This document shows positions 1-64,000 of a DNA stretch of 64,000 nucleotides, piece by piece; position 1 is the stretch's first letter, and each line of letters opens with the position of its first letter. The notes beneath the pieces are model-generated. The model searched no databases. It worked only from the letters and a program-made list of their open reading frames with translations, and was not told the origin of the DNA. Made by a program: the position numbers and the translations under genes. This DNA is from Muricea muricata (taxonomy: Eukaryota > Cnidaria > Anthozoa > Malacalcyonacea > Plexauridae): NCBI GenBank assembly GCA_963855995.1, contig OY979717.1:22233906-22297905 (forward strand), in the 5' to 3' direction.

Positions 1-308
1 GTAAGCAAGTTCGTTTACTACTTCCTCACCCTGCACAATAGTACCCTCGTGGCGCAATGGATCATCGCGTTGGACTTCTAATTCAAAGGTTGTGGGTTCG
101 AGTCCCATCGAGGGTGGTATAATCTTTAAATTTTTACATCGGGAAAAATTTAGACATTAGGTTTAATAAAGTATAAGATTCTGCACATTTTTTGCATTCT
201 ACGACATTTACGGCTTACAATGCACTAAAAGTTTAAATTATTTTATGATGCAGTAAAATTTTTCCAGTAATCAACTTCGTTTACTACTTCCTCACTCAGC
301 ACGATAGT

Positions 309-382
309 ACCCTCGTGGCGCAATGGATCAGCGCGTTGGACTTCTAATTCAAAGGATGTGGGTTCGAGTCCCATCGAGGGTG
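309..382 (+). tRNA. tRNA-Arg (anticodon TCT), spacer-a copy of the trimer
   Basis: Acceptor ACCCTCG pairs fully with CGAGGGT, and the discriminator is G. D stem is GCGC/GCGC with D loop AATGGATCA, which keeps GG at 18-19 and A at position 20, an arginine identity base in many systems. The anticodon stem closes loop CTTCTAA with U33 and anticodon TCT. The variable region carries an A (GGATG) where most copies have GGTTG. T loop is TTCGAGT. There is no intron. A T6 run follows at 403-408. Confidence 0.85.
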
Positions 383-574
383 CTAGCTTCTTTAATCTTT
401 AATTTTTTCATCAATTTAGACATTAGGTTTAATAAAATAAGCGATTCTGCACATTTTTTGCACTGTACGACATTTACAACTTACAATGCACAGAAAAGTT
501 CATTTATTTTAGGATGCAGTAAAATTTTTCCTATAAAAAAGTTCGTTTGCTACTGAATCATTCGCCTGGGCTGT

Positions 575-648
575 ACCCTCGTGGCGCAATGGATCAGCGC
601 GTTGGACTTCTAATTTAAAGGTTGTGGGTTCGACTCCCATCGAGGGTG
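575..648 (+). tRNA. tRNA-Arg (anticodon TCT), spacer-b copy of the trimer
   Basis: Same fold as its neighbours. The 3' anticodon strand is TTTAA, so the stem holds an extra G-U wobble. The T loop reads TTCGACT, which changes box B to GGTTCGACTCC and still fits the consensus. The acceptor is fully paired. The downstream T-run is broken here (AATTTCTATATC), so this copy lacks the nearby T5 terminator that its neighbours have. Weaker or read-through termination is an inference. Confidence 0.8.
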
Positions 649-847
649 GCACAATCCTTAAATTTCTATATCAGGATCAATTTAGACATTAGGTTTAATA
701 AAGTATCAGATTCTGCACATTTTTTGCACTCTACGACATTTACAACTTACAATGCACAGAAAAGTTCATTTATTTTAGGATGCAGTAAAATTTTTCCAGT
801 AAGCAAGTTCGTTTACTACTTCCTCACTCTGCACAATAGTACCCTCG

Positions 848-858
848 TGGCGCAATGG
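848..858 (+). promoter_or_regulatory. Internal pol III A box of the consensus tRNA copy
   Basis: TGGCGCAATGG fits the tRNA A-box consensus TRGYNNARNNG at the expected place, positions 8 to 18 of the tRNA. The same 11-mer recurs in most copies. Frequent departures are TGACGC (for example 23675, 50884), TGGCGAAATGG (15151, 24206) and AATTGATC (38511, 39316). Confidence 0.85.
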
Positions 859-892
859 ATCAGCGCGTTGGACTTCTAATTCAAAGGTTGTG

Positions 893-903
893 GGTTCGAG
901 TCC
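893..903 (+). promoter_or_regulatory. Internal pol III B box of the consensus tRNA copy
   Basis: GGTTCGAGTCC is an exact match to the B-box consensus GGTTCGANTCC. It lies about 34 bp after the A box, a normal spacing for an intronless tRNA gene. Most array copies share it. A minority read GGTTCGACTCC or GGTTCCAGTCC. Confidence 0.87.
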
Positions 904-928
904 CATCGAGGGTGGTATAATCTTTAAA

Positions 929-933
929 TTTTT
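929..933 (+). terminator. Candidate pol III terminator (T5)
   Basis: A run of five T on the coding strand begins 15 bp after the tRNA 3' end and is followed by ACATC. An equivalent T5, T6 or longer run occurs at the same place in most spacers, for example T6 at 403-408. Its position suits pol III termination with a short 3' trailer. Confidence 0.65.
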
Positions 934-1372
934 ACATCGGGAAAAATTTAGACATTAGGTTTAATAAAGTATAAGATTCTGCACATTTTTTGCATTCTAC
1001 GACATTTACGGCTTACAATGCACTAAAAGTTTAAATTATTTTATGATGCAGTAAAATTTTTCCAGTAAGCAAGTTCGTTTACTACTTCCTCACTGTGCGC
1101 GATAGTACCCTCGTGGCGCAATGGATCAGCGCGTTGGACTTCTAATTCAATTTTTGTGGGTTCGAGTCCCATTGAGGGTGCTAGCTTCTTTAATCTTTAA
1201 TTTTTTCATCAATTTAGACATTAGGTTTAATAAAATAAGCGATTCTGCACATTTTTTGCCCGGTACGACATTTACAACTTACAATGCACAGAAAAGTTCA
1301 TTTATTTTAGGATGCAGTAATATTTTTCCGATAAGCAAGTTCGTTTACTACTGAATCACTCTGCAGAATAGT

Positions 1373-1446
1373 GCCATCGTGGCGCAATGGGTCAGCGCGT
1401 TGGACGCCTAATTCACAGGTTGTGGGTTCGAGTCCCATCGAGGGTG
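1373..1446 (+). tRNA. tRNA-like, CCT-type variant (reads Arg CCT, G33)
   Basis: Acceptor GCCATCG faces CGAGGGT, so it has a mismatch at pair 4. The loop is CGCCTAA. By position the anticodon is CCT, but base 33 is G instead of the near-universal U. The anticodon stem TTGGA/TTCAC has a mismatched first pair. About 34 copies share this loop, at 1373, 6163, 6702, 8831, 12295, 15416, 17816, 20205, 23402, 26074, 27416, 29547, 29813, 30343, 34411, 34683, 37176, 38777, 43937, 45538, 49275, 50611, 51416, 52487, 53558, 54357, 55161, 56232, 57037, 58108, 59163, 59960, 60765 and 61715. Most end TCCTATCGGGGGAGG, which also mispairs the acceptor. These look like a degenerate pseudo-tRNA subfamily carried along by the array. 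Confidence 0.7.
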
Positions 1447-4400
1447 GTAGATTCTTTAATCTTTTGTTTTTTACATCTTTTTATACAAAAGGTTTAATAA
1501 AATAAGCGATTCTGCACATTTTTTGCACTGTACGACATTTACAATTTACAATGCACAGAATAGTTCATTTACTTTAGGATGCAATAAAATTTTTCCTATA
1601 AAAAAGTTCGTTTGCTACTGAATCATTCGCCCTGGGAGTACCCTCGTGGCGCAATGGATCAGCGCGTTGGACTTCTAATTCAAAGGTTGTGGGTTCGAGT
1701 CCCATCTAGGGTGGTACAATCTTTAAATTTTTACATCAGCATCAATTTAGACATTAGGTTTAATAAAGTATCAGATTCTGCACATTTTTGGCACTCTACG
1801 ACATTTACAACTTACAATGCACAGAAAAGTTAATTTTTTTTAGGATGCAGTAAAATTTTTCCTATAAAAAAGTTCGTTTTCTACTGAATCATTCGCCTTG
1901 GTTGTACCCTCGTGGCGCAATGGAACAGCGCATTGGACTTCTAATTCAAAAGTTGTGAGTTCGAGTCCAATCGAGGGTGGTATAATCTTTAAATTTTTAC
2001 ATCGGGAAAAATTTAGACATTAGGTTTATTAAAGTATCAGATTCTGCACATTTTTTGCATTCTACGACATTTACAGCTTACAATGCACTAAAAGTTTAAA
2101 TTATTTTATGATGCAGTAAAATTTTTCCAGTAAGCAAGTTCGTTTACTACTTCCTCACTGTGCACGATAGTACCCTCATGGCGCAATGGATCAGCGCGTT
2201 GGACTTCTAATTCAAAGGTTGTGGGTTCGAGTCCCATCGAGGGTGCTAGCTTCTTTAATCTTTAATTTTTTCATCAATTTAGACATTAGGTTTAATAAAA
2301 TAAGCAATTCTGCACATTTTTTGCACTCTACGACATTTAAAACTTACAATGCACAGAAAAGTTCATTTTTTTTAGGATGCAGTAAAATTTTTCCTATAAA
2401 AAAGTTCGTTTGCTACTGAATCATTCGCCTGGGCTGTACCCTCGTGGCGCAATGGAACAGCGCGTTGGACTTCTAATTCAAAAGTTGTGGGTTCGAGTCC
2501 CATCGAGGGTTGTATAATCTTTAAATTTTTACATCGGGAAAAATTTAGACATTAGGTTTAATAAAGTATCAGATTCTGCACATTTTTTGCACTCTACGAC
2601 ATTTACAACTTACAATGCACAGAAAAGTTCATTTATTTTAGGATGCAGTAAAATTTTTCCAGTAAGCAAGTTCGTTTACTACTTCCTCACTCTGCACAAT
2701 AGTACCCTCGTGGCGCAATGGATCAGCGCGTTGGACTTCTAATTCAAAGGTTATGGGTTCGACTCCCATCGAGCGTGGCACAATCTTTAAATTTTTATAT
2801 CAGGATCAATTTAGACATTAGGTTTAATAAAGTATGAGATTCTGCACATTTTTTGCACTCTACGACATTTACAACTTACAATGCACAGAAAAGTTCATTT
2901 ATTTTAGGATGCAGTAAAATTTTTCCAGTAATCAACTTCGTTTACTACTTCCTCACTCTGTACGATAGTACCCTCGTGGCGCAATGGATCAGCGCGTTGG
3001 ACTTCTAATTCAAAGGTTGTGGGTTCGAGTCCCATCGAGGGTGCTAGCTTCTTTAATCTTTAATTTTTTCATCAATTTAGACATTAGGTTTAATAAAATA
3101 AGCGATTCTGGACATTTTTTGCACTGTACGACATTTACAACTTACAATGCACAGAAAAGTTCATTTATTTTAGGATGCAGTAAAATTTTTCCTATAAAAA
3201 AGTTCGTTTGCTACTGAATCATTCGCCTGGGCTGTACCCTCGTGGCGCAATGGATCAGCGCGTTGGACTTCTAATTTAAAGGTTGTGGGTTCGACTCCCA
3301 TCGAGGGTTGCACAATCTTTAAATTTCTATATCAGGATCAATTTAGACATTAGGTTTAATAAAGTATCAGATTCTACACATTTTTTGCACTCTACGACAT
3401 TTACAGCTTGCAATGCACAGAAAAGTTCATTTATTTTAGGATGCAGTAAAATTTTTCCAGTAAGCAAGTTCGTTTACTACTTCCTCACTCTGCACAATAG
3501 TACCCTCGTGGCGCAATGGATCAGCGCGTTGGACTTCTAATTCAAAGGTTGTGGGTTCGAGTCCCATCGAGGGTGGTATAATCTTTAAATTTTTACATCG
3601 GGAAAAATTTAGACATTAGGTTTAATAAAGTATCAGATTCTGCACATTTTTTGCATTCTACGACATTTACGGCTTACAATGCACTAAAAGTTTAAATTAT
3701 TTTATGATGCAGTAAAATTTTTCCAGTAATCAACTTCGTTTACGACTTCCTCACTCTGCACGATAGTACCCTCGTGGCGCAATGGATCAGCGCGTTGGAC
3801 TTCTAATTCAAAGGATGTGGGTTCGAGTCCCATCGAGGGTGCTAGCTTCTTTAATCTTTAATTTTTTCATCAATTTAGACATTAGGTTTAATAAAATAAG
3901 CGATTCTGCACATTTTTTGCACTGTACGACATTTACAACTTACAATGCACCGAAAAGTTCATTTATTTTAGGATGCAGTAAAATTTTTCCTATAAAAAAG
4001 TTCGTTTGCTACTGAATCATTCGCCTGGGCTGTACCCTCGTGGCGCAATGGATCAGCGCGTTGGACTTCTAATTTAAAGGTTGTGGGTTCGACTCCCATC
4101 GAGGGTGGCACAATCCTTAAATTTCTATATCAGGATCAATTTAGACATTAGGTTTAATAAAGTATCAGATTCTGCACATTTTTTGCACTCTACGACATTT
4201 ACAACTTACAATGCACAGAAAAGTTCATTTATTTTAGGATGCAGTAAAATTTTTCCAGTAAGCAAGTTCGTTTACTACTTCCTCACTCTGCAAAATAGTA
4301 CCCTCGTGGCGCAATGGATCAGCGCGTTGGACTTCTAATTCAAAGGTTGTGGGTTCGAGTCCCATCGAGGGTGGTATAATCTTTAAATTTTTACATCGGG

Positions 4401-5619
4401 AAAAATTTAGACATTAGGTTTAATAAAGTATGAGATTCTGCACATTTTTTGCATTCTACGACATTTACGGCTTACAATGCACTAAAAGTTTAAATTATTT
4501 TATGATGCAGTAAAATTTTTCCAGTAATCAACTTCGTTTACTACTTCCTCACTCTGCACGATAGTACCCTCGTGGCGCAATGGATCAGCGCGTTGGACTT
4601 CTAATTCAAAGGATGTGGGTTCGAGTCCCATCGAGGGTGCTAGCTTCTTTAATCTTTAATTTTTTCATCAATTTAGACATTAGGTTTAATAAAATAAGCG
4701 ATTCTGCACATTTTTTGCACTGTACGACATTTACAACTTACAATGCACCGAAAAGTTCATTTATTTTAGGATGCAGTAAAATTTTTCCTATAAAAAAGTT
4801 CGTTTGCTACTGAATCATTCGCCTGGGCTGTACCCTCGTGGCGCAATGGATCAGCGCGTTGGACTTCTAATTTAAAGGTTGTGGGTTCGACTCCCATCGA
4901 GGGTGGCACAATCCTTAAATTTCTATATCAGGATCAATTTAGACATTAGGTTTAATAAAGTATCAGATTCTGCACATTTTTTGCACTCTACGACATTTAC
5001 AACTTACAATGCACAGAAAAGTTCATTTATTTTAGGATGCAGTAAAATTTTTCCAGTAAGCAAGTTCGTTTACTACTTCCTCACTCTGCACAATAGTACC
5101 CTCGTGGCGCAATGGATCAGCGCGTTGGACTTCTAATTCAAAGGTTGTGGGTTCGAGTCCCATCGAGGGTGGTATAATCTTTAAATTTTTACATCGGGAA
5201 AAATTTAGACATTAGGTTTAATAAAGTATAAGATTCTGCACATTTTTTGCATTCTACGACATTTACGGCTTACAATGCACTAAAAGTTTAAATTATTTTA
5301 TGATGCAGTAAAATTTTTCCAGTAAGCAAGTTCGTTTACTACTTCCTCACTGTGCGCGATAGTACCCTCGTGGCGCAATGGATCAGCGCGTTGGACTTCT
5401 AATTCAAAGGTTGTGGGTTCGAGTCCCATTGAGGGTGCTAGCTTCTTTAATCTTTAATTTTTTCATCAATTTAGACATTAGGTTTAATAAAATAAGCGAT
5501 TCTGCACATTTTTTGCCCGGTACGACATTTACAACTTACAATGCACAGAAAAGTTCATTTATTTTAGGATGCGGTAAAATTTTTCCTATAAAAAAGTTCG
5601 TTTGCTACTGAATCATTCG

Positions 5620-8510
5620 CCTGGGGAGTACCCTCGTGGCGCAATGGATGAGCGCGTTGGACTTCTAATTCAAAGGTTGTGGGTTAGAGTCCCATCGAGG
5701 GTGGTACAATATTTAAATTTTTACATCAGGATCAATTTAGACATTAGGTTTAATAAAGTACCAGATTCTGCACATTTTTTGCACTCTACGACATTTACAA
5801 CTTACAATGCACAGAAAAATTCATTTATTTTGGGATTGCAGTAAAATTTTTCGAATAAAAAAGTTCGTTTGCTACTGAATCACTCACCTGGGCAGTACCT
5901 TCGTGGCGCAATGGATCAGCGCGTTGGACTTTTAATTCAAAGGTTGTGGGTTCGAGTCCCATCGAAGGTGGTAGATTCTATAATCTTAAAATTTTTACAT
6001 CAATTTATACATTAGGTTTAAAAAAATATTAGATTCTAAACATTTTTGCACTCTACGACATTTACGACTTACAATGCACAAAAAATTTAAATTATTTTAT
6101 GATGCAGTAACATTTTTCCTATAAGCAAGTCCGTTTACTACTTAATCTCTCTGCAGAATAGTACCATAGTGGCGCAATGGATAAGCCCGTTGGACGCCTA
6201 ATTCACAGGTTGTGGGTTCGAGTCCTATCGGGGGAGGTAGATTCTTTTTTTTTTAATTTTTTACATTGGGATAAATTTAGACAATAGGTTTAATAAAGTA
6301 TCAGATTCTGCACATTTTCTTCATTCTACGACATTTACGGCTTACAATGCACTAAAAGTTTAAATTATTTTATGATGCAGTAAAATTTTTCCAGTAAGCA
6401 AGTTCGTTTACTACTTCCTCACTCTGCACGATAGTACCCTCATGGCGCAATGGATCAGCGCGTTGGACTTCTAATTCAAAGGTTGTGGGTTCGAGTCCCA
6501 TCGAGGGTGCTAGCTTCTTTAATCTTTAATTTTTTCATCAATTTAGACATTAGGTTTAATAAAATAAGCGATTCTGCACATTTTTTGCCCGGTACGACAT
6601 TTACAACTTACAATGCACAGAAAAGTTCATTTATTTTAGGATGCAGTAATATTTTTCCGATAAGCAAGTTCGTTTACTACTGAATCACTCTGCAGAATAG
6701 TGCCATCGTGGCGCAATGGGTCAGCGCGTTGGACGCCTAATTCACAGGTTGTGGGTTCGAGTCCCAACGAGGGTGGTAGATTCTTTAATCATTTGTTTTT
6801 TACATCAATTTATACAAAAGGTTTAATAAAATAAGCGATTCTGCACATTTTTTGCACTGTACGACATTTACAATTTACAATGCACAGAATAGTTCATTTA
6901 TTTTAGGATGCAATAAAATTTTTCCTATAAAAAAGTTCGTTTGCTACTGAATCATTCGCCCTGGGAGTACCCTCGTGGCGCAATGGATCAGCGCGTTGGA
7001 CTTCTAATTCAAAGGTTGTGGGTTCGAGTCCCATCTAGGGTGGTACAATCTTTAAATTTTTACATCAGCATCAATTTAGACATTAGGTTTAATAAAGTAT
7101 CAGATTCTGCACATTTTTGGCACTCTACGACATTTACAACTTACAATGCACAGAAAAGTTAATTTTTTTTAGGATGCAGTAAAATTTTTCCTATAAAAAA
7201 GTTCGTTTTCTACTGAATCATTCGCCTTGGTTGTACCCTCGTGGCGCAATGGAACAGCGCATTGGACTTCTAATTCAAAAGTTGTGAGTTCGAGTCCAAT
7301 CGAGGGTGGTATAATCTTTAAATTTTTACATCGGGAAAAAGTTAGACATTAGGTTTAATAAAGTATCAGATTCTGCACATTTTTTGCATTCTACGACATT
7401 TACGGCTTACAATGCACTAAAAGTTTAAATTATTTTATGATGCAGTAAAATTTTTCCAGTAAGCAAGTTCGTTTACTACTTCCTCACTGTGCACGATAGT
7501 ACCCTCATGGCGCAATGCATCAGCGCGTTGGACTTCTAATTCAAAGGTTGTGGGTTCGAGTCCCATCGAGGGTGCTAGCTTCTTTAATCTTTAATTTTTT
7601 CATCAATTTAGACATTAGGTTTAATAAAATAAGCAATTCTGCACATTTTTTGCACTCTACGACATTTAAAACTTACAATGCACAGAAAAGTTCATTTTTT
7701 TTAGGATGCAGTAAAATTTTTCCTATAAAAAATTTCGTTTGCTACTGAATCATTCGCCTGGGCTGTACCCTCGTGGCGCAATGGAACAGCGCGTTGGACT
7801 TCTAATTCAAAAGTTGTGGGTTCGAGTCCCATCGAGGGTTGTATAATCTTTAAATTTTTACATCGGGAAAAATTTAGACATTAGGTTTAATAAAGTATCA
7901 GATTCTGCACATTTTTTGCACTCTACGACATTTACAACTTACAATGCACAGAAAAGTTCATTTATTTTAGGATGCAGTAAAATTTTTCCAGTAAGCAAGT
8001 TCGTTTACTACTTCCTCACTCTGCACAATAGTACCCTCGTGGCGCAATGGATCAGCGCGTTGGACTTCTAATTCAAAGGTTATGGGTTCGACTCCCATCG
8101 AGCGTGGCACAATCTTTAAATTTTTATATCAGGATCAATTTAGACATTAGGTTTAATAAAGTATGAGATTCTGCACATTTTTTGCACTCTACGACATTTA
8201 CAACTTACAATGCACAGAAAAGTTCATTTATTTTAGGATGCAGTAAAATTTTTCCAGTAAGCAAGTTCGTTTACTACTTCCTCACTCTGCACAATAGTAC
8301 CCTCGTGGCGCAATGGATCAGCGCGTTGGACTTCTAATTTAAAGGTTGTGGGTTCGAGTCCCATCAAGGGTGCTAGCTTCTTTAATATTTAATTTTTTCA
8401 TCAATTTAGACATTAGGTTTAATAAAATAAGCGATTCTGCACATTTTTTGCACTGTACGACATTTACAACTTACAATGCACAGAAAAGTTCATTTATTTT
8501 AGGATGCAGT
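5620..8510 (+). repeat. Array block 2: 11 monomers, mostly a copy of block 1 at offset 5,329
   Basis: tRNA-like units start at 5630, 5897 (TTT), 6163 (CCT type), 6436, 6702 (CCT type), 6969, 7235, 7501, 7767, 8033 and 8299. The run 6702-8106 repeats 1373-2777 at a constant offset of 5,329 bp, including private changes. Shared examples are the acceptor variant ACCCTCA at 2172 and 7501, and the D/T-arm changes AACAGCGCATTGG and GAGTCCAATCG at 1906 and 7235. Unit 5630 has GTTAGAGTCC in place of the B box. Confidence 0.88.
5897..5970 (+). tRNA. tRNA-like with Lys anticodon TTT and a fully paired variant acceptor
   Basis: The loop is CTTTTAA (U33, anticodon TTT) on the same body as the arginine copies. 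The acceptor is ACCTTCG pairing fully with CGAAGGT. Most other TTT copies have ACCCTCG facing CGAAGGT, which leaves a C-A mismatch at pair 4. This copy therefore carries the matching change on both strands. A and B boxes are intact and the D loop AATGGATCA is unchanged. By anticodon it would read AAA codons. Its charging is unknown. Confidence 0.75.
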
Positions 8511-10690
8511 AAAATTTTTCCTATAAAAAAGTTCGTTTGCTACTGAATCACTCACCTGGGCAGTACCCTCGTGGCGCAATGGATCAGCGCGTTGGACTTT
8601 TAATTCAAAGTTTGTGGGTTCCAGTCCCATCGAAGGTGGTAGATTCTTTAATCTTAAAATTTTTACATCAATTTATACAATAGGTTTAATAAAATATCAG
8701 ATTCTAAACATTTTTGCACTCTACGACATTTACGACTTACAATGCACAAAAAATTTAAATTATTTTATGATGCAGTAACATTTTTCCTATAAGCAAGTCC
8801 GTTTACTACTTAATCCCTCTGCAAAATAGTACCATAGTGGCGCAATGGATAAGCCCGTTGGACGCCTAATTCACAGGTTGTGGGTTCGAGTCCTATCGGG
8901 GGAGGTAGATTCTTTTTAATTTAATTTTTTACATCGGGATAAATTTAGACAATAGGTTTAATAAAGTATCAGATTCTGCACATTTTCTTCATTCTACGAC
9001 ATTTACGGCTTACAATGCACTAAAATTTAAAATATTTTATGATGCAGTAAAATTTTTCCAGTAAGCAAGTTCGTTCACTACTTCCTCACTCTGCACAAGA
9101 GTACCCTCGTGGCGCAATGGATCAGCGCGTTGGACTTCTAATTCAAAGGTTGTGGGTTCGAGTCCCATCGAGGGTGATAGCTTCTTTAATCTTTAATTTT
9201 TTCATTTATTTAGACATAAGGTTTAATAAAATAAGGGATTCTGCGTATTTTTTGCACTGTCCGACATTTACAACTTACAATGCACAGAAAAGTTCATTTA
9301 TTTTAGGATGCAGTAAAATTTTTCCTATAAAAAAGTTCGTTTGCTACTGAATCATTCGCCTGGGCTGTACCCTTGTGGCGCAATGGATCAGCGCGTTGGA
9401 CTTCTAATTCAAAGGTTGTGGGTTCGACTCCCATCGAAGGTGGCACAATCTTTAAATTTTTATATCAGGATCAATTTAGACTTAGGTTTAATAAAGTATC
9501 AGATTCTGCACATTTTTTCCACTCTACGACATTTACAACTTACAATGCACAGAAAAGTTCATTTATTTTAGGAAGCAGTAAAATTTTTCCAATAAAAAAG
9601 TTCGTTTGCTACTGAATCACACACCTGGGCAGTACCCTCGTGGCGCAATGGATCAGCGCGTTGGACTTTTAATTCAAAGGTTGTGGGTTCGAGTCCCATC
9701 GAGGGTGGTACAATCTTTAAATTTTTACATCAGGATCAATTTAGACATTAGGTTTAATAAAGTATCAGATTCTGCACATTTTTTGCATTCTACGACATTT
9801 ACAGCTTACAATGCACTAAAAGTTTAAATTATTTTATGATGCAGTAAAATTTTTCTAGTAAGCAAGTTCGTTTACTACTTCCTCACTCAGCACGATAGTA
9901 CCCTCGTGGCGCAATGGATCAGCGGGTTGGACTTCTAATTAAAAGGTTGTGGGTTCGAGTCCCATCGAGGGTGCTAGCTTCTTTAGTCTTTAATTTTTTC
10001 ATCAATTTAGACATGAGGTTTAATAAAATAAGCGATTCTGCACATTTTTTTGCACTGTACGACATTCACAACTTACAATGCACAGAAAAGTTCATTTATT
10101 TTAGGATGCAGTAAAATTTTTCCAGTAAGATAGTTCGTTTACTACTTCCTCACTCTGCACAATCGTGCCCTCGTGGCGCAATGGATCAGCGCGTTGGACT
10201 TCTAATTCAAAGGTTGTGGGTTCGAGTCCCATCGAGGGTGGTATAATCTTTAAATTTTTACATCGGGAAAAATTTAGACATTAGGTTTAATAAAGTATCA
10301 GATTCTGCACATTTTTTGCATTCTACGACATTTACGGCTTACAATGCACTAAAAGTTTAAATTATTTTATGATGCAGTAAAATTTTTCCAGTAAGCAAGT
10401 TCGTTTACTACTTCCTCACTTTGTACGATAGTACCCTCGTCGCGCAATGGATCAGCGCGTTGGACTTCTAATTTAAAGGTTGTGGGTTCCAGTCCCATCG
10501 AGGGTGCTAGCTTCTTTAATCTTTAATTTTTTCATCAATTTAGACATTAGGTTTAATAAAATAAGCGATTCTTCACATTTTTTGCACTGTACGACATTTA
10601 CAACTTACAATGCACAGAAAAGTTCATTTATTTTAGGATGCAGTAAAATTTTTCCTATAAAAAAGTTCGTTTGCTACTGAATCATTCGCC
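8511..10690 (+). repeat. Array block 3: 8 monomers, repeated near 17.5 kb and in part near 19.9 kb
   Basis: tRNA-like units start at 8565 (TTT), 8831 (CCT type), 9103, 9369, 9634 (TTT), 9900, 10167 and 10433. The order and private variants recur at 17,550-19,493, offset 8,985 to 8,987. Shared marks include acceptor ACCCTTG at 9369 and 18356, AGCGGGTTGG at 9900 and 18887, GCCCTCG at 10167 and 19154, and the A-box change TCGCGCAATGG at 10433 and 19420. The first five recur again at 19,939-21,083. The sliding offset shows a few small indels since duplication. Confidence 0.88.
9634..9707 (+). tRNA. tRNA-like with Lys anticodon TTT, acceptor fully paired
   Basis: All stems of the consensus arginine copy are kept, including acceptor ACCCTCG/CGAGGGT. 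The only anticodon-loop difference is TTT in place of TCT, with U33 retained. A and B boxes match consensus. A T5 follows in AATTTTTACATC. Copies 18621 and 21010 have the same structure, so this well-paired Lys-anticodon form spread with its block. It is the cleanest form of the TTT variant in the window. Confidence 0.8.
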
Positions 10691-12550
10691 TGGGATGTAC
10701 CCTCGTGGCGCAATGGATCAGCGCGTTGGACTTCTAATTCAAAGGTTGTGGGTTCGACTCCCATCGAGGGTGGCACAATCTTTAAATTTCTATATCAGGA
10801 TCAATTTAGACATTAGGTTTAATAAAGTATAAGATTCTGCACATTTTTTGTACTCTACGACATTTACAACTTACAATGCACAGAAAAGTTCATTTATTTT
10901 AGGATGCAGTAAAATTTTTCCAGTAAGCAAGTTCGTTTACTTTTTGCTCACTCTGCACAATAGTGCCCTCGTGGCGCAATGGATCAGCGCGTTGGACTTC
11001 TAATTCAAAGGTTTTGGGTTCGAGTCCCATCGAGGGTGGTATAATCTTTAAATTTTTACATCGGGAAAAATTTAGACATTAGGTTTAATAAAGTATCAGA
11101 TTCTGCACATTTTTTGCATTCTACGACATTTACGGCTTACAATGCACTAAAAGTTTAAATTATTTTATGATGCAGTAAAATTTTTCCAGTAAGCAAGTTC
11201 GTTTACTACTTCCTCACTCTGTACGCTAGTACCCTCGTGGCGCAATGGATCAGCGCGTTGGACTTCTAATTTAAAGGTTGTGGGTTCGAGTCCCATCAAG
11301 GGTGCTAGCTTCTTTAATATTTAATTTTTTCATCAATTTAGACATTAGGTTTAATAAAATAAGCGATTCTGCACATTTTTTGCACTGTACGACATTTACA
11401 ACTTACAATGCACAGAAAAGTTCATTTATTTTAGGATGCAGTAAAATTTTTCCTATGAAAAAGTTCGTTTGCTACTGAATCATTCGCCTTTGGGAGTACC
11501 CTATTGGCGCAATGGATCAGCGCGTTGGACTTCTAATTCAAAGGTTGTGGATTCGAGTCCCATCGAGGGTGCTATAATCTTTAAATTTTTACATCAGGAT
11601 CAATTTAGACATTAGGTTTAATAAAGTATCAGATTCTGGACATTTTTTGCACTCTACGACATTTACGACTTACAATGCAGAAAAAATTTAAATCATTGTA
11701 GGATGCAGTAAAGTTTTTCCACTAGGCAAGCTCGTTCAATACTGAAGAATTCAGCACGGCAGTACCCTCGTGGCGCAATGGATCAGCGTGTTGGACTTCT
11801 AATTCAAAGGTTGTGGGTTCGAGTCCCATCGAGGGTGGTATAGTCTTTAAATTTTTACATCAGGAAAAATTTAGACATTAGGCTTAATAAAGTATCAGAT
11901 TCTGCACATTTTTTGCACTCTACGACATTTACGACTTACAATGCACAAAAAATTTAAATCATTGTAGGATGCAGTAAAGTTTTTCCACTAGGCAAGTTCG
12001 TTCAATACTGAAACATTCAGCACGGCAGTACCCTCGTGGCGCAATGGATCAGCGCGTTAGACTTCTAATTCAAAGGTTGTGGGTTCGAGTCCCATCGAGG
12101 GTTGTAGATTCTTTAATCTTTAAATTTTTGCATCAATTTATACAATAGGTTTAATAAATATCAGATTCTAAACATTTTTGCACTCTACGACATTTACGAC
12201 TTACAATGCACAAAAAATTTAAATAATTTTATGATGCAGTAAGATTTTTCCAATAAGCAAATTGGTTTACTACTGAATCACTCTGCAGAAGAGTACCATC
12301 GTGGCGCAATGGATCAGCGCGTTGGACGCCTAATTCACAGGTTGTGGGTTCGAGTCCTATCGGGGGAGGTATATTCTTTATTTTTTAATTTTTTACATCA
12401 GGATAAATTTAGACAATAGGTTTAATAAAATATGAGATTCTGCCCATTTTCTTCATTTTACGACATTTACGGCTTAGAATGCACTAAAAATTTAAATTAT
12501 TTTATGATGCAGTAAAATTTTTCCAGTAAGCAAGTTCGTTTACTACTTCC
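10691..12550 (+). repeat. Array block 4: 7 monomers, repeated at offsets 11,107 and 13,779
   Basis: tRNA-like units start at 10699, 10965, 11231, 11498, 11764, 12030 and 12295 (CCT type). The same series occurs at 21806-23475, offset 11,107, and most of it again at 24744-26147. Diagnostic shared changes are the spacer CTTTTTGCTCACTC before 10965, acceptor-side ACCCTATTGGCGC at 11498, AGCGTGTTGG at 11764, and the anticodon stem change GCGTTAGAC at 12030. Spacers here include the type ending CACTAGGCAAGTTCGTTCAA, with GCACGGCAGT just before the tRNA. Confidence 0.88.
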
Positions 12551-14340
12551 TCACTGTGCACGATAGTACCCTCATGGCGCAATGCATCAGCGCGTTGGAC
12601 TTCTAATTCAAAGGTTGTGGGTTCGAGTCCCATCGAGGGTTCTAGCTTCTTTAATCTTTAATTTTTTCATCAATTTAGACATTAGGTTTAATAAAATAAG
12701 CAATTCTGCACATTTTTTGCACTCTACGACATTTAAAACTTACAATGCACAGAAAAGTTCATTTTTTTTAGGATGCAGTAAAATTTTTCCTATAAAAAAG
12801 TTCGTTTGCTACTGAATCATTCGCCTGGGCTGTACCCTCGTGGCGCAATGGAACAGCGCGTTGGACTTCTAATTCAAAAGTTGTGGGTTCGAGTCCCATC
12901 GAGGGTTGTATAATCTTTAAATTTTTACATCGGGAAAAATTTAGACATTAGGTTTAATAAAGTATCAGATTCTGCACATTTTTTGCACTCTACGACATTT
13001 ACAACTTACAATGCACAGAAAAGTTCATTTATTTTAGGATGCAGTAAAATTTTTCCAGTAAGCAAGTTCGTTTACTACTTCCTCACTCTGCACAATAGTA
13101 CCCTCGTGGCGCAATGGATCAGCGCGTTGGACTTCTAATTCAAAGGTTATGGGTTCGACTCCCATCGAGCGTGGCACAATCTTTAAATTTTTATATCAGG
13201 ATCAATTTAGACATTAGGTTTAATAAAGTATGAGATTCTGCACATTTTTTGCACTCTACGACATTTACAACTTACAATGCACAGAAAAGTTCATTTATTT
13301 TAGGATGCAGTAAAATTTTTCCAGTAAGCAAGTTCGTTTACTACTTCCTCACTCTGCACAATAGTACCCTCGTGGCGCAATGGATCAGCGCGTTGGACTT
13401 CTAATTCAAAGGTTGTGGGTTCGAGTCCCATCGAGGGTGGTATAATCTTTAAATTTTTACATCGGGAAAAATTTAGACATTAGGTTTAATAAAGTATCAG
13501 ATTCTGCACATTTTTTGCATTCTACGACATTTACGGCTTACAATGCACTAAAAGTTTAAATTATTTTATGATGCAGTAAAATTTTTCCAGTAATCAACTT
13601 CGTTTACTACTTCCTCACTCTGCACGATAGTACCCTCGTGGCGCAATGGATCAGCGCGTTGGACTTCTAATTCAAAGGTTGTGGGTTCGAGTCCCATCGA
13701 GGGTGCTAGCTTCTTTAATCTTTAATTTTTTCATCAATTTAGACATTAGGTTTAATAAAATAAGCGATTCTGGACATTTTTTGCAGTGTACGACATTTAC
13801 AACTTACAATGCACAGAAAAGTTCATTTATTTTAGGATGCAGTAAAATTTTTCCTATAAAAAAGTTCGTTTGCTACTGAATCATTCGCCTGGGCTGTACC
13901 CTCGTGGCGCAATGGATCAGCGCGTTGGACTTCTAATTTAAAGGTTGTGGGTTCGACTCCCATCGAGGGTGGCACAATCTTTAAATTTCTATATCAGGAT
14001 CAATTTAGACATTAGGTTTAATAAAGTATCAGATTCTACACATTTTTTGCACTCTTCGACATTTACAACTTGCAATGCACAGAAAAGTTCATTTATTTTA
14101 GGATGCAGTAAAATTTTTCCAGTAAGCAAGTTCGTTTACTACTTCCTCACTCTGCACAATAGTACCCTCGTGGCGCAATGGATCAGCGCGTTGGACTTCT
14201 AATTCAAAGGTTGTGGGTTCGAGTCCCATCGAGGGTGGTATAATCTTTAAATTTTTACATCGGGAAAAATTTAGACATTAGGTTTAATAAAGTATCAGAT
14301 TCTACACATTTTTTGCACTCTACGACATTTACAACTTACA
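12551..14340 (+). repeat. Array block 5: 7 monomers, a mosaic copy of block 1
   Basis: tRNA-like units start at 12568, 12834, 13100, 13366, 13632, 13898 and 14164, all TCT. The first three repeat 2172-2777 (offset 10,396). Those from 13632 on repeat 2970-3575 (offset 10,662). The change of offset by 266, exactly one monomer, indicates one monomer gained or lost between the two copies by in-register exchange. Confidence 0.88.
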
Positions 14341-14381
14341 ATGCACAGAAAAGTTCATTTATTTTAGGATGCAGTAAAACT

Positions 14382-14455
14382 TTTCTCGTGGCGCAATGGA
14401 TCAGTGCGTTGGACTTCTAATTGAAAGGTTGTGGGTTTGAGTCCTATCGAGGGTG
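14382..14455 (+). pseudogene. Truncated tRNA-Arg (TCT) at a deletion junction
   Basis: The spacer runs only to GCAGTAAAACTTTT and then joins directly to CTCGTGGCGCAATGG. The tRNA therefore lacks its own first bases and about 48 bp of upstream spacer are gone. The following spacer is also shortened by about 30 bp (TTTACACTTTTACAGATTC). The T loop is changed to GGTTTGAGTCC. The first acceptor pairs can no longer form, so this is a damaged copy. Confidence 0.75.
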
Positions 14456-14884
14456 GTATAGTCTTTAAATTTTTACACTTTTACAGATTCTGCACATTTT
14501 TTGCACTCTACGACATTTACGACTTACAATGCACAAAAAATTTAAATCATTGTAGGATGCAGTAAAGTTTTTCCACTAGGTAATTTAATTCAATACTGAA
14601 GCATTCAACACGGCAGTACCCTCGTGGCGCAATGGATCAGCGCGTTGGACTTCTAATTCAAAGGTTGTGGGTTCGAGTCCCATCGAGGGTGGTAGATTCT
14701 TTAATCTTTTGTTTTTTACATCAATTTATACAATAGGTTAAATAAAATAAGCGATTCTGCACATTTTTTGCACTGTACGACATTTACAATTTACAATGCA
14801 CAGAATAGTTCAGTTATTTTAGGATGCAGTAAAATTTTTCCAATAAAAAAGTTCGTCTGCTACTGAATCACTCACCTGGGCAGA

Positions 14885-14958
14885 ACCCTCGTGGCGCAAT
14901 GGATCAGTGCGTTGGACTTCTAATTCAAAGGTTGTGGGCTCGAGTTTCATCCACTTTG
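14885..14958 (+). pseudogene. Degenerate tRNA-Arg (TCT) with a broken 3' half
   Basis: The 5' half is normal, but the T arm and acceptor 3' strand read GGCTCGAGTTTCATCCACTTTGG. The acceptor therefore cannot pair, and box B has a C in its third T-rich position. A related degenerate copy at 33879-33952 reads CATCCACGGTGG. The two share upstream AACCCTCG and the same spacer, so they are related copies. Confidence 0.7.
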
Positions 14959-17494
14959 GTATAATCTTTAAATTTTTACATCAGGATCAATTTAGACATT
15001 AGGTTTAATAGAGCATCAGATTCTGCACATTTTTTGCACTCTACGACATTTACGACTTACAATGCACAAAAAATTTAAATCATTGTAGGATGCAGTAAAG
15101 TTTTTCCACTGGGTAATTTCGTTCAATACTGAAGCATTCAGCACGGCAGTACCCTCGTGGCGAAATGGATCAGCGCGTTGGACTTCTAATTCAAAGAATG
15201 TGGGTTCGAGTCCCATCGAGGGTGGTAGATTCTTTAATCTTTAAATTTTTACATTAATTTATACAATAGGTTTAATAAAATATCAAATTCTAAACATTTT
15301 TTCACTCTACTACATTTACGACTTACAATGCACAAAAATTTAAATTATTTTATGATGCAGTAATATTTTTGCAATTAGCAAGTCCGTTTACTACTGAATC
15401 ACTCTGAAGAATAGTGCCATCGTGGCGCAGTGGATCAGCGCGTTGGACGCCTAATTCACAGGTTGTGGGTTCGAGTCCTATCGGGGAGGTATATTCTTTA
15501 TTTTTTAATTTTTTACATCAGGATAAATTTAGACAATAGGCTTAATAAAGTATCAGATTCTGCACATTTTTTGCACTCTACGACATTTACGGCTTACAAT
15601 GCACTAAAAGTTTAGATTATTTTATGATGCAGTAAAATTTTTCCAGTAAGCAAGTTCGTTTACTACTTCCTCACTCCGCACGATAGTATCCTCGTGGCGC
15701 AATGGATCAGCGCGTTGGACTTCTAATTCAAAGGTTGTGGGTTCGAGTCCCATCGAGGGTGCTAGCTTCTTTAATCTTTAATTTTTTCATCAATTTAGAC
15801 ATTAGGTTTAATAAAATAAGCGATTCTGCACATTTTTTGCCCTGCACGACATTTACAACTTACAATGCACGGAAAAGTTCATTTATTTTAGGATGCAGTA
15901 AAATTTTTGCTATATAAAAGTTCGTTTGCTACTGAATCATTCGCCTGGGCTGTACCCTCGTGGCGCAATGGATCAGCGCGTTGGACTTCTAATTCAAAGG
16001 TTGTGTGTTCGACTCCCATCGAGGGTGGCACAATCTTTAAATTTTTATATCAGGATCAATTTAGACATTAGGTTTAATAAAGTATCAGATTCTGCACATT
16101 TTTTGCACTCTACGACATTTACAACTTACAATGCACAGAAAAGTTCATTTATTTTAGGATGCAGTAAAATTTTTCCAGTAAGCAAGTTCGTTTACTACAT
16201 CCTCACCCTGCACAATAGTACCCTCGTGGCGCAATGAATCAGCGCGTTGGACTTCTAATTCAAAGGTTGTGGGTTCGAGTCCCATCGAAGGTGGTATAAT
16301 CTTTAAATTTTTACATCGGGAAAAATTTAGACATTAGGTTTAATAAAGTATCAGATTCTGCACGTTTTTTGCATTCTACGACATTTACGGCTTACAATGC
16401 ACTAAAAGTTTAAATTATTTTATGATGCAGTAAAATTTTTCCAGTAAGCAAGTTGGTTTACTACTTCCTCACTCTGCACGATAGTACCCTCGTGGCGCAA
16501 TGGATCAGCGCGTTGGACTTCTAATTCAAAGGTTGTGGGTTCGAGTCCCATCGAGGGTGCTAGCTTCTTTAATCTTTAATTTTTTCATCAATTTAGACAT
16601 TAGGTTTAATAAAATAAGCGATTCTGCAAATTTTTTGCACTGTACGACATTTACAACTTACAATGCACAGAAAAGTTCATTTTTTTTAGGATGCAGTAAA
16701 ATTTTTCCTATAAAAAAGTTCGTTTGCTACTGAATCATTCGCCTGGGCTGTACCCTCGTGGCGCAATGGATCAGCGCGTTGGACTTCTAATTCAAAGGTT
16801 GTGGGTTCGACTCCCATCGAGGGTGGCACAATCTTTAAATTTTTATATCAGGATCAATTTAGACATTAGGTTTAATAAAGTATCAGATTCTGCACATTTT
16901 TTGTACTCTACGACATTTACAACTTACAATGCACAGAAAAGTTCATTTATTTTAGGATGCAGTAAAATTTTTCCAGTAAGCTAGTTCGTTTACTACTTCC
17001 TCACTCTGCACAATAATGCCCTCGTGGCGCAATGGATCAGCGCGTTGGACTTCTAATTCAAAGGTTGTGGGTTCGAGTCCCATCGAGGGTGGTATAATCT
17101 TTAAATTTTTACATCGGGAAAAATTTAGACATTAGGTTTAATAAAGTATCAGATTCTGCACATTTTTTGCATTGTACGACATTTACGGCTTACAATGCAC
17201 TAAAAGTTTAAATTATTTTATGATGCAGTAAAATTTTTCCAGTAAACAAGTTCGTTTACTACTTCGTCACACTGTACGATGGTACCCTCGTGGCGCAATG
17301 GATCAGCGCGTTGGACTTCTAATTTAAAGGTTGTGGGTTCGAGTCCCATCGAGGGTGCTAGCTTCTTTAATCTTTAATTTTTTCATCAATTTAGACATTA
17401 GGTTTAATAAAATAAGCGATTCTGCACATTTTTTGCTCTGTACGACATTTACAACTTACAATGCACAGAAAAATTCATTTATTTTGGGATGCAG

Positions 17495-19930
17495 TAAAAT
17501 TTTTCAAATAAAAAAGTTCGTTTGCTACTGAATAACTCACCTGGGCAGTACCCTCGTGGCGCAATGGATCAGCGCGTTGGACTTTTAATTCAAAGTTTGT
17601 GGGTTCCAGTCCCATCGAAGGTGGTAGATTCTTTAATCTTAAAATTTTTACATCAATTTATACAATAGGTTTAATAAAATATCAGATTCTAAACATTTTT
17701 GCACTCTACGACATTTACGACTTACAATGCACAAAAAATTTAAATTATTTTATGATGCAGTAACATTTTTCCTATAAGCAAGTCCGTTTACTACTTAATC
17801 CCTCTGCAGAATAGTACCATAGTGGCGCAATGGATAAGCCCGTTGGACGCCTAATTCACAGGTTGTGGGTTCGAGTCCTATCGGGGGAGGTAGATTCTTT
17901 TTTTTTTAATTTTTTACATCGGGATAAATTTAGACAATAGGTTTAATAAAGTATCAGATTCTGCACATTTTCTTCATTCTACGACATTTACGGCTTACAA
18001 TGCACTAAAAGTTTAAAATATTTTATGATGCAGTAAAATTTTTCCAGTAAGCAAGTTCGTTCACTACTTCCTCACTCTGCACAAGAGTACCCTCGTGGCG
18101 CAATGGATCAGCGCGTTGGACTTCTAATTCAAAGGTTGTGGGTTCGAGTCCCATCGAGGGTGATAGCTTCTTTAATCTTTAATTTTTTCATTTATTTAGA
18201 CATAAGGTTTAATAAAATAAGGGATTCTGCGAAATTTTTTGCACTGTCCGACATTTACAACTTACAATGCACAGAAAAGTTCATTTATTTTAGGATGCAG
18301 TAAAATTTTTCCTATAAAAAAGTTCGTTTGCTACTGAATCATTCGCCTGGGCTGTACCCTTGTGGCGCAATGGATCAGCGCGTTGGACTTCTAATTCAAA
18401 GGTTGTGGGTTCGACTCCCATCGAAGGTGGCACAATCTTTAAATTTTTATATCAGGATCAATTTAGACTTAGGTTTAATAAAGTATCAGATTCTGCACAT
18501 TTTTTCGACTCTACGACATTTACAACTTACAATGCACAGAAAAGTTCATTTATTTTAGGAAGCAGTAAAATTTTTCCAATAAAAAAGTTCGTTTGCTACT
18601 GAATCACACACCTGGGCAGTACCCTCGTGGCGCAATGGATCAGCGCGTTGGACTTTTAATTCAAAGGTTGTGGGTTCGAGTCCCATCGAGGGTGGTACAA
18701 TCTTTAAATTTTTACATCAGGATCAATTTAGACATTAGGTTTAATAAAGTATCAGATTCCGCACATTTTTGGCATTCTACGACATTTACAGCTTACAATG
18801 CACTAAAAGTTTAAATTATTTTATGATGCAGTAAAATTTTTCTAGTAAGCAAGTTCGTTTACTACTTCCTCACTCAGCACGATAGTACCCTCGTGGCGCA
18901 ATGGATCAGCGGGTTGGACTTCTAATTCAAAGGTTGTGGGTTCGAGTCCCATCGAGGGTGCTAGCTTCTTTAATCTTTAATTTTTTCATCAATTTAGACA
19001 TGAGGTTTAATAAAATAAGCGATTCTGCACATTTTTTTGCACTGTACGACATTCACAACTTACAATGCACAGAAAAGTTCATTTATTTTAGGATGCAGTA
19101 AAATTTTTCCAGTAAGCTAGTTCGTTTACTACTTCCTCACTCTGCACAATCGTGCCCTCGTGGCGCAATGGATCAGCGCGTTGGACTTCTAATTCAAAGG
19201 TTGTGGGTTCGAGTCCCATCGAGGGTGGTATAATCTTTAAATTTTTACATCGGGAAAAATTTAGACATTAGGTTTAATAAAGTATCAGATTCTGCACATT
19301 TTTTGCATTCTACGACATTTACGGCTTACAATGCACTAAAAGTTTAAATTATTTTATGATGCAGTAAAATTTTTCCAGTAAGCAAGTTCGTTTACTACTT
19401 CCTCACTTTGTACGATAGTACCCTCGTCGCGCAATGGATCAGCGCGTTGGACTTCTAATTTAAAGGTTGTGGGTTCCAGTCCCATCGAGGGTGCTAGCTT
19501 CTTTAATCTTTAATTTTTTCATCAATTTAGACATTAGGTTTAATAAAATAAGCGATTCTGCACATTTTTTGCACTGTACGACATTTACAACTTACAATGC
19601 ACAGAAAAGTTCATTTATTTTAGGATGCAGTAAAATTTTTCCTATAAAAAAGTTCGTTTGCTACTGAATCATGCGCCTGGGGAGTACCCTCGTGGCGCAA
19701 TGGACTTCTAATTCAAAGGTTGTGGGTTCGAGTCCCATCGAGGGTGGTAGAATATTTAAATTTTTACATCAGGATCAATTTAGACATTAGGTTTAATAAA
19801 GTACCAGATTCTGCACATTTTTACAACTCTACGACATTTACAACTTACAATGCACAGAAAAATTCATTTATTTTGGGATGCAGTAAAATTTTTCAAATAA
19901 AAAAGTTCGTTTGCTACTGAATCACTCACC
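17495..19930 (+). repeat. Array block 7: 9 monomers, second copy of block 3
   Basis: tRNA-like units start at 17550 (TTT), 17816 (CCT type), 18089, 18356, 18621 (TTT), 18887, 19154, 19420 and 19686 (13-bp deletion). It matches 8,511-10,690 at an offset of about 8,986, with scattered substitutions such as TGCGAAATTTTTT near 18,228 where the first copy has TGCGTATTTTTT. Confidence 0.88.
19686..19746 (+). pseudogene. tRNA-Arg (TCT) lacking 13 bp between D loop and anticodon loop
   Basis: The sequence reads GCAATGGACTTCTAATTC, missing ATCAGCGCGTTGG. In intact copies a TGGA occurs at each end of the lost stretch, so slippage or recombination between these 4-bp direct repeats explains it. The 3' D strand and most of the 5' anticodon strand are gone and the tRNA cannot fold. 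Box A and box B both survive, now 13 bp closer. Confidence 0.85.
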
Positions 19931-21905
19931 TGGGCAGTACCCTCGTGGCGCAATGGATCAGCGCGTTGGACTTTTAATTCAAAGTTTGTGGGTTCGAGTC
20001 CCATCGAAGGTGGTAGATTCTTTAATCTTAAAATTTTTACATCAATTTATACAATAGGTTTAATAAAATATCAGATTCTAAACATTTTTGCACTCTACGA
20101 TATTTACGACTTACAATACACAAAAAATTTAAATTATTTTATGATGCAGTAACATTTTTCCAATAAGCAAGTCCGTTTACTACTTAATCCCTTTGCAGAA
20201 TAGTACCATCGTGGCGCAATGGATCAGCCCGTTGGACGCCTAAATCACAGGTTGTGGGTTCGAGTCCTATCGGGGGAGGTAGATTTTTTTTTTTTTAATT
20301 TTTTACATGGATATAAATTTAGACAATAGGTTTAATAAAGTATCAGATTCTGCACATTTTCTTCATTCTACGACATTTACGGCTTACAATGCACTAAAAG
20401 TTTAAATTATTTTATGATGCAGTAAAATTTTTCCAGTAAGCAAGTTCGTTCACTACTTCCTCACTCTGCACAATAGTACCCTCGTGGCGCAATGGATCAG
20501 CGCGTTGGACTTCTAATTCAAAGGTTGTGGGTTCGAGTCCCATCGAGGGTGATAGCTTCTTTAATCTTTAATTTTTTCATTTATTTAGACATAAGGTTTA
20601 ATAAAATAAGGGATTCTGCGTATTTTTTGCACTGTCCGACATTTACAACTTACAATGCACAGAAAAGTTCATTTATTTTAGGATGCAGTAAAATTTTTCC
20701 TATAAAAAAGTTCGTTTGCTACTGAATCATTCGCCTGGGCTGTACCCTTGTGGCGCAATGGATCAGCGCGTTGGACTTCTAATTCAAAGGTTGTGGGTTC
20801 GACTCCCATCGAGGGGGGCACAATCTTTAAATTTTTATATCAGGATCAATTTAGACATTAGGTTTAATAAAGTATCAGATTCTCCACATTTTTTCCACTC
20901 TACGACATTTACAACTTACAATGCACAGAAAAGTTCATTTATTTTAGGAAGCAGTAAAATTTTTCTAATAAAAAAGTTCGTTTGCTACTGAATCACACAC
21001 CTGGGCAGTACCCTCGTGGCGCAATGGATCAGCGCGTTGGACTTTTAATTCAAAGGTTGTGGGTTCGAGTCCCATCGAGGGTGGTACAATCTTTAAATTT
21101 TTACATCAGGATCAATTTAGACATTAGGTTTAATAAAGTATCAGATTCTGCACATTTTTTGCACGCTACGACATTTACAACTTACAATGCACAGAAAAGT
21201 TCATTTATTTTAGGATGCAGTAAAATTTTGCCTATAAAAACGTTCGTTTGCTACTGAATCATTCGCCTGGGCTGTACTTTCGTGGCGCAATGGATCAGCG
21301 CGTTGGACTTCTAATTCAAAGGTTGTGGGTTCGAGTCCCATCGGGGTGGTATAATCTTTAAATTTTTTCATCGGGAAAAATTTAGACATTAGGTTTAATA
21401 AAGTATTAGATTCTGCACATTTTTTGCACTCTACGACATTTACGGCTTTAATGCACTAAAAGTTTAAATTATTTTATGATGCAGTAAAATTTTTCCAGTA
21501 AGCAAGTTCGTTTACTACTTCCTCACTCTGCACGATTGTATCCTCGTGGCGCAATGGATCAGCGCGTTGGACTTCTAATTCAAAGGTTGTGGGTTCGAGT
21601 CCCATCGAGGGTGCTAGCTTCTTTAATCTTTAATTTTTTCATCAATTTAGACATTAGGTTTAATAAAATCAGCGATTCTGCAAATTTTTTGCACTGTACG
21701 ACATTTACAACTTACAATGCACAGAAAAGTTCATTTTTTTTAGGATGCAGTAAAATTTTTCCTATAAAAAAGTTCGTTTGCTACTGAATCATTCGCCTGG
21801 GCTGTCCCCTCGTGGCGCAATGGATCAGCGCGTTGGACTTCTAATTCAAAGGTTGTGGGTTCGACTCCCATCGAGGGTGGCACAATCTTTAAATTTCTAT
21901 ATCAG
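19931..21905 (+). repeat. Array block 8: 8 monomers, third partial copy of block 3
   Basis: tRNA-like units start at 19939 (TTT), 20205 (CCT type), 20478, 20744, 21010 (TTT), 21276, 21540 and 21806. The first five correspond to 17550-18621 (offset about 2,389). Unit 21276 has a damaged acceptor: ACTTTCG faces CGGGGT, with two bases missing on the 3' side. Unit 20744 has ACCCTTG and ends CGAGGGGGGC. Confidence 0.85.
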
Positions 21906-24577
21906 GATCAATTTAGACATTAGGTTTAATAAAGTATAAGATTCTGCACATTTTTTGTACTCTACGACATTTACAACTTACAATGCACAGAAAAGTTCAT
22001 TTATTTTAGGATGCAGTAAAATTTTTCCAGTAAGCAAGTTCGTTTACTTTTTGCTCACTCTGCACAATAGTGCCCTCGTGGCGCAATGGATCAGCGCGTT
22101 GGACTTCTAATTCAAAGGTTTTGGGTTCGAGTCCCATCGAGGGTGGTATAATCTTTAAATTTTTACATCGGGAAAAATTTAGACATTAGGTTTAATAAAG
22201 TATCAGATTCTGCACATTTTTTGCATTCTACGACATTTACGGCTTACAATGCACTAAAAGTTTAAATTATTTTATGATGCAGTAAAATTTTTCCAGTAAG
22301 CAAGTTCGTTTACTACTTCCTCACTCTGTACGCTAGTACCCTCGTGGCGCAATGGATCAGCGCGTTGGACTTCTAATTTAAAGGTTGTGGGTTCGAGTCC
22401 CATCAAGGGTGCTAGCTTCTTTAATATTTAATTTTTTCATCAATTTAGACATTAGGTTTAATAAAATAAGCGATTCTGCACATTTTTTGCACTGTACGAC
22501 ATTTACAACTTACAATGCACAGAAAAGTTCATTTATTTTAGGATGCAGTAAAATTTTTCCTATAAAAAAGTTCGTTTGCTACTGAATCATTCGCCTTTGG
22601 GAGTACCCTATTGGCGCAATGGATCAGCGCGTTGGACTTCTAATTCAAAGGTTGTGGATTCGAGTCCGATCGAGGGTGCTATAATCTTTAAATTTTTACA
22701 TCAGGATCAATTTAGACATTAGGTTTAATAAAGTATCAGATTCTGGACATTTTTTGCACTCTACGACATTTACGACTTACAATGCAGAAAAAATTTAAAT
22801 CATTGTAGGATGCAGTAAAGTTTTTCCACTAGGCAAGCTCGTTCAATACTGAAGAATTCAGCACGGCAGTACCCTCGTGGCGCAATGGATCAGCGTGTTG
22901 GACTTCTAATTCAAAGGTTGTGGGTTCGAGTCCCATCGAGGGTGGTATAGTCTTTAAATTTTTACATCAGGAAAAATTTAGACATTAGGCTTAATAAAGT
23001 ATCAGATTCTGCACATTTTTTGCACTCTACGACATTTACGACTTACAATGCACAAAAAATTTAAATCATTGTAGGATGCAGTAAAGTTTTTCCACTAGGC
23101 AAGTTCGTTCAATACTGAAACATTCAGCACGGCAGTACCCTCGTGGCGCAATGGATCAGCGCGTTAGACTTCTAATTCAAAGGTTGTGGGTTCGAGTCCC
23201 ATCGAGGGTTGTAGATTCTTTAATCTTTAAATTTTTGCATCAATTTATACAATAGGTTTAATAAATATCAGATTCTAAACATTTTTGCACTCTACGACAT
23301 TTACGACTTACAATGCACAAAAAATTTAAATAATTTTATGATGCAGTAAGATTTTTCCAATAAGCAAATTGGTTTACTACTGAATCACTCTGCAGAAGAG
23401 TACCATCGTGGCGCAATGGATCAGCGCGTTGGACGCCTAATTCACAGGTTGTGGGTTCGAGTCCTATCGGGGGAGGTGTATTCTTTATTTTTTAATTTTT
23501 TACATCAGGATAAATTTAGACAATAGGTTTAATAAAATATGAGATTCTGCCCATTTTCTTCATTTTACGACATTTACGGCTTAGAATGCACTAAAAGTTT
23601 AAATTATTTTATGATGCAGTAAAATTTTTCCAGTAAGCAAGTTCGTTTACTACTTCCTCACTCTGCACAATAGTACCCTCGTGACGCAATGGATCAGCGC
23701 GTTGGACTTCTAATTCAAAGGTTGTGGGTTCGAGTCCCATTGAGGGTGCTAGCTTCTTTAATGTTTAATTTTTTCATCAATTTAGACATTAGGTTTGATA
23801 AAATAAGCGATTTAGCACATTTTTTGCACTGTACGACATTTACAACTTACAATGCACAGAAAAGTTCATTTATTTTAGGATGCCGTAAAATTTTTCCTAC
23901 AAAAAAGTTTGTTTGCTACTGAATCATTCGCCTGGGGAGTACCCTCGTGGCGCAATGGATCAGCGCGTTGCACTTTTAACTCAAAGGTTGTGGGTTCGAG
24001 TCCCATCGAAGGTGGTAGATTCTTTAATCTTTAAATTTTTAAATCAATTTATACAATAGGTTTAATAAAATATCAGATTCTAAACATTTTTGCACTCTAC
24101 GACATTTACGACTTACATTGCACAAAAAATTTAAATCATAGTAGGATGCAGTAAAGTTTTTCCACTAGGAAGGTTCGTTAATACTGAAGCATTCAGCACG
24201 GCAGTACCCTCGTGGCGAAATGGATCAGCGCGTTGGACTTCTAATTCTAAGGCTGTGGGTTCGAGTTCCATCGAGAGAGGTAGATTCTTTAATCTTTAAT
24301 TTTTTACATCAATTTATCCAATAGGTTTAATAAAATATCAGATTCTAAACATTTTTGCACTCTACGACATTTACGACTAACAATGCACAAAAAATTTAAG
24401 TTATTTTATGATGCAGTAAGATTTTTCCAGTAAGCAAGTTCGTTTACTACTGAATCACTCGCCACAATAGTACCCTCGTGGCGCAATGGATCAGCGCGTT
24501 GGACTTCTAATTAAAGGTTGTGGGTTCGAGTCCCATCGAGGGTGGTAGATTCTTTAATCTTTAAATTTTTACATCGG
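21906..24577 (+). repeat. 2,672-bp ten-monomer repeat, copy 1
   Basis: tRNA-like units start at 22072, 22338, 22605, 22871, 23137, 23402 (CCT type), 23675, 23941 (TTT), 24206 and 24472 (73 bp, one base lost in the anticodon stem). The whole block recurs immediately downstream. Reading the two copies side by side I found only about four substitutions, for example at 22,664, 23,594 and 23,813 and their partners. The duplication is recent. Confidence 0.9.
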
Positions 24578-27249
24578 GATCAATTTAGACATTAGGTTTA
24601 ATAAAGTATAAGATTCTGCACATTTTTTGTACTCTACGACATTTACAACTTACAATGCACAGAAAAGTTCATTTATTTTAGGATGCAGTAAAATTTTTCC
24701 AGTAAGCAAGTTCGTTTACTTTTTGCTCACTCTGCACAATAGTGCCCTCGTGGCGCAATGGATCAGCGCGTTGGACTTCTAATTCAAAGGTTTTGGGTTC
24801 GAGTCCCATCGAGGGTGGTATAATCTTTAAATTTTTACATCGGGAAAAATTTAGACATTAGGTTTAATAAAGTATCAGATTCTGCACATTTTTTGCATTC
24901 TACGACATTTACGGCTTACAATGCACTAAAAGTTTAAATTATTTTATGATGCAGTAAAATTTTTCCAGTAAGCAAGTTCGTTTACTACTTCCTCACTCTG
25001 TACGCTAGTACCCTCGTGGCGCAATGGATCAGCGCGTTGGACTTCTAATTTAAAGGTTGTGGGTTCGAGTCCCAACAAGGGTGCTAGCTTCTTTAATATT
25101 TAATTTTTTCATCAATTTAGACATTAGGTTTAATAAAATAAGCGATTCTGCACATTTTTTGCACTGTACGACATTTACAACTTACAATGCACAGAAAAGT
25201 TCATTTATTTTAGGATGCAGTAAAATTTTTCCTATAAAAAAGTTCGTTTGCTACTGAATCATTCGCCTTTGGGAGTACCCTATTGGCGCAATGGATCAGC
25301 GCGTTGGACTTCTAATTCAAAGGTTGTGGATTCGAGTCCCATCGAGGGTGCTATAATCTTTAAATTTTTACATCAGGATCAATTTAGACATTAGGTTTAA
25401 TAAAGTATCAGATTCTGGACATTTTTTGCACTCTACGACATTTACGACTTACAATGCAGAAAAAATTTAAATCATTGTAGGATGCAGTAAAGTTTTTCCA
25501 CTAGGCAAGCTCGTTCAATACTGAAGAATTCAGCACGGCAGTACCCTCGTGGCGCAATGGATCAGCGTGTTGGACTTCTAATTCAAAGGTTGTGGGTTCG
25601 AGTCCCATCGAGGGTGGTATAGTCTTTAAATTTTTACATCAGGAAAAATTTAGACATTAGGCTTAATAAAGTATCAGATTCTGCACATTTTTTGCACTCT
25701 ACGACATTTACGACTTACAATGCACAAAAAATTTAAATCATTGTAGGATGCAGTAAAGTTTTTCCACTAGGCAAGTTCGTTCAATACTGAAACATTCAGC
25801 ACGGCAGTACCCTCGTGGCGCAATGGATCAGCGCGTTAGACTTCTAATTCAAAGGTTGTGGGTTCGAGTCCCATCGAGGGTTGTAGATTCTTTAATCTTT
25901 AAATTTTTGCATCAATTTATACAATAGGTTTAATAAATATCAGATTCTAAACATTTTTGCACTCTACGACATTTACGACTTACAATGCACAAAAAATTTA
26001 AATAATTTTATGATGCAGTAAGATTTTTCCAATAAGCAAATTGGTTTACTACTGAATCACTCTGCAGAAGAGTACCATCGTGGCGCAATGGATCAGCGCG
26101 TTGGACGCCTAATTCACAGGTTGTGGGTTCGAGTCCTATCGGGGGAGGTGTATTCTTTATTTTTTAATTTTTTACATCAGGATAAATTTAGACAATAGGT
26201 TTAATAAAATATGAGATTCTGCCCATTTTCTTCATTTTACGACATTTACGGCTTAGAATGCACTAAAAATTTAAATTATTTTATGATGCAGTAAAATTTT
26301 TCCAGTAAGCAAGTTCGTTTACTACTTCCTCACTCTGCACAATAGTACCCTCGTGACGCAATGGATCAGCGCGTTGGACTTCTAATTCAAAGGTTGTGGG
26401 TTCGAGTCCCATTGAGGGTGCTAGCTTCTTTAATGTTTAATTTTTTCATCAATTTAGACATTAGGTTTGATAAAATAAGCGATTCAGCACATTTTTTGCA
26501 CTGTACGACATTTACAACTTACAATGCACAGAAAAGTTCATTTATTTTAGGATGCCGTAAAATTTTTCCTACAAAAAAGTTTGTTTGCTACTGAATCATT
26601 CGCCTGGGGAGTACCCTCGTGGCGCAATGGATCAGCGCGTTGCACTTTTAACTCAAAGGTTGTGGGTTCGAGTCCCATCGAAGGTGGTAGATTCTTTAAT
26701 CTTTAAATTTTTAAATCAATTTATACAATAGGTTTAATAAAATATCAGATTCTAAACATTTTTGCACTCTACGACATTTACGACTTACATTGCACAAAAA
26801 ATTTAAATCATAGTAGGATGCAGTAAAGTTTTTCCACTAGGAAGGTTCGTTAATACTGAAGCATTCAGCACGGCAGTACCCTCGTGGCGAAATGGATCAG
26901 CGCGTTGGACTTCTAATTCTAAGGCTGTGGGTTCGAGTTCCATCGAGAGAGGTAGATTCTTTAATCTTTAATTTTTTACATCAATTTATCCAATAGGTTT
27001 AATAAAATATCAGATTCTAAACATTTTTGCACTCTACGACATTTACGACTAACAATGCACAAAAAATTTAAGTTATTTTATGATGCAGTAAGATTTTTCC
27101 AGTAAGCAAGTTCGTTTACTACTGAATCACTCGCCACAATAGTACCCTCGTGGCGCAATGGATCAGCGCGTTGGACTTCTAATTAAAGGTTGTGGGTTCG
27201 AGTCCCATCGAGGGTGGTAGATTCTTTAATCTTTAAATTTTTACATCGG
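24578..27249 (+). repeat. 2,672-bp ten-monomer repeat, copy 2
   Basis: tRNA-like units start at 24744, 25010, 25277, 25543, 25809, 26074 (CCT type), 26347, 26613 (TTT), 26878 and 27144 (73 bp). Each lies exactly 2,672 bp after its partner. The left junction joins a spacer starting ACATCGGGATC to the body that in copy 1 follows ATATCAGGATC. This places the crossover within the conserved GGATCAATTTAGAC segment of the spacer. Confidence 0.9.
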
Positions 27250-30200
27250 GATCAATTTAGACATTAGGTTTAATAAAGTATCAGCTTCTGCACATTTTTT
27301 GCACTCTACGACATTTACGACTTACAGTGCACAGAAAAGTTCATTTATTTTAGGATGCAGTAAAATTTTTCTAATAAGCAAGTTCGTTTACTACTGAATC
27401 TTTCTGCAGAAGAAAACCATCGTGGTGCAATGGATCAACCCGTTGGACGCCTAATTAAATGGTTGTGGGTTCGAGTCCCATCGAAGGTGGTAGGTTCTTT
27501 AATATTTAATTTTTTACATCAATTTATACAATACGTTTAAAAATATATCAGATTCTAAACATTTTTGCACTCTACGACATTTACGACTTACAATGCACAA
27601 AAAATTTAAATTATTTTATGATGCAGTAAGATTTTTCCATTAAGCAAGTTCGTTTACTACTGAATCACTATCCACAATAGTACCCTCGTGGCGCAATGGA
27701 TCAGCGCGTTGGACTTTTAATTCAAAGGTTGTGGGTTCTAGTCCCATCGAAGGTGGTAGAATCTTTAATATTTAAATTTTTACATTAATTTATACAATAG
27801 GTTTAATAAAATAACAGATTCTAAACATTTTTGCACTCTACGACATTTACGTCTTACAATGCAAAAAAAATTTAAATTATTTTATGATGCAGTAAGATTT
27901 TTCCAATAAGCAAGTCCGTTTACTACTGAATCACTCTCCACAATAGTACCCTTGTGGCGCAAAAAATCAGCGCGTTGGACTTCTAATTCAAAGGTTGTGG
28001 GTTCGAGTCCCATCGAAGGTGGTATAATCTTTAAATTTTTACATAAGAATCAATTTAGACATTAGGTTTAATAAAGTATCAGATTCTGCTCATTTTTTGC
28101 ACTCTACGACATTTACGACTTACAATACACAGAAAAATTCATTTATTTTAGGATGCAGTAAAATTTTTCCAGTAAGCAAGTTCGTTTACTACTTCCTTAC
28201 TCTACACAATAGTATCCTCGTGGCGCAATGGATCAGCGCGTTGGACTTTTACTTCAAAGGTTGTGGGTTCGAGTCCCATCGAGGTGGTAGATTCTTTAAT
28301 CTTTAAATTTTTACATCAATTTATACAATAGGTTTAATAAAATATCAGATTCTAAACATTTTTGCACTCTACGACATTTACGACTTACAATGCACAAAAA
28401 ATTTAAAATATTTTATGATGCAGTAAGATTTTTGCAATAAGCAAGTCCTTTTACTACTGAATCACTCTCCACAATAGTACCCTCGTGGCGCAATGGATCA
28501 GCGCGTTGGACGCTTAATTCACAGGTTGTGGGTTCGAGTCCCATCGGGGGAGGTAGATTCTTTATTTTTTAATTTTTACATCAGGATAAATTTAGACAAT
28601 ATGTTTAATAAAGTATCAGATTCTGCACATTTTCTTCATTCTACGACATTTACGGCTTACAATGCACTAAAAATTTAAATCATTTTATGATTAAGTAAAA
28701 TTTTTCCAGTAAGCAAGTTCGTTTACTACTTCCTCACTCTGCACAATAGTACCCTCGTGGCGCAATGGATCAGCGCGTTGGACTTCTAATTCAAAGGTTG
28801 TGGGTTCGAGTCCCATCGAGGGTGATAGCTTCTTTAATCTTTAATTTTTTCATCAATTTAGACATTAGGTTTGATATAATAAGCGATTCTGCACATTTTT
28901 TGCACTGTACGACATTTACAACTTACAATGCACAGAAAAGTTCATCTATTTTAGGATGCAGTAAAATTTCTCGTATAAAAACGTTCGTTTGCTACTGAAT
29001 CATTCGCCTGGCCAGTACCCTCGTGGCGCAATGGATCAGCGCGTTGGACTTCTAATTCAAAGGTTGTTTGTTCGAGTCCCATCGAGGGTGGTATAATCTT
29101 TAAATTTTTACATCAGGATCAATTTAGACATTAGGTTTAATAAAGTATCAGATTCTGAATATTTTTCACTCTACGACATTTACAAATTTCAATGCACAGA
29201 AAAGTTCGTTTATTTTAGGATGCAGTAAAATATTTCCAATAAAAAAGTTCGTTTGCTACTGAATCACTCACCTGGGCAGTACCCTCGTGGCGCAATGAAT
29301 CAGCGCGTTGGACTTTTAATTCAAAGGTTGTGGGTTCGAGTCCCATCGAAGGTGGTAGATTCTTTAATCTTTAAATTTTTATATCAATTTATACCATAGG
29401 TTTAATAAAATATCAGATTCTAAACATTTTTGCACTCTACGACATTTACGACTTACAATGAACAAAAAATTTAAATTATTTTATGATGCAGTAAGATTTG
29501 TCCAATAAGCAAGTCCGTTTACTACTGAATCACTCTGCAGAACAGTACCATCGTGGCGCAATGGATCAGCGCGTTGGACGCCTAATTCACAGGTTGTGGG
29601 TTCGAATCCTATCGGGGGAGGTAGATTCTTTAATCTTTAAATTTTTACATCAATTTATACAATAGGTTTAATAAAATATCAGATTCTAAACATTTTTGCA
29701 CTCTACGACATTTACGACTTACAATGAACAAAAAATTTAAATTATTTTATGATGCAGTAAGATTTTTCCAATAAGAGAGTCCGTTTACTACTGAATCACT
29801 CTGCAGAATAGTACCATCGTGGCGCAATGGATCAGCGCGTTGGACGCCTAATTCACAGGTTGTGGGTTCGAGTCCCATCGAGGGGGTATAATCTTTAAAA
29901 TTTTACATCCGGATCAATTTAGACATTAGGTTTAATAAAGTATCAGATTCTGCACATTTTTTGCACTCTACGACATTTACAACTTACAATGCACAGAAAA
30001 GTTCATTTATTTTTGGATGCAGTAAAATTTTTCCAATAAAAAAGTTCGTTTGCTACTGAATCACTCACCTGGGCAGTACCCTCGTGGCGCAATGGATCAG
30101 CGCGTTGGACTTTTAATTCAAAGTTTGTGGGTTCGAGTCCCATCGAAGGTGGTAGATTCTTTAATATTTAAATTTTACATCAATTTATGCAATAGGTTTA

Positions 30201-30743
30201 ATAAAATATCAGATTCTAAACATTTTAGCACTCTACGACATTTACGACTTACAATGCACAAAAAATTTAAATTATTTCATGATGCAGTAAGGTTTTTCCA
30301 ATAAGAAATTCCGTTTACTACTGAATCATTCTGCAGAATAGTACATTCGTGGCGCAATGGATCAGCGCGTTGGACGCCTAATTCACAGGTTGTGGGTCGA
30401 GTCCCATCGGGGGAGGTAGAATCTTTATTTTTTAATTTTTTACATCAGGATAAATTTAGACAATAGGTTTAATAAAGTATCAGATTCTGCACATTTTCTT
30501 CATCCTACGACATTTATGGCTTACAATGCACTAAAAATTTAAATTATTTTATGATGCAGTAAGATTTTTCCAGTAAGCAAGTTCGTTTACTACTTCCTCA
30601 CTCTGCACAATAGTACCCTCGTGGCACAATGGATCAGCGAGTTGGACTTCTCATGCATAGGTTGTGGGTTCGAGTCCCATCGAGGGTGGTAGATTCTTTA
30701 ATCTTTAAATTTTTACATTAGGATCAATTTAGACATTAGGTTT
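27250..30743 (+). repeat. Array block 10: 13 divergent monomers, many anticodon variants
   Basis: tRNA-like units start at 27416 (CCT type), 27682 (TTT), 27948, 28214 (TTT, one acceptor base lost), 28479 (CTT), 28751, 29017, 29281 (TTT), 29547 (CCT type), 29813 (CCT type), 30078 (TTT), 30343 (CCT type, one T-loop base lost) and 30615. Only a minority are clean TCT copies. Unit 27948 has GCAAAAAATCAGC in place of the normal D loop, so it lacks the GG needed for the D-T loop contact. This is the least homogenised interior stretch of the array. Confidence 0.85.
28479..28552 (+). tRNA. tRNA-like with loop CGCTTAA (reads CTT, G33)
   Basis: This is a one-base variant of the CCT-type loop, giving CTT by position but with G at 33. 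It begins ACCCTCG and ends CATCGGGGGAGG, so the acceptor is mispaired. The same loop occurs at 39582 and its duplicate 46343, there with anticodon stem TTTGA. A working lysine tRNA is unlikely because of G33 and the acceptor. Confidence 0.55.
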
Positions 30744-30761
30744 TCATAACTGATTGGGGAT

Positions 30762-32281
30762 ATGTCGAACCAAGAATTTGCAAACGCAATTAATTCTGCT
30801 CTAATGGAACCACTTCAAGTTTTCGACACATTTGACCAGTCAACTATGGAACTAGACGTCGAGGATGACGGCGAAGTCTTAGAGGTTTGTGTGGTTCGTG
30901 TATGTCACTTATTACGGCACCTCAATAAGTATAAGTCTCCTGGCCCGGACAATATTCCAAACTGGCTTTTGAAAGAATATGCTGAATTACTAGCAGACCC
31001 CATTACAGATATTCTTAATACCTCTTTTAAAGAACAGAGAGTTCCAATTACCTGGAGGACTGCAAATATTACCCTAATTCCTAAAGTGAGGCTAGTTACT
31101 AATCTAAAAAATGAGCTTCGCCCAATTTCACTTACACCGTGTCTTTCCAAGATGGCTGAAGAATTAATTGTTAACGACTACATAAAACCAGCCGTCCTGA
31201 AAATAATTGATCCCCGCCAATTTGGAACAGTACCTGGCTCCTCTACAGTTACGGCCCTGATTAGTATGTTTCACAAGTGGCTGGGTGACACAGATGGAAC
31301 AGGATCCACTATTCGAGTATTATTATGCGACTACAGCAAAGCGTTCGATTTGATTGACCATCGCCTGCTCGTCAACAAGATAAAACAGCTTGATATTCCT
31401 AATAGTGTAATAAACTGGGTTATAAGCTTTTGACATGTAGACTTCAAAGGGTTAAACTGGGATATGATTGCTTCTCTGAATGGGGAGCAGTCCCCTCGGG
31501 TGTGCCTCAAAGAACTAAACTTGGCCCTTGGCTCTTCCTTTCGACTGTATCCGAAACTGTTATTAAGGGCAACCCAAGTGAAGTCCAATTGGCAGCCGAC
31601 CAAATTCATGACTGGTCAAAAGAGAATAAGTTCCAACTTAACTGTGACAAAACTAAAGAACTCTCTATTACTTTTACTCATTCGCATCAGGAAGCCAATC
31701 TACCATCCATACATGTTGAAGGCAACCCGATAAGAACAGTAACCAGTGCCAAGTTATTGGGTGTAACAATAAATTCCAAACTCTCGTGGAATGACCACAT
31801 TGCAAAACTAGTGGCAAAGGCATCTCGAAAACTATATTTTCTCGTACAATTAAAACGAGCCAAAGTGTCCACTGCGGATATGGTGGCATATTATTGTACA
31901 TGTATTAGATCCTCCTTAGACTATGCTTGCCAAGTGTTCCATCACGCGCTACCAAAATATTTGCGTGCAGACCTGGAACGCATCCAAAAGAGAGCAATGC
32001 GTTGTATTTTCCCGCACCTGCCATACTCTGCTGCTCTGGTCGAAGCAAATATCAATTCCGCCAATGAGCGACATTGTTACCTTACCGCGAAACTCTTCAA
32101 AGAAATTTTAGAGAACCATAATAATAAATTGAATCATCTTATCCCAAAAGTTAATGAAACTCCCAGACCCATTTTAAGGAAACAAAGACCACTGAATGTA
32201 CCACGAGCAAAAACTGATCGCTTCTTTAACTCCTTTATAGTATCTGGTTGTAGGGCATATAACAACAGTAACAATTTCTAA
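30762..32281 (+). pseudogene. Reverse transcriptase of CR1/L2-like element, broken by frameshift and deletion
   Basis: Two overlapping frames make up one damaged gene. Frame 1 (30,762-31,433, 223 residues) holds SPGPDNIP at residues 59-66, LRPISLTP at 119-126, QFGTVPGSST at 153-162, and motif A with the catalytic Asp in CDYSKAFDLIDH (189-200). It stops after NWVISF. The family sequence continues in another frame from 31,430 (283 residues), consistent with loss of one base near 31,430. That frame has motif B as GVPQRTKLGP at residues 24-33, with R where the family has G. It then jumps from WLFL to STVSE near residues 35-41, so the region with the catalytic YxDD box is missing in frame. Motifs downstream are present: NCDKTKEL at 71-78, LLGVTINSKLSW at 109-120, and a thumb-like IQKRAMRCIFP. 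The copy cannot encode an active enzyme. The protein starts in the linker before the RT domain and ends with a natural stop at 32,279-32,281. Confidence 0.88.
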
Positions 32282-32394
32282 ATAATTCTTAGAGAATTTT
32301 ATTGTATATATTCTACCTAACATTCTTACTAATGTATTATTTATTTTCATGTAAAGTTACGCAATTCAGCTTTTTGTGGCTGCAACGTATTTCT

Positions 32395-32424
32395 AATAAA
32401 ACGATCTATCTATCTATCTATCTA
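32395..32424 (+). repeat. Polyadenylation-like signal and (TCTA)n tail of the retrotransposon
   Basis: AATAAA at 32,395-32,400 is followed at once by CG and then about five TCTA/ATCT units, ending where the satellite spacer resumes. The microsatellite marks the element's 3' end and confirms plus-strand orientation. Confidence 0.85.
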
Positions 32425-35329
32425 AAGTATCAGATTCTACACATTTTTTGCACTCTACGACATTTACGACTAACAATGCACAAAAAATTTAAATTATTTT
32501 ATGATGCAGTAAGATTTTTCCAGTAAGCAAGTTCGTTTACTACTGAATCACTCGCCACAATAGTACCCTCGTGGCGCAATGGATCAGCGCGTTGGACTTC
32601 TAATTCAAAGGCTGTGGGTTCGAGTCCCAACGAGGGTGATAGCTTCTTTTATGTTTAATTTTTTCATCAATTTAGACATTAGGTTTAATAAAACAAGCGA
32701 TTCTGCACATTTTTTGCACTGTACGACATTTACAACTTACAATGCACCGAAAAGTTCATTTATTTTAGGATGCAGTAAAATTTTTCCTATAAAAAAGTTC
32801 GTTTGCTATTGAATCTTTCGCCTTGGCAGTACCCTGGTGGCGCAATGGATCAGGGCGTTGGACTTCTAATTCAAAGGTTGTGGGTTCGATTCCCATCGAG
32901 GGTGGTATCATCTTAAAATTTTTACATCAGGATCAATTTAGACATTAGGTTTAATAAAGTATCAGATTCTTCACATTTTTTGCACTCTACGAGATTTACA
33001 ACTTACAATGCACAGAAAAGTTCATTTATTTTAGGATGCAGTAAAATTTTTCCAATAAAAAAGTTCGTTTGCTACTGAATCACTCACCTGGGCAGTACCC
33101 TCGTGGCGCAATGGAACAGCGCGTTGGACTTCTAAATCAAAGGTTGTATGTTCGACTCTTATCGAAGGTGGTAGATTCTTTATTCTTTAAATTTTTACAT
33201 CCGGATCAATTTAGACATTGGGTGTAATAAAGTATCAGAATCTGCACATTTTTTACACTCTACGACATTTACGACTTACAATGCACAAAAAATTTAAATC
33301 ATTGTAGGATGCAGTAAAGTTTTTCCACTAGGCATGTTCATTCAATACTGAAGCATTCAGCACGGCAGTACCCTCGTGGCGCAATCGGTCAGCGCGTTGG
33401 ACTTCTAATTCAAAGGTTGTAGGTTCGAGTTCCATCGAGGGTGGTATAATCTTTAGACATTAGGTTTAATAAAGTATCAGATTCTGCACATTTTTTTCAC
33501 TCTACGACATTTACGACTTACAATGCACAAAAAATTTAAATCATTGTAGGATGCAGTAAAGTTTTTCCACTAGGTAATTTCGTTCAATACTGAAACATTC
33601 AGCACGGAAGTACCCTCGTGGCGAAATGGATCAGCGCGTTGGACTTCTAATTCAAAGGTTGTGGGTTCGAGTCCCATCGAGGGTGGTAGATTCTTTAATC
33701 TTTTGTTTTTTACATCAATTTATACAATAGGTTTAATAAAATAAGCGATTCTGCACATTTTTTGCACTGTACGACATTTACAATTTACAATGCACAGAAT
33801 AGTTCAGTTATTTTAGCATGCAGTAAAATTTTTCCAATAAAAAAGTTCGTTTGCTACTGAATCACTCACCTGGGAGGAACCCTCGCGGCGCAATGGATCA
33901 GTGCGTTGGACTTCTAATTCAAAGGTTGTGGATTCGAGTTTCATCCACGGTGGTATAATCTTTAAATTTTTACATCAGGATCAATTTAGACATTAGGTTT
34001 AATAGAGCATCAGATTCTGCACATTTTTTGCACTCTACCACATTTACGACTTTCAATGCACAAAAAATTTAAATCATTGTAGGATGCAGTAAAGTTTTTC
34101 CACTAGGTAATTTCGTTCAATACTGAAGCATTCAGCACGGCAGTACCCTCGTGGCGCAATGGAACAGCGCGTTGGACTTCTAATTCAAAGAATGTGGCTT
34201 CGAGTCCCATCGAGGGTGGTAGATTCTTTAATGTTTAAATTTTTACATCAATTTATACAATAGGTTTAATGAAATATCAAATTCTAAACATTTTTTCACT
34301 CTACTACATTTACGACTTACAATGCACAAAAAATTTAAATTATTTTATGATGCAGTAATATTTTTCCAATAAGCAAGTCCGTTTACTCCTGAATCACTCG
34401 GCAGAATAGTGCAATCGTGGCGCAATGGGTCAGCGCGTTGGACGCCTAATTCACAGGTTGTGGGTTCGAGTCCTATCGGGGAGGTATATTCTTTATTTTT
34501 TAACTTTTTACATCAGGATAAATTTAGACAATAGGTTTAATAAAGTATCAGATTATGCACATTTTCTTCATTCTACGACATTTACGGCTTACAATGCACT
34601 AAAAATTTAAATTATTTTAAGATGCAGTAATATTTTTCCAATTAGCAAGTCCGTTTACTACTGAATCACTCTGCAGAATAGTGCTACGTGGCGCAATGGG
34701 TCAGCGCGTTGGACGCCTAATTCACAGGTTGTGGGTTCGAGTCCTATCGGGGGAGGTATATTCTTTATTTTTTAATTTTTTACATCCGGATAAATTTAGA
34801 CAATAGGTTTAATAAAGTATCAGATTATGCACATGTTCTTCATTCTACGACCATTACGGCTTACAATGCACTAAAAATTTAAATTATTTTATGATGCAGT
34901 AAAATCTTTCCAGTAAGCAAGTTCGTTTACTACTTCCTCACTCTGCACAATCGTACCCTTGTGACGCAATGGATCAGCGCGTTGGACTTCTAATTAAAAG
35001 GTTGTGGGTTCGAGTCCCATTGAGGGTGCTAGCTTCTTCAATGTTTAATTTTTTCATCAATTTAGACATTAGGTTTAATAAAATAAACGATTCTGCGCAT
35101 TTTTTGCACTGTACGACATTTACAACTTACAATGCCCAGAAAAGTTCATTTATTTTAGGATGCAGTAAAATTTTTCCTATAAAAAAGTTCGTGTGCTACT
35201 GAATCTTTCACCTGGGCAGTACCCTAGTGGCGCAATGGATCAGCGCGTTGGACTTCTAATTCAAAGGTTGTGGGTTCGAGTCCCATCGAGGGTGGTAAAG
35301 TATTTAAATTTTTACATCAGGATCAATTT
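32425..35329 (+). repeat. Array block 11: 11 monomers after the retrotransposon
   Basis: tRNA-like units start at 32565, 32831, 33097, 33370, 33612, 33879 (degenerate), 34145, 34411 (CCT type), 34683 (CCT type), 34955 and 35221. The spacing between 33370 and 33612 is 242 bp because the spacer jumps from TATAATC to TTTAGACATTAGG. Unit 34683 begins GCTACGTGGCG, one base short in the acceptor. Units 34411, 34683 and 15416 share the CCT loop with a TTTATTTTTTAA-type T-run after the tRNA. Confidence 0.85.
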
Positions 35330-36316
35330 AGACATTAGGTTTGATAAAGTATCAGATTCTACACATTTTTTGCACTCTACGACATTTACAACTTACAATG
35401 CACAGAAAAGTTCATTTATTTTAGGATCCAGTAAAACTTTTCCAATAAAAAAGTTCGTTTGCTACTGAATCACTCACCTGGCCAGTACCCTCGTGGCGCA
35501 ATGGATCAGCGCGTTGAACTTTTAATTCAAAGGTTGTTGGGTTCGAGTCACATCGAAGGTGGTAGATTCTTTAATCTTTAAATTTTTACATCAATTTATA
35601 CAAGAGGTTTAATAAAATATCAGATTCTAAACATTTTTGCACTCTACGACATTTACGACTTACAATGCACAAAAAATTTAAATTATTTTATGATGCAGTA
35701 AGATTTTTCCAATAAGAAAGTGCGTTTACTACTGAATCACTCTGCCGAATAGTACCATCGTGGCGCAATGGATCAGCGCGTTGGACTTCTGATTCAAAGG
35801 TTGTGGGTTCGACTCCCATCGAGGGTGGTACAATCTTTAAATATTTATATCAGGATCAATTTAGACATTAGGTTTAATAAAGTATCAGATTCTGCACATT
35901 TTTTGCACTCTACGACATTAACAACTTACAATGCACAGAAAAGTTCATTTATTTTAGGATGCAGTAAAATTTTTCCAGCAAGCAAGTTCGTTTACTACTT
36001 CCTCACTCTGCACAATAGTACCCTCGTGGCGCAATGGATCAGCGCGTTCGACTTCTAATTCAAAGGTTGTGGGTTCGAGTCCCATCGAGGGTGGTATAAT
36101 CTTTAAATTTTTACATCGGGAAAAATTTAGACATTAGGTTTAATAAAGTATCAGATTCTGCACATTTTTTGCACTCTACGATATTTACGGCTTACAATGA
36201 TTTACGGCTTATCCTGATGTAAAAAATTAAAAAAAAAATAATATACCTCCCACGATAGGATTTTATTAAACCTATTGTATAAATTGATGTAAAAATTTAA
36301 AGATTAAAGAATCTAC

Positions 36317-36390
36317 CACCCTCGATGGGACTCGAACCCACAACCTTTGAATTAGAAGTCCAACGCGCTGATCCATTGCACCACGAGGGT
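36317..36390 (-). tRNA. tRNA-Arg (TCT) on the minus strand, copy 1 unit 1
   Basis: Read on the minus strand this is a standard copy: acceptor fully paired, loop CTTCTAA, B box GGTTCGAGTCC. Its A box is TGGTGCAATGG, because the plus strand shows CATTGCACCA where other copies have CATTGCGCCA. This makes one D-stem pair a G-U-type change. T-runs follow at its 3' side on the minus strand. Confidence 0.8.
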
Positions 36391-36582
36391 ACTGCCGTGC
36401 TGAATGTTTCAGTATTGAACGAACTTGCCTCGTGGAAAAACTTTACTGCATCCTACAATGATTTAAATTTTTTGTGCATTGTAAGTCGTAAATTTCGTAG
36501 AGTGCAAAAAATGTGCAGAATCTGATACTTTATTAAGCCTAATGTCTAAATTTTTCCTGATGTAAAAATTTAAAGATTATAC

Positions 36583-36656
36583 CACCCTCGATGGGACTCG
36601 AACCCACAACCTTTGAATTAGAAGTCCAACGCGCTGATCCATTGCGCCACGAGGGT
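36583..36656 (-). tRNA. tRNA-Arg (TCT) on the minus strand, copy 1 unit 2
   Basis: A consensus copy in reverse orientation with all stems paired, A box TGGCGCAATGG and B box GGTTCGAGTCC. It is 266 bp from each of its inverted neighbours, so the inversion carried an intact local stretch of array. Confidence 0.83.
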
Positions 36657-36848
36657 ACTATTGTGCAGAGTGAGGAAGTAGTAAACGAAATTTCTTACTG
36701 GAAAATTTTTACTGCATCATAAAATAATTTAAACTTTTAGTGCATTGTAAGCCGTAAATGTCGTAGAATGCAAAAAATGTGCAGAATCTGATACTTTATT
36801 AAACCTAATGTCTAAATTTTTCCCGAAGTAAAAATTTAAAGATTATAC

Positions 36849-36922
36849 CACCCTCGATGGGACTCGAACCCACAACCTTTGAATTAGAAGTCCAACGCGC
36901 TGATCCATTGCGCCACGAGAGT
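36849..36922 (-). tRNA. tRNA-Arg (TCT) on the minus strand, copy 1 unit 3
   Basis: As the preceding inverted copy, except that the acceptor 5' strand on the minus strand is ACTCTCG facing CGAGGGT, giving one mismatched pair. The junction back to plus orientation lies about 50 bp to its right. Confidence 0.8.
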
Positions 36923-37706
36923 ACTATTGTGCAGAGTGAGGAAGTAGTAAACGAACTTGCTTACTGGAAAATTTTCGAAGGTGGTAGATTCTTTAATCTT
37001 TAAATTTTTACATCAATTTATACAATAGGTTTAATAAAATATCAGATTCTAAACATTTTTGCACTCTACGACATTTACGACTTACAATACACAAAAAATT
37101 TAAATTATTTTATGATACAGTAAGATTTTTCCAATAAGCAAGTCCGTTTACTACTGAATCGCTCTGCAGAATAGTACCATCGTGGCGCAATGGATCAGCG
37201 CGTTGGACGCCTAATTAACAGGTTGTGGGTTCGAGTCCCATCGAGGGTGGTACAATCTTTAAATTTTTACATCAGGAGCAATTTAGACATTAGGTTTAAT
37301 AAAGTATCAGATTCTGCACATTTTTTGCACTCTACGACATTTACAACTTACAATGCACAGAAAAGTTCATTTATTTTAGGATGCAGTAAAATTTTTCCAA
37401 TAAAAAACTTCGTTTGCTACTGAATTACTCTCCGGGGCAGTACCCTCGTGGCGCAATGGATCAGCGCGTTGGACTTTTAATTCAAAGGTTGTGGGTTCGA
37501 GTCTCATCGAAGGTGGTAGATTTTTTTACTTTAAATTTTTACATCAATTTATACAATAGGTTTAATAAAATATCAGATTCTAAACACTTTTGCACTCTAC
37601 GACATTTACGACTTACAATGCACAAAAAATTTAAATTATTTTATGATGCAGTAAGATTTTTCCAATACGCTAGTCCGTTTACTACTTAATCACTCTGCAA
37701 AATAGT

Positions 37707-37780
37707 ACCATCGTGGCGCAATGGATCAGCGCGTTGGACAACTAATTCACAGTTTGTGGGTTCGAGTCCTATCGCGGGAG
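37707..37780 (+). tRNA. tRNA-like with loop CAACTAA (reads ACT, A33)
   Basis: A derivative of the CCT-type unit with CA in place of CG at 32-33 and A at 34, so the positional anticodon is ACT. Base 33 is A, the anticodon stem has a mismatch, and the 3' side reads TCCTATCGCGGGAGG. It is almost certainly not functional. Its duplicate is at 44468. Confidence 0.5.
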
Positions 37781-38510
37781 GTAGATTCTTTATTTTTTAA
37801 TTTTTGGCATCGGGATAAATTTAGACAATAGGTTTAATAAAGTATCAGATTCTGCACATTTTCTTCATTCTACGACATTTACGGCTTACAAAACACTAAA
37901 AGTTTAAATTATTTTACGATGCAGGAAAATTTTTCCAGTAAGCAAACTCGATTACTACTTCCTCACTCTGCACAATAGTACCCTCGTGGCGCAATGGATC
38001 AGCGCGTTGGACTTCTATTTCAAAGGTTGTGGGTTCGAGTCCCATCGAGGGTGATAGCTTCTTTAATCTTTAGTTTTTTCATCAATTTAGACATTAGGTT
38101 TAATAAAATAAGCGATTCTGCGTATTTTTTGCACTCTACGACATTTACAACTTACAATGCACAGAAAAGTTCATTTATTTTAGGATGCAGTAAAATTTTT
38201 CTATAAAAAAGTTCGTTTGCTACTGAATCACTCGCCTGGGCAGTACCCTCGTGGCGCAATGGAACAGCGCGTTGGACTTCTAATTCAAAGGTTGTGGGTT
38301 CGAGTCCCATCGAGGGTGGTATAATCTTTAAATTTTTACATCAGGATCAATTTAGACATTAGGTTTAAAAAAGTATCAGATTCTGCACATTTTTTGCACT
38401 CTACGACATTTACAACTTACAATGCACAGAAAAGTTCATTTATTTTAGGATGCAGTAAAATTTTTCCAATAAAAAAGTTCGTTTGCTACTGAATCACTCA
38501 CCTGGGCAGT

Positions 38511-38584
38511 ACCCTCGTGGCGCAATTGATCAGCGCGTTGGACTTGTAATTCAAAGGTTGGGGGTTCGAGTCCCATCGAAGGTG
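38511..38584 (+). tRNA. tRNA-like with Thr anticodon TGT
   Basis: Loop CTTGTAA keeps U33 and gives TGT. The D loop is AATTGATCA, so the first G of the conserved GG pair is lost, and acceptor ACCCTCG faces CGAAGGT with one mismatch. The variable region/T stem reads GGTTGGGGGTTCG. The TGT form also occurs at 39316, 45272, 46077, 54091 and 60499. Only 54091 retains the normal D loop AATGGATCA, and it has one mismatch in its acceptor (CGAGAGT). Confidence 0.65.
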
Positions 38585-41500
38585 GTAGATTGTTTAATCT
38601 TTAAATTTTTACATCAATTTATACAATAGGTTTAATAAAATATCAGATTCTAAACATTTTTGCACTCTACGACATTTACGACTTACAATGCACAAAAAAT
38701 TTAAATTATTTTATGATGTAGTTAGATTTTTCCAATAAGCAAGTCCGTTTACTACTGAATCACTCTGCAGAATAGTACCATCGTGGCGCAATTGATCAGC
38801 GCGTTGGACGCCTAATTCACAGGTTGTGGGTTCGAATCCGATCGGGGGAGGTAGATTTTTTATTGTTTAATTTTTTACATCAGGATAAATTTAGACAATA
38901 GGTTTAATAAAGTATCAGATTCTGCACATTTTCTTCATTCTACGACATTTACGGCTTACAATGCACTAAAAGTTTAAATTATTTTACGATGCAGGAAAAT
39001 TTTTCCAGTAAGCAAGTTCGATTACTACTTCCTCACTCTGCACGATAGTACCCTCGTGGCGCAATGGATCAGCGCGTTGGACTTCTAATTCAAAGGTTGT
39101 GGGTTCGAGTCCCATCGAGGGTGGTATAATCTTTAAATTTTTACATCAGGATCAATTTAGAGATTAGGTTTAAAAAAGTATCAGATTCTGCACATTTTTT
39201 GCACTCTAGGACATTTACAACTTACAATGCACAGAAAAGTTCATTTATTTTAGGATGCAGTAAAATTTTTCCAATAAAAAAGTTCGTTTGCTACTGAATC
39301 ACTCACCTGGGCAGTACCCTCGTGGCGCAATTGATCAGCGCGTTGGACTTGTAATTCAAAGGTTGTGGGTTCGAGTCCCATCGAAGGTGGTAGATTCTTT
39401 AATCTTTAAATTTTTACATCAATTTATACAAGAGGTTTAATAAAATATCAGATTCTAAACATTTTTGCACTCTACGACATTTACGACTTACAATGCACAA
39501 AAAATTTAAATTATTTTATGATGCAGTAAGATTTTTCCAATAAGAAAGTGCGTTTACTACTGAATCACTCTGCCGAATAGTACCATCGTGGCGCAATGGA
39601 TCAGCGCGTTTGACGCTTAATTCACAGGTTGTGGGTTCGAGTCCCATCGGGGGAGGTAGATTCTTTATTTTTTAATTTTTTACATCAGGACAAATTTAGA
39701 AAATAGGTTTAATAAAGTATCAGATTCTGCACATTTTCTTCATTCTACGACATTTACGGCTAACAATGCACTAAAAGTTTAAATTATTTTATGATGCACT
39801 AAAATTTTTCCAGTAAGCAAGTTCGTTTATTACTTCCTCACTCTGCACGATAGTACCCTCGTGGCGCAATGGATCAGCGCGTTGGACTTCTAATTCAAAG
39901 GTTGTGGGTTCGAGTCCCATCGAGGGTGATAGCTTCTTTAATCTTTAAATTTTTCATCATTTTAGACATTAGGTTTAATAAAATAAGCGATTCTGCGTAT
40001 TTTTTGCACTGTACGACATTTACAACTTACAATGCACAGAAAAGTCTATTTATTTTAGGATGCAGTAAAATTTTTCCTATAAAAAAGTTCGTTTGCTACT
40101 GAATCATTCGCCTCGGGAGTACTCTCGTGGCGCAATGGATCAGCGCGTTGGACTTCTAATTCAAAGGTTGTGGGTTCGACTCCCATCGAGGGTGGTACAA
40201 TCTTTAAATTTTTATATCAGGATCAATTTAGACATTAGGTTTAATAAAGTATCAGATTCTGCACATTTTTTGCACTCTACGACATTAACAACTTACAATG
40301 CACAGAAAAGTTCATTTATTTTAGGATGCAGTAAAATTTTTCCAGTAAGCAAGTTCGTTTACTACTTCCTCACTCTGCACAATAGTACCCTCGTGGCGCA
40401 ATGGATCAGCGCGTTGGACTTCTAATTCAAAGGTTGTGGGTTCGAGTCCCATCGAGGGTGGTATAATCTTGAAATTTTTACATCGGGAAAAATTTAGACA
40501 TTAGGTTTAATAAAGTATCAGATTCTGCACATTTTTTGCACTCTACGATATTTACGGCTTACAATGCACTAAAAGTTTAAATTATTTTATGATGCAGTAA
40601 AATTTTTCCAGTAAGCAAGTTCGTTTACTACTTCCTCACTCTGCACGATAGTATCCTCGTGGCGCAATGGATCAGCGCGTTGGACTTCTAATTCAAAGGT
40701 TGTGGGTTCGAGTCCCATCGAGGGTGCTAGCTTCTTTAATCTTTAATTTTTTATCAATTTAGACATTAGGTTTAATAAAATAAGCGATTCGGCACATTTT
40801 TTGCACTGTACGACATTTACAACTTACAATGCACAGAAAAGTTCATTTATTTTAGGATGCCGTAAAATTTTTCCTATAAAAAAGTTCGTTTGCTACTGAA
40901 TCATTCGCCTGGGCTGTACCCTCGTGGCGCAATGGATCAGCGCGTTGGACTTCTAATTCAAAGGTTGTGGGTTCGACTCCCATCGAGGGTGGCACAATCT
41001 TTAAATTTTTATATCAGGATCAATTTAGACATTAGGTTTAATAAAGTAGCAGATACTGCACATTTTTTGCACTCTACGACATTTACAACTTACAATGCAC
41101 AGAAAAGTTCATTTATTTTAGGATGCAGTAAAAATTTTCCAGTAAGCAAGTTCGTTTACTACTTCCTCACTCTGCACAATAGTACCCTCGTGGCGCAATG
41201 GATCAGCGCGTTGGACTTCTAATTCAAAGGTTGTGGGTTCGAGTCCCATCGAGGGTGGTATAATCTTTAAATTTTTACTTCGGGAAAAATTTAAACATTA
41301 GGTTTAATAAAGTATCAGATTCTGCACATTTTTTGCATTCTACGACATTTACGGCTTACAATGCACTAAAAGTTTAAATTATTTTATGATGCAGTAAAAA
41401 TTTTCCAGTAAGCAAGTTCGTTTACTACTTCCTCACTCTGCACAATAGTACCCTCGTGGCGCAATGGATCAGCGCGTTGGACTTCTAATTCAAAGGTTGT

Positions 41501-43077
41501 GGGTTCGAGTCCCATCGAGGGTGGTATAATCATTAAATTTTTACTTCGGGAAAAATTTAAACATTAGGTTTAATAAAGTATCAGATTCTGCACATTTTTT
41601 GCATTCTACGACATTTACGGCTTACAATGCACTAAAAGTTTAAATTATTTTATGATGCAGTAAAATTTTTCCAGTAAGCAAGTTCCTTTACTACTTCCTC
41701 ACTCTGCACGATAGTACCCTCGTGGCGCAATGGATGAGCGCGTTGGACTTCTAATTCAATGGTTGTGGGTTCGAGTCCCATCGAGAGTGCTAGCTTCTTT
41801 AATCTTTAATTTTTTCATCAATTTAGACATTAGGTTTAATAAAATAAGCGATTCTGCACATTTTTTGCACTGTACGACATTTACAACTTACAATGCACAG
41901 AAAATTTCATTTTTTTTAGGATGCAGTAAAATTTTTCCTATAAAAAAGTTCGTTTGCTACTGAATCATTCGCCTGGGCTCTATCCTCGTGGCGCAATGGA
42001 TCAGCGCGTTGGACTTCTAATTCAAAGGTTGTGGGTTCGACTCCCATCGAGGGTGGCACAATCTTTAAATTTTTATATCAGGATCAATTTAGACATTAGG
42101 TTTGATAAAGTATCAGATTCTACACATTTTTTGCACTCTACGACATTTACAACTTACAATGCACAGAAAAGTTCATTTATTTTAGGATCCAGTAAAACTT
42201 TTCCAATAAAAAAGTTCGTTTGCTACTGAATCACTCACCTGGCCAGTACCCTCGTGGCGCAATGGATCAGCGCGTTGAACTTTTAATTCAAAGGTTGTTG
42301 GGTTCGAGTCACATCGAAGGTGGTAGATTCTTTAATCTTTAAATTTTTACATCAATTTATACAAGAGGTTTAATAAAATATCAGATTCTAAACATTTTTG
42401 CACTCTACGACATTTACGACTTACAATGCACAAAAAATTTAAATTATTTTATGATGCAGTAAGATTTTTCCAATAAGAAAGTGCGTTTACTACTGAATCA
42501 CTCTGCCGAATAGTACCATCGTGGCGCAATGGATCAGCGCGTTGGACTTCTGATTCAAAGGTTGTGGGTTCGACTCCCATCGAGGGTGGTACAATCTTTA
42601 AATATTTATATCAGGATCAATTTAGACATTAGGTTTAATAAAGTATCAGATTCTGCACATTTTTTGCACTCTACGACATTAACAACTTACAATGCACAGA
42701 AAAGTTCATTTATTTTAGGATGCAGTAAAATTTTTCCAGCAAGGAAGTTCGTTTACTACTTCCTCACTCTGCACAATAGTACCCTCGTGGCGCAATGGAT
42801 CAGCGCGTTCGACTTCTAATTCAAAGGTTGTGGGTTCGAGTCCCATCGAGGGTGGTATAATCTTTAAATTTTTACATCGGGAAAAATTTAGACATTAGGT
42901 TTAATAAAGTATCAGATTCTGCACATTTTTTGCACTCTACGATATTTACGGCTTACAATGATTTACGGCTTATCCTGATGTAAAAAATTAAAAAAAAAAT
43001 AATATACCTCCCACGATAGGATTTTATTAAACCTATTGTATAAACTGATGTAAAAATTTAAAGATTAAAGAATCTAC

Positions 43078-43151
43078 CACCCTCGATGGGACTCGAACCC
43101 ACAACCTTTGAATTAGAAGTCCAACGCGCTGATCCATTGCACCACGAGGGT
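43078..43151 (-). tRNA. tRNA-Arg (TCT) on the minus strand, copy 2 unit 1
   Basis: Sequence duplicate of the unit at 36317-36390, including the A-box variant TGGTGCAATGG. Confidence 0.8.
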
Positions 43152-43343
43152 ACTGCCGTGCTGAATGTTTCAGTATTGAACGAACTTGCCTCGTGGAAAA
43201 ACTTTACTGCATCCTACAATGATTTAAATTTTTTGTGCATTGTAAGTCGTAAATTTCGTAGAGTGCAAAAAATGTGCAGAATCTGATACTTTATTAAGCC
43301 TAATGTCTAAATTTTTCCTGATGTAAAAATTTAAAGATTATAC

Positions 43344-43417
43344 CACCCTCGATGGGACTCGAACCCACAACCTTTGAATTAGAAGTCCAACGCGCTGATC
43401 CATTGCGCCACGAGGGT
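43344..43417 (-). tRNA. tRNA-Arg (TCT) on the minus strand, copy 2 unit 2
   Basis: Sequence duplicate of the consensus inverted unit at 36583-36656. Stems and both internal boxes are intact. Confidence 0.83.
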
Positions 43418-43609
43418 ACTATTGTGCAGAGTGAGGAAGTAGTAAACGAAATTTCTTACTGGAAAATTTTTACTGCATCATAAAATAATTTAAACTTTTA
43501 GTGCATTGTAAGCCGTAAATGTCGTAGAATGCAAAAAATGTGCAGAATCTGATACTTTATTAAACCTAATGTCTAAATTTTTCCCGAAGTAAAAATTTAA
43601 AGATTATAC

Positions 43610-43683
43610 CACCCTCGATGGGACTCGAACCCACAACCTTTGAATTAGAAGTCCAACGCGCTGATCCATTGCGCCACGAGAGT
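43610..43683 (-). tRNA. tRNA-Arg (TCT) on the minus strand, copy 2 unit 3
   Basis: Sequence duplicate of the unit at 36849-36922, with the same single acceptor mismatch (ACTCTCG). Confidence 0.8.
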
Positions 43684-46600
43684 ACTATTGTGCAGAGTGA
43701 GGAAGTAGTAAACGAACTTGCTTACTGGAAAATTTTCGAAGGTGGTAGATTCTTTAATCTTTAAATTTTTACATCAATTTATACAATAGGTTTAATAAAA
43801 TATCAGATTCTAAACATTTTTGCACTCTACGACATTTACGACTTACAATACACAAAAAATTTAAATTATTTTATGATACAGTAAGATTTTTCCAATAAGC
43901 AAGTCCGTTTACTACTGAATCGCTCTGCAGAATAGTACCATCGTGGCGCAATGGATCAGCGCGTTGGACGCCTAATTAACAGGTTGTGGGTTCGAGTCCC
44001 ATCGAGGGTGGTACAATCTTTAAATTTTTACATCAGGAGCAATTTAGACATTAGGTTTAATAAAGTATCAGATTCTGCACATTTTTTGCACTCTACGACA
44101 TTTACAACTTACAATGCACAGAAAAGTTCATTTATTTTAGGATGCAGTAAAATTTTTCCAATAAAAAACTTCGTTTGCTACTGAATTACTCTCCGGGGCA
44201 GTACCCTCGTGGCGCAATGGATCAGCGCGTTGGACTTTTAATTGAAAGGTTGTGGGTTCGAGTCTCATCGAAGGTGGTAGATTTTTTTACTTTAAATTTT
44301 TACATCAATTTATACAATAGGTTTAATAAAATATCAGATTCTAAACACTTTTGCACTCTACGACATTTACGACTTACAATGCACAAAAAATTTAAATTAT
44401 TTTATGATGCAGTAAGATTTTTCCAATACGCTAGTCCGTTTACTACTTAATCACTCTGCAAAATAGTACCATCGTGGCGCAATGGATCAGCGCGTTGGAC
44501 AACTAATTCACAGTTTGTGGGTTCGAGTCCTATCGCGGGAGGTAGATTCTTTATTTTTTAATTTTTGGCATCGGGATAAATTTAGACAATAGGTTTAATA
44601 AAGTATCAGATTCTGCACATTTTCTTCATTCTACGACATTTACGGCTTACAAAACACTAAAAGTTTAAATTATTTTACGATGCAGGAAAATTTTTCCAGT
44701 AAGCAAACTCGATTACTACTTCCTCACTCTGCACAATAGTACCCTCGTGGCGCAATGGATCAGCGCGTTGGACTTCTATTTCAAAGGTTGTGGGTTCGAG
44801 TCCCATCGAGGGTGATAGCTTCTTTAATCTTTAGTTTTTTCATCAATTTAGACATTAGGTTTAATAAAATAAGCGATTCTGCGTATTTTTTGCACTCTAC
44901 GACATTTACAACTTACAATGCACAGAAAAGTTCATTTATTTTAGGATGCAGTAAAATTTTTCTATAAAAAAGTTCGTTTGCTACTGAATCACTCGCCTGG
45001 GCAGTACCCTCGTGGCGCAATGGAACAGCGCGTTGGACTTCTAATTCAAAGGTTGTGGGTTCGAGTCCCATCGAGGGTGGTATAATCTTTAAATTTTTAC
45101 ATCAGGATCAATTTAGACATTAGGTTTAAAAAAGTATCAGATTCTGCACATTTTTTGCACTCTACGACATTTACAACTTACAATGCACAGAAAAGTTCAT
45201 TTATTTTAGGATGCAGTAAAATTTTTCCAATAAAAAAGTTCGTTTGCTACTGAATCACTCACCTGGGCAGTACCCTCGTGGCGCAATTGATCAGCGCGTT
45301 GGACTTGTAATTCAAAGGTTGGGGGTTCGAGTCCCATCGAAGGTGGTAGATTGTTTAATCTTTAAATTTTTACATCAATTTATACAATAGGTTTAATAAA
45401 ATATCAGATTCTAAACATTTTTGCACTCTACGACATTTACGACTTACAATGCACAAAAAATTTAAATTATTTTATGATGTAGTTAGATTTTTCCAATAAG
45501 CAAGTCCGTTTACTACTGAATCACTCTGCAGAATAGTACCATCGTGGCGCAATTGATCAGCGCGTTGGACGCCTAATTCACAGGTTGTGGGTTCGAATCC
45601 TATCGGGGGAGGTAGATTTTTTATTGTTTAATTTTTTACATCAGGATAAATTTAGACAATAGGTTTAATAAAGTATCAGATTCTGCACATTTTCTTCATT
45701 CTACGACATTTACGGCTTACAATGCACTAAAAGTTTAAATTATTTTACGATGCAGGAAAATTTTTCCAGTAAGCAAGTTCGATTACTACTTCCTCACTCT
45801 GCACGATAGTACCCTCGTGGCGCAATGGATCAGCGCGTTGGACTTCTAATTCAAAGGTTGTGGGTTCGAGTCCCATCGAGGGTGGTATAATCTTTAAATT
45901 TTTACATCAGGATCAATTTAGAGATTAGGTTTAAAAAAGTATCAGATTCTGCACATTTTTTGCACTCTAGGACATTTACAACTTACAATGCACAGAAAAG
46001 TTCATTTATTTTAGGATGCAGTAAAATTTTTCCAATAAAAAAGTTCGTTTGCTACTGAATCACTCACCTGGGCAGTACCCTCGTGGCGCAACTGATCAGC
46101 GCGTTGGACTTGTAATTCAAAGGTTGTGGGTTCGAGTCCCATCGAAGGTGGTAGATTCTTTAATCTTTAAATTTTTACATCAATTTATACAAGAGGTTTA
46201 ATAAAATATCAGATTCTAAACATTTTTGCACTCTACGACATTTACGACTTACAATGCACAAAAAATTTAAATTATTTTATGATGCAGTAAGATTTTTCCA
46301 ATAAGAAAGTGCGTTTACTACTGAATCACTCTGCCGAATAGTACCATCGTGGCGCAATGGATCAGCGCGTTTGACGCTTAATTCACAGGTTGTGGGTTCG
46401 AGTCCCATCGGGGGAGGTAGATTCTTTATTTTTTAATTTTTTACATCAGGACAAATTTAGAAAATAGGTTTAATAAAGTATCAGATTCTGCACATTTTCT
46501 TCATTCTACGACATTTACGGCTAACAATGCACTAAAAGTTTAAATTATTTTATGATGCACTAAAATTTTTCCAGTAAGCAAGTTCGTTTATTACTTCCTC

Positions 46601-48851
46601 ACTCTGCACGATAGTACCCTCGTGGCGCAATGGATCAGCGCGTTGGACTTCTAATTCAAAGGTTGTGGGTTCGAGTCCCATCGAGGGTGATAGCTTCTTT
46701 AATCTTTAAATTTTTCATCATTTTAGACATTAGGTTTAATAAAATAAGCGATTCTGCGTATTTTTTGCACTGTACGACATTTACAACTTACAATGCACAG
46801 AAAAGTCTATTTATTTTAGGATGCAGTAAAATTTTTCCTATAAAAAAGTTCGTTTGCTACTGAATCATTCGCCTCGGGAGTACTCTCGTGGCGCAATGGA
46901 TCAGCGCGTTGGACTTCTAATTCAAAGGTTGTGGGTTCGACTCCCATCGAGGGTGGTACAATCTTTAAATTTTTATATCAGGATCAATTTAGACATTAGG
47001 TTTAATAAAGTATCAGATTCTGCACATTTTTTGCACTCTACGACATTAACAACTTACAATGCACAGAAAAGTTCATTTATTTTAGGATGCAGTAAAATTT
47101 TTCCAGTAAGCAAGTTCGTTTACTACTTCCTCACTCTGCACAATAGTACCCTCGTGGCGCAATGGATCAGCGCGTTGGACTTCTAATTCAAAGGTTGTGG
47201 GTTCGAGTCCCATCGAGGGTGGTATAATCTTGAAATTTTTACATCGGGAAAAATTTAGACATTAGGTTTAATAAAGTATCAGATTCTGCACATTTTTTGC
47301 ACTCTACGATATTTACGGCTTACAATGCACTAAAAGTTTAAATTATTTTATGATGCAGTAAAATTTTTCCAGTAAGCAAGTTCGTTTACTACTTCCTCAC
47401 TCTGCACGATAGTATCCTCGTGGCGCAATGGATCAGCGCGTTGGACTTCTAATTCAAAGGTTGTGGGTTCGAGTCCCATCGAGGGTGCTAGCTTCTTTAA
47501 TCTTTAATTTTTTATCAATTTAGACATTAGGTTTAATAAAATAAGCGATTCGGCACATTTTTTGCACTGTACGACATTTACAACTTACAATGCACAGAAA
47601 AGTTCATTTATTTTAGGATGCCGTAAAATTTTTCCTATAAAAAAGTTCGTTTGCTACTGAATCATTCGCCTGGGCTGTACCCTCGTGGCGCAATGGATCA
47701 GCGCGTTGGACTTCTAATTCAAAGGTTGTGGGTTCGACTCCCATCGAGGGTGGCACAATCTTTAAATTTTTATATCAGGATCAATTTAGACATTAGGTTT
47801 AATAAAGTAGCAGATACTGCACATTTTTTGCACTCTACGACATTTACAACTTACAATGCACAGAAAAGTTCATTTATTTTAGGATGCAGTAAAAATTTTC
47901 CAGTAAGCAAGTTCGTTTACTACTTCCTCACTCTGCACAATAGTACCCTCGTGGCGCAATGGATCAGCGCGTTGGACTTCTAATTCAAAGGTTGTGGGTT
48001 CGAGTCCCATCGAGGGTGGTATAATCTTTAAATTTTTACTTCGGGAAAAATTTAAACATTAGGTTTAATAAAGTATCAGATTCTGCACATTTTTTGCATT
48101 CTACGACATTTACGGCTTACAATGCACTAAAAGTTTAAATTATTTTATGATGCAGTAAAAATTTTCCAGTAAGCAAGTTCGTTTACTACTTCCTCACTCT
48201 GCACAATAGTACCCTCGTGGCGCAATGGATCAGCGCGTTGGACTTCTAATTCAAAGGTTGTGGGTTCGAGTCCCATCGAGGGTGGTATAATCATTAAATT
48301 TTTACTTCGGGAAAAATTTAAACATTAGGTTTAATAAAGTATCAGATTCTGCACATTTTTTGCATTCTACGACATTTACGGCTTACAATGCACTAAAAGT
48401 TTAAATTATTTTATGATGCAGTAAAATTTTTCCAGTAAGCAAGTTCCTTTACTACTTCCTCACTCTGCACGATAGTACCCTCGTGGCGCAATGGATGAGC
48501 GCGTTGGACTTCTAATTCAATGGTTGTGGGTTCGAGTCCCATCGAGAGTGCTAGCTTCTTTAATCTTTAATTTTTTCATCAATTTAGACATTAGGTTTAA
48601 TAAAATAAGCGATTCTGCACATTTTTTGCACTGTACGACATTTACAACTTACAATGCACAGAAAATTTCATTTTTTTTAGGATGCAGTAAAATTTTTCCT
48701 ATAAAAAAGTTCGTTTGCTACTGAATCATTCGCCTGGGCTCTATCCTCGTGGCGCAATGGATCAGCGCGTTGGACTTCTAATTCAAAGGTTGTGGGTTCG
48801 ACTCCCATCGAGGGTGGCACAATCTTTAAATTTTTATATCAGGATCAATTT

Positions 48852-50339
48852 AGACATTAGGTTTAATAAAGTATCAGATTCTGCACATTTTTTGCACTCT
48901 ACGACATTTACAATTTACAATGCACAGAAAAGTTCATTTATTTTAGGATGCAGTAAAACTTTTCAAATAAAAAAGTTCGTATGCTACTGAATCACTCACC
49001 TGGGCAGAACCCTCGTGGCGCAATGGATCAGTGCGTTGGACTTCTAATTCAAAGGTTGTGGGTTCGAGTCCGATGGACGGTGGTATAATCTTTAAATTTT
49101 TACATCAGGAAAAATTTAGACATTAGGTTTAATAAAGTATCAGATTCTGCACATTTTTTGCACTCTACGACATTTACGACTTACAATGCACAAAAAATTT
49201 AAATCATTGTAGGATGCAGTAAAGTTTTTCCACTAGGTAATTTCGTTCAATACTGAAGCATTCAGCACGGCAGTACCCTCGTGGCGCAATGGATCAGCGC
49301 GTTGGACGCCTAATTCACAGGTTGTGGGTTCGAGTCCTATGGGGGGAGGTATATTCTTTATTTTTTAATTTTTTACATCAGGATAAATTTAGACAATAGG
49401 TTTAATAAAGTATCAGATTCTACACATTTTTTGCACTCTACGACATTTACAACTTACAATGCACCGCAAAGTTCATTTATTTTAGGATGCAGTAAAATTT
49501 TTCATATAAAGAAGTTCTTGTGCTACTGAATCTTTTACCTGGGCAGTACCCTCGTGGCGCAATGGATCAGCGCGTTGGACTTCTAATTCAAAGGTTGTGG
49601 GTTCGATTCCCATCGAGGGTGGTACAATCTTTAAATTTTTACATCAGGATCAATTTAGACATTAGGTTTAATAAAGTATCAGATTCTGCACATTTTTTGC
49701 ACTCTACGACATTTACAACTTACAATGCACAGAAAAGTTCATTTATTTTAAGATGCAGTAAAATATTTCCTATAAAAAAGTTCGTTTGCTACTGAATCAT
49801 TCGCCTGGGCTGTACCCTCGTGGCGCAATGGATCAGCGCGTTGGATTTCTAATTCAAAGGTTGTGGGTTCGACTCCCATCGAGGGTTGCAAAATCTTTAA
49901 ATTTTTATATCAGGATCAATTTAGACATTAGGTTTAATAAAGTATCAGATTCTGCACATTTTTTGCACTCTACGACATTTACAACTTACAATGCACAGAA
50001 AAGTTCATTTATTTTATGATGCAGTAAAGTTTTTCCAGTAAGCAAGTTCGTTTACTACTTCCTCACTCTGCACAATAGTACCCTCGTGGCGCAATGGATC
50101 AGCGCGTTGGACTTCTAATTCAAAGGTTGTGGGTTCGAGTATGATCGAGAGTGGTATAATCTTTAAATTTTTACATCGGGAAAAATTTAGACATTAGGTT
50201 TAATAAAGTATCAGATTCTGCACATTTTTTGCACTCTACGACATTTACGGCTTTAATGCACTAAAAGTTTAAATTATTTTATGATGCAGTAAAATTTTTC
50301 CAGTAAGCAAGTTCGTTTACTACTTCCTTACTCTGCACG
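48852..50339 (+). repeat. Array block 14: 5 monomers between two large duplications
   Basis: tRNA-like units start at 49009, 49275 (CCT loop on an ACCCTCG acceptor), 49548, 49814 and 50080. Unit 49009 ends GTCCGATGGACGGTGG and cannot form the acceptor properly. Unit 50080 has GAGTATGATCGAGAGTGG in the T arm. Unit 49814 has TTGGATTTCTAATTC, with T for C at position 32. Confidence 0.85.
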
Positions 50340-53300
50340 ATAGTACCCTCGTGGCGCAATGGATCAGCGCGTTGGACTTCTATTTCAAAGGTTGTGGGTT
50401 CGAGTCCCATCCAGGGTTGTAGATTCTTTAATCTTTAAATTTTTGCATCAATTTATACAATAGGTTTAATAAAATATCAGAATCTAAACATTTTTGCACT
50501 CTACGACATTTACGACTTACAATGCACAAAAAATTTAAATTATTTTATGATGCAGTAAGATTTTTCCAATAAGCAAGTTCGTTTACTACTGAATCACTCT
50601 GCAGAAGAGTACCATCGTGGCGCAATGGATCAGCGCGTTGGACGCCTAATTCACAGGTTGTGGGTTCGAGTCCTATCGGGGGAGGTATATTCTTTATTTT
50701 TTAATTTTTTACATCAGGATAAATTTAGGCAATAGGTTTAATAAAGTATCAGATTCTGCCCATTTTCTTCATTCTACGACATTTACGGCTTACAATGCAC
50801 TTAAATTTTAAATTATTTTATGATGCAGTAAAATTTTTCCAGTAAGCAAGTTCGTTTACTACTTCCTCACTCTGCACAATAGTACCCTCGTGACGCAATG
50901 GATCAGCGCGTTGGACTTCTAATTCAAAGGTTGTGGGTTCGAGTCCAATTGAGGGTGCTAGCTTCTTTAATGTTTAATTTTTTCATCAATTTAGACATGA
51001 GGTTTAATAAAATAAGCGATTTTGCACATTTTTTGCACTGTACGACATTTACAACTTACAATGCACAGAAAAGTTCATTTATTTTAGAATACAGTAAAAT
51101 TTTTCCTATAAAAAAGTTCGTTTGCTACTGAATCTTTCGCCTGGGCAGTTCCCTCGTGGCGCAATGGATCAGCGCGTTGGACTTCTAATTCAAAGGTTGT
51201 GGGTTCGAGTCCCATCGAAGGTGGTAGATTCTTTAATCTTTAAATTTTTACATCAATTTATACAATAGCTTTAAAAAAATATCAGATTCTAAACATTTTT
51301 GCACTCTACGACATTTACGACTTACAATGCACAAAAAATTTAAATTATTTTATGATGCAGTAAGATTTTTCCAACAAGCAAGTCCGTTTACTACTGAATC
51401 ACTCTGCAGAATAGTACAATCGTGGCGCAATGGATCAGCGCGTTGAACGCCTAATTCACATGTTGTGGGTTCAAGTCCCATCGGGTGAGGTAGATTCTTT
51501 ATTTTTTAGTTTTTAACATCAGGATAAATTTGGACAATAGGTTTAATAAAGTATCAGATTCTGCACATTTTCTTCATTCTACGACATTTACGGCTTACAA
51601 TGCACTAAAAGTTTAAATTATTTTATGATGCAGTAAAATTTTTCCAGTAACCAAGCTCGTTTACTACTTCCTCACTCCGCACAATAGTACCCTCTTGCCG
51701 CAAAGGATCAGCGCGTTGGACTTCTAATTCAAAGGTTGTGGGCTCGAGTCCCATCGAGGGTGCTATAATCTTTAAATTTTTACATCAGGATCAATTTAGA
51801 CATTAGGTTTAATAAAGTATCAGATTCTGCACATTTTTTGCACTCTACTACATTTACGACTTACAATGCACAAAAAATTTAAATCATTGTAGGATGCAGT
51901 AAAGTTTTTCCACTAGGCAAGCTCGTTCAATACTGAAGCATTCAGCACGGCAGTACCCTCGTGGCGCAATGGATCAGCGCGTTGGACTTCTAATTCAAAG
52001 GTTGTGGGTTCGAGTCCCATCGAGGGTGGTATAATCTTTAAATTTTTACATCAGGAAAAATTTAGACATTAGGCTTAATAAAGTATCAGATTCTGCACAT
52101 TTTTTGCACTCTACGAAATTTACGACTTACAATGCACAAAAAATTTAAATCATTGTAGGATGCAGTAAAGTTTTTCCACGAGGCAAGTTCGTTCAATACT
52201 GAAACATTCAGCACGGCAGTACCCTCGTGGCGCAATGGATCAGCGCGTTGGACTTCTAATTCAAAGGTTGTGGGTTCGAGTCCCATCGAGGGTGGTAGAT
52301 TCTTTAATCTTTAAATTTTTACATCAATTTATACAATAGGTTTAATAAAATATCAGATTCTAAACATTTTTTCACTCTACGACATTTACGACTTACAATG
52401 CACAAAAAATTTAACTTATTTTATGATGCAGTAAGATTTTTCCAATAAGCAAGTCCCTTTACTACTGAATCACTCTGCAGAATAGTACCATCGTGGCGCA
52501 ATGGATCAGCGCGTTGGACGCCTAATTCACAGGTTGTGGGTTCGAGTCCTATCGTGGGAGGTATATTATTTTTTTTTTAATTTTTTACATCAGGATAAAT
52601 TTAGACAATAGGTTTAATAAAGTATCAGATTCTGCCCATTTTCTTCATTCTACGACATTTACGGCTTACAATGCACTAAAAATTTAAATTATTTTATGAT
52701 GCAGTAAAATTTTTCCAGTAAGCAAGCTCGTTTACTACTTCCTCACTCTGCACAATAGTACCCTCGTGACGCAATGGATCAGCGCGTTGGACTTCTAATT
52801 CAAAGGTTGTGGGTTCGAGTCTCATTGAGGGTTCTAGCTTCTTTAATCTTTAATCTTTTCATCAATTTAGACATTAGGTTTAATAAAATAAGCGATTCTG
52901 CAAATTTTTTGCACTGTACGACATTTACAACTTACAATGCACAGAAAAGTTCATTTTTTTTAGGATGCAGTAAAATTTTTTCTATAAAAAAGTTCGTTTG
53001 CTACTGAATCATTCGCCTCGGCTGTACCCTCGTGGCGCAATGGATCAGCGCGTTGGACTTCTAATTCAAAGGTTGTGGGTTCGACTCCCATCGAGGGTGG
53101 TACAATCTTTGAATTTTTACATCAGGATAAATTTAGACATTAGGTTTAATAGAGCATCAGGTTCTGCACGTTTTTTGCTTTCTACGACATTTACGACTTA
53201 CAATGCACAAAAAATTTAAATCATTGTAGGATGCAGTAAAGTTTTTCCACTAGGTTATTTCGTTCAATACTAAAGCATGCAGCACGGCAGAACCCTCGTG

Positions 53301-55960
53301 GCGCAATAGATCTGCGCGTTGGACTTCTAATTCAAAGGTTGTGGGTTCGAGTCCCATCGAGGGTGGTAGATTCTTTAATCTTTAAATTTTTACATCAATT
53401 TACACAATAGGTTGAATAAAATATCAGATTCAAAACATTTTTGCACTCTATGACATTTACGACTTACAATGCACAAAAAATTTAAATTATGTTATGATGC
53501 AGTAATATTTTTCCAATTAGCAAGTCCGTTTACTACTGAATCACTCTGCAGAATAGTGCCATCGTGGCGCAATGGGTCAGCGCGTTTGACGCCTAATTCC
53601 CAGGTTGTGGGTTCGAGTCCCATCGACGGTGGTAGATTCTTTAATCTTTAATTTTTTACATCAATTTATACAATAGGTTTAATAAAATAAGCGATTCTGC
53701 ACATTTTTTGCACTGTACGACATTTACAACTTACAATGCACCGCAAAGTTCATTTATTTTAGGATGCAGTAAAATTTTTCCAATAAAAAAGTTCGTTTGC
53801 TACTGAATCACTCACCTGGGCAGAACCCTTGTGGCGGAATGGATCAGAGCGTTGGACTTCTAATTCAAAGGTTGTGGGCTCGAGTTTCATCGAGGGTGGT
53901 ATAATCTTTACATTTTTACATCAGGATCAATTTAGACATTAGCTTTAATAAAGTATCAGATTCTGCACATTTTTTGCACTCTACGACATTTACGACTTAC
54001 AATGCACAAAAAATTTAAATCATTGTAGGATGCAGTAAGCTTTTTCCACTAGGCAAGTTCGTTCAATACTGAAGCATTCAGCACGGCAATACCCTCGTGG
54101 CGCAATGGATCAGCGCGTTGGACTTGTAATTCAAAGGTTGTGGGTTCGAGTCCCATCGAGAGTGGTAGATTCTTTAATCTTTAAATTTTTACGTCAATTT
54201 ATACAATAGGTTTAATAAAATATCAGATTCTAAACATTTTTGCACTCTACGACATTTACGGCTTAAAATGCACAAATAATTTAAATTATTTTATGATGCA
54301 GTAAGATTTTTCCAATAAGCAACTTCGTTTACTACTGAATCACTCTGCAGAAGAAAACCATCGTGGCGCAATGGATCAACTCGTTGGGTGCCTAATTCAC
54401 AGGTTGTGGGTTCGAGTCCCATCGGGGGAAGTAGATTCTTTATTTTTTAATTTTTTACATACGGATAAATTTAGACAATAGGTTTAATAAAGTATCAGAT
54501 TCTGCACATTTTCTTCATTCTACGACATTTACGGCTTACAAACACTAAAATTTTAAATTATTTTATGATGCAGTAAAATTTTTCCAGTAAGCAAGTTCGT
54601 TTACTACTTCCTTACTCTGCACAATAGTACCCTCGTGACACAATTGATCAGCGTGTTGGACTTCTAATTCTTAGGTTGTGGGTTCGAGTCCCATTGAGGG
54701 TGATAGCTTCTTTAATGTTTAATTTTTTCATCAATTTAGACATTAGGTTTAATAAAATAAGCGATTCTGCACATTTTTTGCACTGTACGACATTTACAAC
54801 TTACAATGTACAGAAAAGTTCATTTATTTTAGGATGCAGTAAAATTTTTCCAATAAAAAAGTTCGTTTGCTACTGAATCTTTCGCCTGGGCAGTTCCCTC
54901 GTGGCGCAATGGATCAGCGCGTTGGACTTCTAATTCAAAGGTAGTGGGTTCGAGTCCCATCGAAGGTGGTAGATTCTTAAATCTTTAAATTTTTACATCA
55001 ATTTATACAATAGCTTTAAAAAAATATCAGACTCTAAACATTTTTGCACTCTACGACATTTTCGACTTACAATGCACAAAAAATTTAAATTATTTTATGA
55101 TGCAGTAAGATTTTTCCAATAAGCAAGTTCGTTTACTACGGAATCACTCTGCAGAATAGTACCATCGTGGCGCAATGGATCAGCGCGTTGGACGCCTAAT
55201 TCACAGGTTGTGGGTTCGAGTCCCATCGGGGGAGGTAGATTCTTTATTTTTTAATTTTTAACATCAGGATAAACTTGGACAATAGGTTTAATAAAGTATC
55301 AGATTCTGCACATTTTCTTCATTCTACGACATTTACGGCTTACAATGCACTAAAACTTTAAATTATTTTATGATGCAGTAAAATTTTTCCAGTAACCAAG
55401 CTCGTTTACTACTTCCTCACTTCGCTGAATAGTACCCTCTTGGCGCAAAGGATCAGCGCGTTGGACTTCTAATTCAAAGGTTGTGGGTTCGAATCCCATC
55501 GAAGGTGCTATAATGTTTAAATTTTTACATCAGGATCAATTTAGACATTAGGTTTAATAAAGTATCAGATTCTGCACATTTTTTGCACTCTACGACATTT
55601 ACGACTTACAATGCACAAAAAATTTAAATCATTGTAGGATGCAGTAAAGTTTTTCCACTAGGCAAGCTCGTTCAATACTGAAGAATTCAGCACGGCAGTA
55701 CCCTCGTGGCGCAATGGATCAGCGCGTTGGACTTCTAATTCAAAGGTTGTCGGTTCCAGTCCCATCGAGGGTGGTATAATCTTTAAATTTTTACATCAGG
55801 AAAAATTTAGATGTTAGGCTTAATAAAGTGTCAGATTCTGCACATTTTTTGCACTCTACGACATTTACGACTTACAATGCACAAAAAATTTAAATCATTG
55901 TAGGATGCAGTAAAGTTTTTCCACTAGGGAAGTTCGTTCAATACTGAAACATTCAGCACG
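50340..55960 (+). repeat. 5,621-bp block, copy 1 (21 monomers)
   Basis: tRNA-like units start at 50345, 50611 (CCT type), 50884, 51150, 51416 (CCT type), 51689, 51955, 52221, 52487 (CCT type), 52760, 53026, 53292, 53558 (CCT type), 53825, 54091 (TGT), 54357 (CCT type), 54629, 54895, 55161 (CCT type), 55434 and 55700. The first ten recur at offset 5,621. Inside it, 54895-55507 is also similar to 51150-51762, showing an older internal duplication. Unit 51689 has the A-box change TTGCCGCAAAGG. Unit 53292 has D loop AATAGATCT. Confidence 0.87.
54091..54164 (+). tRNA. tRNA-like with Thr anticodon TGT, D loop intact
   Basis: A consensus arginine body (A box TGGCGCAATGG, D loop AATGGATCA, B box GGTTCGAGTCC) with loop CTTGTAA and anticodon TGT. 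The acceptor 3' strand is CGAGAGT, giving one mismatch with ACCCTCG. It lies apart from the other TGT copies, so the same loop change may have arisen or been transferred separately. Confidence 0.65.
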
Positions 55961-58521
55961 GCAGTACCCTCGTGGCGCAATGGATCAGCGCGTTGGACTT
56001 CTATTTCAAAGGTTGTGGGTTCGAGTCCCATCCAGGGTTGTAGATTCTTTAATCTTTAAATTTTTGCATCAATTTATACAATAGGTTTAATAAAATATCA
56101 GAATCTAAACATTTTTGCACTCTACGACATTTACGACTTACAATGCACAAAAAATTTAAATTATTTTATGATGCAGTAAGATTTTTCCAATAAGCAAGTT
56201 CGTTTACTACTGAATCACTCTGCAGAAGAGTACCATCGTGGCGCAATGGATCAGCGCGTTGGACGCCTAATTCACAGGTTGTGGGTTCGAGTCCTATCGG
56301 GGGAGGTATATTCTTTATTTTTTAATTTTTTACATCAGGATAAATTTAGGCAATAGGTTTAATAAAGTATCAGATTCTGCCCATTTTCTTCATTCTACGA
56401 CATTTACGGCTTACAATGCACTTAAATTTTAAATTATTTTATGATGCAGTAAAATTTTTCCAGTAAGCAAGTTCGTTTACTACTTCCTCACTCTGCACAA
56501 TAGTACCCTCGTGACGCAATGGATCAGCGCGTTGGACTTCTAATTCAAAGGTTGTGGGTTCGAGTCCAATTGAGGGTGCTAGCTTCTTTAATGTTTAATT
56601 TTTTCATCAATTTAGACATGAGGTTTAATAAAATAAGCGATTTTGCACATTTTTTGCACTGTACGACATTTACAACTTACAATGCACAGAAAAGTTCATT
56701 TATTTTAGAATACAGTAAAATTTTTCCTATAAAAAAGTTCGTTTGCTACTGAATCTTTCGCCTGGGCAGTTCCCTCGTGGCGCAATGGATCAGCGCGTTG
56801 GACTTCTAATTCAAAGGTTGTGGGTTCGAGTCCCATCGAAGGTGGTAGATTCTTTAATCTTTAAATTTTTACATCAATTTATACAATAGCTTTAAAAAAA
56901 TATCAGATTCTAAACATTTTTGCACTCTACGACATTTACGACTTACAATGCACAAAAAATTTAAATTATTTTATGATGCAGTAAGATTTTTCCAACAAGC
57001 AAGTCCGTTTACTACTGAATCACTCTGCAGAATAGTACAATCGTGGCGCAATGGATCAGCGCGTTGAACGCCTAATTCACATGTTGTGGGTTCAAGTCCC
57101 ATCGGGTGAGGTAGATTCTTTATTTTTTAGTTTTTAACATCAGGATAAATTTGGACAATAGGTTTAATAAAGTATCAGATTCTGCACATTTTCTTCATTC
57201 TACGACATTTACGGCTTACAATGCACTAAAAGTTTAAATTATTTTATGATGCAGTAAAATTTTTCCAGTAACCAAGCTCGTTTACTACTTCCTCACTCCG
57301 CACAATAGTACCCTCTTGCCGCAAAGGATCAGCGCGTTGGACTTCTAATTCAAAGGTTGTGGGCTCGAGTCCCATCGAGGGTGCTATAATCTTTAAATTT
57401 TTACATCAGGATCAATTTAGACATTAGGTTTAATAAAGTATCAGATTCTGCACATTTTTTGCACTCTACTACATTTACGACTTACAATGCACAAAAAATT
57501 TAAATCATTGTAGGATGCAGTAAAGTTTTTCCACTAGGCAAGCTCGTTCAATACTGAAGCATTCAGCACGGCAGTACCCTCGTGGCGCAATGGATCAGCG
57601 CGTTGGACTTCTAATTCAAAGGTTGTGGGTTCGAGTCCCATCGAGGGTGGTATAATCTTTAAATTTTTACATCAGGAAAAATTTAGACATTAGGCTTAAT
57701 AAAGTATCAGATTCTGCACATTTTTTGCACTCTACGAAATTTACGACTTACAATGCACAAAAAATTTAAATCATTGTAGGATGCAGTAAAGTTTTTCCAC
57801 GAGGCAAGTTCGTTCAATACTGAAACATTCAGCACGGCAGTACCCTCGTGGCGCAATGGATCAGCGCGTTGGACTTCTAATTCAAAGGTTGTGGGTTCGA
57901 GTCCCATCGAGGGTGGTAGATTCTTTAATCTTTAAATTTTTACATCAATTTATACAATAGGTTTAATAAAATATCAGATTCTAAACATTTTTTCACTCTA
58001 CGACATTTACGACTTACAATGCACAAAAAATTTAACTTATTTTATGATGCAGTAAGATTTTTCCAATAAGCAAGTCCGTTTACTACTGAATCACTCTGCA
58101 GAATAGTACCATCGTGGCGCAATGGATCAGCGCGTTGGACGCCTAATTCACAGGTTGTGGGTTCGAGTCCTATCGTGGGAGGTATATTATTTTTTTTTTA
58201 ATTTTTTACATCAGGATAAATTTAGACAATAGGTTTAATAAAGTATCAGATTCTGCCCATTTTCTTCATTCTACGACATTTACGGCTTACAATGCACTAA
58301 AAATTTAAATTATTTTATGATGCAGTAAAATTTTTCCAGTAAGCAAGCTCGTTTACTACTTCCTCACTCTGCACAATAGTACCCTCGTGACGCAATGGAT
58401 CAGCGCGTTGGACTTCTAATTCAAAGGTTGTGGGTTCGAGTCTCATTGAGGGTTCTAGCTTCTTTAATCTTTAATCTTTTCATCAATTTAGACATTAGGT
58501 TTAATAAAATAAGCGATTCTG
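55961..58521 (+). repeat. 5,621-bp block, copy 2 (partial, 10 monomers)
   Basis: tRNA-like units start at 55966, 56232 (CCT type), 56505, 56771, 57037 (CCT type), 57310, 57576, 57842, 58108 (CCT type) and 58381. These match 50345-52833 one for one. In 2.56 kb I saw one clear substitution (CCCTTTAC near 52,457 against CCGTTTAC near 58,078). The match ends near 52,902/58,523, where GCAAATTTT differs from GCACATTTT. Confidence 0.9.
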
Positions 58522-61500
58522 CACATTTTTTGCACTGTACGACATTTACAACTTACAATGCACAGAAAAGTTCATTTATTTTAGGATGCAGTAAAATTTT
58601 TCCTATAAAAAAGTTCGTTTGCTACTGAATCATTCGCCTGGGGAGTCCGGGGGTTTGTTGGACTTCTAATTTAAAGGTTGTGGGTTCGAGTCCCATCGAG
58701 GGTGGTACAATCTTTAAATTTTTACATCAGGATCAATTTAGACATTAGGTTTAATAAAGTATCAGATTCTGCACATTTTTTTCACTCTACGACATTTACA
58801 ACTTACAATGCACAGAAAAGTTCATTTATTTTAGGATGCAGTAACATTTTTCCAATATAAACGTTCGTTTGCTACTGAATCACTCAACCGGTCAGTACGC
58901 TCGTTGCGCAATGGATCAGCGCGTTGGACTTTTATTTCAAAGGTTGTGGGTTCGAGTCCCATCGAAGGTGGTAGATTCTTTAATCTTTAAATTTTTACAT
59001 CAATTTATACAATAGGTTTAATAAAATATCAGATTCTAAACATTTTTGCACTCTACGACATTTACGACTTACAATACACAAAAAATTTAAATTATTTTAT
59101 GATACAGTAACATTTTTCCAATAAGCAAGTCCGTTTACTACTGAATCACTCTGCAGAATAGTACCATCGTGGCGCAATGGATCAGCGCGTTGGACGCCTA
59201 ATTAACAGGTTGTGGGTTCGAGTCCCATCGAGGGTGGTACAATCTTTAAATTTTTACATCAGGAGCAATTTAGACATTAGGTTTAATAAAGTATCAGATT
59301 CTGCACATTTTTTGCACTCTACGACATTTACAACTTACAATGCACAGAAAAGTTCATTTATTTTAGTATGCAGTAAAATTTTTCCAATAAAAAACTTCGT
59401 TTGCTACTGAATCATTCACCTGGGCAGTACCCTCGGGGCGCAATTGATCAGCGCGTTGGACTTCTATTTCAAAGGTTGTGGGTTCGAGTCCCATCGAGGG
59501 TGATAGCTTCTTTAATCTTTAGTTTTTTCATCAATTTAGACATTAGGTTTAATAAAATAAGCGATTCTGCGTATTTTTTGCACTCTACGACATTTACAAC
59601 TTACAATGCACAGAAAAGTTCATTTATTTTAGGATGCAGTAAAATTTTGCTATAAAAAAGTTCGTTTGCTACTGAATCACTCGCCTGGGCAGTACCCTCG
59701 TGGCGCAATGGATCAGCGCGTTGGACTTCTAATTCAAAGGTTGTGGGTTCGAGTCCCATCGAGGGTGGTATAATCTTTAAATTTTTACATCAGGATCAAT
59801 TTAGACATTAGGTTTAAAAAAGTATCAGATTCTGCACATTTTTTTCACCCTACGACATTTACAACTTACAATGCACAGAAAAGTTCATTTATTTTAGGAT
59901 GCAGTAAAATTTTTCCAATAAAAAAGTTCGTTTGCTACTGAATCACTCACCTGGGCAGTACCCTCGGGGCGCAATTGATCAGCGCGTTGGACGCCTAATT
60001 CACAGGTTGTGGGTTCGAGTCCTATCGGGGGAGGTAGATTTTTTATTGTTTAATTTTTAACATCAGGATAAATTTAGACAATAGGTTTAATAAAGTATCA
60101 GATTCTGCACATTTTCTTCATTCTACGACATTTACGGCTTACAATGCACTAAAAGTTTAAATTATTTTACGATGCAGGAAAATTTTTCCAGTAAGCAAGT
60201 TCGATTACTACTTCCTCACTCTGCACAATAGTACCCTCGTGGCGCAATGGATCAGCGCGTTGGACTTCTAATTCAAAGGTTGTGGGTTCGAGTCCCATCG
60301 AGGGTGGTATAATCTTTAAATTTTTACATCAGGATCAATTTAGACATTAGGTTTAAAAAAGTGTCAGATTCTGCACATTTTTTGCACTCTACGACATTTA
60401 CAACTTACAATGCACAGAAAAGTTCATTTATTTTAGGATGCAGTAAAATTTTTCAAATAAAAAAGTTCGTTTGCTACTGAATCACTCACCTGGGCAGTAC
60501 CCTCGTGGCGCAATTGATCAGCGCGTTGGACTTGTAATTCAAAGGTTGTGGGTTCGAGTCCCATCGAAGGTGGTAGATTGTTTAATCTTTAAATTTTTAC
60601 ATCAATTTATACAATAGGTTTAATAAAATATCAGATTCTAAACATTTTTGCACTCTACGACATTTACGACTTACAATGCACAAAAAATTTAAATTATTTT
60701 ATGATGTAGTAAGATTTTTCCAATAAGCAAGTCCGTTTACTACTGAATCACTCTGCAGAATGGTACCATCGTGGCGCAATTGATCAGCGCGTTGGACGCC
60801 TAATTCTTAGGTTGTGGGTTCGAATCCTATCGGGGGAGGTAGATTTTTTATTGTTTAATTTTTTACATCAGGATAAATTTAGACAATAGGTTTAATAAAG
60901 TATCAGATTCTGCACATTTTCTTCATTCTACGACATTTACGGCTTACAATGCACTAAAAGTTTAAATTATTTTACGATGCAGGAAAATTTTTCCAGTAAG
61001 CAAGTTCGATTACTACTTCCTCACTCTGCACGATAGTACCCTCGTGGCGCAATGGATCAGCGCGTTGGACTTCTAATTCAAAGGTTGTGGGTTCGAGTCA
61101 CATCGAGGGTGATAGCTTCTTTAATCTTTAGTTTTTTCATTAATTTAGACATTAGGTTTAATAAAATAAGCGATTCTTCGTATTTTTTGCACTCTACGAC
61201 ATTTACAACTTACAATGCACAGAAAAGTTCATTTATTTTAGGATGCAGTAAAATTTTGCTATAAAAAAGTTTGTTTGCTACTGAATCATTCGCCTGGGCA
61301 GTACCCTCGTGGCGCAATGGATCAGCGCGTTGGACTTCTAATTCAAAGGTTGTGGGTTCGAGTCCCATCGAGGGTAGTATAATCTTTAAATTTTTACATC
61401 AGGATCAATTTAGACATTAGGTTTAAAAAAGTATCAGATTCTGCACATTTTTTGCACTCTACGACATTTACAACTTACAATGCACAGAAAAGTTCATTTA

Positions 61501-61560
61501 TTTTAGGATGCAGTAAAATTTTTCCAATAAAAAAGTTCGTTTGCTATTGAATCACTCACC
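58522..61560 (+). repeat. Array block 17: 11 monomers, related to 37-39 kb
   Basis: tRNA-like units start at 58647 (partial), 58897 (TTT), 59163 (CCT type), 59429, 59694, 59960 (CCT loop), 60233, 60499 (TGT), 60765 (CCT type), 61038 and 61303. Marks such as AATTGATCAGCG, CTTCTATTTCAAAGG and GATGCAGGAAAATT are shared with 37,980-39,130. Several units carry CTCGGGGCGC in place of CTCGTGGCGC, which breaks the A box (59429, 59960). Confidence 0.85.
58647..58704 (+). pseudogene. tRNA-Arg (TCT) with its 5' third replaced by a GC-rich patch
   Basis: After GGGGAGT the sequence reads CCGGGGGTTTGTTGGAC, so the acceptor 5' strand and the whole D arm are replaced by about ten unrelated bases. The unit is 16 bp short. 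Anticodon loop CTTCTAA, the B box and the acceptor 3' strand are normal. There is no A box, so pol III initiation here is unlikely. Confidence 0.8.
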
Positions 61561-61565
61561 TGGGC

Positions 61566-61601
61566 AATACACTAATAATTTTGTAATTACAATAATTTTA
61601 C
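61566..61601. other. tRNA-less monomer junction with a 12-bp palindrome, copy 1
   Basis: Where a tRNA should follow CACCTGGGCA, the sequence is an AT-rich patch of about 36 bp and then the spacer resumes at CACTCTACGACATTTACG. The tRNA and the first part of the spacer, about 130 bp, are missing. The patch contains the perfect palindrome TTGTAATTACAA. A filler insertion at a deletion or a transposon footprint are both possible. Confidence 0.7.
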
Positions 61602-62250
61602 ACTCTACGACATTTACGACTTATAATGCACAAAAAATTTAAATTATTTTATGATGCAGTAAGATTTTTCCAATAAGCAAGTTCGTTTACTACTGAATCA
61701 CTCTGCAGAAGAGTATCATCGTGGCGCAATGGATCAGCGCGTTGGACGCCTAATTCACAGGTTTTAGGTTCGAGTCCCATCGAGGGTGGTAGATTCTTTA
61801 ATATTTAATTTTTTACATCAGGATCAATTTAGACAATAGGTTTAATAAAGTATCAGATTCTGCCCATTTTCTTCATTTTACGACATTTACGGCTTACAAT
61901 GCACTAAAAATTTAAATTATTTTATTATGCAGTAAAATTTTTCCAATAAGCAAGTTCGTTTACTACTTCACCGCTCTGCATAATAGTACCCTCGTGGCGC
62001 AATGGATCAGCGCGTTGGACTTCTAATTCAAAGGTTGTGGGTTCGAGTCCCATCGAGGGTGATAGCTTCTTTAATCATTAAATTTTTTATCAATTTAGAC
62101 ATAAGGTTTAATAAAATAAGCGATTCTGCACATTTTTTGCACTGTACGACATTTACAACTTACAATGCACAGAAAAGTTCATTTATTTTAGGATGCAGTA
62201 AAGTTTTTCCAATAAAAATGTTCGTTTGCTACTGAATCACTCACCTGGGC

Positions 62251-62286
62251 AATACACTAATAATTTTGTAATTACAATAATTTTAC
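62251..62286. other. tRNA-less monomer junction with a 12-bp palindrome, copy 2
   Basis: The same AT-rich patch and the same loss as 685 bp upstream, including TTGTAATTACAA and the downstream variant CTTATAATGCAC. Identical junctions mean one event followed by duplication of this piece of array. Confidence 0.7.
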
Positions 62287-62931
62287 ACTCTACGACATTT
62301 ACGACTTATAATGCACAAAAAATTTAAATTATTTTATGATGCAGTAAGATTTTTCCAATAAGAAAGTTCGTTTACTACTGAATCACTCTCCACAATAGTA
62401 CCCTCGTGGCGCAATTGATCAGCGCGTTGGGCTTCTAATTCAAAGGTTTTGAGTCCGAGTCCCATTGAGGGTGGTAGATTTTTTAATCTTTAAATTTTTA
62501 CATCATGATCAATTTAGACATTAGGTTTAATAAAGTATCAGATTCTGCACATTTTTTGCACCCTACGATATTTACGGCTTACAATGCACAAAAAATTTAA
62601 ATTATTTTAGGAAGCAGAAAAATTTTTCCAATAGGAAGCTAATTTTTTACTGAAACTTTCGCCACGGCTGTACCCTTGTGGCGCAATTGATCAGCGCGTT
62701 GGACTTCTAATTCAAAAGTTTTGGCTTCGACTCCATCGGGGGTGGTAGATTCTTTAATGTTCTTTAAGTCATTGTAGACATTAGGTTTAATAAAATATCA
62801 GATTCTGAACATATTTTGCACTCTACGACATTTACGACTTACAATGGACAGAAAATTTAAATTATTTTAGGATCCAGTAAAAATTTCTAATAGGGAAGTT
62901 CGTTTACTTTTGAATCACTCTGCAGAATAGT

Positions 62932-63005
62932 ACCCTCGTGGCGCAATGGATCAGCGCGTTTGACTTCTAATTCGAAGGTTGTGGGTTCGAGTCCCATCGA
63001 GGGTG
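62932..63005 (+). tRNA. tRNA-Arg (TCT), last well-formed copy before the array edge
   Basis: The acceptor is fully paired and D loop, anticodon loop and B box are intact. The anticodon stem is TTTGA/TTCGA with two weakened pairs. The spacer after it is strongly diverged (GCGCGATTGTTTAATG). An intact tRNA next to decayed spacer is compatible with selection on the tRNA but could also be chance. Confidence 0.75.
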
Positions 63006-63198
63006 CGCGATTGTTTAATGTTTTTAAAATCCATTTAGACAGTACGTTTAATAGAACATCAGATTCAGTATAGTTTTTTCTACCTGCGAGAACTCCGACA
63101 TTCAAAGGCAAAGCACAGAAAATTTAAATTCTTTTTAAAGCTAGAAGTTTTTTCCAATAGGTAAATCCGGTTAATACTAGTTGAAACGCATTTGCATT

Positions 63199-63274
63199 AC
63201 CCTCTTGGCTGAATAGATCAGCGCGTTGGACTATTTTAATTCAAGGGATATGGGTTCGGGTGTCAACGAGTGTG
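63199..63274 (+). pseudogene. Degenerate terminal tRNA-Arg remnant
   Basis: Recognisable by ACCCTCTTGGCTGAATAG, AGCGCGTTGGACT and GGGTTCGGGTGTC. The acceptor no longer pairs (CAACGAGTGTG), the anticodon loop carries extra bases (CTATTTTAATTC) and the B box has a GTGTC ending. It is the outermost tRNA-like unit on this side. Confidence 0.75.
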
Positions 63275-63382
63275 TGTGGGATTTTTTAAAAGAACATCAG
63301 ATTCTGAGAATTTTTCCATCTGGCAGACATTCAATATTCAATGCACCAGAAAAATTATATTCTTCAAAAAGCCAAAATTTTT

Positions 63383-63411
63383 GTGTCACAAGTTTTATCG
63401 CACTGTGACAC
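63383..63411. repeat. Perfect 8-bp inverted repeat at the array/unique junction
   Basis: GTGTCACA at 63,383-63,390 and its reverse complement TGTGACAC at 63,404-63,411 enclose a 13-bp loop. It sits where satellite similarity fades out. It could be a transposon terminal fragment, a small hairpin or chance. Confidence 0.5.
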
Positions 63412-64000
63412 GAAACCTATATATGTCATGGACTGTCGCTTGCAATATATGGTAGTTGTTCGCTATCGATCGTTCAGTGCACGGTTGGGGAAATAAAATG
63501 ACAAGTATTCAACTGAAGGGATTCATGAAGGAATTTTAGTCTGTGTTGTGTTCATCAGTTGATGATGGCACACTTTGTCCTAGTATTTGAAATTGTACAC
63601 TCTTTATCGTCTTTCGTACATCCTTACATTTGCATTACGGGTTAACAACACTCAAATTAAATCAATTTTCTTCACTCTCTTCGGTTTATTAATTCACGAT
63701 TGCTCGCTCAGGAAAAAGTGTGGTAGTAATTTTAAACAACTGAACATCTTCGGTGTTTCATGAGTTTAACGGTATTGAGCTACAATACATGTTGAATTAT
63801 ATTTTATAATATAGCATTTGTGAATCCTGAAGGGCTGGGTCAAAAAAATACTATATTTTGAATATAAACATTTCACCAACATGAAATCATTAAAAAATAC
63901 AGAGTAATTAAAAAACAAACAAAGAATAACTTATCTGTTAATAGTTGCAAGGGTCTGTGTGATTTTCTCTCTTTTAATAATGTTTTTAAATCGTTTGTTT
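63391..64000. other. Non-repetitive AT-rich flank, no gene recognised
   Basis: About 600 bp with no satellite landmark, no tRNA and no open reading frame long or family-like enough to support. Short A/T-rich runs are frequent. It is probably the chromosomal sequence bordering the array and could serve to anchor the array's position in an assembly. Confidence 0.6.

Follow-up and report, generated by a model that had tools for sequence, protein, structure and literature searches.

A tandem array of tRNA-Arg(TCT)-like genes in the genome of the octocoral Muricea muricata

Architecture of the array

The stretch of DNA analysed here, referred to as the window, comprises 64,000 bp of the genome of Muricea muricata, a host whose mitochondrial contig places it among the octocorals. 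By the monomer profile a 266-bp unit containing a tRNA-Arg(TCT)-like gene recurs in the window 236 times, and 223 of these copies are near-full. The copies together cover 61,180 of the 64,000 bp and the last of them ends at 63,369, in good agreement with the original prediction of about 230 copies ending at 63,390. ARAGORN finds 201 tRNA genes, the Rfam model RF00005 gives 222 matches that exceed its gathering score and reach up to 69.2 bits, and TRF, which had been suggested as a check, returns a period of 266 bp with 229.1 copies over positions 2-61557, bearing out the proposal of a genuine tRNA-gene satellite of 266-bp units in an animal. The features of the window are listed below.

1-30,743, plus strand: left part of the tRNA-Arg(TCT) array, which continues about 65 kb upstream (ARAGORN, TRF, RF00005, monomer profile)
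841-914, plus strand: example of a monomer tRNA-Arg(TCT) gene (67.8 bits)
30,744-32,422, plus strand: non-LTR retroelement fragment inside the array, with a TATC-repeat tail and two ORF pieces, of which the first carries RVT_1 (PF00078, 2.8e-10)
32,423-63,369, plus strand: right part of the tRNA-Arg(TCT) array, the final copies degenerate (monomer profile)
34,751-42,376, plus strand: duplicated 7.6-kb block, its copy lying at 41,512-49,137 (offset 6,761; 98.4% identical)
36,260-36,967, minus strand: three inverted monomers, two near-full and one partial (ARAGORN, monomer profile)
43,022-43,728, minus strand: duplicate of the inverted monomer trio, at an offset of about 6,761 bp, roughly that of the 7.6-kb block

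The window represents the downstream half of a tRNA-Arg array that spans 128.6 kb in total (C2:22,168,664-22,297,274), begins about 65 kb upstream of window position 1 and contains 487 monomer-profile matches, 455 of them near-full, with diverged copies at both edges. Its units lie nearly all head to tail, and since only six of the 236 copies in the window are inverted, in the two blocks listed above, the earlier description of an array in nearly one orientation stands. With tandem tRNA units that share a similar spacer and a near-constant period, the array has the features of the cnidarian or Entamoeba type. The sole gap of more than 200 bp in monomer coverage of the window is the 1,679-bp retroelement insertion (30,744-32,423). 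An offset scan, but not self-megablast, revealed duplicated multi-unit blocks of 2-7.6 kb, and the 7.6-kb duplicate is evidence for block amplification of the array.

Integrity of the copies and constraint between lineages

The assignment of the copies to tRNA-Arg(TCT) holds for 336 of 440 core copies and fails for the rest, which carry CCT (55), TTT (30) or another or no anticodon (19). Intact copies, defined by all 21 stem pairs, U33-TCT and no gap, number 188 of the 440, whereas 500 nulls derived from spacer variants yield 4.8 on average and 78 at most; folding of the tRNA has been kept far beyond expectation from spacer divergence. Retention of the anticodon alone lies inside the null range (152 of the 500 nulls reach it). 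The A and B boxes are sound in most copies, and a run of four or more T residues follows the tRNA within 80 nt on its 3' side in all 440 and within 40 nt in 409, compared with 75% and 52%, respectively, of random array windows. The cloverleaf pairs, U33, TCT anticodon and terminator of a functional tRNA-Arg(UCU) gene are all found in the array, although 252 core copies fail in at least one such respect. Such a T run also occurs inside the tRNA in 38 core copies, 30 of them TTT copies, where it is a possible premature terminator. CpGs are mostly retained at six sites in the tRNA and also at two of three spacer sites; CpG decay was dropped as a sign of silencing, this pattern being uninformative.

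Comparison of monomer lineages shows that the tRNA is conserved between them, except in those with a broken anticodon loop. Among seven U33-TCT subfamilies, 3 of 69 tRNA sites are variable versus 64 of 192 in the spacer (Fisher p=3e-7), and their least variable 73-nt monomer windows start at the tRNA or no more than 2 nt from it; in four U33G ('GCCT') subfamilies the corresponding counts are 9 of 69 and 40 of 192 (p=0.21). Across 334 TCT copies, pi is 0.049 for tRNA sites outside the boxes and 0.048 for the boxes, against 0.156 for the spacer. Singleton variants are no sparser in the tRNA, at 0.548 per site, than in the spacer, at 0.449, so that no present constraint is visible on single copies. 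In the U33G lineages 12 of 13 changed tRNA positions fall outside the A and B boxes, where about nine would be expected by chance, and across all variants the boxes do not differ in conservation (2.22 vs 2.20 variant alleles per site). A solo gene on contig C3 (at 14,465,556) matches the array consensus except at stem pair 5:69, which is C5-G69 in the solo gene and T5-A69 in the array type, a compensated change.

Other tRNA genes in the genome

Five ordinary tRNAs chosen blind (Glu, Gly, iMet, Trp and Phe) all proved to be arrayed or densely clustered, and arrays of Arg-CCT and Lys-TTT were met alongside them. In the arrays sampled, the units carry one, three or five tRNA genes (five in one unit read), and three further arrays are built of multi-gene units; among the isoacceptors looked at, ordinary tRNAs are arrayed or clustered genome-wide, with array units of one to five genes. 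Some of these arrays are hundreds of kb long, they sit well within large contigs, with several each on C1 and C2, and those found span about 0.4% of the assembly. tRNA-SeC is not arrayed. The amplification of a single isoacceptor, which the original prediction took as the peculiarity of this locus, is consequently no peculiarity, and an adaptation of translation specific to AGA can be dropped as unnecessary.

The constraint seen in the Arg-TCT array is not repeated in the Arg-CCT array, where folding is not in excess of the null (63 of 500 nulls reach the observed value) and diversity in the tRNA (0.092) is below that of one flank (0.119) but not of the other (0.075). Across 17 Lys units, tRNA diversity (0.077) falls only a little short of the less diverse flank (0.082, the other being 0.124). 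A spacer element common to the satellites was sought and rejected, blastn between the Arg-TCT, Arg-CCT and Lys spacers giving matches of 9-22 nt only (best E=0.07).

Interpretation and comparison with known tRNA arrays

We consider it probable that the locus is a tandem tRNA-Arg(UCU) gene family, standing beside several other tRNA arrays in an octocoral whose ordinary tRNA genes are organised in the manner of Entamoeba. Judged from its sequence, the array reads as a real tRNA gene family that grew by block duplication and is mostly redundant per copy. RNA polymerase III would transcribe at least some of the approximately 190 intact copies, and their products would serve translation. Unequal exchange would homogenise the array, so that selection would decide which lineages of monomers spread without acting on individual copies, many of which would thereby be free to decay, as the U33G/CCT and TTT lineages may have done.

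An unlikely alternative is a selfish satellite in which the tRNA gene is a mere passenger or promoter. Recombination, perhaps where transcribed tDNA pauses replication forks, would then drive its repeated expansion, and no tRNA product would be needed. The unconstrained fresh mutations, the CCT array with no visible constraint on its tRNA, the length that arrays reach and, suggestively only, the position of the U33G changes outside the boxes are all in its favour; against it, tRNA sites outside the boxes are conserved like the boxes themselves in the 334 TCT copies, which transcription alone would not require.

Doubtful, too, is a rule that would restrict the formation of satellites in this octocoral to genes with internal (A/B-box) pol III promoters: the ordinary tRNAs looked at form them, but tRNA-SeC and, among the matches listed, U6 do not, the latter two having external promoters. 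The pattern suggests that pol III transcription within the unit itself drives tandem expansion while the gene product sets the surviving lineages; if true, those U33G lineages in which the boxes are retained would be driven, non-decoding repeats. The reported U6 arrays of Hydractinia, with no counterpart among the U6 matches listed for M. muricata, argue against the generality of such a rule.

That the array is a structural element built incidentally of tDNA, whether a boundary or a late-replicating or centromere-like satellite, seems very unlikely: a human tRNA tandem repeat is described as binding CTCF (PMC4041453) and the arrays are long and well inside large contigs, but C1 and C2 each carry several, where a chromosome would have a single centromere. 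A tRNA-derived SINE amplified in tandem is hardly credible, for although a tRNA head with an unrelated tail of about 190 bp has a SINE-like outline, the best spacer match in 121.7 kb outside the array is 39 nt (E=0.06; array copies, as positive control, score 300 bits), a whole-genome monomer search by a method that skips common words found no dispersed spacer copy, the array tRNA is nearly identical to the solo gene, and the unrelated Arg-CCT and Lys spacers and the three arrays of multi-gene units also speak against it. False tandem expansion in the assembly is just as improbable despite the blocks 98% identical, as a looped assembly would yield identical units, whereas the 455 aligned units include 359 distinct ones and adjacent units are only 0.85 alike, against a median nearest-relative identity of 0.992; the exact copy number in the assembly may be off.

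The tandem tRNA gene family favoured here has several published counterparts. Entamoeba, named in the original prediction, is an apt comparison, being described as having distinct units of one to five tRNA genes, ordinary tRNAs in arrays and some dispersed low-copy genes (PMC2652664). M. muricata differs in being an animal, in the lack of short tandem repeats in one Glu-Gly sample run through TRF (L030), in the clear pseudogene lineages of its Arg array and in the share of the genome involved, given as more than 10% for the E. histolytica arrays. Maize has a tRNA-containing satellite of similar size, tRNASAT_ZM, in a plant and with one array named, of 91.95 kb on chr4L (PMC10335936). The human VNTR at 1q23.3 is likewise a tandem tRNA repeat in an animal, with 7.3-kb units in 9-43 copies per allele (PMC4041453).

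Within the cnidarians such arrangements have been published before from two other genera, with tandem arrays of tRNA and ncRNA genes in Hydractinia and tRNA arrays in Nematostella (PMC11067881; PMC2888827), and the authors of the 2024 Hydractinia paper state that they found RNA tandem arrays in no further cnidarian genome (PMC11067881). The passages on these arrays in both papers describe no selection test on the units, in contrast to the comparison of lineages made here. As far as literature searches reach, the octocoral case and the lineage contrast are new. The octocoral joins a hydrozoan and a sea anemone as a carrier of tRNA arrays, which may thus be an ancient cnidarian feature, and the contrast between lineages whose anticodon loop is sound and those in which it is broken offers a way to study how selection perceives a gene of hundreds of copies.

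Extent and growth of the tRNA-Arg(TCT) array

The assembly comprises 453 Mb in 74 contigs, and the tRNA-Arg(TCT) array occupies C2:22,168,664-22,297,274, where a profile built from 14 monomers identifies 487 copies, 455 of them near-full length. The window, C2:22,233,906-22,297,905, holds 236 of these copies (223 near-full; 6 inverted), with 201 tRNA genes called by ARAGORN and 222 by Rfam; within it the array is interrupted once, by a non-LTR element carrying an ORF for reverse transcriptase. Each unit is made up of a 74-nt tRNA-Arg and an AT-rich spacer of about 190 nt. Growth of the array seems to proceed by duplication of multi-unit blocks, since neighbouring units share a mean identity of only 85% whereas a unit and its nearest relative, wherever that lies in the array, share 99.2% (median), there are duplicated blocks of 2-7.6 kb (offset by, for example, 6,761, 10,116 and 7,456 bp), and the most diverged copies are those at both edges. 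Long AT/TA dinucleotide runs lie about 2.2 kb downstream of the array end (L018:1574-2445, an extracted locus). A solo tRNA-Arg(TCT) gene at C3:14,465,556 is one compensated stem pair apart from the array consensus.

Constraint on the tRNA within the array

For most counts 15 edge copies were left out of the 455 near-full units, giving 440 core copies. The anticodon TCT is present in 336 of these, together with U33 in 334, and 188 are intact, which we define as having TCT, U33, all 21 stem pairs and no gap. Under a null in which spacer-column variants were mapped onto the tRNA with copy relatedness preserved, the mean number of intact copies is 4.8 and the maximum 78 in 500 replicates, against the 188 observed; anticodon retention alone is unexceptional, with 152/500 replicates reaching the observed level.

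Clustering of the core copies at 96% identity gave 97 clusters, twelve of which have at least four members: seven are U33-TCT, four carry U33G and CCT, and one reads TTT. Across 69 tRNA sites, from which U33 and the anticodon positions are excluded, the seven U33-TCT clusters are variable at 3, compared with 64 of 192 spacer sites (p=3e-7), and the four U33G/CCT clusters at 9, compared with 40 of 192 (p=0.21), both values being indicative as sites are partly dependent. Variants shared by more than 45 copies are likewise rarer in the tRNA (7, versus 57 in the spacer), a deficit with p=0.0009 (0.007 once CpG sites are removed) when variants in up to 10 copies serve as the yardstick. Singleton variants, however, show no such deficit: the tRNA has 40 in 73 sites and the spacer 84 in 187, which counts against selection on the tRNA. 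Read plainly, these counts point to individual copies being redundant and to mainly sound lineages spreading.

A run of four or more T, a possible pol III terminator, occurs within 80 nt 3' of the tRNA in 440/440 core copies, a figure tempered by the AT-richness of the array, as 75% of random 80-nt array windows also contain one; such runs fall inside the tRNA in 38/440, 30 of which are TTT copies. Two spacer blocks of the window monomer consensus, CTTACAATGCAC and GATGCAGTAA, show conservation equal to that of the tRNA, the latter at about 51-60 bp upstream of the tRNA that follows.

Other tRNA arrays and clusters in the assembly

The queries for Glu, Gly, iMet, Trp and Phe were chosen blind, while Arg-CCT was met via the monomer search and Lys-TTT via an Rfam search, both routes that favour arrays; genome match counts for these other tRNAs are to be read as "at least".

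Further tRNA arrays and clusters (C1, C2 and C11 are contigs)
C2:43,083,416-43,135,801, Arg-CCT array, 544-bp unit, 104 profile matches (66 near-full)
C1:68,263,855-68,744,526, Lys-TTT array, 346-bp unit, Rfam matches
C2:51,793,299-52,396,440, Glu-CTC, Gly-GCC and Glu-TTC array, unit of ~1,046 bp
C1:55,602,366-55,724,246, iMet, Ile-AAT and Asn-GTT array, 1,582-bp unit (one unit read)
C1:58,298,501-58,395,605, Trp array, 27/40 Trp matches, mostly ~3.06 kb apart
C11:8.75-8.96 Mb (11 matches) and C2:55.44-55.61 Mb (29 matches), Phe clusters, best 40 of 922

The spans found total ~1.9 Mb, or 0.4% of the assembly; full-length reading was confined to the two Arg arrays. The Glu-Gly span contains 38 of the best 40 (of 349) Glu matches, the other two being on C3, and 40/40 scored Gly matches (best 40 of 564). 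Of three samples of it, the first has 6 tRNA genes, the second 7 and the third (L037) 4, among which one reads TTT and none is called as Gly. Outside this array, a pair of oppositely oriented tRNA-Glu-like genes separated by 450 bp (G000:C3:48384115-48384629) is the nearest to the human-type query among the matches listed. All 40 scored iMet matches (best 40 of 346) fall in the iMet span. All 40 Trp candidates were scored; the 13 matches outside the array comprise 4 at C1:56.15 Mb, 8 scattered over C1:92.3-93.1 Mb and 1 on C8, and the one Trp unit read also contains Ser-AGA, Ser-CGA, Ser-TGA and Gln-CTG. Phe matches, judged from positions only among the best 40 of 922, are irregularly spaced. 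As controls, the SeC tRNA gave 2 matches on two contigs without an array (2/2 candidates scored), and U6 gave 4, none in an array, among the best 48 of 46,484 first-look candidates.

The Lys-TTT span holds 62/63 scored Rfam matches (best 63 of 55,957 first-look candidates) and, in a second search, 40/40 (best 40 of 127), with a fitted period of 345.7 bp (60/62 matches, two partial ones omitted); five samples totalling 12 kb contain 34 ARAGORN genes, 32 with Lys-TTT. The selection result of the Arg-TCT array is not repeated in the other arrays examined, Arg-CCT and Lys-TTT. In the former, 27/66 near-full units are intact, inside the null (63/500 replicates reach that), and tRNA diversity (0.092) lies between the values of the two flanks; in the latter (17 units) it is 0.077, slightly under the lower flank (flanks 0.124 and 0.082). 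These arrays may be younger, or constraint may be weaker there. The spacer of the Arg-CCT unit (L021-L024) has an internal duplication of 152 bp, 89% identical. Adjoining that array, L020:1522-3230 (C2:43,081,522-43,083,230) carries two ARAGORN tRNA-Phe calls and a third similar stretch recognised by eye, resembling the decayed remains of an old Phe cluster.

The octocoral setting and known tRNA arrays

Octocorals possess mtMutS and a head-to-head COX1/COX2 gene order. In the 19,292-bp mitochondrial contig, C74, COX1 and COX2 lie head to head on opposite strands, and a MutS of 985 aa that includes an HNH domain is encoded as well. COX1 is matched a second time, with one TAA in the match, on a nuclear contig (G000:C1:38414782-38416095), probably a mitochondrial insertion (numt).

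Published work describes 25 array units in Entamoeba histolytica, each holding up to 5 tRNA genes (PMC2652664); Nematostella has more than 17,000 tRNA genes and pseudogenes, with 89% of tDNAs clustered (PMC2888827), and maize has a tRNA satellite of 91.95 kb (PMC10335936). tRNA arrays as such thus have published precedents, whereas searches of the open-access literature brought up none for octocoral nuclear genomes, so the octocoral case is, within that literature, an addition to them.
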